Part shown: positions 1-64,000 of the stretch, one piece after another
How positions within the stretch are numbered: position 1 is the stretch's first letter
Layout: each line of letters opens with the position of its first letter
Assembly (NCBI GenBank): GCA_019054805.1
Contig: JAHQIY010000011.1
Coordinates: forward strand, 3,291,001 to 3,355,000
Direction: 5' to 3'
Length of the DNA stretch: 64,000 bases
Source: Brachionus manjavacas
Taxonomy: Eukaryota; Rotifera; Eurotatoria; Ploima; Brachionidae
Translations under genes and position numbers: made by a program
The notes under the pieces: generated by a model
Database searches by the model: none
What the model was told of the DNA's origin: nothing
Seen by the model: the letters and a program-made list of their open reading frames with translations, nothing else

Positions 1-280
1 TCTTAAAGGTATTTGTGAATTAAAAATAGTCAAACTCTTAAAAAAATTTCTTAAAAATATAAAATCTATAAACTGGTCTGTTTGAAGAATAAATGAGAAA
101 AGTAAGAAGGCGTCTTGTTGATCAACTATTAAACAAAAACCAAAACTTTTTTTTCTTAAAAAAACAAGGCTTTTTAAACAAACGGGATATGACTAAAAAA
201 ACGAATTTACTTGACATAATTATAACTTCCTCAGATATTAATATTATCTAAAAAGACAAGAAATTTAGCCACAGATCCTT

Positions 281-830
281 GGTGGCTAAAAAATTGGCCA
301 TTCTGCAGTCACATGAAAACAATGCCGTTGGCCAACACTTGGTAGCTATCTAATTGCATAACTTTTCTAATCTTTGACCTTTTTTTGATCTGTAAAAGCC
401 AAAGTCAAGAAAATTTCAAGATCTTTCTAGTGGTATCTTCGGTTTTCCATAATTCGAAAAATTCATTGCAAAAAACCTATCTGAAAAACGTCAAAAAATG
501 GGTTTTTTGCTCATTTTCGAAGTCGCCTAAAATCTTGTCCTTTTACTTTTTTGGACTCCTGTAAACTTTTTGCGCTCTTGAATTTGAAATATTAATCATT
601 ATCGTAGCTAAAAAATTGACCATTCTGCAGTGACTTGAAAACTAAGTGACTGGTAAGCACTAGTAAGATTCCCATGTGCATAACTTTTCGAATCTTTGGC
701 CTTTTTATTATCTTTTAAAGTCAAAGTCAAGAAAATTTCAAGATCTATCTAGTGGTAACTTCAGTTTTGCATAGTTCGAAAAATTCATTGCAAAAAACCT
801 ATTTGAAAAACTTCAAAAAATGAGTATTTA
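281..830. repeat. Two tandem degenerate copies of a ~230 bp repeat
   Basis: Copy 1 (about 281-510) and copy 2 (about 605-830) share the same order of words: GCTAAAAAATTG, CCATTCTGCAGT, GCATAACTTTT, AAGTCAAGAAAATTTCAAG, TAGTGGTA and AAAAATTCATTGCAAAAAAC. The period is about 325 bp and the copies differ by scattered substitutions. No open reading frame is present. The repeat is of unknown class. Confidence 0.75.
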
Positions 831-925
831 TATTAATTATAGGGGAAATAAAATACATCCTGTTAATTTGATGCCAATTTTTTGAAATTGTCAAAATTAT
901 TAAAATTGCTTTTTTCTTTAAATCT

Positions 926-2045
926 CTATAGGAGTAGTAATAGTAGTAGTAGTAATGAGACTGCAGTATAGAAATTTTCCGGCATTTAGCATTATAAGAG
1001 CTGCGGCAGTCTTTCGTTTCTTTCTTTGTTCAATATCAAACACATCTCTGTCGATACCCGCTTTAGTTGACAATACTTTGTGATAGAGCATTCTACTTTG
1101 AAGCCACTCTGTTGATCCGAAAGCTATATCTTGATGTAGCTTGTTTGCAAATTTCTTTCTCTAGCTTCAAGTTATGTTTTCGTCTAAGGCTCAGATTCAA
1201 ACTTGTAGCCAGGTTCACATCTTTCATTAGTTTAATATTCCCATGATGGTTGACGATTTTGAACATTTGATAAGATACCCATTTGCTCTACGGTCTTCTA
1301 AGCTCATTAAGTCCAAAGCCATTAGCTTTCTTGGTACGACTTTTCCTTCAAACATTGGACTAGCTTCGTCGCTCTTCTTTGGACTCTTTCGAATATGTTT
1401 ATGCTAGCTTTCGTTGAAGGGTTCCAGATACTAAAAACGTATTCAAGATGCAGTCTGACAAGTCCTTTGTATAAAAGTTTAAAAGTTTCTTTGTCCAAAC
1501 AAACGAACGCATTCCTGATCTGACCTAATACTCTGTTGGCTATAGATGCCGCTGACCAACATTAGTTATTTCTTTTAAGGTCATTAGAGGCAACAACACC
1601 AAGGTCTTTTTCTTCAACAGTTTTTTTTAAGGGTCACTGCCCCATCCAAGATTGAAACTGTGTATCCAGTTTTATTCCTATTTCGACCAATATTCATTGT
1701 TTTACACTTTATTACATTCAGTTCAGTAGACCATTTTGTTGTCAGTTACCTAGTACGAAGAAATCATTTTCAAGTTGAGCCGATCCGAATTCATTCTTAC
1801 TAAAAACCCCCGATATTTTCAAGTCGTCTGCAAATGAAAGACATGGACTTTGAATTGAATCCAATAGATCGTTTATGTAGATAACGAACAAAATTGGGCC
1901 CAAAACCGACCCTTGAGAGAAGCCACTACTGACCTCTTCCTATTCTGGTACTGCATCACCAAGAACAACTCTTTGCTTCCTGTCAAGAAGAAAGGATTTA
2001 ATCCATTCATATGCTTCATTTACAATACCACATGTTCTAAATTTT
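926..2045 (-). mobile_element. 5'-truncated LINE (CR1-like) reverse transcriptase remnant
   Basis: Read on the minus strand from about 2045 downward, the sequence encodes a broken reverse transcriptase. A segment resembling EAYEWIKSFLLDRKQRVV is followed by QGSVLGPILFVIYINDL and the catalytic FADDLKIS motif (about 1820-1920). Several stops and frameshifts interrupt it. The 3' end lies at about 926-950, where an (ACT)n-like tail (TAGTAGTAG on the plus strand) follows a palindromic ACTGCAGT. The LINE at 31.1-32.5 kb ends the same way, so the two are probably related. The element is dead. Confidence 0.8.
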
Positions 2046-2493
2046 TTTGATCGTTTAAATCAAACAAACTTATTTTGATTAATAAATTTGTAGTGAACAA
2101 AAATTATTAGTTGTCATTTAAAGCAGTTGGTTATCTCAAAATTTATTTAAATGCCATTTTATTAGCTAAAAAAATATTATCAATCAATTGTGATATTCAG
2201 CTTGAATTAGCGCTTAAAAAAAGTTTCTATGGACCTACTCAATTTAGATAGCTTAGAATACCCGTATTTTAAAAAATAAATTCAAAATCCAAAATTTTTC
2301 TCACAATTTTTTTTAAAGTTAAATAATCCTAAATTATATCAATTTTCATTTTTATCATAATTTTTTGTTAATTCCAAAGAAATAAACTAAAAAAAACTTT
2401 ATCTTATAATTTTTGCTGCTCAAATAAATATTTAAAATGATAACAAAAACAAATTATTAAATCACTTAAATATTATCTAATTAAAAAAAAACA

Positions 2494-3987
2494 ATGACAA
2501 ATTTTTCTTATTTTATTTTAATTGCATTTCAACCGCTTGCTTTGATTGTGCAAAGTCAGCAAACAGGTCTGGAACCTTACTGTGATTACATATTCTTCAA
2601 GAGAGCCCTATATTGCTTCAGATTCACTTCGTTGGACCAATTGGACTTTGGTAACACAACACTTGAATACCAGGAATTAGTGATTCAGCCTAATTCGGGC
2701 TTAAAACTCGAATTTAACTCGAGTCTTAATTTGCAGGGTGTGAAACTTACCAGTAATGCCCGAATAGAGATTGGAAATTTTTACCGATTTGACCCTCATT
2801 TTCAGCCTTTTGGTTCAATACAAATCAGCGATCCTGACAGAATTTTCTCATTTTATATCTATGATTCCAACATACTCTTCACTGACAATGTTACGTGCAC
2901 TTTCACGGAGCAAGAGGGTCAGAATTCTTACCTATTTTCCGGTTTGAATCTAAATCGGCTCCAGTTTTCCAATGTGAATTTCACTTCCGAACTATGCCCA
3001 TTGCTGTTTAAAGACACTTCTGTCCAAGATTGGTATTTTATCAACAAAGACCCTGTAAAATACGATTCAAGCTTGAATTCCAGTCTGACTCAAGTGGATT
3101 TAAATATAAAGGTGAAAAGATTGTTTGTAGAGTATGGAGCGGACAAATTCATCAGCACAGTAAATACCCAAACTCTTTTAAACGAGCTTATTTTCGAAAG
3201 AGTTGAAGAAATTTATTTTTTTTCGTGTGATTTGGAAGAAATCGATGGCCAAAGCATGAGCAAATTTTCCAATCTAAATCGAATTTCCCTAATGAAGTTT
3301 GATTTGAAAAGTTTTCTCACCAAAGGTCTCGAATGGACCAAGTACTTGAACACAAATAGTTCCAAGTATTTCGATATTGTGTTCGACGGCAAGCTATTTC
3401 CATATCATGACTCAGATCTGTGCATTTTCAGCCATTTTCCTTTCCAAAACAAAATAATAGCTCTATTCGATCTGGAACTGGACTCGCCCGAGTTCTTTCT
3501 GCCTTGTAGTTGTGTGGTCTATTGGCTGCACAAAAATTACCAAAATTACTTCCACTTGGTCAAAAATGACTCCAGATACTTGAACCTTTTTCCATTTCAT
3601 TGTCTTGACCAAGAGCCCAGTTTGATAGAGGATCAAAATGTTCTTTGCAATAATGAAAATTCAATCCTGCAGTGTGGTCAGCCGTGGCCTCAAAATGTTA
3701 CCCATCAACCATCCCAAGGTGTCAATCAGTCGTGTTTTCTCAACCCGGATGAAAACGCCAAACTTTGCACCTGCAACATCGGCTCGGTCAATATCCTAGA
3801 GTGCTCAAGTCAATTGATCAGCTCCATGCCAAACGATTTGAGTAGTCCGCATGCTTGGGACTACGTTTCGTTCAAGGAAAGTTCGATCAGAGTCATTGAC
3901 TCTCTTCAAAATTTGTCTTTGAATTCGGCAGCTACAGTTCTTGTGTCGGATATTCAGAGCTTTGGCAAAGACATTTTTTCAACATAA
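2494..3987 (+). CDS. Lineage-specific LRR-like receptor ectodomain, first part (signal peptide, unit 1, start of unit 2)
   Basis: This 497-codon reading frame starts with a hydrophobic signal peptide (residues 1-22) and continues as a secreted, glycosylation-rich ectodomain with many N-x-S/T sites and paired cysteines. Irregular leucine/isoleucine-rich strands end in C-S-C-V-V-Y-W-L at about residues 338-346, which resembles the C-C-x-W-L signature of an LRR C-terminal cap. After that cap a second cysteine cluster (CTC...C, about 427-440) begins what looks like another unit. There is no transmembrane segment. The frame stops inside unit 2, and the reading frame at 7248-8384 supplies a matching remainder plus a membrane anchor, so I infer one gene with a large intron. 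I could not fix the donor: no strong GT site lies just before the TAA, and a small exon may be missing. Ligand and function are unknown. The same ectodomain type occurs in the 7TM gene at 57.95 kb. Confidence 0.75.
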   Translation: MTNFSYFILIAFQPLALIVQSQQTGLEPYCDYIFFKRALYCFRFTSLDQLDFGNTTLEYQELVIQPNSGLKLEFNSSLNLQGVKLTSNARIEIGNFYRFDPHFQPFGSIQISDPDRIFSFYIYDSNILFTDNVTCTFTEQEGQNSYLFSGLNLNRLQFSNVNFTSELCPLLFKDTSVQDWYFINKDPVKYDSSLNSSLTQVDLNIKVKRLFVEYGADKFISTVNTQTLLNELIFERVEEIYFFSCDLEEIDGQSMSKFSNLNRISLMKFDLKSFLTKGLEWTKYLNTNSSKYFDIVFDGKLFPYHDSDLCIFSHFPFQNKIIALFDLELDSPEFFLPCSCVVYWLHKNYQNYFHLVKNDSRYLNLFPFHCLDQEPSLIEDQNVLCNNENSILQCGQPWPQNVTHQPSQGVNQSCFLNPDENAKLCTCNIGSVNILECSSQLISSMPNDLSSPHAWDYVSFKESSIRVIDSLQNLSLNSAATVLVSDIQSFGKDIFST

Positions 3988-4251
3988 GAAGTTTTTTGGT
4001 GACACTTTTTAAAATCTTAATTATGCTAATAGAGTTTTAATTAAAAAAAATTTCTAGACAAAGTGGTTCAGTAGTCGGTCAACGTGTGTGCCTTGGAAGG
4101 TATCATGAGGATGGCAACAGAATGTTGTTGAAGTTTAAAAATTATTTTTAAATTGATTTTTTTACAAATTGACAAAAAATTAATAATAATAAATATTAAA
4201 AGTTTAATTATTAATTTTTATTGTAGCTAATAGTTCTCTGATCTGCAACAT

Positions 4252-4300
4252 ACCCGAATCCCTAAACCAGAGCTCTCTCTGTCTCGGACCCCGTTAAATT
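4252..4300 (-). repeat. Dispersed GC-rich core repeat
   Basis: ACCCGAATCCCTAAACCAG followed by CGGACCCCGTTAAA is the reverse complement of the centre of the MITE at 21845-22177. Diverged copies of the same core lie near 30716, 34576 and 34651. It is probably the relic of a MITE. Confidence 0.65.
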
Positions 4301-4599
4301 TTTATTTGACAATCAATTTTTTTATTTGACGATTTAATCATTGTCAAAAATATATTTTTAAAATTGCGTTTAAATTTAAACAAATTTTCAAGTTGATTTA
4401 AAATTTTAGCCCAAAAAATTTTTGAATTTCAATTGTAATTAAATTTAAAAAAGAAAAAAGCTAAAATTTCATTTGAAAATTCAAACAATAATTCAAATTT
4501 TTTAGATATTTTAAAATAAATTTGATCATTTAACGATAATCTCATTTTTTTTTAATTTAAAAAAAAAATTAAAATATTTTTAAAATTATTTAAGTTTAA

Positions 4600-5230
4600 A
4601 TAGGAATTGAAATGGTTTAATTTATTGTGTTTGAATTAGAAAATGTATCCAATGTTGAACTAACATTGAAAAAGTGCGATGTTACAAATATTTTTTTCAG
4701 TTTCAAAAAAAAAATACTTTTAAGTTAATATTGCAAGCATTTTCATATTTGAAATTAAACTCTTTGGTGAAATAGAATGAGAATAATTCTTTTCTAACTT
4801 TTAAACAATTCATTTTTTTATTTTTTGCCGAGGAAATGCTCCTTCAGAATAAAAACACATGAAAAAACCAAAAAAAAGTTAAAAAATATAAAATAAAATA
4901 AAAGATGAATGAAAAAAAAAGAAAAGATAAATAATTCATTTTGATTAAATTTTATATTGAATCATTAAAAAACTGGATCTAGTCGGTTAGGTGAACCATA
5001 GTTTACTTTTTATCCGAAATATTTTGTTCTCGAGTTTTGTGAACTATTGGTTTACCCAATTTTTTTGTTCAAAATAGAATTAGACGAACAATTTTTAGAT
5101 TATGTGAACAAATTATGTGAATAAAGCTATTTAATAGAATGCCTAATTGTCGAAACTTATATAAAAATTATTTAATGATTTTTTTTGTTTTTTTTCTGAA
5201 GGAGCTTTAGAAATAGCATTTGCTCTGACC
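4600..5230 (-). repeat. Repeat copy A with LINE-type stem-loop tail and TIR-like block
   Basis: The reverse complement of this segment matches about 35440-35790 plus 37590-37890, where an insertion splits the second copy. It includes the tail motif CTGAAGGAGC (complement at 4836-4848) and a block (4640-4790) that recurs at 35.0, 37.7, 48.1 and 48.5 kb. On the plus strand both long copies preserve a short peptide-like stretch, FKIELDE-x-FLDY. Confidence 0.7.
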
Positions 5231-5555
5231 TGGTTGACTTGGTATTACCCTTTCAACAATCTCAAATACCCAAATGTGCTCTTTACTTAAATCTTTGTCT
5301 TTCAGCATAAAATAATAAAAATCAAAGAAAATTAAAATTAATATTTCACCCTTCAAGTGTTTGAATTTGGGGAACAAAGATCTATCTATTTCGCAAAAAA
5401 TTCCCTTCCGCCCAACTTTAAATTTTCTATGTAATTATTTATTCTATATTTTTTTTATTTAAATACAAATGTTGGTGATTAGAGTTTTTTAACCTTTTTT
5501 ATAAATTTAACTTTTTTTTTTTCTTTTTTATATATTCTTTCTCCTTCAATGGAGG

Positions 5556-6255
5556 GGTAGACGATTAAACTCACATAAAAAAAGTGAAAATTAAAAAACA
5601 TCACATAAATATGAAAATGAAAGTTGAACATATTGGAGCAGAGAAAAAAAAACATAAAGTAAAGAATTATTTTTTGAAAAAGTTAAAAAAACATAAATTG
5701 TTTCTTCAATAGTGAAAAAAACATAAGTTGTTGATTCAACTGGTATAAAAACATGAGTTCATTTTTCATCTGTTAACAGTATCAAAGGTCTTAGCGATCA
5801 TGTAATGGGAAAGACTTACAAAGACATTGACTTACAAAACTTTCCAAATGACCAACCGTTCTAATTTGTTGTAGACATTAACGACGGAAGTTAAGAAATC
5901 CACTTTCATCTTGGTGTTACTTCTAAGCAGTTGTTGTCACACATCAAAATAGATTCAATTTTCCATGCAGACTATACTTAAAAGTCGTTTGGTGCGACAG
6001 ATATTAAGCGTAAATTCTTTCCTATATGCTTTATGGTTACCTCTAGTGTACGAGAAAATTAATTACGACTAAAATGTTTATGTTTTTAATTAACTTTTTT
6101 ACTTTGATAAATAAAATTGACTTATGTTTTTCTAAAAGTTATACAATATTCCTATATGTTTTTTTCACGTTTCACTACTTTTCAAAAAAAAATTATGTGT
6201 CTTTCTCTTTGTTTATGTTTTTTTAACTCACTTTATGTGAATTTCAACCTACACC
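5556..6255. mobile_element. 700 bp non-autonomous inverted-repeat transposon with 9 bp target duplication (MULE-like)
   Basis: The element is bounded by the direct repeat CAATGGAGG at 5547-5555 and 6256-6264. Its two ends are imperfect inverted repeats: GGTAGACGATTAAACTCACA on the left and GGTGTAGGTTGAAATTCACA read inward from the right, both continuing into TAAA and A-rich ATAAG/ACATAA words. It has no coding capacity. A 9 bp duplication is typical of Mutator-like elements, and MULE transposase relics occur elsewhere in the window (17.9-19.6 and 54.8-56.8 kb). It sits inside the stem-loop of a LINE 3' tail: CTCC-TTCAAT-GGAG on the left, AATAAATAAATA on the right. Confidence 0.8.
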
Positions 6256-7247
6256 CAATGGAGGTTAATTTAACAATAAATAAATAAAATAAATTATTTT
6301 TTATTATTTCTTTGGCTTTTTTAAATGCAAAACAGAGCATGGTAAGTTTTTTAAACTACAAATTTTATCTTTAAGGATCATCATATCACAAACCCAAAGT
6401 CAAAATTTATAAAAAAACTCAAATTTTTTCATGTTTTCAATATTAACTTAAAATTATTTTTTTTTGAAATTGAAAAAAATATTTGAAAATCTTTAAACAT
6501 ATTTAAACCAAATTTAATTTAAATTTAAATTCCTATAAATTGTATTGTTTGCTCGAATTGTCAATTTAATTTACTAAAAAAAGAATTTTATTTCTATTTT
6601 TAATCTGAAATAGCACACTGAGCATAAATTTTATAATAAAATGGTAAGATCAAATATTAAGAACCTTTAAATTTTAATTTGAAAATTAAAAATAATTTTC
6701 TATTTACGCAAATTTTGAATAATTTTTATTTTTATTTTCAAAAATAAAAATTTCCTTTATTTGATAATTTTTAAATTTTCTTTTACCTTTTCTTACCAGA
6801 ACTACTTAAAATTAGCCTAAATTTTGGTCAAAATAGTCTATTAAATATAAAAGAAAATTTTTTTTGTCTATTTCTGAATTTATTAAATCATAAAAGTACG
6901 ACAAAAATAATCCAATGCTTATTCCCAAACTTTAAAACAATTCTTAATATTTGTGATTTTTTTAAATATAAAAAAGTTAAAAAACAATCAAAAATAATTA
7001 TTGGAAAGATATTCATTTAATAAAAAATATTATAAATGAGGGCTTTTATTCAAAAAAAAATTTAATAAATAAAAATTTTGAATCAATCTTTTAAATAGAA
7101 CTGAACTCAAATTTTATTTTAATTTCATTTCAAAAAAAAATAAAGAATTATTTATGCACGTTTTATAAACTTAGATTTTTAATTGGTAAAATAAATTACT
7201 GTAAAAGTTAATTTTTTTTGTCAAAATCTTAAATTAAAAAACTTGAA

Positions 7248-8384
7248 ATGAATATTTTGAGTAAAAATATAAAATTTCGATTCGTCATCGAAAATTCTGT
7301 GCTAAATTTGACCAATTTTAGCTTTAGGTTCACAAAATTTTCAAGTTTTGAATTTAAAAATTGTCTCTTTAAATCAAGTTTATCAGTCAAAATTTTTGAA
7401 GGCTCAGAAATAGACTCACTTGTGATCAACCAAATAGACTTGGGCTCAGAAAAGCCATCATTCTATTACCAACCAATAGATGGCATAAAAGTAAAGAAAA
7501 TAAAAATTGCCAACTTGTTTCACGTTTTTTCTCCGGCTCTTGAACTAGACTCGAATTTGCTTAATCCATGGCTTTTCAAAAACACAACCGAGATTCAAGT
7601 AGTCAACTCTGCATTAAAATCTATCAATTCATCTGATCTGTCCCGCCTGCCCTTAAAGAACATACGCTTGGACAATGTAAATTTTGGTAACATTCTGAAC
7701 AGCTACTTTAAAGTGTTGCCGAGTTTGGTCGGCAGCAATCCGGTCAGCTTGAATGACCCAAGAATAAATTGGCTTTGGAGTAAAAACATTGAAAGAGTTT
7801 ATTTTGGCAACAATAATTTATTAAGAAATAGCTTGGTTCTAAATGACACAATTTGTTTTTACGCTGGCCTAAGTCCTCACACAAAGGTTTACTTTTATGA
7901 AAATTTAAACCAACCTAGTGGACTAGAGTGTACTTGTGTAGTTTACTGGATTTATAGATCGATTGACTTTGCAGAGTTGGCAAATGATCCGGACTCGAAA
8001 TACATTCCGAGCTGTGTAAAGAATTTGAACAACACGTCAGAATTGAAAAAAAAAATTGAGCTGTGTTTTGCTAGTAGTTGCAGTCCGGTGATCAGCTGCC
8101 GAAATTTGGCCAATTTATGTCCGACAGATCAATTGACGACTCTAGAAGGAGAAATCTTCAGCACAGAAACAGGGTCCATGAATCAAAGTGTTACCACAGT
8201 GACAGACTTAAATTCAAATGAAACAACAACCAGGCTCAGTGAAGACTCGAACAATTTTGTAGTTTATTTGGCTGTCGGCCTGTCCGTGGTTTTTGTTGGA
8301 GCCATCGGAATTGCTGGGTGGATAATTTACAGAAAAAAGTCACTGATGACTGTCAAAGATATTTTTAGTCTTGAAAAACTTTGA
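7248..8384 (+). CDS. Lineage-specific receptor ectodomain, second part, with single transmembrane anchor
   Basis: The frame has 378 codons from the first ATG, but that ATG is probably not a true start: there is no signal peptide, and the sequence begins inside an ectodomain. An acceptor AG at 7260-7261 would start the exon in phase. The order of elements matches unit 1 of 2494-3987: F-rich strands, then L-rich strands, then C-T-C-V-V-Y-W-I (about residues 228-235) and further paired cysteines. A Ser/Thr-rich stalk (about 290-335) leads to one transmembrane helix (about 337-361) and a 17-residue basic tail with no kinase or signalling motif. I infer that this is the membrane-proximal half of the gene that begins at 2494. 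An AATAAA lies 18 bases after the stop. Function is unknown. Confidence 0.75.
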   Translation: MNILSKNIKFRFVIENSVLNLTNFSFRFTKFSSFEFKNCLFKSSLSVKIFEGSEIDSLVINQIDLGSEKPSFYYQPIDGIKVKKIKIANLFHVFSPALELDSNLLNPWLFKNTTEIQVVNSALKSINSSDLSRLPLKNIRLDNVNFGNILNSYFKVLPSLVGSNPVSLNDPRINWLWSKNIERVYFGNNNLLRNSLVLNDTICFYAGLSPHTKVYFYENLNQPSGLECTCVVYWIYRSIDFAELANDPDSKYIPSCVKNLNNTSELKKKIELCFASSCSPVISCRNLANLCPTDQLTTLEGEIFSTETGSMNQSVTTVTDLNSNETTTRLSEDSNNFVVYLAVGLSVVFVGAIGIAGWIIYRKKSLMTVKDIFSLEKL

Positions 8385-8401
8385 TTTAATTTTAGATTTT
8401 T

Positions 8402-8407
8402 AATAAA
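8402..8407 (+). promoter_or_regulatory. Polyadenylation signal AATAAA
   Basis: A canonical AATAAA lies 18 bases after the stop of the single-pass receptor gene. In such AT-rich DNA the motif is common, so position is the main support. Confidence 0.45.
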
Positions 8408-8727
8408 ATCGAATCAACCCAGTCTACCCAAATTTAATTATTCTTTAAAGATGTAGCCTCAATTTAATTAAAAATCATTTTATAAATTTCGGCAATGAAA
8501 AACTGAAACCATTGAAAGCCAAATTTATTTAACCAAGAAAATCAAAAATTAATTGATTGAGCAAATAAAGACTTGTTGAAAAAAACCTAGAAACTCAAGG
8601 CTTTGATTTGAATCAGACTTGTTCGAACTTTTTTTTCATGATTTTTATACAGGCTTGCTTAAAAGTCACAAGTCTCAAGACAAATCCAAGTCTTTTTCCA
8701 GGACTTTTTTTTTTTCAAAAAGTCCGA

Positions 8728-10006
8728 CCCGGGATTTAAATAACGCAAAATTTCACGCATAAAAACGCGTAATAATCTTTAACAAAACAGCGTTTTTAAC
8801 GTGTTTTTAAGATTTTATAAAAATTAATGGCAAAAGTTTAAAATATAAATAAATAATCAAAAAAGTTGATTTCATACGAAATTTAAAAAATCTTATTATT
8901 TTTGAAAGCATAAAAAAATGTTTTTAAAAATTATTTTATTAGATTTAAAAATTATTTGTGTATTAATTGTTTTTAAGAGAAAAATGGAGTTATGTGTATT
9001 TACGCACTAAAATGAGAGTTCAATATTTTTCAGCAAAAAATAATGAAAGATTGATTATTTTGATTGATATTTTGACGTGATTGTTTTTTCAAAAAGAAAA
9101 CAATCGTGTTCATGAATGGTTTTTAGTGATTTAAATAATATTTTAAGAATTATTGAAATGATGCTTTTTTTTTATTCATAGTAAATTAACAAAAAATGAA
9201 ACAAAATAAGAAGGAAGCGTAGTTAGAGATTTCTCTAAATTTTTTGACAGTTAAATTTCTCAGCAACAAAGGTGGAAATCTAAAAGCTACCTAACTGGCC
9301 GCCCTACGATTAGCCAGCTGACTCAGAAACAAATAAACAAGAATGTTCAACAACATCACTAACAAAAGCAAGTATGATATCAAGAATCGTTCAATTTGTT
9401 AATAGTTTTGTGAATTTTTTTGCTCTCAGACTTTAATTTTTCTAAGGCAACCAATTTGTAATCACCATTTTTTTATTTTTGTTTGACTTGACATTAATTA
9501 ATTAATTCAACTTTTAATTAAACAAAAAAAAATCTCTTGCTGTATTTTGTTTTTATAATCTATTTCTTTATTTAATTTTTATTATTTTGTATTTATTATT
9601 TTATTTTTTATAATAAATTCGGCAACATAGTTACATTCATACCTTTTTTATTAATTATTTATTAATATGCAAAATAATATTTTTTATAATCTCGATATAA
9701 CGGGTTATTATTTAGTTTATTTATTAGTTTATTTTAAGTAAAAAATGATACGTTTTTATGCATTTTGATGCAGTGTACTTAATTCGATAGCGACATGTCA
9801 ATATTCATGTTTTTAACATTTACACTTTTCCACAATTCAACTTTTATTTAAATTTTTTTTTATTAGATCAATCTTGTTATTAAATGCGTTTAAATGAAAG
9901 ATCCTATGACACCGAAAGTTATTTAATAAACGCCATTTTATGCTTTGATTTACTCAATACTACACTTGTTTTTACGCGTAATATTTTGCGTAATTTTAAT
10001 CTCGGG
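8728..10006. mobile_element. 1.28 kb non-autonomous DNA transposon with ~40 bp terminal inverted repeats
   Basis: The left end (8728-8770) reads CCCGGGATTTAAATAACGCA and then AAATTTCACGCATAAAAACG. The right end, read inward from 10006, gives CCCGAGATTAAAATTACGCA and then AAATATTACGCGTAAAAAC. The interior is AT-rich without an ORF. It abuts a copy of the CTTG/AAGTC repeat family (about 8610-8727). I could not define a target duplication. Confidence 0.75.
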
Positions 10007-12929
10007 GAGCCAAAGACTTTTATTTTTTAATTTTTCTTAATTTTGTAATGCTTCGCAATTGAGTTTCTGATCCGTCACAGTTGAGTGGTTTTTGATCGAT
10101 CTTCGATTATTGATTTGCTTGACTGATATACGATCGAAAGAGGGGTCCCTATGGCACTTCTCAATGCCTTTTTTGTATACTTTTCAATATACGGAAAAAC
10201 TAGACTACTCTGTACTTGAGTTGGTCAGCTTATGACCAAGTCTTTCGCCTAGTCCCTCAAAGAACGAAGCAAAAGGATTTTTTAATGATAGGATACTTTT
10301 CAGTTACCTAATAGATGACTTTTCAATCACCTATAGAATTGAACTAAAAGATACTTTTCAATATCTTATTCCGGAAAGTAAATTAAGATATAATTTTCTT
10401 TCTAAGATTTTATTTAAGTTTTTTTATTATTTCTTTATTCTTCAAAAATACAATTAATATATATACGAAAATTACAAAGTTATAAGAGTTTTTCTCATTA
10501 CTTTTTCTTAAAATAACTTTAAGGTAAAATTTATTAAAATTTTATTTTTTTATTTTTTAATCTTGAAATTACATCTTTACAATTTTTTTAAATTAAACTG
10601 AGACAAATTAATAGCATCGTGAATCCATCAGTCAGAATCATGGACAAACGAAATTTTTTTAGTTCCAGGTAGTTAATGTTGCATCAAAATGATATATTTG
10701 CATTCCCATGTAGTCATTATGGCGGCTAATCCAGTGTTGCAAAAGTGTTGGACTTTTCTTTTTTTTTTAATTTAAAGACCGGACTTGGACTGTTTAATTT
10801 CTAGATTTTCACAAAATAGTCTGATATACTTAGTCCTCCATCAATATTGTTCTGCATTTTTGTTTATTAATTTATTTCAAAAATTACGCCAAATTAGGCG
10901 AAAATAAAAAAATAAAATTTTAAATTATAAAAAGTATAGAATAAAAACTTTTTTGTCTCGAATTCTAGAATAAAATACTTAAAAAAATAAAAATTAAATT
11001 ATATTAAAAAGTAAAAGAGATAATATGTAAAAAAGAACAGAATTTATTTTTAAAACAGGATAATTTTCAAGATTAGGCAACAAGTGGGAATAGCTTCGAT
11101 TAGAGCTAGTAGGCCGGTTAAACTCGGTTTGATAACTTTTTTCTATTTAAGTTTGGTTTCAAAATCGAACCGGTCGCAAAAAATGGATTAAAATTTAGAA
11201 GCTGTTTTTGAGTTTTTGCTGAATAAAAATCAATCAATAATATCTAAAAATCATTTATAGACATATCATAATCCTGATGACTTTCTTCTCGGATATTCAT
11301 AATTTAGAATTTTTTATTAAACTCTTTCAAGTCAGTTTTAAAACTTTTAAATTATTATTATAAAAGAAATTAAAAATAATGATAAATTATAATTGAGTGT
11401 TTTAAATAAAGTTAATTTTGATAACCATAATTTTTCTTTAATTAAATCTTTTGTCTTTAATTTCAAAATAAAAACAAAAAAAATGTAAAATGTTCGAACA
11501 TAAATAATTTCTTAAAAATTGTCATTTTTTTTCATCAAATATTTTGCGAAAAAAAAAGAAAATCCTTAAGTTTTACTTAAAAAAATTATCAACTGCTGCC
11601 AAATTATGTTTAAAAATTGTCCTAACTAAATATTGTTTAGTTCTATCATGTTATAAATCTCAGCAATCTTCAAATATAATTATTCAATTAGCCAATAAAT
11701 CAATTTCATATTTTACAAAATTTTTTTGATAATTTAAAATTTAAATTAAAAAATTGAATCGTGCAATTAATAAATCATACTAAAATAATCAAAAAATTAT
11801 CTCTAATTTTTACAGTCCAATAATAACCAAAGCTGTATTTATAAAAATTAATAAACATTATTAAAGAAAAGAGAAAATAAAGTCAATTTTGATAACCTTG
11901 AAGAAAAATAGATTAATAAAATTTAATTCAATGGTAAAAACCTGAAGAGTAATCCTAAGAAAAGTTAGTATAGATTCCTCTTTAATGTAACACTCAAAAT
12001 ATGCTTTAATATATATTTTTAATTTATTATACATTATTTATGATTATTATTAAATTATTTTTTCTTTTTGTTGTTTGTTTTTTGATATTTTTTTATATAA
12101 TTAAATGTTTTTAATCCTCATTCATTATCAAAGACTTAGTTTCATTTAACTTTTTAAAAAGTAAATTTTATTAAATTTACTAAAAAATATTAAATAATAA
12201 TAATTAAACCACTTTAATTATTGTTTTTTCAGAAATTAAATATCTTAATATTTTTTGTCTAAAAATAAAAGTAAACAATACAAAAATGAATTACAAGCAA
12301 AAAAGGCTATTTCAGAAAATTTTTGAATTAAATCCATCATTATAATCATCAAACCTAAAAATAATTCTTTTTTAATTTAAAATTAAAATTAAAACAGAAA
12401 AAGATTTGGAATATAAAAGCTTAATTTTCAATAAAATTTAGAACCTTTTTTTTTAAATTTTATTTTATATTTTATATTTTATATTTTCATATTTTTTTAT
12501 TTTTTGATATTTTGGACAAGTTTACCTTATGTTACAGAAATTTTTGTAAAAAATATTAGAAAATTTGCTCTAATTTTTTGAAAATTCTACAGATCTTTTT
12601 AATATGATTTTTATTTTCTCATTAAAAAAAATTTTTTTTGATTCAAAATTTTACATTTTTTCTCTTATTATTAATTAAATTAATAAACTGACATTTCCCA
12701 TTATCTTAGAATAGATTTGGTCAAAAATGAGCAATAATTTAAAAATGAGAAATTCCTCAATCATTATAATTTTCAGCCTTAGTATTTTAAAGAAAAAATT
12801 TTTGAAATTATTTTTATTTTTTGATTAAAAAATTGTCCATTCGATCAAATAATTAATAAGTTACAATTTAATGTTGATGTTTTCAATGACCAGAACGAAG
12901 GAAGCAATTTTTTTCTCAAAAAAAATCGT
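10007..12929. other. AT-rich intergenic stretch, no gene seen
   Basis: I see mostly A/T homopolymers. One diverged copy of the CTTG/AAGTC palindromic repeat family lies at about 10745-10800 (TTGGACTTTTC, then GACCGGACTTGGACTG). The short reading frame near 11.5-11.7 kb has the composition of non-coding DNA. Confidence 0.5.
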
Positions 12930-13644
12930 CTATCTGAGAGGAATAAAACGAGACGAGTGAGTAGCACCAATACCTGGTCTACCGTGCTTGACTGGCTTGT
13001 AAGACAAACTGAACTCGGCCAAATAGTGACCGATCATTTCAGCTTTGATTTCGACTTGGTTGAAAGTTTTTCCGTTGTAAACACCGACCATGCAGCCGAC
13101 CATTTCGGGTATGATGATGGTGTCTCTCAAATGGGTCTTGACTACGGCTGGTTTTTCCAATGGTGGAGCTTCCTTTTTGGCTTTTCGCAATTTTTTCAAC
13201 AAAGCCAAAGTCTTGCGCTTCAAGCCTCTGTTGTAGCGTCTTCGGGCACGAGCATTCAGCAGTTGGATCAGCTCGTCACTAAAATTTATTTTGAAATTAA
13301 TTTTTTTTTTTAATAAAAGGTGTAAATTGAATTTTTATCTAAAAAAAGGTTTTAATTGCTGCGGAAATTAGAACCTTTAGGGTCAATTAGCATTTCTGTA
13401 GCATACGTTGCAACCACAAAAACAATTGTTTTGCCAGAGTGGGTAATACATATGCATTGGTGTTTTTGATGCGAAAATTACCTTGATTTATCCAATAGAG
13501 CATCTAAGTCGATTCCTCTGTAGGTAAATTTACGGAAGGTACGCTTCTTCTTTAATTCGACTGCCTCTTCGATTGAACCAGTTACTTCAGCCTTTGAAAA
13601 AAATTCAAGTAAAAATAAAAAGCCAGAATTAGGGAAATTACCAT
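12930..13644 (-). CDS. RPS15: 40S ribosomal protein S15 (uS19), three exons
   Basis: Exons on the minus strand are 13642-13644 (the ATG only), 13482-13591 and 12930-13278, joining in phase to 153 codons (human is 145). Introns are GTAATT...AG. Exon 2 gives the N-terminus with [17 protein letters not shown]. Exon 3 starts with the split Ser codon (AG|T) and continues DELIQLL, a basic RRRYNRG region, the [10 protein letters not shown] motif, [25 protein letters not shown] and the near-invariant C-terminus [12 protein letters not shown]. The protein is a structural component of the small subunit head near the decoding site and is essential in all eukaryotes. An intron directly after the start codon is a common layout of ribosomal-protein genes. 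Codon use is GC-richer than the surroundings, as expected of a highly expressed gene. This is the most certain gene in the window. Confidence 0.97.
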
Positions 13645-14768
13645 GTTTTGACTCTTTAATTATTTATGTAAAATAATCTAAATAAAAAAATTGATTATTT
13701 TTATTGATTAAATCGGATACAATTGACACCAAGAGAAGTCCCTAATTTTTCAAATTTAAGCTTGCATTCATTGGAAACAAAAATTTGAGATAAATATGAG
13801 TTTAGCATTTTTTCAAACCATTTTTGGTGAATACATGGCAAGGTTCTATAACAAAACTCGTGCAAATTGAAAGCATTGCAGTATGGTACATAGAATATGG
13901 CAAATGTTCAATTAATTGTGCAAAATAATAAAAATTCTACTTTGTCTTTTTTTTATAATTCAAAAATTTCTTTTCTTTTTATCAATTAGTTTTGAGATAT
14001 AGATTTTAAGCAAAGGTAATTTTTTTAGACTAGAAAGACCACTTTAAATAATACATTCATGAACTCCTGAACCATTTTTATGCTCATATAGGAGAAAAAA
14101 AAGAGGAGAGAAAATTGATTAATATTAATTTAATTTTTTTTTCATAATGATCAAAAAAGATTAAATAAAATAAAAAGAGGTAAAAAAATTTTTTTTTAAT
14201 TTTTTTTAGATTTTTAACAAATTGTCTTTTGTGATGTACAAGAAGCAAAAAATTTTTAGATTTATTTTTTGAGAATATTTTTATCCAAGTAAAGTAAAAA
14301 AAAATTCGTACATTTTTTGCTAAATTTTAAAGCTTGTAAAAAATTAAACCTACCTGAAAAAATTCATTAGAAAAAGAATCATCCGAATTGAGTGACATGT
14401 CTTTAAATCCAAATTCTTTTTAAGTGACATGTAAAAGATTCTGTAATGACATGTTACTAAATTCGGATAATTACGTTATTTAGCAATAAAATTTTATAAT
14501 CAATTATTTATTTATTAAATAAACTTTTAGTGTACTATCTATCTTCGAAAAATGGAAATAAAAATTGCAGAATTAGTTATAAGAAGATTGGCAGCGATTT
14601 AACTTTTTAAAAAGTCTCATTCAATGCTGGATCTATGAATCATTTTAAAATTGAATCCAGAAAGAAATTAAATTTTAAAGACATATTTTTGATTTCGAAA
14701 ATTTTAATCAATTATTAAATGTATTGATTTTTTTTTCTAAAAAATAAAAAATTTTTTTGTCAAACATA
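13645..14768. other. Upstream region of RPS15 and AT-rich intergenic DNA
   Basis: No gene is visible. The first few hundred bases presumably hold the RPS15 promoter, but I see no reliable TATA or initiator. A GACATGTC-containing repeat lies at 14387-14480. Confidence 0.4.
14387..14480. repeat. Dispersed repeat with paired TGACATGT words
   Basis: CATCCGAATTGAGTGACATGT and, further on, ATGACATGTTACTAAATTCGG with ATTACGTTA form an imperfect inverted pair (CCGAATT...AATTCGG). A related copy at 53257-53350 keeps the two GACATGTC palindromes and the terminal ATTACGTTA. Confidence 0.55.
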
Positions 14769-15540
14769 CAGTGCTGCTACGAAAACTTTAATTCACCATT
14801 TTTTACGTAAATTATGGTAAATTCACGATATTTTACCATATTTGACGTAAAATAACGATAATTATCGTAAATTATCCATAATTATTGTAAAATTCAGTGA
14901 AAAAAAAATTCCAAAATTTCTGGAAAAAAAACAATTTTCATGGAATTTCGGTTAAAAATGAAGCTTTTCTTAGCCGATGATAACTGTATCCTTGAAAAAC
15001 TTCATAAATTGAATTTTAAATTATATTTATTTTTTAAAATAAAAAAATATTTTAAATGAAAATAAAACACAGAGTTTATATCAATAATTTCGGATCACAC
15101 TACTTCTTAAAAATAATTCTGAATCTTTTCTTTATTCTAAAAGAAAGCTCTGAAGATGAGACAAGGTAAATATTAAAACTGTTTTCCTAAAAAATATATA
15201 AAAAGAATCTAGGCAATAGATTAAAAATCTTCATCTAAATCACTGGATTTAAATACGATTGAACTTTTTTGTAACGAAATCCTTTTTTGTTGATTTTTTA
15301 CCATTTTCGCCTTTTTATACATAAATTTACCGAAATTTACGTTAATTTTCTTCAAAAATTCAATTCAAGTTCTATTTTTATTACTTTTTCAAAAATTTGA
15401 AAAAAATTTTTTTTTAATTAAAAATTGTTTTTTTTCACTGAATTTTACAATAATTATCGTTATTTTACGATAAATATCGATTTTTAGATTACCATAATTT
15501 ACGTAAAATATGGTGAATTTAAGAAATCATAGCAGCACTG
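14769..15540. mobile_element. Tc1/mariner-type MITE (772 bp) with TA target duplication
   Basis: The left end CAGTGCTGCTACGAAAAC and the right end (inward) CAGTGCTGCTATGATTTC are terminal inverted repeats flanked by TA on both sides (14767-14768, 15541-15542). The match continues with ATTCACCAT, TTTACGTAAATTATGGTAA and GTAAAATAACGATAATTATC on both arms, so the terminal repeats are over 100 bp long. There is no transposase. Repeated ACGTAAA words may be transposase-binding sites. TIR start and TA duplication are those of Tc1/mariner elements. Confidence 0.88.
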
Positions 15541-15765
15541 TATATTTATTTGTAACATATTTAATTAAAGGTAATACACAAAATAAAATGTCATAAAAAG
15601 TAAAGTAAAAAATAAAATTTTTTTATAACTACTACTTTGATAAAGCTTTGCCATTAGTGCTGATCTTCCTGCCCTAGTAGTTGATCGAGTTGTACGGTGT
15701 AAGCTGCAACGGGAAAATCTGTAATAAGATATTGTACTTATTTGATTGTTTGAGAGAGAGTAGAT

Positions 15766-16030
15766 GGTTTAGATCAGACTTGTTTTTAAGTCACAAGTAT
15801 TAAGTCAAGTCAAGTCAATGACTTGACTTAAATTTTTTTTTTTAGTGAAGTTTAGTCAAGTCAACTAATTTTCTGATTTTTAAACTAAAAAATAAATATG
15901 ATTTTTTATTTTAATACAAAAAAAGTTTAGTTTTAAAATCTGAAAATTAGTTGACTCGACTAAACTTCACTAAAAAAATGAAAAAAAACTTAGACTTAAA
16001 ACTGTGACTTAAAAACAAGTCTGGTTTAGA
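15766..16030. mobile_element. Foldback MITE with 8 bp direct repeats (hAT-like?)
   Basis: The arms 15775-15795 and 16003-16023 are perfect 21 bp inverted repeats beginning CAGACTTGTTTTTAAGTCAC. A second inner pair, TAGTGAAGTTTAGTC and its complement, extends the hairpin almost to the centre. GGTTTAGA occurs on both sides (15766-15773, 16023-16030) and looks like an 8 bp target duplication. Fragments of the same family lie near 8650, 10750, 26465 and 33400. Confidence 0.8.
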
Positions 16031-16437
16031 CAAAAAAATGGACAAGGCTTTTTATTTTTTATATTTTTAACCTTATCGGTGGCCACTAATAGCCTCTATT
16101 GTAGTCAACTAAAGTTACTTTTGGTTCCATAGAAAACATTTTCGAGTCAATTACTTCATTAATTCAATTATACGATCTATTTATCCGATCACATTTTTGT
16201 CAAGCGTTTTCAGAAAGTCCTAAAGTTTGAGAGATATTCTTTCACATTAAATCTTTATAAGAGTGATTCGTCGATCCTAGAGCATTTTTTGTAAATGGAT
16301 GACTTTGGAGCTATCCCGCAATACCAGCCCTTGATAGATGATTAAAACCACTTTTCTTTTTTTTCCTTATTCACTTCTTGTCGAGCATAGGGTCATTTTT
16401 ATTTCTTGATTTCTTTGTAACTTGCTTGTATACTTAG

Positions 16438-16560
16438 GCGGTCGGGTAGTTAGCACTACGCGCTTGCAGAAGAGCCTTTGGTGTAGATGATACTTTTCAG
16501 ACGCAAACTTTCCATTTTTTAATTTTCTACTTCGATTTCCTCCAGGAGGGTTCGAGCCAT
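16438..16560 (+). repeat. Possible tRNA-derived SINE head
   Basis: GGTCGGGTAGTTAGCACTAC looks like an A-box region, and GGGTTCGAGCC about 100 bases later looks like a B box. The spacing is too long for a normal tRNA and no acceptor stem pairs. It is at best a SINE promoter relic. Confidence 0.3.
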
Positions 16561-16754
16561 CGACCTTTCGCTTACTTCACTTTTTTAAAGCGGATTCAAG
16601 CCACTGCTAACAACTTATTTCAATGAATGTGTTCAATAGCCGAAGGGATCATAAATTTGTTTTCATAAGGGAGGAATTATGACCATAAAATTTTCAAGCA
16701 TCTAACAGGTTATCTGATGTAATATAAATTGGAATTAAGAAATTATTTGATATA

Positions 16755-17886
16755 CAGTACTGCTACGATAAACTGTTTTTACGAAATTTTAAGTGATTTT
16801 TCGTGATTTTATGTAAATTACGTAAAATTACGTAATTTTACGAAAATTTTAGTAAATATAAAAAGGGCAAAAAAAAACTGAAAATATGGCGGTTTTTAGG
16901 AATTTTTCTTTTTTTTAGAAAATTAAAATGAAAATTGAAAAAAAAATTACGGAATTTTACGTAAATTTTTATTATATTAAATGGGGAAACTGGTAAATTT
17001 TAGTAAATTGTAGTAAATTTTAGTAAAAAAACAAGAAAACGAAAATCGGGAAAAACAGTAAATTTTGAATAGTTTATTTTAATTTTTAGTTTAATTTTTT
17101 ATGTAAAATATTTACAAAAGTTAACTGTTTATTTCGATTTTTTATTTTTATCTGTTTTGATACTATCTGCGGCTCTTTTCCATGACTCTTTGATACTTTA
17201 TTTACTAAAATTCATGATATAAATAAATAATCTAGTTTTAAAAAGATAAAGTCGCCTCCGAAATCACCAGATATTAACCCAATTGAATTATTATGGAATG
17301 AGCTAAAAGTTTTTGTAAGAAAATAAATGGTCTTATCCGATTGTGTTCCCGTTACAGCTATTAAAGAATTTGAAAAAACAATTACGCCATTTAAATTTAA
17401 AAGATATATTGATCACTTAAAGAAGGTATTATTTAATAAAAAAGATATTCAAAAGATTTTAATTCTTAAAAGATATTAAGTAGATAAAATAGTCATTGAG
17501 AAAAACGGTGACTGGTCGGGCCATTAGTAATTGCATTGTAGTTGTATTTTTTTTAATAATTTTTTTCTCGTTTTTTTTACTACAATTTACTAAAATTAAC
17601 CATTTTCCCCATTTAATATAATAAAAATTTACGTAAAATAACGTAAAATTTCGTTAATTTTTTTTTCAATTTTCATTTTAATTTCTAAAAAAAAAATGAA
17701 AAATTCCTAAAAATCACCATTTTTTCGGTTTTTTTAGGCCCTTTTTATATTTACTAAAATTTAATAAAATTTTTGTAAAATTACGTAATTTTTCGGAAAT
17801 TTACTTCTTTTTACTTTAGTAGTTTCACGTAAATTTACGTAAAATTACGTAAAATTTCGTAAAAACAGTTTATCGTAGCAGTACTG
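16755..17886. mobile_element. Tc1/mariner element with ~300 bp inverted repeats and a transposase relic
   Basis: The ends are CAGTACTGCTACGATAAACT on both sides with TA duplications (16753-16754, 17887-17888). The inverted arms run to about 17050 and back from about 17560. They include ACGAAATTTTA at the tips, repeated TTACGTAAA words, and matching AAAAAGGGC, ATTTTCATTTTAATTT and AATGGGGAAA blocks. The central ~500 bp carries a transposase C-terminal fragment. The short element at 14769-15540 shares the start CAGT(A/G)CTGCTACGA and the ACGTAAA words, so it may be a relative mobilised by the same enzyme. Confidence 0.9.
17243..17475 (+). pseudogene. Tc1-family transposase C-terminal remnant
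   Basis: The translation gives PPKSPDINPIELLWNELKVF, the SPDxNPIExxWxxLK signature around the last catalytic acidic residue of Tc1 DD34D/E transposases. A stop codon (AAATAA) follows, and then the downstream AIKEF and INHL-like helix region. The N-terminal helix-turn-helix and most of the catalytic core are missing. Confidence 0.85.
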
Positions 17887-17889
17887 TAA

Positions 17890-19606
17890 TAATGAAGCCA
17901 AAAGCAATTTTGGAAAATTTGAAAAAAAAAGTGTTCCATTTCAAATAACATAAATCAATTGCGGTAAGAAACAATTAAGGTCCAACAAGAATTAGTCTAG
18001 ACGAATTCGAGGACTGGTGCATCAACCAAAACGTAGCAACTGATGAAGACGGGTTTTGTGGTAAATTATTTTGTAAATTATGGAAACGATGAAGATGAAA
18101 TGCGATTTGAAGTTTTTATTTCAAAAAAACGACTCCTTAGAAACACTAACAAAAAACACGCTAAAATTTATGCCAATGGAACATACAAATTGATTTGGGA
18201 AGGCATGATCTGGACCGTCATTTCAATCAGTGTTTGCCGAAACGAAACAGTCAAAGACAACAAATTTTTTTTAAAAGCTTCGGCAAAGACTTTCGAGCAA
18301 TTTCAGGAAACAATAAAGTACAAACATTGAAATGCAGTCAAAGAAGTATTAGGTGAACATGTGATACTAATTATTAAATATAATTATCTATCATCACAAT
18401 TTTTAAAATTAATGCTTAATGACCCCCCTCCCTCTAATAAATCTTTTTCCTCTGACTTGGTTCTTATTTCCAAGTACTTTAAAATTTAAATCTCAAAAAT
18501 TACAGTAAATACAAACCAACTTAAAGAAAATCTTAAGATTAATCTGATTTCTAATGATGGTATATCTGATTCGATTTGGTTATGTCTATGCAATTTAAAA
18601 TTTTCTATTGCCTTTTTCTATTTTCGAACTAATGTTTCTTTTTTATTTTTTTTTTTTTTTGTAATTTTATTTTTAGGTAATAATTTTTCATTTTTTAAAA
18701 AAACACAAAAACACAAAAATTTTTTTTTTTTTTTTACTTTTCCTTAAAGGAGCTTAATTCAATTCAATAAATAAATAAATAATTATGTACTTGGCCCGTA
18801 TGTGTCGAAATGTTGAAAAACATCTTTATCTTGTTGATGAAGAATGTCTTGAGGATTTTTTAGATGATCTCGACACTCTTCAATTGTCAAACAATTATGA
18901 CGTGTGTGAGAAAGTACGAGATTTATTTATCAAGAAGTGGCTTATCAAGAAGCAGAAAGGCTTCATCGATTACTTGAAGTAATCGTGTCTAACTACTCAT
19001 CAAAACTAGTATGAGAGTCAACCAACAATGCAATATAGACCCATAATTTTGTCATAAAGAAGAAAGAAACACTCAGAGAACAAATGCCATTACCACGATA
19101 TTTACAACGACAATGACAAAATGGTCAAATGAATACGTAAACAATGACAAACAATTCATTCAATCGCCAACAATTGAACTAAAAAAATTGACTGAAGGCT
19201 TTCATTTGGCAAGAGTCAATAAAACAGGAGTGTGTTTGAAACTTCTTATAAATACTACATACCAGGTGGTGAAGAATCAATGGAAAGTGAAGAAGAAATC
19301 AGAAACGTGAAAGAAATGCATTGGAACACTTTTTGTCAATTCAAAAAGAAAGCTTTCGCTGTTTGGATCTTGACTCTACCAAGTGGAGATGATATGACAG
19401 TCAATTGGAATCAAGGTAAATGTGCCTGTCCAACTTTTTTCAAGAATTACGTGTACAAATATTTAGTTGGTATTTTAATCAGATCAAAATATGTCAAATC
19501 ACCACCAACTGCAAAAGATGTACCGATTGGTGAAAACACAAAATAGGAAGACCAAATAAGGCTACAAAAGCTTTATTTATTGATTAGAATTCCTTTTTAT
19601 TAAATT
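17890..19606 (+). pseudogene. Mutator-like (MULE) transposase pseudogene
   Basis: Fragments appear in family order. They are KPKAILENL (17893), ISLDEFEDWC (about 17990), VVNYFVNYGNDEDEM (18060), KIYANGTYKLIWEG (18160-18200; the first catalytic Asp of the D-x-T-Y motif is Asn), a CRNE segment, MTVNWNQGKCACPTFF (SWIM region, 19400-19440) and VKSPPTAKDVPIG. A frameshift then leads to GRPNKATKALFID and a stop at about 19606. The SWIM zinc finger has lost its last ligands (YKY where CKH is usual). A LINE 3' end (about 18370-18784) has inserted in the middle. A MULE transposase would cut and paste DNA with 9-10 bp duplications; this copy cannot. Confidence 0.85.
18370..18784 (+). mobile_element. 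LINE 3' fragment with stem-loop and (AAAT)n tail inserted in the MULE
   Basis: The 3' end is TCCTTAAAGGA, then GCTTAATTCAATTCAATAAA and repeated TAAA units ending at 18784. It interrupts the MULE pseudogene. The upstream boundary is approximate. Confidence 0.6.
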
Positions 19607-20498
19607 TCATTGTATATTTTTTTAATCAATAATACACTAAATTACAAATTAATAGATTTTACTTGACATTATATATTGAATAAAAAAAAGTTATCAAATA
19701 CAAGATATTAAAATAGAAACAATAAAATACTGTTTGAAAAATTAAAAAAAATACTGTAAAATTTAAATTATTTACTAATTTATTTAAAATTGTTGGCGGA
19801 GCTGTAAGCTAAGGCTGACTCTACTTCCTGGTCATATTGGACCTTTCATACTAGTTATAATTTGTAACTAGTCTTGTTGCTAGAATTAGATGGCTGTATC
19901 TGACTAATAATAATTGATTGGAACTTGGAGACAATTTAGAAAATAGAATGATATTCAAAGGATATATAAGAGAGAATATTTTGTGTATCAAGTTTATATT
20001 TTTTATTTTTTCTTGGCTTAAGTTTTGAGTTTAATAAAGTTTATAAAAACTAGTTTATTATTTCCAATGCCAAGGTCTAAGTCCAGTCCTAAGTTAACCG
20101 CTAACAAAATAATTAACTGATCATTATATATCAAATACTGGTCAAAACAATTATTAAATTAATCAATTAATTTTTGGTCAAAAATTAACAAATAATTAAA
20201 TGATGATTTTTATGACAATCTTTATTTTTATTCTAGTGTCAATTTTATTTATGAGATTTCTGCTATGATAATCTCTTTCTCGCAATTTATTCACGATCAA
20301 GATCTGATCGCAAATTTATAGTTATCATCAAATATTTAAAAATATGTATTCTGTTACTCTCTATCAAAATTAATCTAATTCTAATTTTAATATTTATTTA
20401 CTTTTTAACTTATATCATTTAAACTTTATTTTTTTCTTACTTTTTTTTTTTTTTTTATTTTATTTAACTTTATTTTATTTTATTTTTTTTATTTAATC

Positions 20499-20548
20499 TG
20501 AAGGAGCTTTAGCTCGGTACAGATATACAAATAAATAAATAATAATGA
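20499..20548 (+). repeat. LINE 3' stem-loop with AAATAAATAAATAA tail
   Basis: CTGAAGGAGCTTTAGCTCGG contains the hairpin GAGC-TTTA-GCTC, followed by TACAGATATAC and (AAAT)n. The same motif ends the LINE whose reverse transcriptase is readable at 49.5-50.5 kb (minus strand). Confidence 0.7.
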
Positions 20549-21118
20549 TAAGGAGTTCAAACGATTTGGCTAAAATCTTCGCGTAACAAAAATAGACAAA
20601 ATAAAAATGATTTTTTGAACAAATTATCAATAGAGTCTTAAAAATTATCGAATGATAAAAATTAGTTAATGAAACATCTTTTATCTTTAAAATTTAATCA
20701 ATGACAAAATTATAATCGGTAATTTTTTTGAAGACTGTTTATATTTTAATTAATTTGATGTGGCTAAGTTAAAAAAGGATTTTGTTAAAAAAGACGTAAG
20801 TAGCGAGCATAACAAAAACTCTGTTATAAACAGCAATGCTTCTACAAGCTAACTAAATAAAGCTTGTGTTGTTCTACAAGGGTTTAGGCTTGTCGCAGAA
20901 ACTACTACTTCTACCTTAATAAGTTATATCAATCGGATAATAACAGAGTCTATCATATTTTTAACTAAATCATTTTGATTTTAAATATTTAAAATTTATG
21001 TTTTTTTACATGTATTTCTATCTGTATTTAATCTTTTTTTTTTTTTTCTTTTTCTTTTATATTTAAGTCTTTATCTTTTCTTTTTCTTTAATATTTCGAA
21101 TTTCAAATTTTTACATTT

Positions 21119-21166
21119 ACTTCTCCTAATAGGAGGTTAATTCAATTTAAATAAATAAATAAATTT
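21119..21166 (+). repeat. LINE 3' stem-loop (CTCC-TAATA-GGAG) with (AAAT)n tail
   Basis: CTCCTAATAGGAGGTTAATTC is followed by AATTTAAATAAATAAATAAA. The same tail class, with a different loop, is found at 5541-6290 (split by a transposon) and near 18740. Confidence 0.65.
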
Positions 21167-21844
21167 TTAAGTTTTTTTATTTTCATAAATTTTTCGAGTT
21201 ATTTAAAATATAAACAAAATTGTTCATTTTATTCAACTTTAAAAATAAAGCTTAAATTTTTTTTTTTTTTAACTTAAATCCAATTTATAATAATAGATTG
21301 ATAATGATTCTTTTGAATTTTTTCCTTATAATTCATAGAATAAAAATAAGAATGAAGAAAAAGTTTAAAAAAAAATACGAAAGAAGTCATGAAAGCAGGT
21401 GAGTGCTAGCATAAACTCTAAAAAAGTGCACTAAAGACATCTAATAGTTTTCAATTAATTTAAATTTGAAATCCAAATGAGTAATGAAAAGAGTTAGAGA
21501 CTGTTTGATTACCTTCTAACTTTCTCAAATAGTCCAATAATTTAATCTATAAAACCTTTCAGCACTATTTTCTTCTAAATTCTAAAGTAAAGCAATATGC
21601 TTGAATAATAAATTAAAATTTTCTTATAACTTTGTCATGTAACATTTTATTAATGTGGAAACTTAAATTATTGAACAAATTAACAGTATTACAAAAAATT
21701 CTCTCAACAAGTCTAACCAAAAATTAAAGGTTGGATATGAAATATTTTGAGCCTTTTTTTGAGAAAGTATTTTAGATTGAAGAGCGGTGACTTTTAATCT
21801 AAAAAATTAGTTTTTAAATAAAATTTAAAATTGAAGATTATTAT

Positions 21845-22177
21845 GGATAGACAATGAGATCAAACTTTTAAAAAACCATTTGCCTTTCTGTACTTTTTGT
21901 ACCTTTTCAAAATACTATTTTATTTGGCCCTGTTCCTTTTTGTACTTTTTGTGATTAAGTATAATTTTAATCATTTTATTAAAACTTAAATGGGGTCCGG
22001 GGCGGAGTCCTGGTTTAGGGATTCGGGTATGCTGAAGGTAAAAAAAAAAAATTAGCTAAATATAAAATTTACATTTAAAATATTGATTAATAAAAGGTTT
22101 TTTTATTACCATTAAGAACAAAAAGTACAGAAAGTACAAAAAGGATTTTTACTTTAAATATTTTCATTGTCTATGCC
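21845..22177. mobile_element. 333 bp MITE with inverted repeats and GC-rich core
   Basis: The left end has GGATAGACAATGA and TTTCTGTACTTTTTGTACCT. The right end, read inward, has GGCATAGACAATGA and CCTTTTTGTACTTTCTGTAC. The centre holds GGGGTCCGGGGCGGAGTCCT and TGGTTTAGGGATTCGGGT, an unusual GC island. A second copy lies at 30616-30780. Confidence 0.75.
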
Positions 22178-22279
22178 TCAAGATTATCGGAAAAATTTTT
22201 TTTTTAATTGTCTAAACAAATCTTTAATGATTACTTAACATTTTTTCAAGTTTCAAGGTTAATCAACAGGCTAGTGCCC

Positions 22280-22635
22280 TTGTCCATAAAAGTCTGATTA
22301 ACACTTCATTTATTCAAAAATAATATTTAAATTAATAAATTTTTTTTATAAAAAGAATAAAATTAAAATTTAGTTTAATTTTGTAAAAAAAAAATTAATT
22401 GAAATAATTTAACATTTTGATGTTTAAATTAAAATTTTTAAATTTAATCAGTTAAGAAAATAATTTAAATTTAAAAATACTAAAATTTAAACATTAAAAT
22501 GTTAAATTATTTCATTTAATTTTTTTTTACAAAATTAAACTAAATTTTAATTTTATTCTTTTTATGAGAAAAAAGTGTATTAATCTAAATTTTATTTTTG
22601 AATAAATGCAGCGTTAATCGGTCTTTTATGGACAA
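22280..22635. mobile_element. 356 bp foldback MITE, almost a complete palindrome
   Basis: The left arm starts TTGTCCATAAAAGTCTGATT and the right arm read inward starts TTGTCCATAAAAGACCGATT. Pairing continues through CATTTATTCAAAAATAA and AAAAAGAATAAAATTAAAA to the centre near 22457. A partial extra arm copy follows at 22780-22870. It has no coding capacity. Confidence 0.85.
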
Positions 22636-23866
22636 TATTTTTGATTTGAAATGTAGTTTTTTTATGATTCAAAAAAAAATTTCTAAAATTTTAACATAAA
22701 ATTTAATTTAAAATAAAGTTAGAATGTAAATTAATCATTAAAGATTCGATTTAAAAATATGAAATAATGATTTGAATTATAAAAAGAATGAAATTAAAAT
22801 TCAGTTTAAATTTGTAAAAAATTTAAATGAAATAATTTAATGTTTAGATTGAAATTTTTAAATTTTTTTACAAAATCTGTAAAAATTTAAAGCTAAAATG
22901 AAGAAAATTTCAACATTAATCTTGATAAAAAAACAACTTTTCAAATCTAAAAAATAATTTTTTGTTCTTTCTCTTTTAGATGTTTATTCAAAAAATAGGC
23001 AACTAAATAAATAAAGGTAAAAAATTCAAATTTGTCTCAAGAATATTAACATCCTGAATAACTTTTTCAAAAGACATTCAATGTGATTTATTAAGGCCTA
23101 AAATATCCCGATTCTTTTCTTTGTTCATCATATTGAGTTAGGCTAAAATCTAAATGAAAAATTTCGAAGCTAATTTTAGAGCTATTTGAACATTAAAAAA
23201 AAATTATATTTAATTTAGTTTTATTTTCTAGCTAATGTCACATTTATGTAATCTAATGTTTTGTAAACAAATACAATTTTTACCTTTACATCTAAACGAG
23301 TGTCTAGAAAATTGAAAAAAAATTTTCTGATCATCATCTCTTTCAGCGTTACTTAAACAAAAATTTTTTGAAAAAATTCTAATTTTTCAAGAAAATGAAC
23401 AGAAAAAAACAGTTTAGAACTCTAAACATTACCAGTAATTTTTGCAAAATTTAGAGAAACGCAAATTTCAAATGATTAAAGTATGCGAAGCGTTATTTCG
23501 GTCATATTCACTAGTTAACCTAGTTTCTTTTCTTCTAATTAAGGTCTGCTAAAATCCAAAGTTTTAAAGATGTTTTTCATTGCTTTTCATAAATCTAAAA
23601 ATCCCATGATTCCAACTTAATTTTAAAGGTATAAAGGTAAGCTTTCGTATTTACGAGATCTTGAAATTTAATTTATTATGTTTTATTTAAAAATGGTTTA
23701 CCTTTTTTAAAATAAAAATGATTCGAAATTATTATGAAAATTTCGGTTCAAATAATTTTTATTTGAAAAAAAAATCTATATTTCAGTAAGCTTTTAAATT
23801 TTAGAATTTTAGCGAAGAAAAATCCAACCCAATTTCCTCAAAAGAGTAATTAGGAAAAAATTTCTT
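22636..23866. other. Region upstream of the MYRF gene
   Basis: AT-rich. It holds the partial foldback arm (22780-22870) and otherwise no element I can name. It presumably contains the MYRF promoter and 5' UTR; I cannot place the transcription start. Confidence 0.4.
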
Positions 23867-26800
23867 ATGGATAAAATTTACACTGTACCATACGGCTCTA
23901 ATTCGGATTACTCTTTTCAAAACCACTCCGAATTGTTGGATATCGGACAAATAGGGCCTCTTTTCAACAACGATGACTACAACATGTAATTTTACATTTT
24001 AAAATTAATTAATCTTTGGAAAAATCGCATTTAAGCAAAATAAAAAAATTATTTTTTAGAAAATGTGAATCTCCCGCATCTCCTTCAGTCATCGCCAGCG
24101 AGCTCAAGCGAAGTATGAATATGCACTTTTGTCCTGTTTCCAATTTAAGCTATTGCCAATCAAACAGTACTGAGACTTCACCAGGCATGCAAACTTCCAA
24201 CGATTCACCATGTAAGTGGCACTTTATTCAAGCAATAAACCAATTTCACTTTGATTTTTAAGATTTGCCGGATTCTTGTTCATCTTTTCATGCATACGAG
24301 CTCAATAGTTTGTCTGGCTCTAACAGGTAAAATATCTCGAAAAAGAAATTAAATTTTAATTGCTTTAAAATTTTTAGAGTCAAAAGAGTGGGCAGTTGTT
24401 CACCTGATACAAAAAAAAGAATGGCATATAGTGAGCAAATAAACCAGAATACTAGTTCGAGCTGTGACGCTGTGGGTGCAGAGGATGATGAGCCTGATGG
24501 GCTCTATCTGGACGTCAAGGAAGAAAAATTATTCAACGATTCTTTAAATTGTATAAAAAATTTCAATGAGGCAAACTTCCGCAGAACAGATAATTGCTGT
24601 GAAAATTATTTAAAGCAACGAAACAACAGCGAATTGACTCAAAAGCAAAAAAATAGCACCAAAGGAAGATGCATAAAGAATATTTCGTTTTCGTACTGGA
24701 ATTGGGACAATTGGGCAGATATTTATTGCGAAAAATTTAAAAAAATGTAAGCTTTTTTTGTATCTCAAAATTTCGTGGTTAAATATAAAGTTCATTTGAA
24801 TTTCTAATTCTCCAGGAATATTTGTTGCTAGAGGAACTGAAAAAATTATTGAATGAATTATTCCTTTTTATTTCAAAATTTAAAAAGTGGAATCTGAGGA
24901 AAATTGTAATTCTCATTTCGGTTTGAATTTGTAAAAAAAATAAAAAGATAACAAATTACTTCATTTTCATGAAGAACTTTTTTTTTATGAATTGTCACAA
25001 ATTTGTGTTAAATTTTAATGAAATTTTTCAAGCATCATTTTCCATTATTTTGTTCAATGAATAAATAATAATTTTAATTAATTTTTCTTTTTTCAATTAC
25101 ACTTTGAATTTTATAAGAAATTCTAGGTAAAAGAAAAAAATGTTTAATCTTACGATTTTTTTGGTCATTTTTAGTTTTTACCTATCTTTTTAGAACAAAA
25201 TTAGAAATGAAAAGTGGAAAAGATATAAATATTAGATTTAAATATGATTTTATCTCTTTTTGTTATTATTATTATTATTTTATTTCAATGAACGCCTTTA
25301 AGGCGATGTAAAAAAAATTAAAAATTAAAAAGTTAAAATAAGTGTTAAGAAAATGAAAAAAAAAAAATTAAGACAAAAATAAGGGTTTGAAAAAGATTCT
25401 ATGATTAAAAAAAATTATTAAATATTTTTATTTAAAAGATTTATGTGATGTTAAAAAATATAATTCTGTTTTCTGATCTACAGTCAATAAATCTTAAGAT
25501 TCTTTAATTTTTGAAAAATCTGGAATAATGGCGCTATTTCGTTTAAATTTTTTTTAAAGCTTTTTAATCAAACTGAAATAAATTGAAATAAAAAACCCAA
25601 GATAATAATTGTTTAGAAATGAAAAATTTTTTATTTCGTATTTTTATTTTAGACGAAAATTTTTCGAATTTTTAAACAGAGCTTAAATTATAAAGAGGCG
25701 TTTTGGCAAGAGATTTAATGGACAAAATATTCAATCAAAAATTTTTTAGCCGTGAAGTTAATTCAAGTTTTATATCTTTTTAAATATTGTACGACAATTA
25801 ATTTTTTTAAATATACCTTAACAAGTTTTGAATAAATTCTGTTTTTAGCTTTGTCACTTTTGATGCCAAATTATTGACATGGGATCTGACTTTTTTTAAA
25901 TTTCAGTATCGTCATCGTGATCAAAATCATTTTTAAAAACCTGCTCTGAAAATGTAAACTATTTGATAACTATCTGATAAAGACTGAAATTTTGCTAAGA
26001 TATTGCTTTTAATGAATTGGTTAAAAATCTGGAATTTTTTCGAAAAACTTCAAGTTCAGTTTTCAATTCTTGTTATCTTGAAAAGTAAAATTTAGCTTTA
26101 ATTTTGATTTTAAATTCGCCACTTAATTATAATGAATTTACGTTCAAAATTTAAAAATTTTCTCTTTCTTTCTTATTTTTATTTTTATGTTAGTAAATTA
26201 AATATAACCCAAAATTGTCTAATTTTTTGACTTTTTTCCAAATTTGATTCTGAATATTTAGTCCATGAATGCCTAAATAAAAATGCAATTAATATAATAC
26301 AAAAAAATTATCAAAAATGATAATTTGAATTTTAAAGAATCAAACTGGACTTGACAAGTATCAAAAATTAAAGAATATAAAAGATTATAAGCCACATATT
26401 TTTTTTATTCATGAAAAAATTAAATAATTTGTCTAAATTTCTTTCCCAATGTAAAAATTGAAAGTCTCGACTTTCACTTGACTCGTGACTTGTGATTTTT
26501 GTACAAGTCTAATTAGTAATTGAGAAATTTTAAATGATTTTACGAAATTTTTGAGTTGCTAAATCTTTTTTTTAGCTTTAAAAAAATTCTTGATTCTGAA
26601 TTTTTAACTTTCTTCATCTCGATGAGGGTGAATTGTTCATTGTTGATTTCGAAAGTGAGATTGTCAAAGAAAAATTTTTTTTTTTTAAAATCTAGAATAA
26701 AATTTCAGAAAATCTTGAAAACCCGAAAAAGAAACTTTTGTGAGGAGTAAAAATTTAATGATTAGATGATTATTTTATTAAAATTAATGAGTTAATTTTT

Positions 26801-29800
26801 AGTTTATTTTTGAAATAAAGAATATGTTGTTTAGATTTTCTTCAATTTTCATGATCAGCTCAATTCCATTGATTTTATTATAATTTTTTAGCTTTTGATC
26901 TCACAAAACCTTTAATAACACAATATGTGACCATCTGGCTTAGGAAATTGCATTGCTAAAATTTTTCAGAATTTGAAAAATATTTTTAAAACCATTTTTG
27001 ACTAATAATAAAAAAAAATTTAAAAGTGATCCACCTTTATTCCGAGTGGAAGCGGACAAAGGCTTTTTTTATTCTCAATTTGATGAAGCTTTCATTTGCC
27101 AAAAGAAAAACCATTTTCAAATAACAACCCACACACTGATGAAAAAAATTCCAGCTTATTGTAAACCAAAATTTGATTCACAATTTTACCGGATCGACAA
27201 ATTCCTTCTACAGCTTTACGGAATAAAACAGGAGTCGCCCTTGCAAAAAATTCAAATCAAACAATCGGACTCGGACCGAAAACCAATTGATTATGAGCCT
27301 TTCGAATGCAACTTTACCCCGGAACAAACCAGCAAATTTACCAAAATGAGACTCCATTTTGCCCATACCACTAACAATAACAACCGGAAGAGAAATAAAG
27401 CCGGACTCACCATTCCAAATCCGGATCAAAGATATTTTCTTCTAATAGTCGAAATTCAGCTGATGACCGATTCCGGAAAAATATTCACTTTGTGCTCCTC
27501 TGCTTCTGAAAGAGTTATAGTCAGAGTAAACTTATAAGCAGATTTTTGGCGAAAATGGTCTTTAATTTTTCAATTTAAGGCTGTCAATCCAGGTCAATTT
27601 AAGCAGGAGACCTGTGATGGAAACATTTCCCAGAGTAAGCTAAACAGCATGTCTAATGAAACAAACGAGATAGATAACAGAGACATAAAGCCAAATGAAC
27701 AAAAGTATTCCTTTTATGGAAATGTGGGCATTAACACTGCCAATCCAGATGAGGCCCTTACTGTACTGGGAAATTTAAAGCTTACTGGCAATATGCTTCA
27801 ACCATCAGATGTTCGTGTAAAAGAAAACATTAAACCAGTATTTAAAATTTTTAATTTTTTTTTCGTAATTAAATGCACCAAATTTTGAGCATTAATGGCT
27901 TCAATCTTTAAAATTATTATTATTTATTTCAGTGAACGCCTTTAAGGCGATGTTAAAAAATATTAAAAAAGAATAAATGAGATAAACAGTTTTAAAGAGA
28001 TTAAAAATCATACTAAATAATTAATGTAAAAAATGTTAATTAAACTAGTTTGGTTAAATATTATTCAAAATTTCTTTTATTTATTTTTTTCTTCGATCCA
28101 GGAGGCAGAGTAACAAATCAAACTTTTGAAAATATTAAAAAAGAAAAATTATTGAGGAAAGCAAATAGAGAAATGTAGTAGAACTGCTTTTTGAGAAATG
28201 ATTAGATTTATATTTGAATTAAGATAAAAATTTAAAATTAATTAAAATAAAATACATGCTAGGTGCATTTTTTCGTCTAACAATAAAAATCCTCATAAAA
28301 AAAAGAATATTTAGTTTTTACTGCTCAAAAACAAAAACTTTAAAATTGCTATATTTTCTCAGTAAATATAAAGTAGTAAAATAGCTTTTCTCAAATAAGA
28401 AAAAACTTAGTTTATTACACTAATTTAAAAAAAAAAAACTTATAAAATACTTTCATTTTAATAGTATCTTTTAAAAAAATTAAATTAAAAAAAATTAAAG
28501 AAAACTAATGAATAACTCAGTTTTTAATTTTTTTTCTTTGCTTTAAAAAAAAATAATTTTATAAATATTCTTGTTATTTTTCTTTAACTGCAAGTCCTAA
28601 AAGTATTTACCAAGCCTATTAAATGATTATGAGTAATAATTAAGATAATCTTTCGATTTTTTAAAATCGAAAAATTCGTATTTCAATAATCTTTAAAATT
28701 ATTTTTTTTGAAATGGAAATGGTTAAAAAATTTTCAAAAATTTTGATTAGCATTTTTTTTTAATAATTAGTGGAATTAAGCAAAGAATTAAATGAACAAG
28801 ATATTTTTGTTCTATCCTTATACAAGGCTACTTTTTACACCTAAAAGAATGTAGAGACTAAAAATTAAAAATTCTATGTTTGATGAAATCTATTTTTAAT
28901 CTAAATATAATTAGATTGCAAAAGTAGCTCCAATATATTTTTTTAAATAAATTTGAAAATTTTGAAAGTCAAGCCTCTTCAAAATTGTTTCAATTTTTTG
29001 ATTTATGCTTTTTTATCACTATTAAAAATCACCTGTAAAAATTGACTTTATCTAAATTAAATAAAGTTTAATATTTATAAAGATTTTCTTAAAATGAAAA
29101 TATTTTTCATTCATAAAAGACTATTTTTTTGTTCGAAAAAAAAGCAAATATCTTAAAATGGCTTCCAAAGTCCAAAATAAAAGACGTCTTTTTCTTTTTT
29201 TTGGTCTTATCTTTATCTAACAATTGCTTGACTGTGAATTCGTTCAATAAAACTACTTTCAAGAATTTTAGAATTTGCTGATAAAATTAATAATTTTTCT
29301 CAAAAAATAATTTATGTCAAAAAAGGATTTTTAAAACAAAAAATTTTTTTACTTATAAAAAGTGATTTTATTTAGTAAATTTATTTTAGTGATAAAAATA
29401 GTATTTTTAGTTACAAAAACAATTTCTAGCCAAAAATTTTTATTAAAAGACGAAAAAATACACCAAACTTTTAAAAAAATTAGCAGATTAAATTTTTTTT
29501 GTGTTGATATTTTTCTTTAATATTTAACATTTAAGGTTGACACAAATAGAGCCCTCGAGAATGTGTCGAGACTAAAGCTTTATAAATATGACTACAAAAA
29601 AGAATTCACTGATTTTAACAGTGGCTTATCGAGTGATTACGGAGTATTGGCCCAGCATGTGCAGGAAATAATACCCGATGCTGTTGTTTCAACAGGCGAC
29701 TTGGTTCTATCAGATGGTCAAATAATTAACAATTTTTTGAATGTCAATAAAGTAAAACTTTTACAAATATTTCTATTTGATTTTGGAAACAATTGTTTTT

Positions 29801-32800
29801 AATATTAAATTTTTCAAAGCAAAAATTATTTTGAAAAATTTTAATTTAAAAGAAATTTAAGGTTTTTAGGAATTTATTCTTTTCACCAACATGATCTTTT
29901 TATGTGCTCATTTGTTTTCAAAATTCACAATGCATCTTTCCTTTGATTTAAGTCTTGATATAATTTTTTAGAATCGTATTAACATGGAATGTGTCGGTGC
30001 AGTCATCGCCCTTGACGATAAGACAAAAAATTTGAATAAAAAAATTGAAAAAATTGAGCAAATAATAACCGAAAAGAGAATGGAAAATACAGAGCAGCAT
30101 GCTAAAGGTAACAAAAACAGATCCAATCTAGCCTTGGCATATGATGAAAATTTTTCTAAAGAAAAAGACTATCTTGAAAATAGATGTTGCATGAAAAAGA
30201 AATTTTTCAAGTTTATAATTACCCTTTCTATGATGATAATTGCTTTTGGGTATTATGGATTGACATTTTACTATTTTTAAAAACTAAATATTTCTTTTTA
30301 GAATTATAGGTATACTAGTTGTACAAATATTACATCACACCAAAAGGCCTAGCTTGCTCGAGAACAGTCCTCAATTGGATAACGGTGTCTTTGGATTCAA
30401 TGAATCATGTAAGACAAAATTTTCATTTGGCCATATCTTACTTTTCTGTGTCCTGTATTGAGGCAGTAATAATTTATGACTTTTTTTTCTATTCAAAAAA
30501 GTGAACTGCGACTTTAAAGGCGTTGCAATTAAATTTGAAATTTTTATATATTTTGGAACTTTAATAATTGGAATTTAATCAGAGCTTTAGAAAATAGGAG
30601 AATTAAATTGTAAAAATCCTTTTTGTACTTTTTGATAATTAAATTCAAGATATTAATTTATTGATATTTTAATTATTGATTTTAATTTTAAATAATTGTT
30701 CACTTACCCACAACTTACCCGATTCCCTTAACCGCAGTTTGATTTTTAATATAATGCTTAAAATAACCAAAAAGTACGCAATGGAATTAAAAAACAAAAA
30801 GAAAAATGTTTTTTTTAATTTTTTAATATCTCAAATTTAATAAAATTTTATCAAATCTATTAAAAGAATAATTTTTTCTATTAAGCTCATTAGAAAATAA
30901 AGCGCATAATCAAAATTTAAGAAAAAAATTCAATTATAAAAAAGTAAGAGCAAAAACTTAATATCTCAATCAAAAAAATTAACAATCACTACAATAGAAT
31001 TGTCTTCTTTTTTGGCATTGTGAAATTTCATTCAAAACTTCTAATACAAAATTTAAATTCTAAATAAAAATATGAATTTTAAATTATGGAATATTTTTTA
31101 ACTTTTAAAGGTAGTAGTAGTAGTAGTAGTTTTGACTGTAGCTGGCTAGCCAGCGAGTGTGCTGATAAGGCACACTATGACAGCTGATTTAAAGCTGTTA
31201 ACATTAGGGGCTTCAACTAATTGATTTGGCAGTGAGTTCCATATGTTAGCGGTTCTGTTGAAAAAAAAGTTATCTCTATGTCGGAGCCCCGAAATTTCTT
31301 TGTGATATTTGAAGCAGTGACCTCTTCCTTGGATTTTGGTGACATTAAAATTGTTGCTTTTTTCAACCAATTCTATTCCATGCATGAACTTGTATAATTG
31401 AATTAGATCACCTCTTTTTCTTCTTTCCAACAGATTTGGAATGTTTAAAGCCTTCAATCTGCTTTCATACGGTTTGTTTCTAATTGAAGAAACAAATTTC
31501 GTAGCTCTGCGTTGAATCCTCTCAAGATTCTCACAATCCGACTTAAGAAATGGAGACCATACAGGCACAGCAAATCCAAAAGAGGACGAACAAAAGTTAA
31601 ATACAATGATCTAAATAACTTACAATCAAAACGAGCGAATGATTTCCTGATGCGACCCAACATTTGATTTGCTTTGTTTGTAGCCTCTATCACCTGATTT
31701 TTCCATTTGAGATTTGTATTGAAGATAACTCCAAGATCTCTTTCGGTTTCAGACGTTGATAACTGTATACCATTAATAAAATAAGTGAATTCTTTGTTTT
31801 TATGACCGTAATGCATAACCACACATTTTGATGTGTTGAAGAGAAGAAGCCAATCTTGAGTCCACTTGAAAATTAAATCTAAATCTGATTGAAGTTTCAT
31901 TGCGCATATTTCTGATACCGTTTGCGAGAATATTTTTGTATCATCTGCATACATTTTGACAATATTCTCTATTCCTTTTGGTAGATCATTGATATACAAA
32001 ATGAACAAAAGTGGATCAATCACTGATCCTTGTGGTACACCGCTAAAAATCCCAACCCAATCCGACAAAATTTCACCTTGAACAACTCGTTGTCTTCTAT
32101 TTTTCAAGAAAGCTTCAATGCTCTTCAAATCCATGCTGTTCTTTAGATATAATATTGTTCTTATAAAGATAGCCTTCCATTTTGGTTCTTATTATGCTTT
32201 CCATTATTTTGCACGGAATTGAAGTTAAAGACACGGGACGATAATTGCTGGCCGTTGATTTATCACCTTTTTTAAACAATGGAGTAATATTTGCTGATCT
32301 GAATTGTATTGGAAGCTAACTATTAGATAAAGACTTTCTGAAAATTAAAGTTAAAGGAACAGTAAAGGCTTCTGCACAGTTTTTTAGCAATAGCGGATGA
32401 AGCTTGTCTACACCACATGATTTATTTTGATTAAGGTCTTGTAATTTTCTATAAACCACTTCATAACTAATATCATTTGGTTCAATGTCAATATATTCTG
32501 AACAGTTTTCATTTAGTTCAGCTACAAAAGCAAAAGAAAGGTGAAACAAACAATGCTTTATTATCAGTTTAAAGAAAAAATTTTAAGAAATATATGCCAC
32601 TTAGTTGATTATTTTTAATCAAATTGTATGTTAATTCAGGATTGAAAAAAAAAATTTCAAAATTTCAAAATTAAAAAAATAAATTTTAATAGAAGAAAAT
32701 TAAAGTTAATGTTTATTTGTTAAATTTAATGAAACATATTTTGTTTCATGTTGTTTCATCATCAAAAATTTGTAAAGCTCAATTTTATGAATTTTAATTA

Positions 32801-35800
32801 ATGAAAAAAAATTTTATTTTTGTAATTTTTGAAAGGTTTGTATGAAAATTCACAACGCCTTCTTTTTTTGATTAATGAAACGCATTTTTTGCTTGTTTTA
32901 CATTATTTGATTCTTGTTGTTGATCTTTAGTTGTTTTGTAACGTTTTGTTTTTCTTCTTCACTATTGTAATAACAAATTTCCTATGGTTCACCATCACCA
33001 CCGACTGTATCAGAAGGTTGTCGAATTAAAGGTGGTTTGTTTTTTTGAGGGACACCACGTTTTAGGTTAGGTTTTATAGGTAAGTCCATTGAAATAATGT
33101 CAAAATTCCATCATTTTGAAAGTGACTTTCAAAGCATTATTTCCAGTTGGAGATGGTCTTATTGAATATTTGCGCCTAATGATTAGGCGCAAATTTTCGT
33201 GATCTTCCGTTTCTAGAATAATTACTCTACATAAATGGAAAAACAGGAAAATTAATTTGATTAATTTGTAAAACTGGAGAAAAAATAGGCTTTGGGATCT
33301 CGGAACTTCGAGTCATCAAGATTAACACAGTTAATTTTTTTTATTTATTTCTTTGCTTTATTCCACTAATTATTAAAAAAAATTTAAGTTTTTTACTTGG
33401 ACTTTTGAAAAAAAAGTAAAAAAAAAAAGAAGTCCGGACTTGGACTTGTCTTTAGACTTGTGACTTTTAAACAACTCTGGTCTGTATATTCTTATTCCGA
33501 CAATTCCTATTATAACCTTGAGATTTTGTAATTGTTGGTATCAAATTGAAATGCTTTTGGTAAAATTTCTCGTCAATTTCCATTTCGTTTGTTTGAGGGT
33601 TGACTAATTTTAAAGTTTGAGATGGTTCAATTGACGAATAAAGTTTTTTAAGTCATCAAGCGACGACTGTAATTTTATTTTAAAATTAAAAAAGAAATAA
33701 ACCTTTAATAATCCTTCGGAAATTTCTAAAGATAATTTACATTTTGTTAAAAACCCTCTATTCAATCTTCAGAAAATCTCTAAAGAATCTTAAAATTTGA
33801 GTTGACTTGGTAGTGCTTTGCTTAGCTTTACGGTGCAGTTACTTTTGTATCATCCATGTCTTAAATCACAATATCAAAGCCCGCTAGTAATTAACACTAA
33901 AATGAATATAAGACCTCGCATTATCGTTATGAAATTTTAAATTTTTAAGATCTGAAATTTTGCTTCCATACTTCTGACTCAAGAGTAAAAGCCTTTCGTT
34001 TACTAAAAGACAAATAAGATTTTTTATTTTATTATTTAGAAAAAAAATAAAATAAGTAAATGATAAAAAAAATTAATTGTGTAAATTAATAGAAAAAAAT
34101 TTTATTTATAGAATTAGCAGATGAAAAAATATTCAGAGCATCCTCTAATTTCTTGCATCTTAGACAGATTGATTTATGTCCAGTTGATAAATAAATTACT
34201 ATTTTACTTTTTTAATATTTTAGAAAAATTCACCAAAAGTTCAAATTTCCTATTTTAGAAAATTTCATAAAGTTAAAAATAGCTCGTCAGATAATATATT
34301 AATATAAATTTTTTAAGTTGCGTTTTATAAGATCCTGAAAAAAATCAGTAATGCACGAAATTTAAAAAAAAACTATTATTCGATTATTTGAATTAATATT
34401 TTTTAAGTTTTTGAAAAATAAAATAAAAATAATCTTAAAAAATTAAGGATTGTCCGGTTTCAAAATTATATCATTTAAAGAAAATTGACCATAGTTTGAC
34501 TTGGCGAAAGACGTCGGTAGCAACTCATTTTGGTTTAATCAAATTTCTAATAAGACGTGGTCCAGAACGCAACTCCGGTTTAGGGAATCGTGTTAATTAA
34601 ATGAAAAGAAAAAATGACATTTTTAACAAAAACACAAGGTCGAAGCCCAAGTTTAGGGTTTCGGGTGAGAAGAAGTTTAGGGTCGTTTTGAATAAGCTAG
34701 TCTTTATTTTACTTAACTTTTCCAAAATCATATTAAAATTACTTAGTTAATAGTAAAATAGTAAAATTGAAAAATCAAGCTCATCAAAAAATTGCTGTAA
34801 TTTTCTAAAAAAGAAAGTTTAAATTAATAATGATAATAATAATAATAATAATAATAATAAGAGGATTTTAGACGGACTGGTTGGAAGCGAGCTACTTCCT
34901 TTCAGCCCCCTTTCGAAAATGTGTCTTTTTGATTAAATAGAATTAAAAAAAAATAAAACAGAAAAAAGATGATAAATAAAATTACAAAATATCAAAAATT
35001 ACAAAATGTATCCAAAGTTGAAATAACATTGAAAAAGTGTGTTGTTTAAAATATTTATTTCGGTTTCAAAAAAAAATAATTTTAAGTTAGTATTGCAAAC
35101 ATGAAAAAATTTGTTTATTGTTTTTTTTATTAATTTTGACTTTGGATTTATGGTATGATGATCCTAAAAGATATTTGTAGTTTAAAAAATCATCTACGCT
35201 CTTTTTTTAGTGTTGGCAATCGACTCCAATCGATTGACAAATTTAATGAATCGACTAATTTTTTTAGTCAACTATTAAATCGATTTAAAAATCGATTGAT
35301 TTTTTCTAGTTGACCTTAAAGTCTATAATATATCTCGAAATGAAAAATTAATGTAATTAGTTAGAAATTAATGTTTTTTTTTTTTAAATAAAGATATTTA
35401 AATTGATTTAAATTTAAAATTTAAAGCAAAAATTACAATTTAACGATTTATTTGAAAAATTTTTTTATTCGTAATATAAAAAAAGAAAAAGATTTCCATT
35501 TTTAATAAATTAAGTATTTGATAAAATGCACCAAACGAAAGTAAATTATCAGTTTCAAGAATAAGGAATTCTATTAAATTTTGAGCTTTATTCAATTTGT
35601 TCGCATAATCTAAAAATCTTTCGTCTAATTCTATTTTGAACAAAAAAATTGGGTGAACTATGGTTCACCTAACCGACAAGATCCAGTTTTTTAATGATTA
35701 AATATAAAATTTTAATCAAAATGAATTTTTTATCTTTTTTTTTTCTTTTTATTCATTTTTTATTTTATTTTATATTATTTAACTTTTACTAACGACTCGT

Positions 35801-38800
35801 CTATTTCAACCACCTTACCGTTACCTCCTAACTTTATCGAACTAACTGTATTCTTAACGCTTCCCAGTCACAAAGAAAACGATGACTAATCGATGAAAAT
35901 TGATAGATGAATCATTAATGAGTTAGGAACCATTTCATCTAGATTCATCGATGAAAATATGTATAATTCATCGAAAATAATCGATGAAATTTCTTTTAAT
36001 ACATCATAATTTATTTAATTATTAAAAGAGAGTTTTTTAAATTTTCAAATAATGTTTAAGTTAACAATAAGCAAAAATTTAATAAGTTTTTTTTTTCAAC
36101 TGATTTTTAACTGAAAATTAATTTTGACGCTGGATTAAGGCGAAAATTAATTAATTATTATTATTATTATTTATTGATTTAAGCCTCATAGGCAAAATAA
36201 AAAAAAGAAAAAAGAAAAAGTCAAGTTCTTCAAATTCTACAAAATTTGGAAATAAAAATAATCAATTCACAAATTTGAAATAATTCTATATAATTTAAAT
36301 TATCCAAAAAAATAAAAATTTTAATTATGTAAAGAAATCTACTTTTAGTAAGTCGTTTAAATTTTTAAACAAATAAAAAAAAATTTTGACCATTTTCGAA
36401 CTCTTTTTCGGTTTTATACATGACCAGATTGACCGAGTCAACCAACCCACGATTTTTTTCTGCAAATATGTGCTCAATTATCAAAATAGATTATCATTTT
36501 TCTCAATAGAAAGACTGTAATTTCTTATTCAATAAGTTTCTTATTAATTTTAAAATTACTTAATAGCCGTTAAACTAGACAAAAATTAGCTTGAGTAAAT
36601 TTGAAATCAAAGAACATTATAAGCAATCCAATTATATAAATAACGTCTTTTGTTAAGAGCTGATACACTGATAAATAATTGAACATGAATTATCACTAAA
36701 TATCGACTCCAAGAATTATTGGATGCATCAGCTTCATCGCTTTTGGCTATTAGAGTAAGGAATTCTTCTAAACAGGCTGATTTTATAATTTTGGTTATTT
36801 TTTTCTTATTTTTTCGGTAATTTAAAATGTTTTAGGCAATATCTAAATGAATAAAAATTAAAATTATATTAATGGCTATTTAAGAATAAAATTAATGAGC
36901 AATTTTTCTTCGAATCTTTATAAAGAAATTCTGAAATTGTTTACAAATGCCAGCTAAGCTAAGTTTGTTTCGTTTAATTTCTGTTTGAAAAACTGAATTT
37001 TCTCATGATCAGTTCTATTGAAAGGGAAAGTCAAAATCGAAACATATATTTAGTAAATTCAAAAGCAAAATGAAAAAGTCTTAGAGCCAAAAACACAACC
37101 TCACAGTCAAATTAATTAGCTCATGAACGTTTTCTTGGCTTTAATCCAAATAATTCAATCATAATTAATGAGATGATTCAAGAATGAAGCAACGATGAAA
37201 ATGCTAAGTTTTTCATGATTGGGTCATTTTTTAATATTCTGAAGAGAAAAAGATGAAAAATTCCTGGTTTTAATCCAAAAACATTTTTCATGCATAAAGT
37301 CGTCGATTTTAGCTTGACTGGGTTGCACTGCATAAATTTCTTAATAAACGATAAACATTTGAAACAACATATTTCGATTTGTTTGTTATTTTATTGGCAA
37401 TTTTAAGTATATCATATGTTTTTGATATTGTAATTTGAGCACACCAAAACTTTATTATCTCAACGATCAACAACAGTGGGCTCTTAAACAAACTAAAAAA
37501 TGAGTTTCTATAGACGCTTTGGTATTTTTCACATTTTGGACAACGAAAAGAAGCCATTATTCTAGCATTTTGGTTACGACAATTGCCTTAGTTTTTTCAT
37601 ATGTTTTTATTTTGAAGGAGCATTTGCACGGTAAAAAATAAATAACTGAATCATTTAAAAGTTAAAAAAGAATTTTCAAATTTTTTTTTCAAATTTCCAA
37701 ATAAAAATTAAACTCATTCTATTTCACCAAAGAGTTTAATTTCAAATATGAAAATGCTTGCAACATTAACTTAAAGTTATTTTTTTTTGAAACTGAAATA
37801 AATATTTGAAACATCGCACTTTTTCAATGTTTTTTCAACATTGGATATATTTTCTAATTCAAACACAAAATATTAAACCATGTTTATATGAATTTAGTTT
37901 TTAGTTTCCAGTTTCCATTTCATTTATCCACTCTCATTTTCTATTTCGGACTAGTTTTTTTCTCCAAATCACGTTATTAAACAAAAAAAGAGATAGAAAT
38001 TAAATTTTAAAACTTTTACATAATTGCAACAAATTTAGTTAAATTATTCTTTTATTTTTTTTTCCATTTAGTTTTTTTTGTAAATATTTTGTTTTTTCTT
38101 AAAAAAATTCATCTTTTTTTTTTTTTTTTCAATTAAATTTTAGTTAAATTTTAGCTAATGCTTCAGTAATTCTGGCAATTGGTGTTTTTTCTTGAGCTAT
38201 TGAAAATGAACCCTTCTATATACTCTCTTATAGAAGAGATGTTCTTTTTATAATTTATTTTAAGCTTAAGTCTAGAATAAACGTCCTTTTTGTATTTTTT
38301 TTGTCTCTCTTTAGTCGATAAGAATGTTCTTTATGAACTTTCTTTCTTAACAAAAATTAATCAAGCTTTTAAAAAGTAATAAAAGACAGAAAGAACATTT
38401 ATTGTTCCATCTAACCATACGTCATAGTTTTTTTTTTTAAAAGAACTAAAAGAACAATAATGGTTTTTTGTTCTAGCTGCCAATAGATGCATTTCCTTTA
38501 TTTGCAGCAATGCCACTAACCGATCTTTCGGTACATTTTTTCGATCAAATTAGTGAAAACCAATTAACAATTACTTTATTTCCAAGAAATGCTCTTTCAG
38601 GATCTCAATAATTTTTTTTGGCTTTATTAGGAACAGTTTCCTTTAATTTTTTAATGCCTTACCATATGATGGTCTATCTTGTGGAAAAAATTAAGTTATC
38701 GTTTCGACACAAAAGTCTTACGACGAAAAAAATATACAAACAAAAAACTTATTTTTATTTTATAAAAAAATTTATTTATGATTCAAAAAAAGTTTTTAAT

Positions 38801-40935
38801 TAATTAATTAATTAATAATTAATTAATAATAATTAATTATTAAAATTAATTAATTAATTAATGTGTCGAATATTTAATAATTAATTAATAAAATTATTAT
38901 TAATTAAATATTTTATTAATTAAATAATAAAATATTTAATAATTTTATTAATTATTAAATTATTTAATTAATTAATTTAATAATTAATTAAAATTTAATT
39001 AATTATTAAATTTATTTTTTAATTAATTTTAATAAGCATCAAAGGCACAAAGCGATTTTGCTAATACCAGTGATAGTGACAAATAGTTGGCAACAGCTAA
39101 GGCAATTTATTTAGCGAGCAATTTATTAACTTTTTGAAAGCTTTTCCTTGCTTTCTTAACAAATTCCTCATAATTTAAAAATTCTACTAAAGCTAGATCT
39201 CAATCCAAAAAATGTCTGAAGTTTCAAATGAAAATCGCATTAATTTTCTCATTAACTTGGCCATTTTGTCTGGCTTGAATCTCAAAATAATATTATCAAA
39301 AGATATTTTACTTATTTAAAAATAAATTTATAAAATTTTTGTTAAGAAAAGCTTATCTATAGATTTGTTTAAAATTATTGAAAATAAGTATTAAAATTGT
39401 TACAAATATTATTATGACAAAAACTATTATGTAAAAAATTAATTGAATAAAGCTAGAAATATTCAGACATGACTTTTAAAATTTGATAACTTTTTTTTGA
39501 CTTCGCACAAGGCTGAAAATACACGGCAAAAATTAAAACACATTTTTTAATTTTTTTCTATTTATTTAAATATTGGTAAGCATCATTTAAATGCATATAA
39601 ATTGTCTAAAAGTACCACTGACTTTGCTAAATAGAATTTTTTTTCTTCTTGGAATTATTTTGGAAAATTTTGAGGATAATGAAAAACAATTCAAAATTAC
39701 AAAACTTAATAAGCTTTTTTATTAATAAATGTTAGACAGCATGAAGACCTAATTTAATAAATGATAACAAATAAACTTAAAATTTTTTTCTATTCAAATA
39801 AATATTTTTTCAACATAATGATAAATTTTGTGAATCTAAAAAAATTTTGCACTAATGATCGCCCAAAAGTGAATGATCTTTGTGCAGATATGAAAAAAGT
39901 TTTCTTTTTATTAATAATCAAACTTTTGAAATTTTTTTGTCATTTTACTCTTATTGCTGAATTATTTATTTAAGTTTTCTTTCCCAAACTCATGCCACCA
40001 CCGGTTTCGTCCCCAAGTTGTAGTAAATCAAGGTGCAGATTTTGTTGCCTTGACCCAACAAGTAAGACACCTATCTACGCATTATATTTTTTAATTAATT
40101 TTAATAAGCATCAAAGGCACAAAGCGATTTTGCTAATACCAGTGATAGTGACAAAGAGTTGGCAACAGCTAAGGCAATTTATTTAGCGAGCGAGTCGCGT
40201 CTCCTGTCAAATTCAACCAGTGCCAATTTGGACATCAAAACTGTTTTAAGTAAATTTATTTTAATTTTTTTTATTGTATCGAGCTTCAGCTCCTTCAGTA
40301 AAAAATATTTTAATAATAAGAAAATTTTTTATTTTCTAATTAAATGATTAATCAAAAATTTTTAAATTTAGACAATGCAATTTTGAGCGTGATTTTGTTT
40401 TCAGAAAATCCGGTTATATATGTTAATCTAACTCTCAGCAGTGCCTGTACCATTCCGTACTGTGAAGAAATAAATGGAGTAAATTATTTTTTCATTCCGA
40501 TTAGTTCAAATGTAGACACCAAAATTCAATTTAACTTAGCTTTCTTGTAAGTTTAATTTAAATAAAGCTTAAGAAAGAAGAATTTTTTCAAAATTAATTT
40601 TATTTAGTTTAAAACAAGGATTTGTATTGCGAAATTGTAATGTGCAAAAAAATGGTCAATTGTGTCCCAATACTAAATTTGATTCAAGCATTCTACAAGA
40701 GAACGAGCAGAGCTTGAACTCCACATTTAACATTTACAAGGATATATTTAATTATTCAAAGAAATATGTGTTTTTTGCGCCTATAACCTATTTTTTGCAT
40801 ATCGATTTTGTGTTTCGAATATTCATGGAATCAACTGGGACATCAGTTGACATTTGTTCGCTGCCCTCTTACAATTCAAATTCGAAAAATTTTCTATTCA
40901 AAGAATATGTGTTTAGGTTTTATAGGCTTTGTTGA
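23867..40935 (+). CDS. MYRF: Myelin regulatory factor homologue (membrane-bound, self-cleaving transcription factor), 13 exons
   Basis: Exons: 23867-23985, 24060-24211, 24263-24326, 24378-24746, 27027-27525, 27580-27837, 29536-29751, 29972-30249, 30302-30408, 40018-40061, 40117-40249, 40372-40546 and 40608-40935. All junctions are GT-AG and in phase, giving 913 codons (human 1151). In order: a short N-terminal region with YLPDS; a WNWDNWADIY lead-in; the Ndt80-like DNA-binding domain (about 236-410) with VEADKGF, ICQKKNHFQIT, MRLHFAHTT and NPDQRYF; AVNPGQF; the intramolecular chaperone autoprocessing domain (about 447-560) with GNVGINTANPDEAL, the catalytic Ser477/Lys482 pair in PSDVRVKE, and YGVLAQHVQEIIPDAV; a coiled coil (about 574-600); one transmembrane helix (about 637-662, split by an intron at Gly652); and a lumenal C-terminal domain (about 747-913) ending FRFYRLC. 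In known MYRF, trimers in the ER cleave themselves and release the N-terminal DNA-binding part to the nucleus. All residues needed are present. Exons 9-11 are short and the least certain. Confidence 0.9.
25262..25312 (-). repeat. LINE 3' stem-loop (CGCC/GGCG) with (AAT)n tail
   Basis: Read on the minus strand: ACATCGCCTTAAAGGCGTTC, ATTGAAATAAAATAAT and further AAT units. The same tail lies at 27908-27958 in MYRF intron 6. The hairpin is CGCC-TTAAA-GGCG. Confidence 0.65.
26463..26512. repeat. CTTG/AAGTC MITE fragment
   Basis: CACTTGACTCGTGACTTGTG and TTTTTGTACAAGTCTAATTAG match the arms of the foldback element at 15766-16030. Confidence 0.5.
27908..27958 (-). repeat. LINE 3' stem-loop (CGCC/GGCG) with (AAT)n tail, second copy
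   Basis: Same tail as 25262-25312, in the same orientation, inside MYRF intron 6 (27838-29535). The rest of that 1.7 kb intron is AT-rich with nothing recognisable. Confidence 0.65.
30616..30780. mobile_element. Short copy of the TCCTTTTTGTACTTTTT MITE family
   Basis: AAATCCTTTTTGTACTTTTTG on the left is matched by AAAAAGTACGCAATGG on the right. The diverged GC core TTACCCGATTCCCTTAACCG lies at 30716-30736. It lies 210 bases into MYRF intron 9. Confidence 0.6.
31112..32549 (-). mobile_element. 5'-truncated LINE (CR1-like) with reverse transcriptase, inside the MYRF intron
   Basis: Minus-strand reading gives NKSCGVDKLHPLLLKN (about 32430), a break, then FLKNRRQRVVQGE, SGVPQGSVIDPLLFILYIND, the catalytic MYADDTKIF (about 31950), TSKCVVMHY, LKWKNQV and FVRPLL. 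A frameshift at about 31570 leads to the C-terminal part with ERIQRRATKF, LNIPNLLERRKRGDLIQLYK and ANIWNSLPNQLV. The 3' end at 31112-31131 is an (ACT)n tail directly after GCTGGCTAGCCAGC, a perfect hairpin. The endonuclease domain is missing. It is inserted antisense to MYRF. Confidence 0.92.
33168..33194. repeat. Perfect 13+1+13 bp palindrome
   Basis: ATTTGCGCCTAAT, one G, then ATTAGGCGCAAAT. The GC-rich core stands out in AT-rich intron DNA. Confidence 0.85.
33391..33480. repeat. CTTG/AAGTC MITE copy
   Basis: Contains TTTACTTGGACTTTTG, then AAGTCCGGACTTGGACTTGT and AGACTTGTGACTTTTAAACA, matching the arms of the foldback element at 15766-16030. Confidence 0.55.
34823..34912 (-). repeat. LINE 3' stem-loop with (AAT)n tail
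   Basis: On the minus strand GGAAG-TAGCTCG-CTTCC is followed by CAACCAGTCCGTCTAAAATC, CTCTT and an (ATT)n run, seen as about ten AAT units on the plus strand. Confidence 0.55.
36150..36205 (-). repeat. LINE 3' stem-loop (GCC-TATGA-GGC) with (AAT)n tail
   Basis: Minus strand: TTTTGCCTATGAGGCTTAAA, then TCAATAAATAATAATAATAA. It is a further variant of the stem-loop-plus-microsatellite ends. Confidence 0.5.
37309..37557 (-). pseudogene. Merlin/IS1016-like transposase N-terminal fragment
   Basis: The 82-codon frame starts MASFRCPKCEKYQSVYRNSF, a zinc-ribbon half followed by FSLFKSPLLLIVEIIKFW and a helix-turn-helix-like segment ending VYRLLRNLC. The order R-C-P-K-C, R-x-S-F-F, L-x-x-I, W matches the N-terminus of Merlin (ISXO2/IS1016-like) transposases. 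The DDE catalytic part is absent. It lies inside the insertion that splits repeat copy B. Confidence 0.6.
38799..39030. repeat. TTAA/TAAT microsatellite tract
   Basis: About 230 bases composed almost wholly of TTAATTAAT-type words in both orientations, able to form many alternative hairpins. It directly abuts the duplicated exon at 39013-39119. Confidence 0.8.
39013..39119 (+). pseudogene. Duplicated copy of MYRF exon 11 start with in-frame stop
   Basis: These 107 bases are identical to 40085-40191 except at one position (39084 T, 40156 G). The change turns GAG into TAG in the MYRF frame. The copy includes the acceptor and the first ~75 coding bases of exon 11 but not its end or donor. It lies upstream of exon 10, so splicing it in would truncate the protein. 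Confidence 0.85.
40255..40300 (-). repeat. LINE 3' stem-loop fragment in MYRF intron 11
   Basis: On the minus strand CTGAAGGAGCTGAAGCTCGA contains GAGC-TGAA-GCTC, a loop variant of the motif at 20499-20548. It lies in the 122 bp intron between exons 11 and 12. Confidence 0.55.
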
Positions 40936-41074
40936 ACTTGGTCATTCTAGCTCATACTTGTTGGCATTCCATTTTATCTATGGTTAGGCTTTTATTTAAA
41001 ACATTTATCTAAAATTTGTGTATCATTGTTATTCAAATTTATTATGTATAAGAATTTTATAATTCTTTAATGTA

Positions 41075-41080
41075 AATAAA
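41075..41080 (+). promoter_or_regulatory. Polyadenylation signal AATAAA after MYRF
   Basis: AATAAA lies 140 bases after the MYRF stop and is the first canonical hexamer there. The 41.1-41.6 kb region beyond is AT-rich with no gene. Confidence 0.5.
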
Positions 41081-41639
41081 ATTATTTTTTGAAATTTTTT
41101 CTTAATTTGCTTTCCTAATGGAAAAGCGAGCTAATTTATGAAATAAATATATTTTAAAAAAAAATTACAGTATGATACAAAAATTTACATAAAACTAGAT
41201 AAAAAAATTATTAAATTTTTTTTTTTTTTTTTTATTTGCCAATCTTCTAAAAAAATAAAATGAAAATAATCAACAAAAATTTTATCAAAGTCAATAATCA
41301 GGGCTTAATATTTAAACCCAATTTTTTTCATATTTCATAAAAACTACGTTGAAAAAAAAATTCAAAAATAAAATTGATTTTATTCAATTTTATTTTTTGG
41401 CACATTAATTATGAAAAACTTTAGTTCCTGAATTTTTTTCAAATTAAAAATTAGAATTATATTTAACATTTTTTATAAATTTGTCTTGAAGATTTCTTTG
41501 ATCTGAACTTATTTATTTTCCTCCAAAAAGGCCTACTTGACTGTGGATTTTTTCCAGTTTTTTTTATGAACTCGAGCCAGTTTTGGTTCTAAATTCTATT
41601 AGACTTATTCGTTCCTTAATTAATGTTACAATATTTTTT

Positions 41640-42480
41640 GTTTAGGTAGATTTAAAAAACTTTTGAGATTGGAAGGGTATACTTTTTTGAGCAACATGAA
41701 AGATCCTTTTTACGATTTGTTCATTTAGCTCGTAAATATTTTCCGTAAAACAATTGTGCTGAGTAGGAGACTTAAGTAAATCCTGGAAGAGTCCCCAATT
41801 TGCTTTTTTTAAATTAAAATAATAATATATGTTTGGTCATGAAATTGATCACTCAATATATCATCATCTATTAGAACTTTACATCATCATCTATCAGAAG
41901 CTGAGCTTGAATTATTAAGATAAGGCCATACTTGTATTCACTAGAACAGCCGAAATTTTTGTTCATCGCATTCAGATCACCACCCATTATTTTTACCACG
42001 TTTTTTTATGATAATTAGAAAGTTCGAAATGGAGTTCAATATTCGGTGGATTGGAGAGACTAAAAATAAAAAATTGTGTATTTCTTAAGCTAATGTAAGA
42101 ACAAAGAAGCTCTGCGGAAAAGTTGTCAAATGAACAATCTTATTTAAAATTCTATTCTTTCTTTTACTAAAATAGCTATGCCTCCACCGTGTTTATTTCG
42201 AGCCTTAGCTATTGAAATATTGTTTTCGAAATTAAGTAGAAGTTTATTTCACTTGGATCAACTTCTGTTTCATTAAGGAGAACAAAGTCAGGACAATTTT
42301 GAGCCAAAAACTCTTCTAGAAGATGAATCCTATCAGGTAAATTAAAAAAATTCCAATTAGTAATAAATAACCTTTTTTTAGAAGTAAAGAGATTTAAAAA
42401 GTTTCTTTTTGTATTTTTCTTTAATTGGTTGTTTTGCATGAATTTTTGTCTTTCATTTCGTCTTCTTTAACTCTTTTGTA
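41640..42480 (-). pseudogene. LINE endonuclease (APE-type) domain remnant
   Basis: Minus-strand fragments in order: FITNWNFFNLPDRIHLLEEF, LAQNCPDFVLLNETEV (the catalytic Glu in NET), HGGGIAILVKERI (about 42170) and MGGDLNAMNKNFG (about 41980, the catalytic D-x-N). Stops and frameshifts separate them. On this strand it lies downstream of the RT piece at 42.8-43.8 kb, the reverse of a LINE's EN-RT order, so these are two separate insertions. Confidence 0.75.
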
Positions 42481-42780
42481 GGTTTGCTTTTTTTCTCAAG
42501 ATTGAGCAGCTTCGATGCTTCATTTTCTATTTGATTTAAAATTGATTCATCAAATTGTCCATCAATTTTGTCTCTTTTTAAACAATTATTATGAGCGTTT
42601 TCTCTTGAACGTTTAACAGAGGTTGATTTGAGTTTTAAACGTTTTATTGATTAAAAATTATTGATTTGAGAATTAAATCTAATTTTACTAATTGTTATTA
42701 AAATATAAAGTAAGAATTGTCAGACATATCGTAAATTGCTACAAAAAAATAAAATTATAAATTATAAACTAGTTATATGA

Positions 42781-43790
42781 TTAAACAATATAGAGACTAG
42801 CTCCGGCGTTTTGGCTGTTGGAATCGTTGCGAAGTTTTCGAAGGAACTTCTGTAAGAAGCTGTTGCTATAAGCAGCCTTGTTTGCTTTTCTTATTTGGAA
42901 AGGGAAGCGTGCGTTCAAGCGAAGATTGCGTGGTTGACATGACGTGATGGGATGGTTTGGGTCAGCCAGAATTCTATTAAGTGTTTGTTCGCAGACATGG
43001 TCTATAAACTCGGCGATTGGGAGGAGTTTGTAAGAGCCTGCAGTCAGATCATCGATTCCCATGATTCGCCATAAACGGGAGTTGAAAGCGTTCATCTCAC
43101 ACTTAGCAGCAGCAGAGGTTGAAGTAAGCATTACGGCGCTGTACGTAAAGTGGCTGAGACAATATGCTCGGTATACACAAATGAGCATCGGCGTAGACCA
43201 GCCATTGAGTTTAAGCTGCTTGAGCAAGAACTCGACAGGGCTGACAATTGAGCGTACACGTCTCCATTGGAGATCGAGGTCGAGCGAGTCAGAAAGCTCA
43301 AAGCCGAGATACTTATAGGACTTGACTGTCTTAAGTATTTGGCCGAGCAAAAAAACATTAGGAACACTTGAGCCGAGTACGCGCGGGGGATTAATGAAGA
43401 TCACTTTGCACTTGCCCACGTTTAAGCGCATCTTATTATCAACACACCAGCGTTATACGGCATCTACTTTCTCTTGAGGGAGGTTGCCAAATGTGTTTCC
43501 TACAATGTAAGCTAGGATGTCGTCGGTGTACTTAAGTAACTCAACTCCAAAAGGCAAGTACTCATTGATGTCGAGTATGAAGAGGAGGAATAGAAGGTCC
43601 AAGGACACTGTCCTGAATAACACCAGCACGTACATCTCGCCATTTTGTTGCCTTACCTCTGTAGACAACTCGTTGCTTACGATGTGACAGCCAAGTTGCA
43701 ATCCAAGTTATTAGCCATTGAGGAAGATTTACCATGAATAGAAACACGTCTTGATTACCTTGAATCTGCATGATTTTAAACTCATTGCAT
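42781..43790 (-). pseudogene. LINE reverse transcriptase remnant, GC-richer than its surroundings
   Basis: Reading the minus strand: LPQWLITWIATWLSHRKQRV, VRAGVIQDSVLGP (43.60-43.65 kb), FLLFILDINEYLPFGVELLK, YTDDILAY (the catalytic FADD motif changed to YTDD, about 43.53 kb), MRLNVGKCKVIFIN and YKYLGFELSD. The thumb and C-terminal region runs to 42781. At least two frameshifts break it. Its composition is clearly less AT-rich than neighbouring DNA, suggesting a recent arrival or a different LINE clade from the CR1-like copies. Confidence 0.85.
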
Positions 43791-44329
43791 TTTTATTCTG
43801 GGATTATCAAGGAATGTTTCGAAGATGATTTTAACTTTTCATTTTTAATCACTTTTGTTTTCTTTTTTTACCTCATCTTGGTTAGATTCTTTATTCATAA
43901 TGCTTGAATTTACAGAGCTTAAGCGGCTTTCTAAGGAACTTGGAACTGTCGATGAAGACTCTGCTCAGTACACATTCCTCCAAGAGTTTAATTTATTTCC
44001 AAGAATGCTTCGTCGTGGTTTTTATCAGAACTTAAAACATCATTTTAATTTCTGTTGTCAAAATTTTCCGCGTCTTCATCATTTAAATCGATAAGGTTTT
44101 TTTTTTGCGATTGAACACTTGTCCGATGAGTTACCAGTTCGATTACTCTTTGAACAAACGGCGTTTTTGTCCTGACAAAACTTTGTGGTCAGTTTACTTG
44201 CAACAGAGAGACCGCGTCTCGCCGATCTTGAAAATGTTTACAGGATTGCCATTAATCTGAGTTTGCTCTACAAAGTTAATTAAAGTTGATTAAGTTGATT
44301 TAGTTGGATAAAAATATAAGGTATGTTGC

Positions 44330-44560
44330 CTAAGAAGTGAATACAGAAGACGTACCAAAAGCACGACCAGTCGAAGATTTTTGGGGAAATTTGAAAGCTA
44401 AAGTTTATGAGGGTGATTGGAAGGCCAAAAATCTTAAGCAACTTGAAAATAAAATTCGCACTTGCCTGAGCAATATGGACTTAAAGGTTGTTTAAGACCA
44501 TACCAAAACTGTTCGCTCTAGGCTCGATATCATACATCGTCATGGAGTTCAATACCTTAA
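44330..44560 (+). pseudogene. Tc1/mariner-type transposase C-terminal remnant
   Basis: The frame gives NTEDVPKARPVEDFWGNLKA, KVYEGDWKAKNLKQLENKI and then LKVV followed by a stop and RSRLDIIHRHGV. The ARPxExFWxxLK segment is the final acidic-residue motif of a mariner-related DDE transposase. It is unlike the Tc1 relic at 17.3 kb, so a second family is present. The frame at 43855-44094 just upstream may belong to the same dead element, but I do not recognise it. Confidence 0.65.
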
Positions 44561-45765
44561 CTGATATTATTTTTTCAAAATTGGAGGGTTTATAATAATT
44601 TAGAAAAATAATTAAAGCCTATTTTAAAAAAAATTTTTATAATAAAATTAATTTTGTGCCATTTTTTTTTGATTTCTTTTTGTTTTAAAATTATATCAAT
44701 CAAAGTTTTTTTTATTTTTCATTTCACGCTTTGATAGCACTCACGGGCATCTAAAAATTGGTCTATCTTATCTACGTCTTAAGTCTTGTTATTAATTTGA
44801 ATACTTTCTTTCATCGAAGAAAGGGTAATTTTATCAAAGCCAAAAAGGCAATGTGAAAACTTCAAAATAATATAAACTTAAATATTCGTTTTCCTTAATA
44901 ATAATTGAATTTTTTTTGTTGAATTTTGGATGCATAAAATGATAAGAATTTGAAAATTTAAAAATTATCTAATTAAAAATCGTCAATAAATGTCAGTCGA
45001 TTTTTGATCGGAACATTTGTTTACGATTGCACGCACTTGTTCCTTACACTCTCCGGCGTCTTGCTAATGTTTCTGCTATAAAGTGAATCACCTTACAACT
45101 TCAGCTTTTGGCAAATTTTGGTTTCTTTTTACAAAGTTGAACAAATCTTTTTTGATGGTTCGTAAATTTTTACTTAATAATTTTTATTTATTTTAAAGCT
45201 AGGATCAACCTGATTTTAAATTTTGAAAAAAATTGGAAAAGGTCTTTTACACTCATTTAACAAATTAAACTAAACTTTTGTGCCACTCGTTTTTACAAAC
45301 GAATTCAGGTTATAAACTTGACTCTTTTAAAAAATTTTGAAAAAAGCTTTTTTCGTAGCTTAAATTTGTAAATATTTTTTGAATGATTTCCATTAATTCT
45401 TGGTTTCAAATGCACTTATCAATTTGCACCGAGCTAATTTAAATTTTGAATGTTTTTTATCAGTTGAGGCTTAAAATTTTACATTTCTTATTCTTAGCAC
45501 TCATAGTTTTTTAGCAATAATTTTTACCTACTTTAAAAAAAAATACCAGTTAAAGTTAATTTAGCAAAAAATTGTTTGAATCAAAAACTTATTTAAGTTT
45601 TCAAAAAAATATTAAAAAAAAAGATAAAAATTGCTTTGGAGCAAAGGCTTACCATTGCTATCAAACACCTTTTCATAGATTGAATTTCATTGTACTTAAT
45701 GATAAGAATCATCAAAACTGCTTTTTAAAAAAAAATTAAATTTTAAAATCTAAAAATAATTTGAA
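44561..45765. other. Intergenic region upstream of the metalloproteinase gene
   Basis: AT-rich with no gene. A patch at about 44995-45085 is less AT-rich (ATTGCACGCACTTGTTCC, then CTCTCCGGCGTCTTG) but has no recognisable function. The promoter presumably lies in the last few hundred bases. Confidence 0.4.
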
Positions 45766-48700
45766 ATGATTTTGAAAATTTTCTTTTTTTCTATTATCAG
45801 TTCCATTTTGGTTGATGCCAAAATATCGAATAGCGATGCGATAGTAGGACTCAAATCTGACGCACTGTTCTTAAAATAATTCTTAATCTATTAACAGGAT
45901 TATTTGAGTAAATACGGCTATATTAGAGAGTCCAAAGGCAGCTTGATGTCGGGCCCTGCATCTTTTTCGTCCTCTAATAATGTTCTTAAAGATACTCTTA
46001 GGTAAATTGAAAATGAAATCCATTGTTAAAACTTTATTTAAATGTTGATGTTTAGACGTTTTCAGTTGATCCATGGCTTGCCAATAACTGGGATACTAGA
46101 TGAAACTACAGAGAAAAAAATGAACTCTCCAAGATGTAGCTTGCCTGATTTTCGACCTGGAGGAAATGTGGCCAGCTTCAAAGCAGGTGTGTTTCGACAC
46201 ATTTTGGTAGTTTTTTTTAAGTTGTATTTTTTTGAAAGCTAGCAAGTGGAAAAAAAAGGACTTGACATTCGCTGTATTGAATGAAAACCAAGAGCTACGA
46301 GGTCAGACAAGAAGAATAATGGGCGAAGCATTAAAGCATTGGTCCGATGTTTCAGGGTTGACTTTTCGAGAGACTCATCCGAATTCAAATCCTGACTTGA
46401 AAATTAAATTCGGATCCAGACATCATGGTGATAGTTATCCATTTGATGGTCCAGGTGGTGTTCTCGCTCACGCTTTCTTTCCCGAAGAAGGACAAGTTCA
46501 CTTTGATGAAGATGAAACTTTTACCGATAAGAAGAAAGACGGGACAGATTTAAAAATAATTGCAGTCCATGAATTTGGACATGCTCTTGGTCTTGAGCAT
46601 AGTTTGGAGCAGGGAGCTGTAATGAATCCTTATTATCAGGGCTATGATCCATATTTTAAACTTGGCAAAGATGATGTTCATGGAATTCAGTTTTTGTATG
46701 GAAAGCCCAGCTCATACAGTCCTACAACTATGAGGACGACTCCGAGAACCACAACAAAAAAACCATTGATTACTAGACCACCTATTGCAACTACTAAGGT
46801 AGATTTCACTTTTAAAATTTTTAATTGACTTTCTAATATTGAGCAGGAAAAATTTTATAAAATGTTTCTAAAGACAAAATTTTAAAAATTGATTTAAGCT
46901 TCACAGTTAAGGCCTTTAATGTAAAAAACAATTTACGATATGCTTTGAGATATTTGACAGAAAAATTTTTTCAGAATATCTTTAGGTAAATATTTATTAT
47001 AAATTTTGATTAAAATTGTGAAGGTCACTTTATAATTCGCTATTACTAAGCTTGGGGCTCTCTGAATTTCTTTCCCAGAAATTATTATCAAAAAAATAGA
47101 TTAAAACAAATTAATTAGAATTAACTATAAAAATTTATTTACAAAATTTAAATAGAAAAAAGTTGTGATTCAACAAAAAAATTTATTTTTTATAAAACTA
47201 ATGTTCAGTCATTAGTGAAGATTTTCTTTCATTAAAAATATAATTCAATCCAAAATTTTTTTTCTTAATAACAGTTCCAAAAATTCAAAAGTTAAGTGAA
47301 ATCTAAATTTCATTTTTTTTTGAGAGGCTCAGAAAAAAAAATATACCGAGGAGTAATAGGTAACAAGAAAAATGCTAAGTGATAACTCAGGAACCAAATC
47401 CTATTTAGGATCCCATATGAGTCCCAAAGATTTCATTTTCAAGATCTTGACTAGAATCTTGCCCGACGAGCGTATTCATATCCTAAGAGTAATAAATTCA
47501 GATTTTTTTAAGAATCTTATTTAGATTCCTAAACAAGATTCTTTAAAAGGAAATATGAGGAAATTACCAAGATTTGAATCAAGATTTCTAGTAGATTGCT
47601 ATAAAAAAGAATGTGTTTGGAAACAAAATCAAATTTTTTGCTTAAATTTCTTAAATATTTAAAAGTCAAGATTCTAATAGTTTTCTTAAAGAATTTTAAG
47701 AGTTAATAAGATGTTTCCAAAATATTTCTATTACCAGGGTTTCCAATTTTTTAGAGCTCGACAATAACCACATCTAATTTTTTAATTCAAAATTTAAAAA
47801 AAAAAAAAGATCAAAAATCCTTTTTTTAATAAAAAAATGTAATTTTTAAAAAATTTTGGACTCTTTTCCTTTAAAAGACAAAAATTTCAGAATCGTGAAA
47901 AAATGAAAATAAACCCATTGGGTCAAAATATTTTTATCTAGAATAATTAATAAAATAGATCTTAAAAACTGAAATAAATAATGTTTTTTCTAATATAAAA
48001 GCAATCACTTAAATTACTTCCAATTGTTTGATTTTCATTTTATTTCTATTATGAAAAGTTTTTGAATTACAAAATTTGTCCTGTGATGAAATAGCATTTC
48101 AAAAGTGCGATTTTTCAAATTTTTTTCGTTTAAAAAATAAAAATAATTTTAAGTGAATATTGCAAGCAGTTTATTTTTAAAAATTTTGCTTTAATGTGGT
48201 TTAAAATTATTGATTTTATGTAAGAAGTTTAAGCAGACTCAAGATTTTCAATAAAAAGTAAAAATTTTACTACATTGGGTTACTAATGGCTCATTTTACT
48301 TAAGATTTAAAAAATTTTGAAAATTTATTTTTTTATAAAAAAATCATCAATGATTTAATTATTAATTATTCATTTCGATGGTTATGCTCATATTTCTTAA
48401 ATAAAATTTAAAGTTTAAAGAATAATTTTCAATTTTTCAAAGTAAAATCAAATTCGTTCTATTTCACCAAAAAGTTTAATTTCAAAATGAAAATGTTTCC
48501 AATATTCACTTAAATTATTTTTTTTGTTAAAATGAAAAATATCTGAAGCATCGCATTTTTGTAATGTTATTTCAACACTGGAGACATTTTTTCATTTAAA
48601 AAATTAAAACATTTATAGTAGTATATATCTTTAAATTTATCTTAAGTCAATCTTGAATTATTTTTTAATGTTTAAAGTCAAAGACCTTTATCGGAATCTA

Positions 48701-51700
48701 AAAATTCTTAACATTTTTTTTCCTATGTGTCCAAAAGATACTTTAGTCTTTAAAGCGAACATAGTGGACACGGTCGTTTATTTTAGGAAATAAATTTTTG
48801 AAATTTTAATCAAAATGTTTTAATTTGTAATATATTATAATTTTAAAATAAATAGAATGAAATAAAATAAGAATAAAGAGAAGCAGAGAGAAAGGGGATT
48901 TGGTTATATTTTAAGTTTGGTTTCTTTTGTATTTTACATATTTACAAATTATAGATATAATATGTCAAATTTGGGAAATATTTTAATAAACTCAATAAAG
49001 TGTAGATTTACATTATTAATTTTTCTATGTCAAAATAGAGAGAATTAAAATCTAGATCATTCAGTGTAAAAGAGTTGAACCCAACACTTCCTGGAGTATT
49101 AAGTTTATTGCTATTTCTTAAATTATATGGTTTGTTAAGAGATTCGTTCACAATAAGTCGAGTTTTAAGTGGAAAAGGCTATTCTGTGTTTTTTAAAGTC
49201 TTATAAGAAAAACAGCTAAGCTTAATAATCAGCCTATTTTGAAAACAGTAGAGACCTAGAATTTCTAGATTATTATCAATTGTAATGAAATCGTTAGAAA
49301 AATTAACTTGGGCTTTGAGATTGATCAATTCGAAAAACGAAATTTAATATGAATTGGACAGAGATTGAATGGCTGGTTTGAGAAAAAGATGACAAGTGAT
49401 AAACAGTAATCAAAGTGGGGCAAGATGAAAGTTTTAAAAAATTGTATTTTAACTGTATTTGAAAGAAAGAATAATTGCTTTATTTATTTATTTTATTTAT
49501 TTGTTTTCTGTACCGAGCTAGGGATCCTTCAGAATAAATTAAAAAAATCAAAATCAAAATAAAAAATAAAATTAAAGTTAATAAAATGAGATACAAAAAA
49601 TCAAAATAAAGTAAATAAGCTAAAAAAAAATGAAAGTTTTAGAAGACATAGATTGTTACATGTGGAAAATGTTTACATAGTTCAGGTTTCAGGAAAAAAG
49701 GAGGAAATAGTAAGGTGTGCAATTACACAATGGAGTTGGGTATTCAATATATCTCGATTCGAAACCTTCTTTGTATTCCTCCACCAGTCTTATAACCAAT
49801 GGAATAGAATGACTCAGTCCTGTCCCAACATATCTCTCACTCAACTTTAAAAGCCGACTCGAGACTGTTAGTAATTTTAGTTTATTAAAAGCTTCATGAT
49901 GCACCATGTTAGAGGGAGTATCATATTTTAACTTAAGGATAGATCTGAATGCTGTATTCTGAATTGCTTGTAGTTTTTTGATATTATTTTCTGAAAATGA
50001 ATTCAAGCAAGGAAAAGAATAGTCTAAAATTGATTAAAGATTTATATAAATTTCCTAGTGTGTTTTGAATGAGACCCCATTTTTTATTTGACAGTATCTT
50101 AATAATATTTAGCCTTTTGTTGCAGCGTTCTTTAATTTCGTCTACTAGTATATTAAAGTTTAACCTAGAATCAAATTTAATACCAAGAAACTTGATTTAT
50201 TTTTGGCTCTGTATTCTGTTTCCATAAATTTTTAAGTTTAGATTATCACTCTCTTTTTTGTACCTAGAGAAGACTACTGAACACGACTTTTCAACTGATA
50301 TCTTCATTTTCCATTTTATAAGCCATTCTTCTAGTTCGTTGGTGCATTTATTTATCTTATTTTCTAGGTTCTCCTTTTTGTTATAAATGAAGAATGTAAC
50401 TAGATCATCTGCAAAAAGCAGAGAGTATTCATTATTTGTTTTGTTGCTTTTGGGGATGTCGTTAATGTATATACTAAATAAAAGAGTTTTATTGAGTTTA
50501 GCTCTTTATTGATAAAAGCTTTTAGATTTATTTATTATCAATTATTACACCTTAAAATTTGAATTGAGGTACAACCCCAATTTCGAATGATTTAAAAATT
50601 CTTAGCAATTAAATTTCTTTTGTACACATAGTATTTTTTTAGGATCCTATAGACTCTTAAAGATTTATAATTAGGATCCTCTACCCTCCAAGCTTAGGAT
50701 CATATACTGTCCTGGATCAGGATTTTAGGCCGGAAAAAAAATTATATTTAGATTCCTGACAATATTCCTTGTCAAATTCCTTCTCAATATCTTTAATAAT
50801 CATCTCAACCAAAAAATAAACAACCTATGCACTTAGTCTCATTGTAATAATGGTCATGTGACATGAACATTGCTACATTTAGCTATCTAAAACCCTGTGC
50901 ACAACAAATTAGGATTCTATCAAGAATGGGCTCCTGGGTTATTTCAAAAATGTCGTAATAAAAAAAAGAATTAAATTATTTATTTTTATGTTTATTTAAA
51001 GACTTAATTTTTTTAATTTTTAATTTTTAAATATAAAAAGCCACACATTAATAAATATTGGGACTTTCTGCCGTGCCATCTTGAAAAACAAGCAGTTTTT
51101 TTGGGTCCCGATTGGTCTAGTGTGTATGCGATTCTTGATGATGATCATGGTTTCTACAAGTTCGATTTAGGATCTAGATCATGGAGAAAAGAGAGCCTGA
51201 GTAAAGTCTACAGAGGATTACCAGCAGAGGCCCGAGGAGGCTTAATCGATGACAAAGGGATTACTTGGTTTTTTCATGGTGAAATTAAACTTTACGCTTA
51301 TTCAAATTTTTAATATTTTCATAACTTTTAAGATGTAAATATATATGCTTTTCGAAGAACTCAGCTAATTCGGGGCTATCCTAAAAAAATAGATGACTTT
51401 TTATACCCAAAGCATCCATATGCAGCTGCTTATAAAAATAAAAAAATTTACTTGTTTAAAGTATTATTTTAATTTTTTTATAAATGATAGCTTTAAATTG
51501 TTGATTTGACTAATTTTAAAATTTAAGAATTGGCTCTTGTACGAATTGGATGTCGAGAATCTGAAAATCAAAAATATCCATCGGACTTCAACCATATTCG
51601 ATGGTTTATCAATGCACGTTGATGCTGCTTTTAGATATAATGGCTTTCAGTATTTTTTCAATAATGAAAAGTTGTTTTTTAATTTTGTTTTTGAGAGATT

Positions 51701-51812
51701 TAATAAATTTTTAAGTAAATTTTTTAGAATGTACAAATTTGATGAAAGATTAAATCGAATGGTGAATGGATATCCAAAGCTAACATCGGAGGATTGGTTT
51801 TTATGTAAATGA
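45766..51812 (+). CDS. Secreted matrix metalloproteinase with hemopexin propeller, 8 exons
   Basis: Exons: 45766-45843, 45898-46001, 46056-46186, 46239-46798, 51041-51278, 51333-51460, 51528-51670 and 51728-51812. All are GT-AG and in phase, giving 488 codons, a normal MMP length. In order: a signal peptide (about 1-18); a propeptide with DYLSKYGYI and RFQLIHGLPITGILDE; the cysteine switch PRCSLPDF (usual PRCGxPD, here Gly to Ser); the catalytic domain starting near WKKKDLTFAV; structural calcium/zinc sites in HHGDSYPFDGPGGVLAHAFF; the zinc site HEFGHALGLEHS; and the Met-turn AVMNP. A Thr/Pro hinge (TTMRTTPRTTTKK) follows, then a four-exon hemopexin-like propeller opening with LPCH and closing with WFLCK, whose two cysteines would form the usual disulfide. 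There is no transmembrane or GPI segment and no clear RxKR furin site, so it should be a secreted, matrix-degrading protease. The splice after exon 4 crosses a 4.2 kb intron full of transposons. Confidence 0.92.
48081..48600. mobile_element. 520 bp MITE of the GTTGAAATAACATT family
   Basis: The left arm (about 48081-48180: AAAAGTGCGATTTTTCAAAT, AATAATTTTAAGTGAATATT) is inverted relative to the right arm (48430-48600), whose inward reading has CAGTGTTGAAATAACATT and AAAATGCGATGCTTCAGATA. The same terminal block occurs at 4640-4790, 35.0 and 37.7-37.9 kb. Confidence 0.7.
49490..50505 (-). mobile_element. 5'-truncated LINE with reverse transcriptase and stem-loop tail
   Basis: Minus-strand reading gives FSIYINDIPKSNKTNNEYS, then LLFADDLVTFF (about 50.40 kb, catalytic), several broken segments and a C-terminal frame (50006-49689) with NIKKLQAIQNTAFRSILKL and LKLLTVSSRLLKLSERY. 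The 3' end has CTGAAGGATCCCTAGCTCGG and an (AAAT)n tail at 49490-49530. This ties the CTGAAGGAGC tails found elsewhere to a real LINE. It is inserted antisense in the metalloproteinase intron. Confidence 0.88.
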
Positions 51813-51827
51813 ACTTCCAAATATACC

Positions 51828-51833
51828 AATAAA
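51828..51833 (+). promoter_or_regulatory. Polyadenylation signal AATAAA after the metalloproteinase
   Basis: AATAAA lies 16 bases after the metalloproteinase stop codon, in keeping with the very short 3' spacing seen at the two receptor loci. Confidence 0.5.
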
Positions 51834-53020
51834 AAATTTTATTTTAAAATATTTTAATAGTTCTTTTTATATTCAGTTTTAAGATTTTAGCATTAAAAAA
51901 TTTATTTTTAGCTCCCAGTAATGTCATTTAGATTATTTTTTGATTGAATTATAAAAATCTTAAAATCAAAAGTGAAATTCTCATCAAAAAATCATCATTT
52001 GCAATTACTTATTTTTAAATCTAAAATATTTATAAGATTTTTAATGAATATAAGTGAAATTAAAATTAAATCATTGAAAATTAATTTACTATAAAAAATA
52101 AAGTGAAAAATAATAATATTAGTTACTGCAAAATTGCATTGTGAAATAATTTAAATAAAAACTTAAATAATTAAAAGATAATTAGTAAAAAAAATAATGA
52201 AAAAGATTTAACAAAAAACCTTCTAAATAAATTACCGTATTCCCTCGTTTTGATTATGCTGCACCACAAGTTAAAACACGCCTTGGACCATGCACCAAAG
52301 TACATCTCACCCATGCTATAATATTGTTAACTTTGAGCGCATGCTCTAATAGCGTAATCACTCGTTAAGGTCCGCATCAAACACTGAAAGGCTTAGGTTT
52401 AATGCGTCATCAAGACACGTTTTTAAAACAAAAAATAAAAATATAAAAATGAATTTTTTAATATTTTTTATTTCGTCATCTTTGGTGCTGCGCCAAATGC
52501 AATTCAAAAACATATTTTTTATTTTTTATTCTACTAAATTTTTTAATAAAAAAGTGACTAATTGAAAAATAGACAAAAGCATAATTTTTCATATGAAATA
52601 AAAAATAAAAATTTAGTACGACCAAATTATTCAAAAAATCATTACAAAATATAATTTTTGATGACAAAAAGAAAATTTTAGTAAAAATTTAAAAATTAAA
52701 CAATTTAATAATTTTTCGGAGGCTCTTGAGCTACCATCGGTTCATCGGATTGAATTGGGATCGTTACTTGTTCATGGTTGCTTTTTTCAACATATAGAAA
52801 AATATAATTAACATTTGTCTCTATACTTGATCAATCCGATTGCGTTTTTTTCTGTGTTAAAGTCAGACATGAAAATTTGTTCAGTATTATATTTATTTGT
52901 CATATAATAATTAATTTGTCAGTACATTAATTAATGTAGTCAGAAAAAATTTGTCAGATAATAATTTTTGTCAGAAGGCTAAATACGAAATCGGAAGTCC
53001 AAGTGTGAGCTTTAAAATTT

Positions 53021-53060
53021 TGAATACTACAGAAGAATTTTGAATACTACAGAAGAATTT
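53021..53060. repeat. Exact 20 bp tandem duplication
   Basis: TGAATACTACAGAAGAATTT occurs twice head to tail without a mismatch, and a partial third start (TGAA) follows. Confidence 0.95.
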
Positions 53061-53256
53061 TGAAGACTTTTATGCTACAATTGCAAAAAAAATAAAACCC
53101 TGAAATATGGAAAATCTATATGCATTAGACAATCGAAGATTATAGATTTTTTGATATAAAGCCTGATATAGTAAATTTAGAAAAAAAAGTGGACTTTTTT
53201 TTGATCAAGTCTGATCTCCTCAATTAATTTAAAATTAATTCATTATGTACATACCG

Positions 53257-53350
53257 ACATGTCGTTAAATAATCTTTTTAATGCTATAAGATCCTGATTC
53301 TGAATACCCAGGTATAATGACATGTCGTTAAAATCGAGCAATTACGTTAA
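53257..53350. repeat. Dispersed repeat with two GACATGTC palindromes
   Basis: CCGACATGTCGTTAAA and ATGACATGTCGTTAAAATCG lie about 60 bases apart, followed by ATTACGTTA. It is related to 14387-14480. Confidence 0.55.
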
Positions 53351-53759
53351 TCGAAGCAAATGAAAATTATCTATTATTTAAAATAGTTATCATTTATTCA
53401 AATATACTAAAAGCGATACATTTAGATTCACTAATTTTAGAGAGCTGTTCGATCTAAAAACTTTTACAATTTTTAATTTCGTGTTGGCAACATTTAAAAT
53501 AGAGATTAAATTAGAAAGATTTTTAATTTTTTTAAAACTTATCCAAAGTCTATTAAAAAAATAAACCGTTAAAACTTTTAGATTAAATTATATCTATAAA
53601 CAGTGAAAACTAATAATAAACTGTTCTTTTCCTTAATATTTTAGAAAACAAAAAAAAACTCAAATAATTAATAATCTTAATTTAAAAAAAAAGATCGATC
53701 TTTTAAATTATTGAATTAAATTTTGAAATAAAAAAATTTGGACTAAACCTTACAGAAAA

Positions 53760-54600
53760 ACAGTTTATAGATAAAGATTTAAATTTTACAAGTCTCTCCA
53801 ATGCTGGTGTAACTGCATTTATTCTATGTAAAAAACTCTTATCTTCAGTAAAGTCGACTAGTTACAGCCGAGAATGGTTTAACAATGGCATAAGGAAATT
53901 AACAAGAAGAAAATACAAACTGCATCTGATGATAAGGTCACGAAAACGATGTATTGCATTAAAGGATGATTATAAGGAAACATTTAAAGAGCTTAAAAAA
54001 ATTGGTAATATTTACGCGTACTCTTTTTGAAAATAAAATTGTTCAAGCGTCAAAAACAATCCAAAACGTGTTTACTCTAACATCAAAAATCAAAGAAAAA
54101 ATCAAGACAAATTAAGATCACTAGCAAAAACCAACGGTGATTTGTAGTAGACAAGGAGGCAATTGCGAACTTATTGAACGATCAGTTCCAAAAGGTATTC
54201 AGTATAGATACAAATGAAGAACTACCTAGTGTTCGGACCTGGTGTACAAACTCCTGTGTAATTGCCAAAGAGTTTTTCCCAGAGAGTAACATCCTGAAAT
54301 ATATCAAAAAGCTTGATAAAACAAAATCCTGGGGAAAGAACGGTATACATCCACATTTAATAAGCAAACTTTGCTTATTCTTTGCAAAGTTATTAAAGCA
54401 AAATTTTAAAACAAGTTTCGTGTATAAAAAATGTGTGAAAAGCGGAAAATATAACTCCTATTTGTAAGAAAGGAAAAAGGGCTGAACCGATAAATTACAG
54501 ACCGGTCTCACTGCCATCAGTAGCATGCAAATTAATGGAAAGAATTATCAAGGAAGCAACGATGGCCCATCTAATAAAACTACTTTTTACCATTTTCATA
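53760..54600 (+). mobile_element. LINE fragment: linker and start of reverse transcriptase
   Basis: The translation gives SREWFNNGIRKLTRRKYKLH and CIALKDDYKETFKELKK, then NGDL-x-VDKEAIANLLNDQF, KVFSIDTNEELP, ILKYIKKLDKTKSWGKNGIH and, after a frameshift, INYRPVSLPSVACKLMERII. This is the stretch between endonuclease and RT plus the first RT motifs of a CR1/Jockey-type LINE. The catalytic half is missing, so the copy is truncated at the 3' side, unlike the others. Confidence 0.85.
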
Positions 54601-54788
54601 AATTATTTAGCTTGAATTACGCTGTTAATGATTTACCTGAAGACGTTCACTTTTAATTCGACATTAACTTCAAGATACAGATAACTTTTAATCAACAAGG
54701 TATAAATTCATTCTCGTTAAAATATTTTACACATATCTAATCTCTACTAAACATTTAGATTGGACTAAAATATTTATTTTAGAGATAA

Positions 54789-56846
54789 TATTTAAACTAA
54801 AGAAAAACATTTCTTATTTAAAGTAAAACTTATCTTTAATAAAGTATTCCATTTTTTTTTAAAGAAAAAAACTCTCAAATAAAGTGAAAATATTTTTTCA
54901 TAAAGAAAATTCTGCTCTCATAAAGAAAAGTATTTTATTCTAAAGTAAAATAATTGTAATATATAGCCAAAAAAATCTAAAATAAAGTAATTAAATACAA
55001 TTCTAAAGTTTCACTAAAAATGGACGAAAACAAATGGACTATATTTAAAGAAGAAATGAGTATACAAGAGTTAAAATACTTTGTGACATATTGCTTACCA
55101 AAGTCACTTGCTTATCAAACAAATCATGATACATATTGCGGTTACTGTTTTTACAATGAACTGCAAAGGCATAAAGCAAAGCAGCAGTTGCGTAAATGTG
55201 ACGCCGATGTTAATTGTACAGTAAAATACCGTTCTATTATATGCGAGACTAAAAATGTATGTTCGATTGCACAAAAATACGAACATTGCCATGATATATC
55301 GACCTCTTGGCAAACATCCGAAACTTTATCCAAGGCAAATAAGGTCACATTTAAATAGTAATAGGAAAAAGTTAAACAAAGAGGATATAACACTAATCGT
55401 TTCACAAATATCTGGGTTTGTCAATCGTCATCGTAATAAAATTTCTCCAAAAGAAAATAAAGTAGAACATGTCGAAGCATTTATCGTTGACCACCTTTAT
55501 TTTCCAACGAGAATAAACCTTTCTTTTTTTAGGATTCAAAAATAATGACAACCACCCAAATATAGGAAACGGTTCTGCAGCAAGTCATACGTCTATCTTC
55601 TGTACGACATTAAAGTTACTCAGACTCAATTGTGATACTTCAAACCAAAATTATTCTTTATTTCACGTATACGGGACTTATAAGATAACTAAAGAGGGCT
55701 ATCCTATATTAGTTTTCGGCCGATCTAACCCGAATAAAAAAATATACCCAACTGTATTTGGAATAGTATCACATGAAGAGACTACGGATTTTGTTCATTT
55801 CTTCGACTCCATCAAACAAATATGTAATTTTTTTCAAATTAAATTTCAACTTAGATATTTGATGCAAGACGCTCAAGCTTGTTGTTTTGCAGCTGCAAGA
55901 CAATGTTTTCCTGGAATTGTAATTTTAATGTGCTGGTTTCATCTAAAACAAAACGTTAGACGACATTTAGACAAGTCAAATTATAAAGAACATAAAGATA
56001 AGATAGAAAAAGATATAACTTCATTACATTACACGTCAAATATTGATAAGTTTTTGCATTTGAAGAATGAACTTTTAAGTCAATGGTCTTTGTATCCTGA
56101 GTTGACTGAATTCAAGAATTATTTTATTGGTCAATGGCTTGATAGTCAATGGAATAACTGGCCTTTATTCTCTAGTCCGCCTGGCTTCTCAATCACAAAC
56201 AACAACACTGAGGGATTTAATAAAGTTATCAAACAGATTTATACTAATTATGAACGCGGCACTATTTTGGAAGGTTGTAATATGGTTGTAAAAATGGCAA
56301 CAGACCTTAGTATAGCTCAAAAAAATTTTGATCTGGCTATAAAAAGAGATAATGTACTGATCACCGAGTCAGACAACCTTACATTGTTGGATTTTAATAT
56401 AATAGACAAGAATTCGGCTTATCGTGTATATGATAACACAAACAAGTAATTTATTTCATTAAGGCCAAAGTATTGCAGTTGTGTTTATTATCTTGAGCAT
56501 GGGATTTGTAACCATTTTGTAGCTTTAAGTCGACTGACTTATACTCCATTAGAAGATGATGTTAGAGAATTTGTATGTGTACGAAAGCGTGGTAGACCAC
56601 TGAAATCCAACAATGGAGCATTATCAAAAAAATAATTTATTGAATATTTAAATTAGATAAATTTTACTTTAGATAGGATTTATTTTACTTTAGAAAAGAA
56701 TAATTTACTTTAATGAAAAACAGTTTCCTTTATTTAAGATTAATTTTACTTTAACATAATTATATTTGTCCTTTTTTTAAAAATAAACTATTTAATTTCG
56801 TAATTTTTTACTTTAAATAAGAAATGTTTTCCTTTAGTTTAAATAG
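54789..56846 (+). mobile_element. MULE DNA transposon with terminal inverted repeats
   Basis: The left end (54789-54828) reads ATATTTAAACTAAAG, then AAAAACATTTCTTATTTAAA and GTAAAA. The right end read inward (56846-56808) gives CCTATTTAAACTAAAGG and AAAACATTTCTTATTTAAAG. Further TAAAGTAAAA words point inward from both sides (54.8-55.0 kb and 56.65-56.8 kb) and may be transposase-binding repeats. A broken MULE transposase fills the interior. No 9 bp duplication is obvious, so the outer edges may be eroded. Confidence 0.8.
55020..56637 (+). pseudogene. MULE transposase pseudogene (frameshifted, one stop)
   Basis: The first frame (55020-55330) carries a FLYWCH-like cysteine region: TYCGYCFYNEL, CDADVNCTVKYRS, EHCHD. 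A frameshift near 55310 leads to YPRQIRSHLNSNRKKLN, and another near 55540 leads to the catalytic part: HVYGTYKITKEGYPILVFG (first catalytic Asp replaced by Tyr), MQDAQACCFAAARQCFP (second Asp kept), LMCWFHLKQNVRRHLD and ITNNNTEGFNKVIKQIY. An in-frame TAA at 56447 precedes an intact SWIM zinc finger, KYCSCVYYLEHGICNHFVAL, and the basic end VRKRGRPLKSNNGALSKK. The frameshifts, the stop and the lost Asp mean it is dead, although it is younger-looking than the copy at 17.9-19.6 kb. Confidence 0.85.
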
Positions 56847-57384
56847 GAAGCCTTTATTTTATTATTACTTCTTGTTATGTTTAATTATTTTTTATACAAG
56901 ATAAAGCATTAGCTTTAATTTAGTTAAATCTAATTTTTGCCAATTTTTAGAAAAGATAAGGTGGAAGAGTGCCAATTTGACACCACAGTCTTTCTAGAAT
57001 AATGATAGTTAAAAATAAATAAAAATGAATACTGAGGAATTACAAATAAGTACTATTTGATTTACAGTAATTATTTATTTAATGCACCTTTTATAAAAAT
57101 TAAAATTTCCTTCAAATTTCAATTAAATCAAAATGAAATTATATTTAATTGAATCAAAAAAATAATTAAAATTACAGCTTTAAATTTGTTAACAAATTGA
57201 TTGTCATAATAATAAAATAAAGATTAAATAAGAAAGATTTTGAATTTTTTCAAAACCTATCCAAAGTCCATTAAATAATAAAAAAATATCATTTATTTAA
57301 AAAAATAATTTAATTTTTAAAAATTTTTTTAAAAGTCTGAAATATAATCTTTTTTTAAAAATTATTTTTTTAACGTTACATTTA

Positions 57385-57462
57385 TTTAACTTGACTAGGT
57401 TTTGAACCCGGACTCTGAGTCGCAAGAGGCTGTGTTTTACCCACTAAACTACCACCTCTCTA
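57385..57462 (-). repeat. tRNA-derived SINE head or tRNA pseudogene
   Basis: The minus strand reads GAGGTGGTAGTTTAGTGGGT, then AAAACACAGCC and, after an anticodon-like region, GGGTTCAAAACC (B box GGTTCRANNCC). The D stem GTTT/AAAC pairs around AGTGGGTA. The acceptor stem does not pair with the expected 3' side, so this is not a working tRNA gene. A SINE promoter head is the best reading. Confidence 0.55.
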
Positions 57463-57953
57463 AATGAAAGAAACATCATCAAGTTTCCATACATGGACAA
57501 TTCGATTCAGCTTAATATTATTTTGCCATAAAACAATAATTTCGAAATTATTCTGTTCGCTTTTTTCCCCATGATTTTTTGAAGAGCATTTGAAGAGCCT
57601 TGTTTCAGGACGATAAAATTGATAAATTATTTTTGCAGCCAAATTATGTAATATTTTCAATTAAAGATATTTTTAAATACGAATGATTATTGTTTTTTAA
57701 TTTTGAGCGTCGTAATTTAATCTGACTAAAACTAAATTTTATAGAGATTCTTATTCGAATTTCAAAATTGTTTTAAAATGCAAAATAAAATAAAAATCTT
57801 TAATAAAAAATTGACTGCGACATCGAATTTGGAATCATTCTTACATTAGAGCCCACATTAAAACTTTTAAATTTTAATAATCATCATTTAATTCAGATAA
57901 AGTGAAACAGGTTTATAAATACACATTTGTCTCTCAATCAGTCTAAATGAAAG

Positions 57954-60337
57954 ATGGAATTTTCCTTAAATATATTCTTAGTGATATTTTTAATTCCACA
58001 ATGTTCTTCTAATCAACTAAATGACTTGACGCGTTTCAATAACCAAAGCTCTCTATCCAAGGATCAATGCATCAAGATGATAAAAAGCTATTTTAAAATG
58101 ACTTCTAAAACTATCAATATTTTTGGTAATAAAAAATATTCAATTTTAGCTGAATTTAAAAATTTCCGGTCATTCAATCAAGTGCAATTGAATTGTATTG
58201 ACAGTTCGGACATAAATTTTATTCTAAACTTTTTTCCCAGTCGACATCTAATCCTTGATTCTTCATTACAGTTTAATTTGGGTGAAAAAAAAGCCAGTCG
58301 ATAAGCAATTTTTCGCCACCATTGTATTTAAATTTTGTCAATATCCAAGGCATCGAAGTTCAAAAAAACATTTTTCACAAAATTTTAGGCTTTTATAAAT
58401 TCTATCAAATAACACTATTCTATTCCAATTTTCATCTCTTTTTTCAAAACAAGCCTGTAAAAAATTGTTCCGGGCTAAAAAATATAAAAGATTTATTTCG
58501 CGGACTTTTAAATTTTATATGCACTTTTACAACTAGATATGAGTCTAAGATGTGTCCATTTATTTTCTCTGGATCAAACATTGATTTGGTTCAATTCGAT
58601 GGTTTATCTAATGTTTTTCTTAAAAGAAACATTATTTCCTTTATTCACGTTAATCAAAGCATTCAAAATTCGGTGAACAGACTATTTCTTTCATCTTACC
58701 GAGTCAGATTAGACGACTCGGTTTTAAGTCCGCAATTATTTAATGGCATTAGTTTGCTTTCGCTAAGTGGTTCTGTGGACAAAATTGAAAAAGAAGCGCT
58801 TAGAAAACTACTCCAAATAAAATTGATCAAGTTAGATTTGGAAGATTTCGGCTTTTTTTTCTCCAATGGCATGGACTGGCTTAATGGGCTTGAATTCAAT
58901 AGTGACTATTTGATTGTGGATTTTAGCACCAAAAGTTACTTTTTTTCCGATGAAGACATATGTCTCTTCAGAAATGTTATTCTCGATCCTAGAATTTTTA
59001 TTTACATCACAGCGCCCAATCTCAAGTGTACTTGCACCATCATGTGGCTCCAAAGATCGTTCAATTCAAGCAAGTCCCTTTTTTTCAGCATAATCGATGA
59101 AAATGCCCTGACTAGTAGCTTTGTAGCTTCCTTTTCACAGGCTTGTTGGTCAAATACGAATCTAAGTGCAGAAAATTGCGCCTTTGAAGAAAAACTGAAC
59201 AAATGCAGACCGCATCATGTTGGACAAATATTTACATCAAGTGACATTCTGTACATATCTGAGTATTTTAACTTTATTTCTATCATTTTATTGCCAGTCA
59301 TTTCAACAGCTGGACTGATCACCAACTTAATAAATGTTCAAATAATTGTTCGTGTTATCAAAGAGGACAAGGAGAAAAAATTCAAAGTGTTGAATTTGAC
59401 CATGCTGGCAAATTCAATTTCCAATTTGGCTTATTTTTTTTTGTCTATGCTGCATTTGATGAATAAATGTGTCTATCCGAATGGAATATTTTGCTCGTCC
59501 ATATCCCATAGTTATTTTGTTCAACTATATGAAATAATATTTATGGAATTTTTTCTAAACTGTCTAAAAATATTGTCCAATATGTCAATTATACTTCTAG
59601 CATGGATCAGGTTGTCTAGTCTAGTGTCTGGCAAAATTCTTGTCCTCGACGACAAAGAAGAAAATAAAAAAAAGCTGAAATTGTTTATTAGTGTTTTTTT
59701 GTTCATCAGTTTGATGCTATCTGTTGGCAAAATTTTTGCAGCTCAAATAAATACAAACTATTGGGTTGGTGATGAAAATAATTATGCGGAGTTCCCAAAT
59801 AAGAACACTTTTCAAAATTTGCTGATCCGATCCAGAACAATTACCTACATAGAAATAAAATACTATGGTCTTATTTCTTATGTATTTTTTTGCCTTTTTA
59901 TTCTCAATTTTTTGGTAAATGATGTTTTTTTGACTTTGACAATGATCGGTACAGACACGGCGATGCTTTATTTTCTTCGCGAGAAGATAAAGATGAAAAA
60001 ATCAATCGAAATGAAAATTTTGAATAGGAACAAAAAGGAAATGAAATTACAGCCTGAATTGAAAGATAAAAGAATAATCAAAACAATAGTTGTGAATTTA
60101 TTTATAGTTTTTCTCCTCAAATTCCTTCATTTGTGCGTTTCGATTCATTTCTTAGTCGTCAAATTAACTTATTTTAATAAAGAAAATTATTGTGTTTTTA
60201 ACAGCAGAGTATGCAGTAATTATCTCGAATTTGCTGAATTGTTTTATTCAATTTCAAATATTTACACAATTGTCTTATACTACAATTTGAACAAAAACTA
60301 TGAAGCAGCATTCAAGAAGATGTTTAATTTTAGTTGA
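57954..60337 (+). CDS. Seven-transmembrane receptor with lineage-specific LRR-like ectodomain (one frameshift)
   Basis: A frame from 57954 opens with a signal peptide (NIFLVIFLIPQCSS) and the start of the ectodomain. At an A8 run (58284-58291) the frame shifts by one base and stays open from 58286 to the stop at 60335-60337. The ectodomain ends in C-T-C-T-I-M-W-L (from 59027) plus paired cysteines, as in the genes at 2494 and 7248. Seven hydrophobic helices follow, at about 59262-59345, 59385-59460, 59520-59610, 59680-59750, 59860-59960, 60085-60165 and 60215-60290. TM2 has NLTMLANSISN. After TM3 there is WIRL where rhodopsin-like receptors have DRY, and TM7 (SNIYTIVLYY) lacks NPxxY. It looks like a divergent rhodopsin-type chemoreceptor or orphan GPCR at the plasma membrane. 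The homopolymer makes a sequencing or assembly error as likely as true pseudogenisation; the long open remainder favours a working gene. Confidence 0.82.
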
Positions 60338-60343
60338 AATAAA
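60338..60343 (+). promoter_or_regulatory. Polyadenylation signal AATAAA directly after the GPCR stop
   Basis: AATAAA starts on the base after the TGA. Such tight spacing fits the very short 3' UTRs suggested at the other loci here. Confidence 0.5.
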
Positions 60344-60402
60344 AACAAGTTGCTAAGTTTGCTTTTAATTTTTTTTAGACTTTTTTTTATCTTTATTTTT
60401 TA

Positions 60403-60440
60403 ATCTGAATAAGCTTTAGTTCGGCACAAATGTAATTTTT
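60403..60440 (+). repeat. Diverged LINE 3' tail motif
   Basis: AATCTGAATAAGCTTTAGTTCGGCACAAATG is a decayed version of the tail CTGAAGGAGCTTTAGCTCGG seen at 20499. Confidence 0.45.
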
Positions 60441-60970
60441 TTTGAAGTGTTTGTTTTTTTTTAAATGATCCGCTATGGGTACTTAATTGTAGCACAAACC
60501 TTTGCTTTTTTGCCAAATTTACCTTTCAGAGAATTATTAGCTACAAGTCTTAAGTAAAAAAATACTCACGTTTGGAAAGTTTATGATTAAAAATTAAAAG
60601 AAAATCAATGTTCGAAAGGCAACAAAAACATAAAAATCAACTTGTCAATCAATCAATGCATTTTTGGAATGACAATATGATAATTTGTCAATTAATATAA
60701 ATAAATGTCAATTAAAACTAGATAATTCGCCAGTCATACTAGAGTCAATTTGAAAAAATAAACGTCACTTTTATTTTTGTCAATAAAATTTATGTCAATG
60801 TAATATGAAAGAAAATATAAAAAAGGTTTCAAATTTGGAAAGGTCTTAGCTTCTTATTTTTACAACGCTTTTGACATATAACGTGGTCGGGCAGCACTCC
60901 CAACTTGACTATTTTCCGGGCTTCTTTTGGAAATTCTGTAAGTTAACTTTCTCGATGTGCAATTCCTTTG

Positions 60971-61580
60971 ATACATGTGCTTGCGGGTTTTGTGAAATTC
61001 AGTACAACATGATAAACAGAACAAAAAAATGTAAAAAAAATTGAATAACTTTTTACTAAAGGTCTAAACTTAGTTCTGCAAATGCAACATAGTGCAACAT
61101 CCAAAGTTGCATCAAATATAAAGTGAAATATCCAAAGATTAAGCTTGTTTTAAAATCTTTTATTAAATAGCACACCCCCTCAATAAAGTAAAAGAACTAG
61201 TATTTATATTAAGTTTAAGTTGGCTCAGCCAAGAAGCCTCAAATCTTATCCAGGGTTATCTTAGAAAGTTCTAGAATGTTCAAAATCTATTAGCCAAAAT
61301 AAACTCAACATTTATACCAAGGATACTACAATAAAGGTTTGCTAAATTTGCAGAGTTGAGCAGAAATTAAATTTCAATATAATCGAGTGTAGTGCATTTT
61401 GCAGAGACTTTGCACACCATTAGAAGACTTTTACAAATGATGCAACTTTGAATGTTGCACCATAGTGCATTCACAGAACTAATTTAAACTTTTAGAAAAA
61501 AAGTTATTTAATTTTTTAAAAGTAAACTTTGTTCTGTTTTTTTTGTACTGAATTTCAAAGAACCGTGCTTGCATATGTAA
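60971..61580. mobile_element. 610 bp foldback element with ~145 bp inverted repeats
   Basis: The left arm runs from ATACATGTGCTTGCGGGTTT through GTGAAATTCAGTACAA, AACAGAACAAA, TTAGTTCTG, AATGCAACATAGTGCAACAT and CAAAGTTGCATCA to about 61118. The right arm (61435-61580) repeats the same words in inverted order. The spacer is about 315 bp without coding. No target duplication is clear. Confidence 0.8.
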
Positions 61581-64000
61581 TGTTTAAACCACGATGGACC
61601 ATCAAATCAACAATTCACCCAAGAATTTATCCTTGTAGTCTCAAAATAGGAAGACAATTATTAAATAATTAATTGTCATTTATTTTTTTTTAATGATAAA
61701 ATCCTTTTTAATAGCTTTAATTTACAATAAATTAATTCAATTGACAAAAATTAAATTTAATTCACAATTATTTATTTAAAGTGAATGTGAGTGCTACCAA
61801 CAAAATTTAGAAGATAGCTGACGTCTTAGATATTTAAAAAAAAAATCACAAAAATTTAATGATGTGGTTCCAAAAGCATTTTAAAATGTTTGTCGTATAA
61901 GTTTAATACAATTCGGTTTGATTAAAAAGAAAATTGAATAAGTTGAAGAACTTAGTTGCAATTCAATAAAAAAAAAATAAAAATGAATTTTTTGGATTTT
62001 ATTTAATTTGATTTTTTTATAAATAATTAATAAAATTCCTTTTATGGATTTGTTAATCTTGACTATAAGAAAAAGTACCATAATAATCATCATTAATCAA
62101 ATATTTATTTTTCTTGCAAGTGCCTAGATCTCTTGAATTTGTGTAGTTTTTCGTCGTCTATTTAACCTGAGAACAATATTAAAGCTATAAATGTTTTATC
62201 AAAACTCTGTCTTTTATTTGTTTAATAAAGAATGTTCGAAAATTTGACAAATAAAAAAAAAAATTATAAAAACCAACACTTTTTGGTCAAAATTTATGGA
62301 GTTTAAAGTGAGCTCAAAATTTGTGCAGAATTTTGTCTGGTTTCTGATTCTGAAAAAAAATTGGGGCAAGTGGGTTAACAAAAGACGAGATAGTGAAAAA
62401 TTACAAAATTTTTTCGTCTTTGGTCAATTTTAATGATCAAAACTTGGATATTTGAAGTTAAGAATAATTTAACTCTAGATAGAAAGCCCTAATACTGTAA
62501 TTATGCCTTAAGATTAAGGATTAAAATTTTCAATTTTCTAAAATTCAAAAATTAGAAAAAATAAAGAACTAATAGTTTTTTTTTTTAAAACCTTCTAAAT
62601 CAAAATTTTAACTAATCACGAGGCTAAAGCTTTTAAGATAAGAAAAATATATTTTATCTAAAAATTTGATTTGATGTTTTTTAGAAAAAATTTTAATTCA
62701 AGTATTTTTATTTTATTTTAATTTTGATTTATTTTGTAGACAATGTATTTTCTTTTATAAACTCAACAAAATAACACTGAATTAGAAAATTTTAAATTTT
62801 AATACCTGTTTACTCCTTTATTTTTTTTATTTTTACTTTTTTTAGTATCATAAAAATTCTATTATCCCTATTAGAAAGCAAGTTTTGTTTCCTGTTTAAC
62901 ATGCTTCAAGAAACCTAAAAGTAAAAAAATCCGAAAAAATAATTAGTTTTATAAAATTATACTAAAATCAAGCAGAATAAAATTCAAAATGTCTTTTTTT
63001 ATTAAAATTCAAAATATCTCTGCTGTTGGTTGTTCAACCTTAACTCAAAAAGATAAATAAAATTTAAAAAATACATACCTCAAAATTTTTAAAAGTGTTT
63101 TTTTATTTTTTTTATTTTGTTAATCTCATTCTTTGAATATTTAATCTAAAATTAAAACTTTTGTGATAATTATGTAAAAAAAGAAAATTTATTTTTATTT
63201 TTTTAATTCTGAAACATAATTGGAAATTAAAAAAAAACTAAAACAAACAGGACAAAACTTCCTTACTTTTTATTTTATTTTAACATCACCGAAGCTGGCG
63301 TAATTTTATGAATAAATAATATTAATAATTAATAGATTTAAATCACTCGATAGTTATCCAGCTTTCTTTTTTGCGAATTTAAATATCTTTTTTATTTTTT
63401 GTTGAAAGTCGACAATATTATTCAATTATTTTGTCTGATTTGATTTTTTTTTAAAATAATTATACAATACTTAAATATGTTTTATTTTAATTTAAATTTG
63501 AATCTTTAAAATATTCGAATTAAAATTTGAAAATAGAAAATTTATGAATTAAAAACTGAACATTTTAAACATTCGATCTTTTATCTGAAAAACAAAATCA
63601 AATAAGCATTTTTAAAAATAAAAAATTTAAAGATAAATTTGAATTTAAAAATATTCATAAGTTGACTAGTGTTGCTACTTGCATATTAAAATTGATGTCA
63701 CATTTTGACGATGAATACGATTCTTCTAAATTTTTTTAATTAATTTGGTCCCATGGTATGGTCCCATACCCGGCAAAAGAAAAAAGTTGTTCTGATGTCT
63801 GATAGAACTTGAATAACTTAATGTGGATTTTAAAATTGCCTTTAAAGTTTTCAAATAAATATTTTAGAAGAATGAATTAAAGATCAGTTAGAATTTTTTT
63901 TTTAAATTAAGATAATAAACATATTATGTTTAATTAAAGATTATAAAAAAAAGCTATTTTTATCATTATTACTAAAATTCATTTTAATCAAAAAAATTTT
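61581..64000. other. AT-rich intergenic stretch, no gene seen
   Basis: Homopolymer-rich DNA. A possible diverged LINE tail lies at 63283-63330 (ACATCACCGAAGCTGGCG then ATGAATAAATAATATTAATA), and GGTCCCAT occurs twice near 63748-63768. Nothing else can be supported. Confidence 0.4.

Follow-up and report, generated by a model that had tools for sequence, protein, structure and literature searches.

Two putative surface-receptor genes of Brachionus manjavacas on balance probably share a diverged LRR module with a CF1-like LRRCT cap and carry it on two types of membrane anchor. Both lie in the window, the 64,000-nucleotide stretch of DNA analyzed here. A distribution of the shared LRR-like module over two anchors in two genes, not three units, is the most likely arrangement. 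Gene 1 (2494-8384) would encode one protein of the secretory route, in which two modules in tandem are followed by a single TM helix and a tail of 15 residues. In gene 2 (57954-60337), one module would be joined directly to a seven-helix receptor that is diverged and probably of the rhodopsin-like kind. The features of both genes are given below in window coordinates.

2494..3987, + strand: ORF1 (P0001), with a signal-peptide-like start, LRR module 1, cap, and the beginning of a second module, up to a TAA stop; no TM helix
3505..3675, + strand: cap 1, residues 338-394 of ORF1, CxC-x29-C-x14-C-x8-C
3766..3831, + strand: LRRNT-core-like CxC-x9-C-x8-P, residues 425-446 of ORF1
3988..7232, + strand: 3.2 kb gap, a proposed (putative) intron, with dispersed repeats at about 4612-5161 and 6347-6491
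7248..8384, + strand: ORF2 (P0002), with a second LRR module, cap 2, TM helix, and short tail; no signal peptide or N-cap
7929..8081, + strand: cap 2, residues 228-278 of ORF2, CxC-x25-C-x16-C-x4-C
8247..8336, + strand: single TM helix, residues 334-363 of ORF2, followed by a 15-residue tail
57954..58304, + strand: start of block 3 (P3a), with a signal-peptide-like N-terminus and the first part of the ectodomain; stop just beyond an A-run
58286..60337, + strand: main block 3 ORF (P0003), with the LRR module, cap 3, and the seven-helix part; AATAAA 1 nt beyond
59027..59206, + strand: cap 3, residues 248-307 of P0003, CxC-x36-C-x10-C-x8-C
59255..60286, + strand: predicted seven-helix region, residues 324-667 of P0003, with hand-set limits

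The three blocks are homologous modules, which agrees with the original prediction that they share one ectodomain type. On the + strand, they occupy the open frames 2485-3987, 7233-8384, 57951-58304, and 58286-60337. ORF1 (P1), ORF2 (P2), and the main block 3 ORF (P3) were compared with each other by BLASTP, giving E values of 7e-11 for P1-P3 (61/253 identical), 1e-4 for P2-P3, and 1e-3 for P1-P2. Local alignment against 500 shuffles gave z values of 15.1, 10.0, and 6.8 for P1-P3, P2-P3, and P1-P2, respectively, and none of the 500 shuffles was as good for any pair. After removal of the CxC cap start, z was 12.3 (0/500 shuffles as good), 4.7 (2/500), and 2.9 (7/500), respectively. Because the value for P1-P2 falls to 2.9 once the cap start is removed, the likeness of this pair rests largely on the cap.

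The strict motif C-[ST]-C-x3-W-[LI] occurs three times over the six frames of the window, once in each block. It was found in 0 of 60 simulated windows that preserved first-order base transitions. Together with the shuffle tests, these counts led us to reject chance as the source of the motif, which had been named as the outcome that would speak against the family. We take CxC-x3-W-[LI] to resemble the opening of an LRRCT cap. The Pfam family LRRCT_2 matched the motif site in block 3 only, with E values of 0.21 and 0.089, below its cut-off. The spaced cysteines predicted to follow the motif were present in all three blocks, in a common CxC-C-C spacing. In the available part of PMC4561518, the CF1 LRRCT consensus is CxCx17-24Cx9-18C and CF3, the GPCR type, is CCx14-27C. 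The printed CF1 range (x17-24) matched in 0 of the four pieces, namely P1, P2, P3, and P3a. With the range widened to x17-36, a post hoc choice made after the data were seen, there was one match each in P1, P2, and P3 and none in P3a. Shuffled sequences (n = 3000 each) matched this widened pattern at fractions of 0.036, 0.0077, and 0.0187 for P1, P2, and P3, respectively. CF3 caps (CCx14-27C) gave 0 matches in all four pieces. Judged by their cysteine spacing, with the range adjusted to the data, the caps are probably four-cysteine CF1-like LRRCT caps.

Neither Pfam nor NCBIfam gave a significant LRR, LRRCT, or 7TM match to the blocks. In all four pieces, the classic LRR repeat pattern showed no enrichment relative to shuffled sequences, so the earlier wording of a "degenerate" leucine-rich fold was apt. 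A profile built from the three blocks and run against the PDB returned only two matches at E <=10, VLR-A (E 2) and LRRC15 (E 4.4), and both are LRR proteins. The predicted model of block 1 had a mean pLDDT of 43.3, with residues 150-310 at about 50-70 and repeated strands. In a Foldseek search with this model, ranks 1-13 were LRR proteins or complexes with one (best E 0.026), and Toll, LGI1, GPIb-alpha, VLR, and 5T4 were among the LRR entries at the top. Other folds appeared lower in the block 1 list, and all fold and profile matches had E >0.001. The block 3 model gave a mixed list that included non-LRR entries, with a chitinase at rank 1, and the list was no guide to the 7TM part. These weak profile and fold matches lean toward extracellular LRR proteins and hint that the module may be a strongly diverged LRR module. 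Matches of COX8 and DUF2627 to block 2 and of influenza haemagglutinin (E 0.66 and 0.67) were attributed to chance.

A single-pass anchor with a short tail had been predicted, and block 2 indeed has one strong hydrophobic segment (334-363) followed by 15 residues. ORF1 showed no hydrophobic segment in the hydropathy scan besides its signal-peptide-like start. Its LRRNT-core match at 3766 is the only stop-free one in the six frames of the window. The LRRNT consensus in the available part of PMC4561518 is CPx2-5CxCx6-19Cx6-8Px3P, of which the CPx2-5 start and the Px3P spacing are unmatched at 3766. The ORF1 tail was not significantly similar to the other N-termini, where 173, 358, and 820 of 1000 shuffles scored at least as well, or to module 1, where 424 of 500 did. 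ORF1 and ORF2 are fairly likely to be one gene, likelier than two, because ORF1 ends anchorless in an LRRNT-like core and ORF2 starts within a module, without a signal peptide or N-cap. The AATAAA spacing, the in-frame GT-AG junctions, and the repeats in the gap also favor one gene. AATAAA lies 18 nt beyond ORF2, 1 nt beyond block 3, and 201 nt beyond ORF1, and the signal is common in the window, with 253 copies on the + strand or about 4 per kb. An in-frame GT-AG junction is available at 3945/7262. Of the candidate donors, the best is GTCGGA at 3945, which does not resemble GTATTT, GTAAAA, and GTAGAT, three donors of the window that were read by eye. All 18 phase-2 donor-acceptor pairs were in frame and open, a result that says little alone because all 18 had been chosen for phase beforehand. 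The gap repeats have copies near 35, 37, and 48 kb that are up to 92-93% identical. The layout of gene 1 is thus probably SP-LRR-LRRCT-LRRNT-LRR-LRRCT-TM plus the 15-residue tail. Of the two anchors originally proposed, the single-pass form on block 2 and the 7TM-like form on block 3 were retained, but the assignment of blocks 1 and 2 changed, as they probably belong to one gene and ORF1 alone has no anchor.

Block 3 consists of two frames that overlap at an A-run (58286-58304), with a frame change near 58290. This change may be either an assembly error or the mark of a young pseudogene. The proposed seven helices were recovered in part. A Kyte-Doolittle scan with a threshold of 1.4 gave five hydrophobic regions (320-358, 417-454, 462-490, 521-556, and 595-631), with TM2 and TM7 under the threshold, but the AlphaFold model contained seven long helices at a mean pLDDT of 43. 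The membrane part is therefore likely to have seven helices, as far as the model can be trusted. PF00001 gave no match to this part at E up to 10, in a search where HMMER filters limit weak matches, and there was no GPCR among the best 50 Foldseek rows for block 3. A PDB sequence search with the membrane part returned two matches (E 2.8 and 4.4) that were taken as chance. TMEM132_C also matched block 3 below its cut-off (E 0.0016 and 0.0018), which was taken as an effect of membrane-helix composition. The DRY and NPxxY positions had been described as non-canonical, and we likewise read IRL and TIVLY at what we presume to be these sites, placed by eye. The segment LNKNY-x3-F-K-K after TIVLY resembles helix 8 of class A receptors. 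With the loop limits set by hand, 12 of the 44 residues in the third intracellular loop are K or R, and the presumed ECL2 contains no cysteine. Only 16 residues separate the last cap cysteine from TM1. Block 3 is probably a diverged, rhodopsin-like receptor, and it may couple to G proteins.

Chance resemblance between unrelated cysteine-rich ectodomains could explain why the P1-P2 similarity beyond the cap is weak (7/500 shuffles as good) and why all LRR family matches are non-significant. It accounts poorly for P1-P3, where the BLASTP E value is 7e-11 and 0/500 shuffles compare even without the cap, and for the strict motif, which none of the 60 simulated windows contained. This explanation is already disfavored, and we regard it as very unlikely. 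The blocks could also be three separate genes or fragments. In this case, ORF1 would be secreted with one module, ORF2 would have a 5' exon of its own and encode a single-pass protein, and block 3 would be a 7TM receptor. ORF1 does have its own stop, the donors near its end are all weak, and its tail is without significant similarity to known N-termini. However, it would be odd for a finished protein to end in a lone LRRNT-like start, and ORF2 has no signal-peptide-like start of its own. Three separate units are therefore somewhat unlikely.

Both genes could also be decayed members of a receptor family with little or no present function. In block 3 the frame would have shifted, and in gene 1 a stop and repeat insertions would have broken the coding sequence. 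The frame change at the A-run, the stop at 3985, and the gap repeats up to 92-93% identical fit such decay. Against it, frames of 500, 383, and 683 residues remain open in a region of 24-34% GC, and any break must be young because such long frames are open at this GC content. A-runs are also typical sites of assembly errors. We consider decay unlikely, while the intactness of both genes carries real doubts.

Under the preferred reading of two receptor genes, the LRR modules would bind an extracellular protein or peptide. In the 7TM form, binding would be passed to the membrane core with the hinge nearly absent. The single-pass form would be without a signaling tail and could serve as an adhesion molecule, a co-receptor, or a ligand sink. 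Decoy, co-receptor, or adhesion roles are suggested for it because the tail has only 15 residues. A broader possibility is a lineage-specific system in which the CF1-capped LRR module was shuffled between a diverged 7TM receptor without a hinge and a tandem single-pass protein without a tail, both with the same ligands, the single-pass protein tuning the 7TM receptor as a decoy or co-receptor. Such a system might even replace lost Toll receptors, and some rotifers have lost TLRs according to the available part of PMC8609888. This scenario is speculative and, in our judgment, quite improbable.

Pattern searches gave 40 matches in viral contigs and 36 in prokaryotic genome contigs, and none was confirmed as a relative, as expected for an animal gene. 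Paper titles and abstract openings, a search with subscription papers and preprints outside its reach, yielded no such family. The window also contains neighboring matrixin and ribosomal S19-family genes, consistent with animal DNA, and a tRNA scan found none. The available part of PMC3846280 reports that both 7TM receptors and LRR proteins are expanded in a bdelloid rotifer, and proteins with LRR and 7TM parts would connect these two expansions. The LRR module kind is well known, and the novelty is a modest one, the pairing of one module with two anchors. If true, a homologous module on both anchors within 64 kb would offer a natural case in which to ask how one ectodomain is linked to different outputs.

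LRR ectodomains on GPCRs are found mainly in LGRs. Like members of the LGR family (glycoprotein-hormone receptors, LGR4-6, and RXFP1/2), block 3 carries an LRR-type ectodomain at its N-terminus, ahead of a 7TM-like core. Unlike them, it has no PF00001 match, its DRY and NPxxY sites are non-canonical, the presumed ECL2 has no cysteine, and its cap is only 16 residues from TM1. Its cap is also of the CF1-like CxC kind and not CF3 (CCx14-27C), the GPCR type in the available part of PMC4561518. LGR membership of block 3 was rejected on the cap type and the absent PF00001 match. If true, a diverged 7TM core bearing an LRR module with a CF1-like cap would mean that LRR and 7TM parts were joined independently of LGRs. 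The ADGRA adhesion GPCRs carry LRR and LRRCT before the 7TM part, and block 3 resembles them in this order. In contrast to ADGRA, the 16 residues between cap and TM1 in block 3 are too few for Ig, hormone-receptor, and GAIN domains. P-type (mcc) Toll receptors have two LRRCT with an internal LRRNT and then one TM, as gene 1 would have if its two ORFs belong together, and Toll was the Foldseek rank 1 entry for the block 1 model (E 0.026). Gene 1 differs from Toll in its 15-residue tail, the lack of a TIR match, and its weak LRRs, and proteins without TIR are not counted among TLRs in the available part of PMC8609888. Slit, LRIG, LRRC15, and VLR, which are single-pass or secreted and have LRRNT/LRRCT caps, share the CxC-type cap and the single TM with a short tail. 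Compared with these proteins, the repeats here are too diverged for Pfam, and a homologous module is also found on a 7TM-like core.

Upstream of gene 1 (2494-8384, +), the proposed single gene encoding diverged LRR modules and one transmembrane helix, two 226-nt direct repeats were found at 282-507 and 604-829, sharing 83% identity. The proposed intron of this gene (3988-7232) contains members of a dispersed repeat family at 4612-5161 and 6347-6491, and further copies of the family lie near 35, 37, and 48 kb, with identities of up to 92-93%. A MULE transposase domain (55517-56449, +; E 3e-13) precedes the 7TM gene (57954-60337, +) by roughly 1.5 kb. Additionally, two overlapping frames at 31146-32188 (-) resemble, by eye, the remains of a reverse transcriptase.

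Within the same window, a Ribosomal protein S19-family gene at 12930-13334 (-; Pfam match, E 2.9e-33) resembles RPS15. At 46211-51812 (+), a Matrixin domain (E 4.5e-52) is followed farther along by a hemopexin match (E 2.1e-5), and together these matches probably represent a single matrix metalloproteinase gene. Exons at 26977-30280 (+) encode an NDT80_PhoG domain (E 3.9e-19) together with a Peptidase_S74 domain (E 1e-9), a combination known from MYRF.
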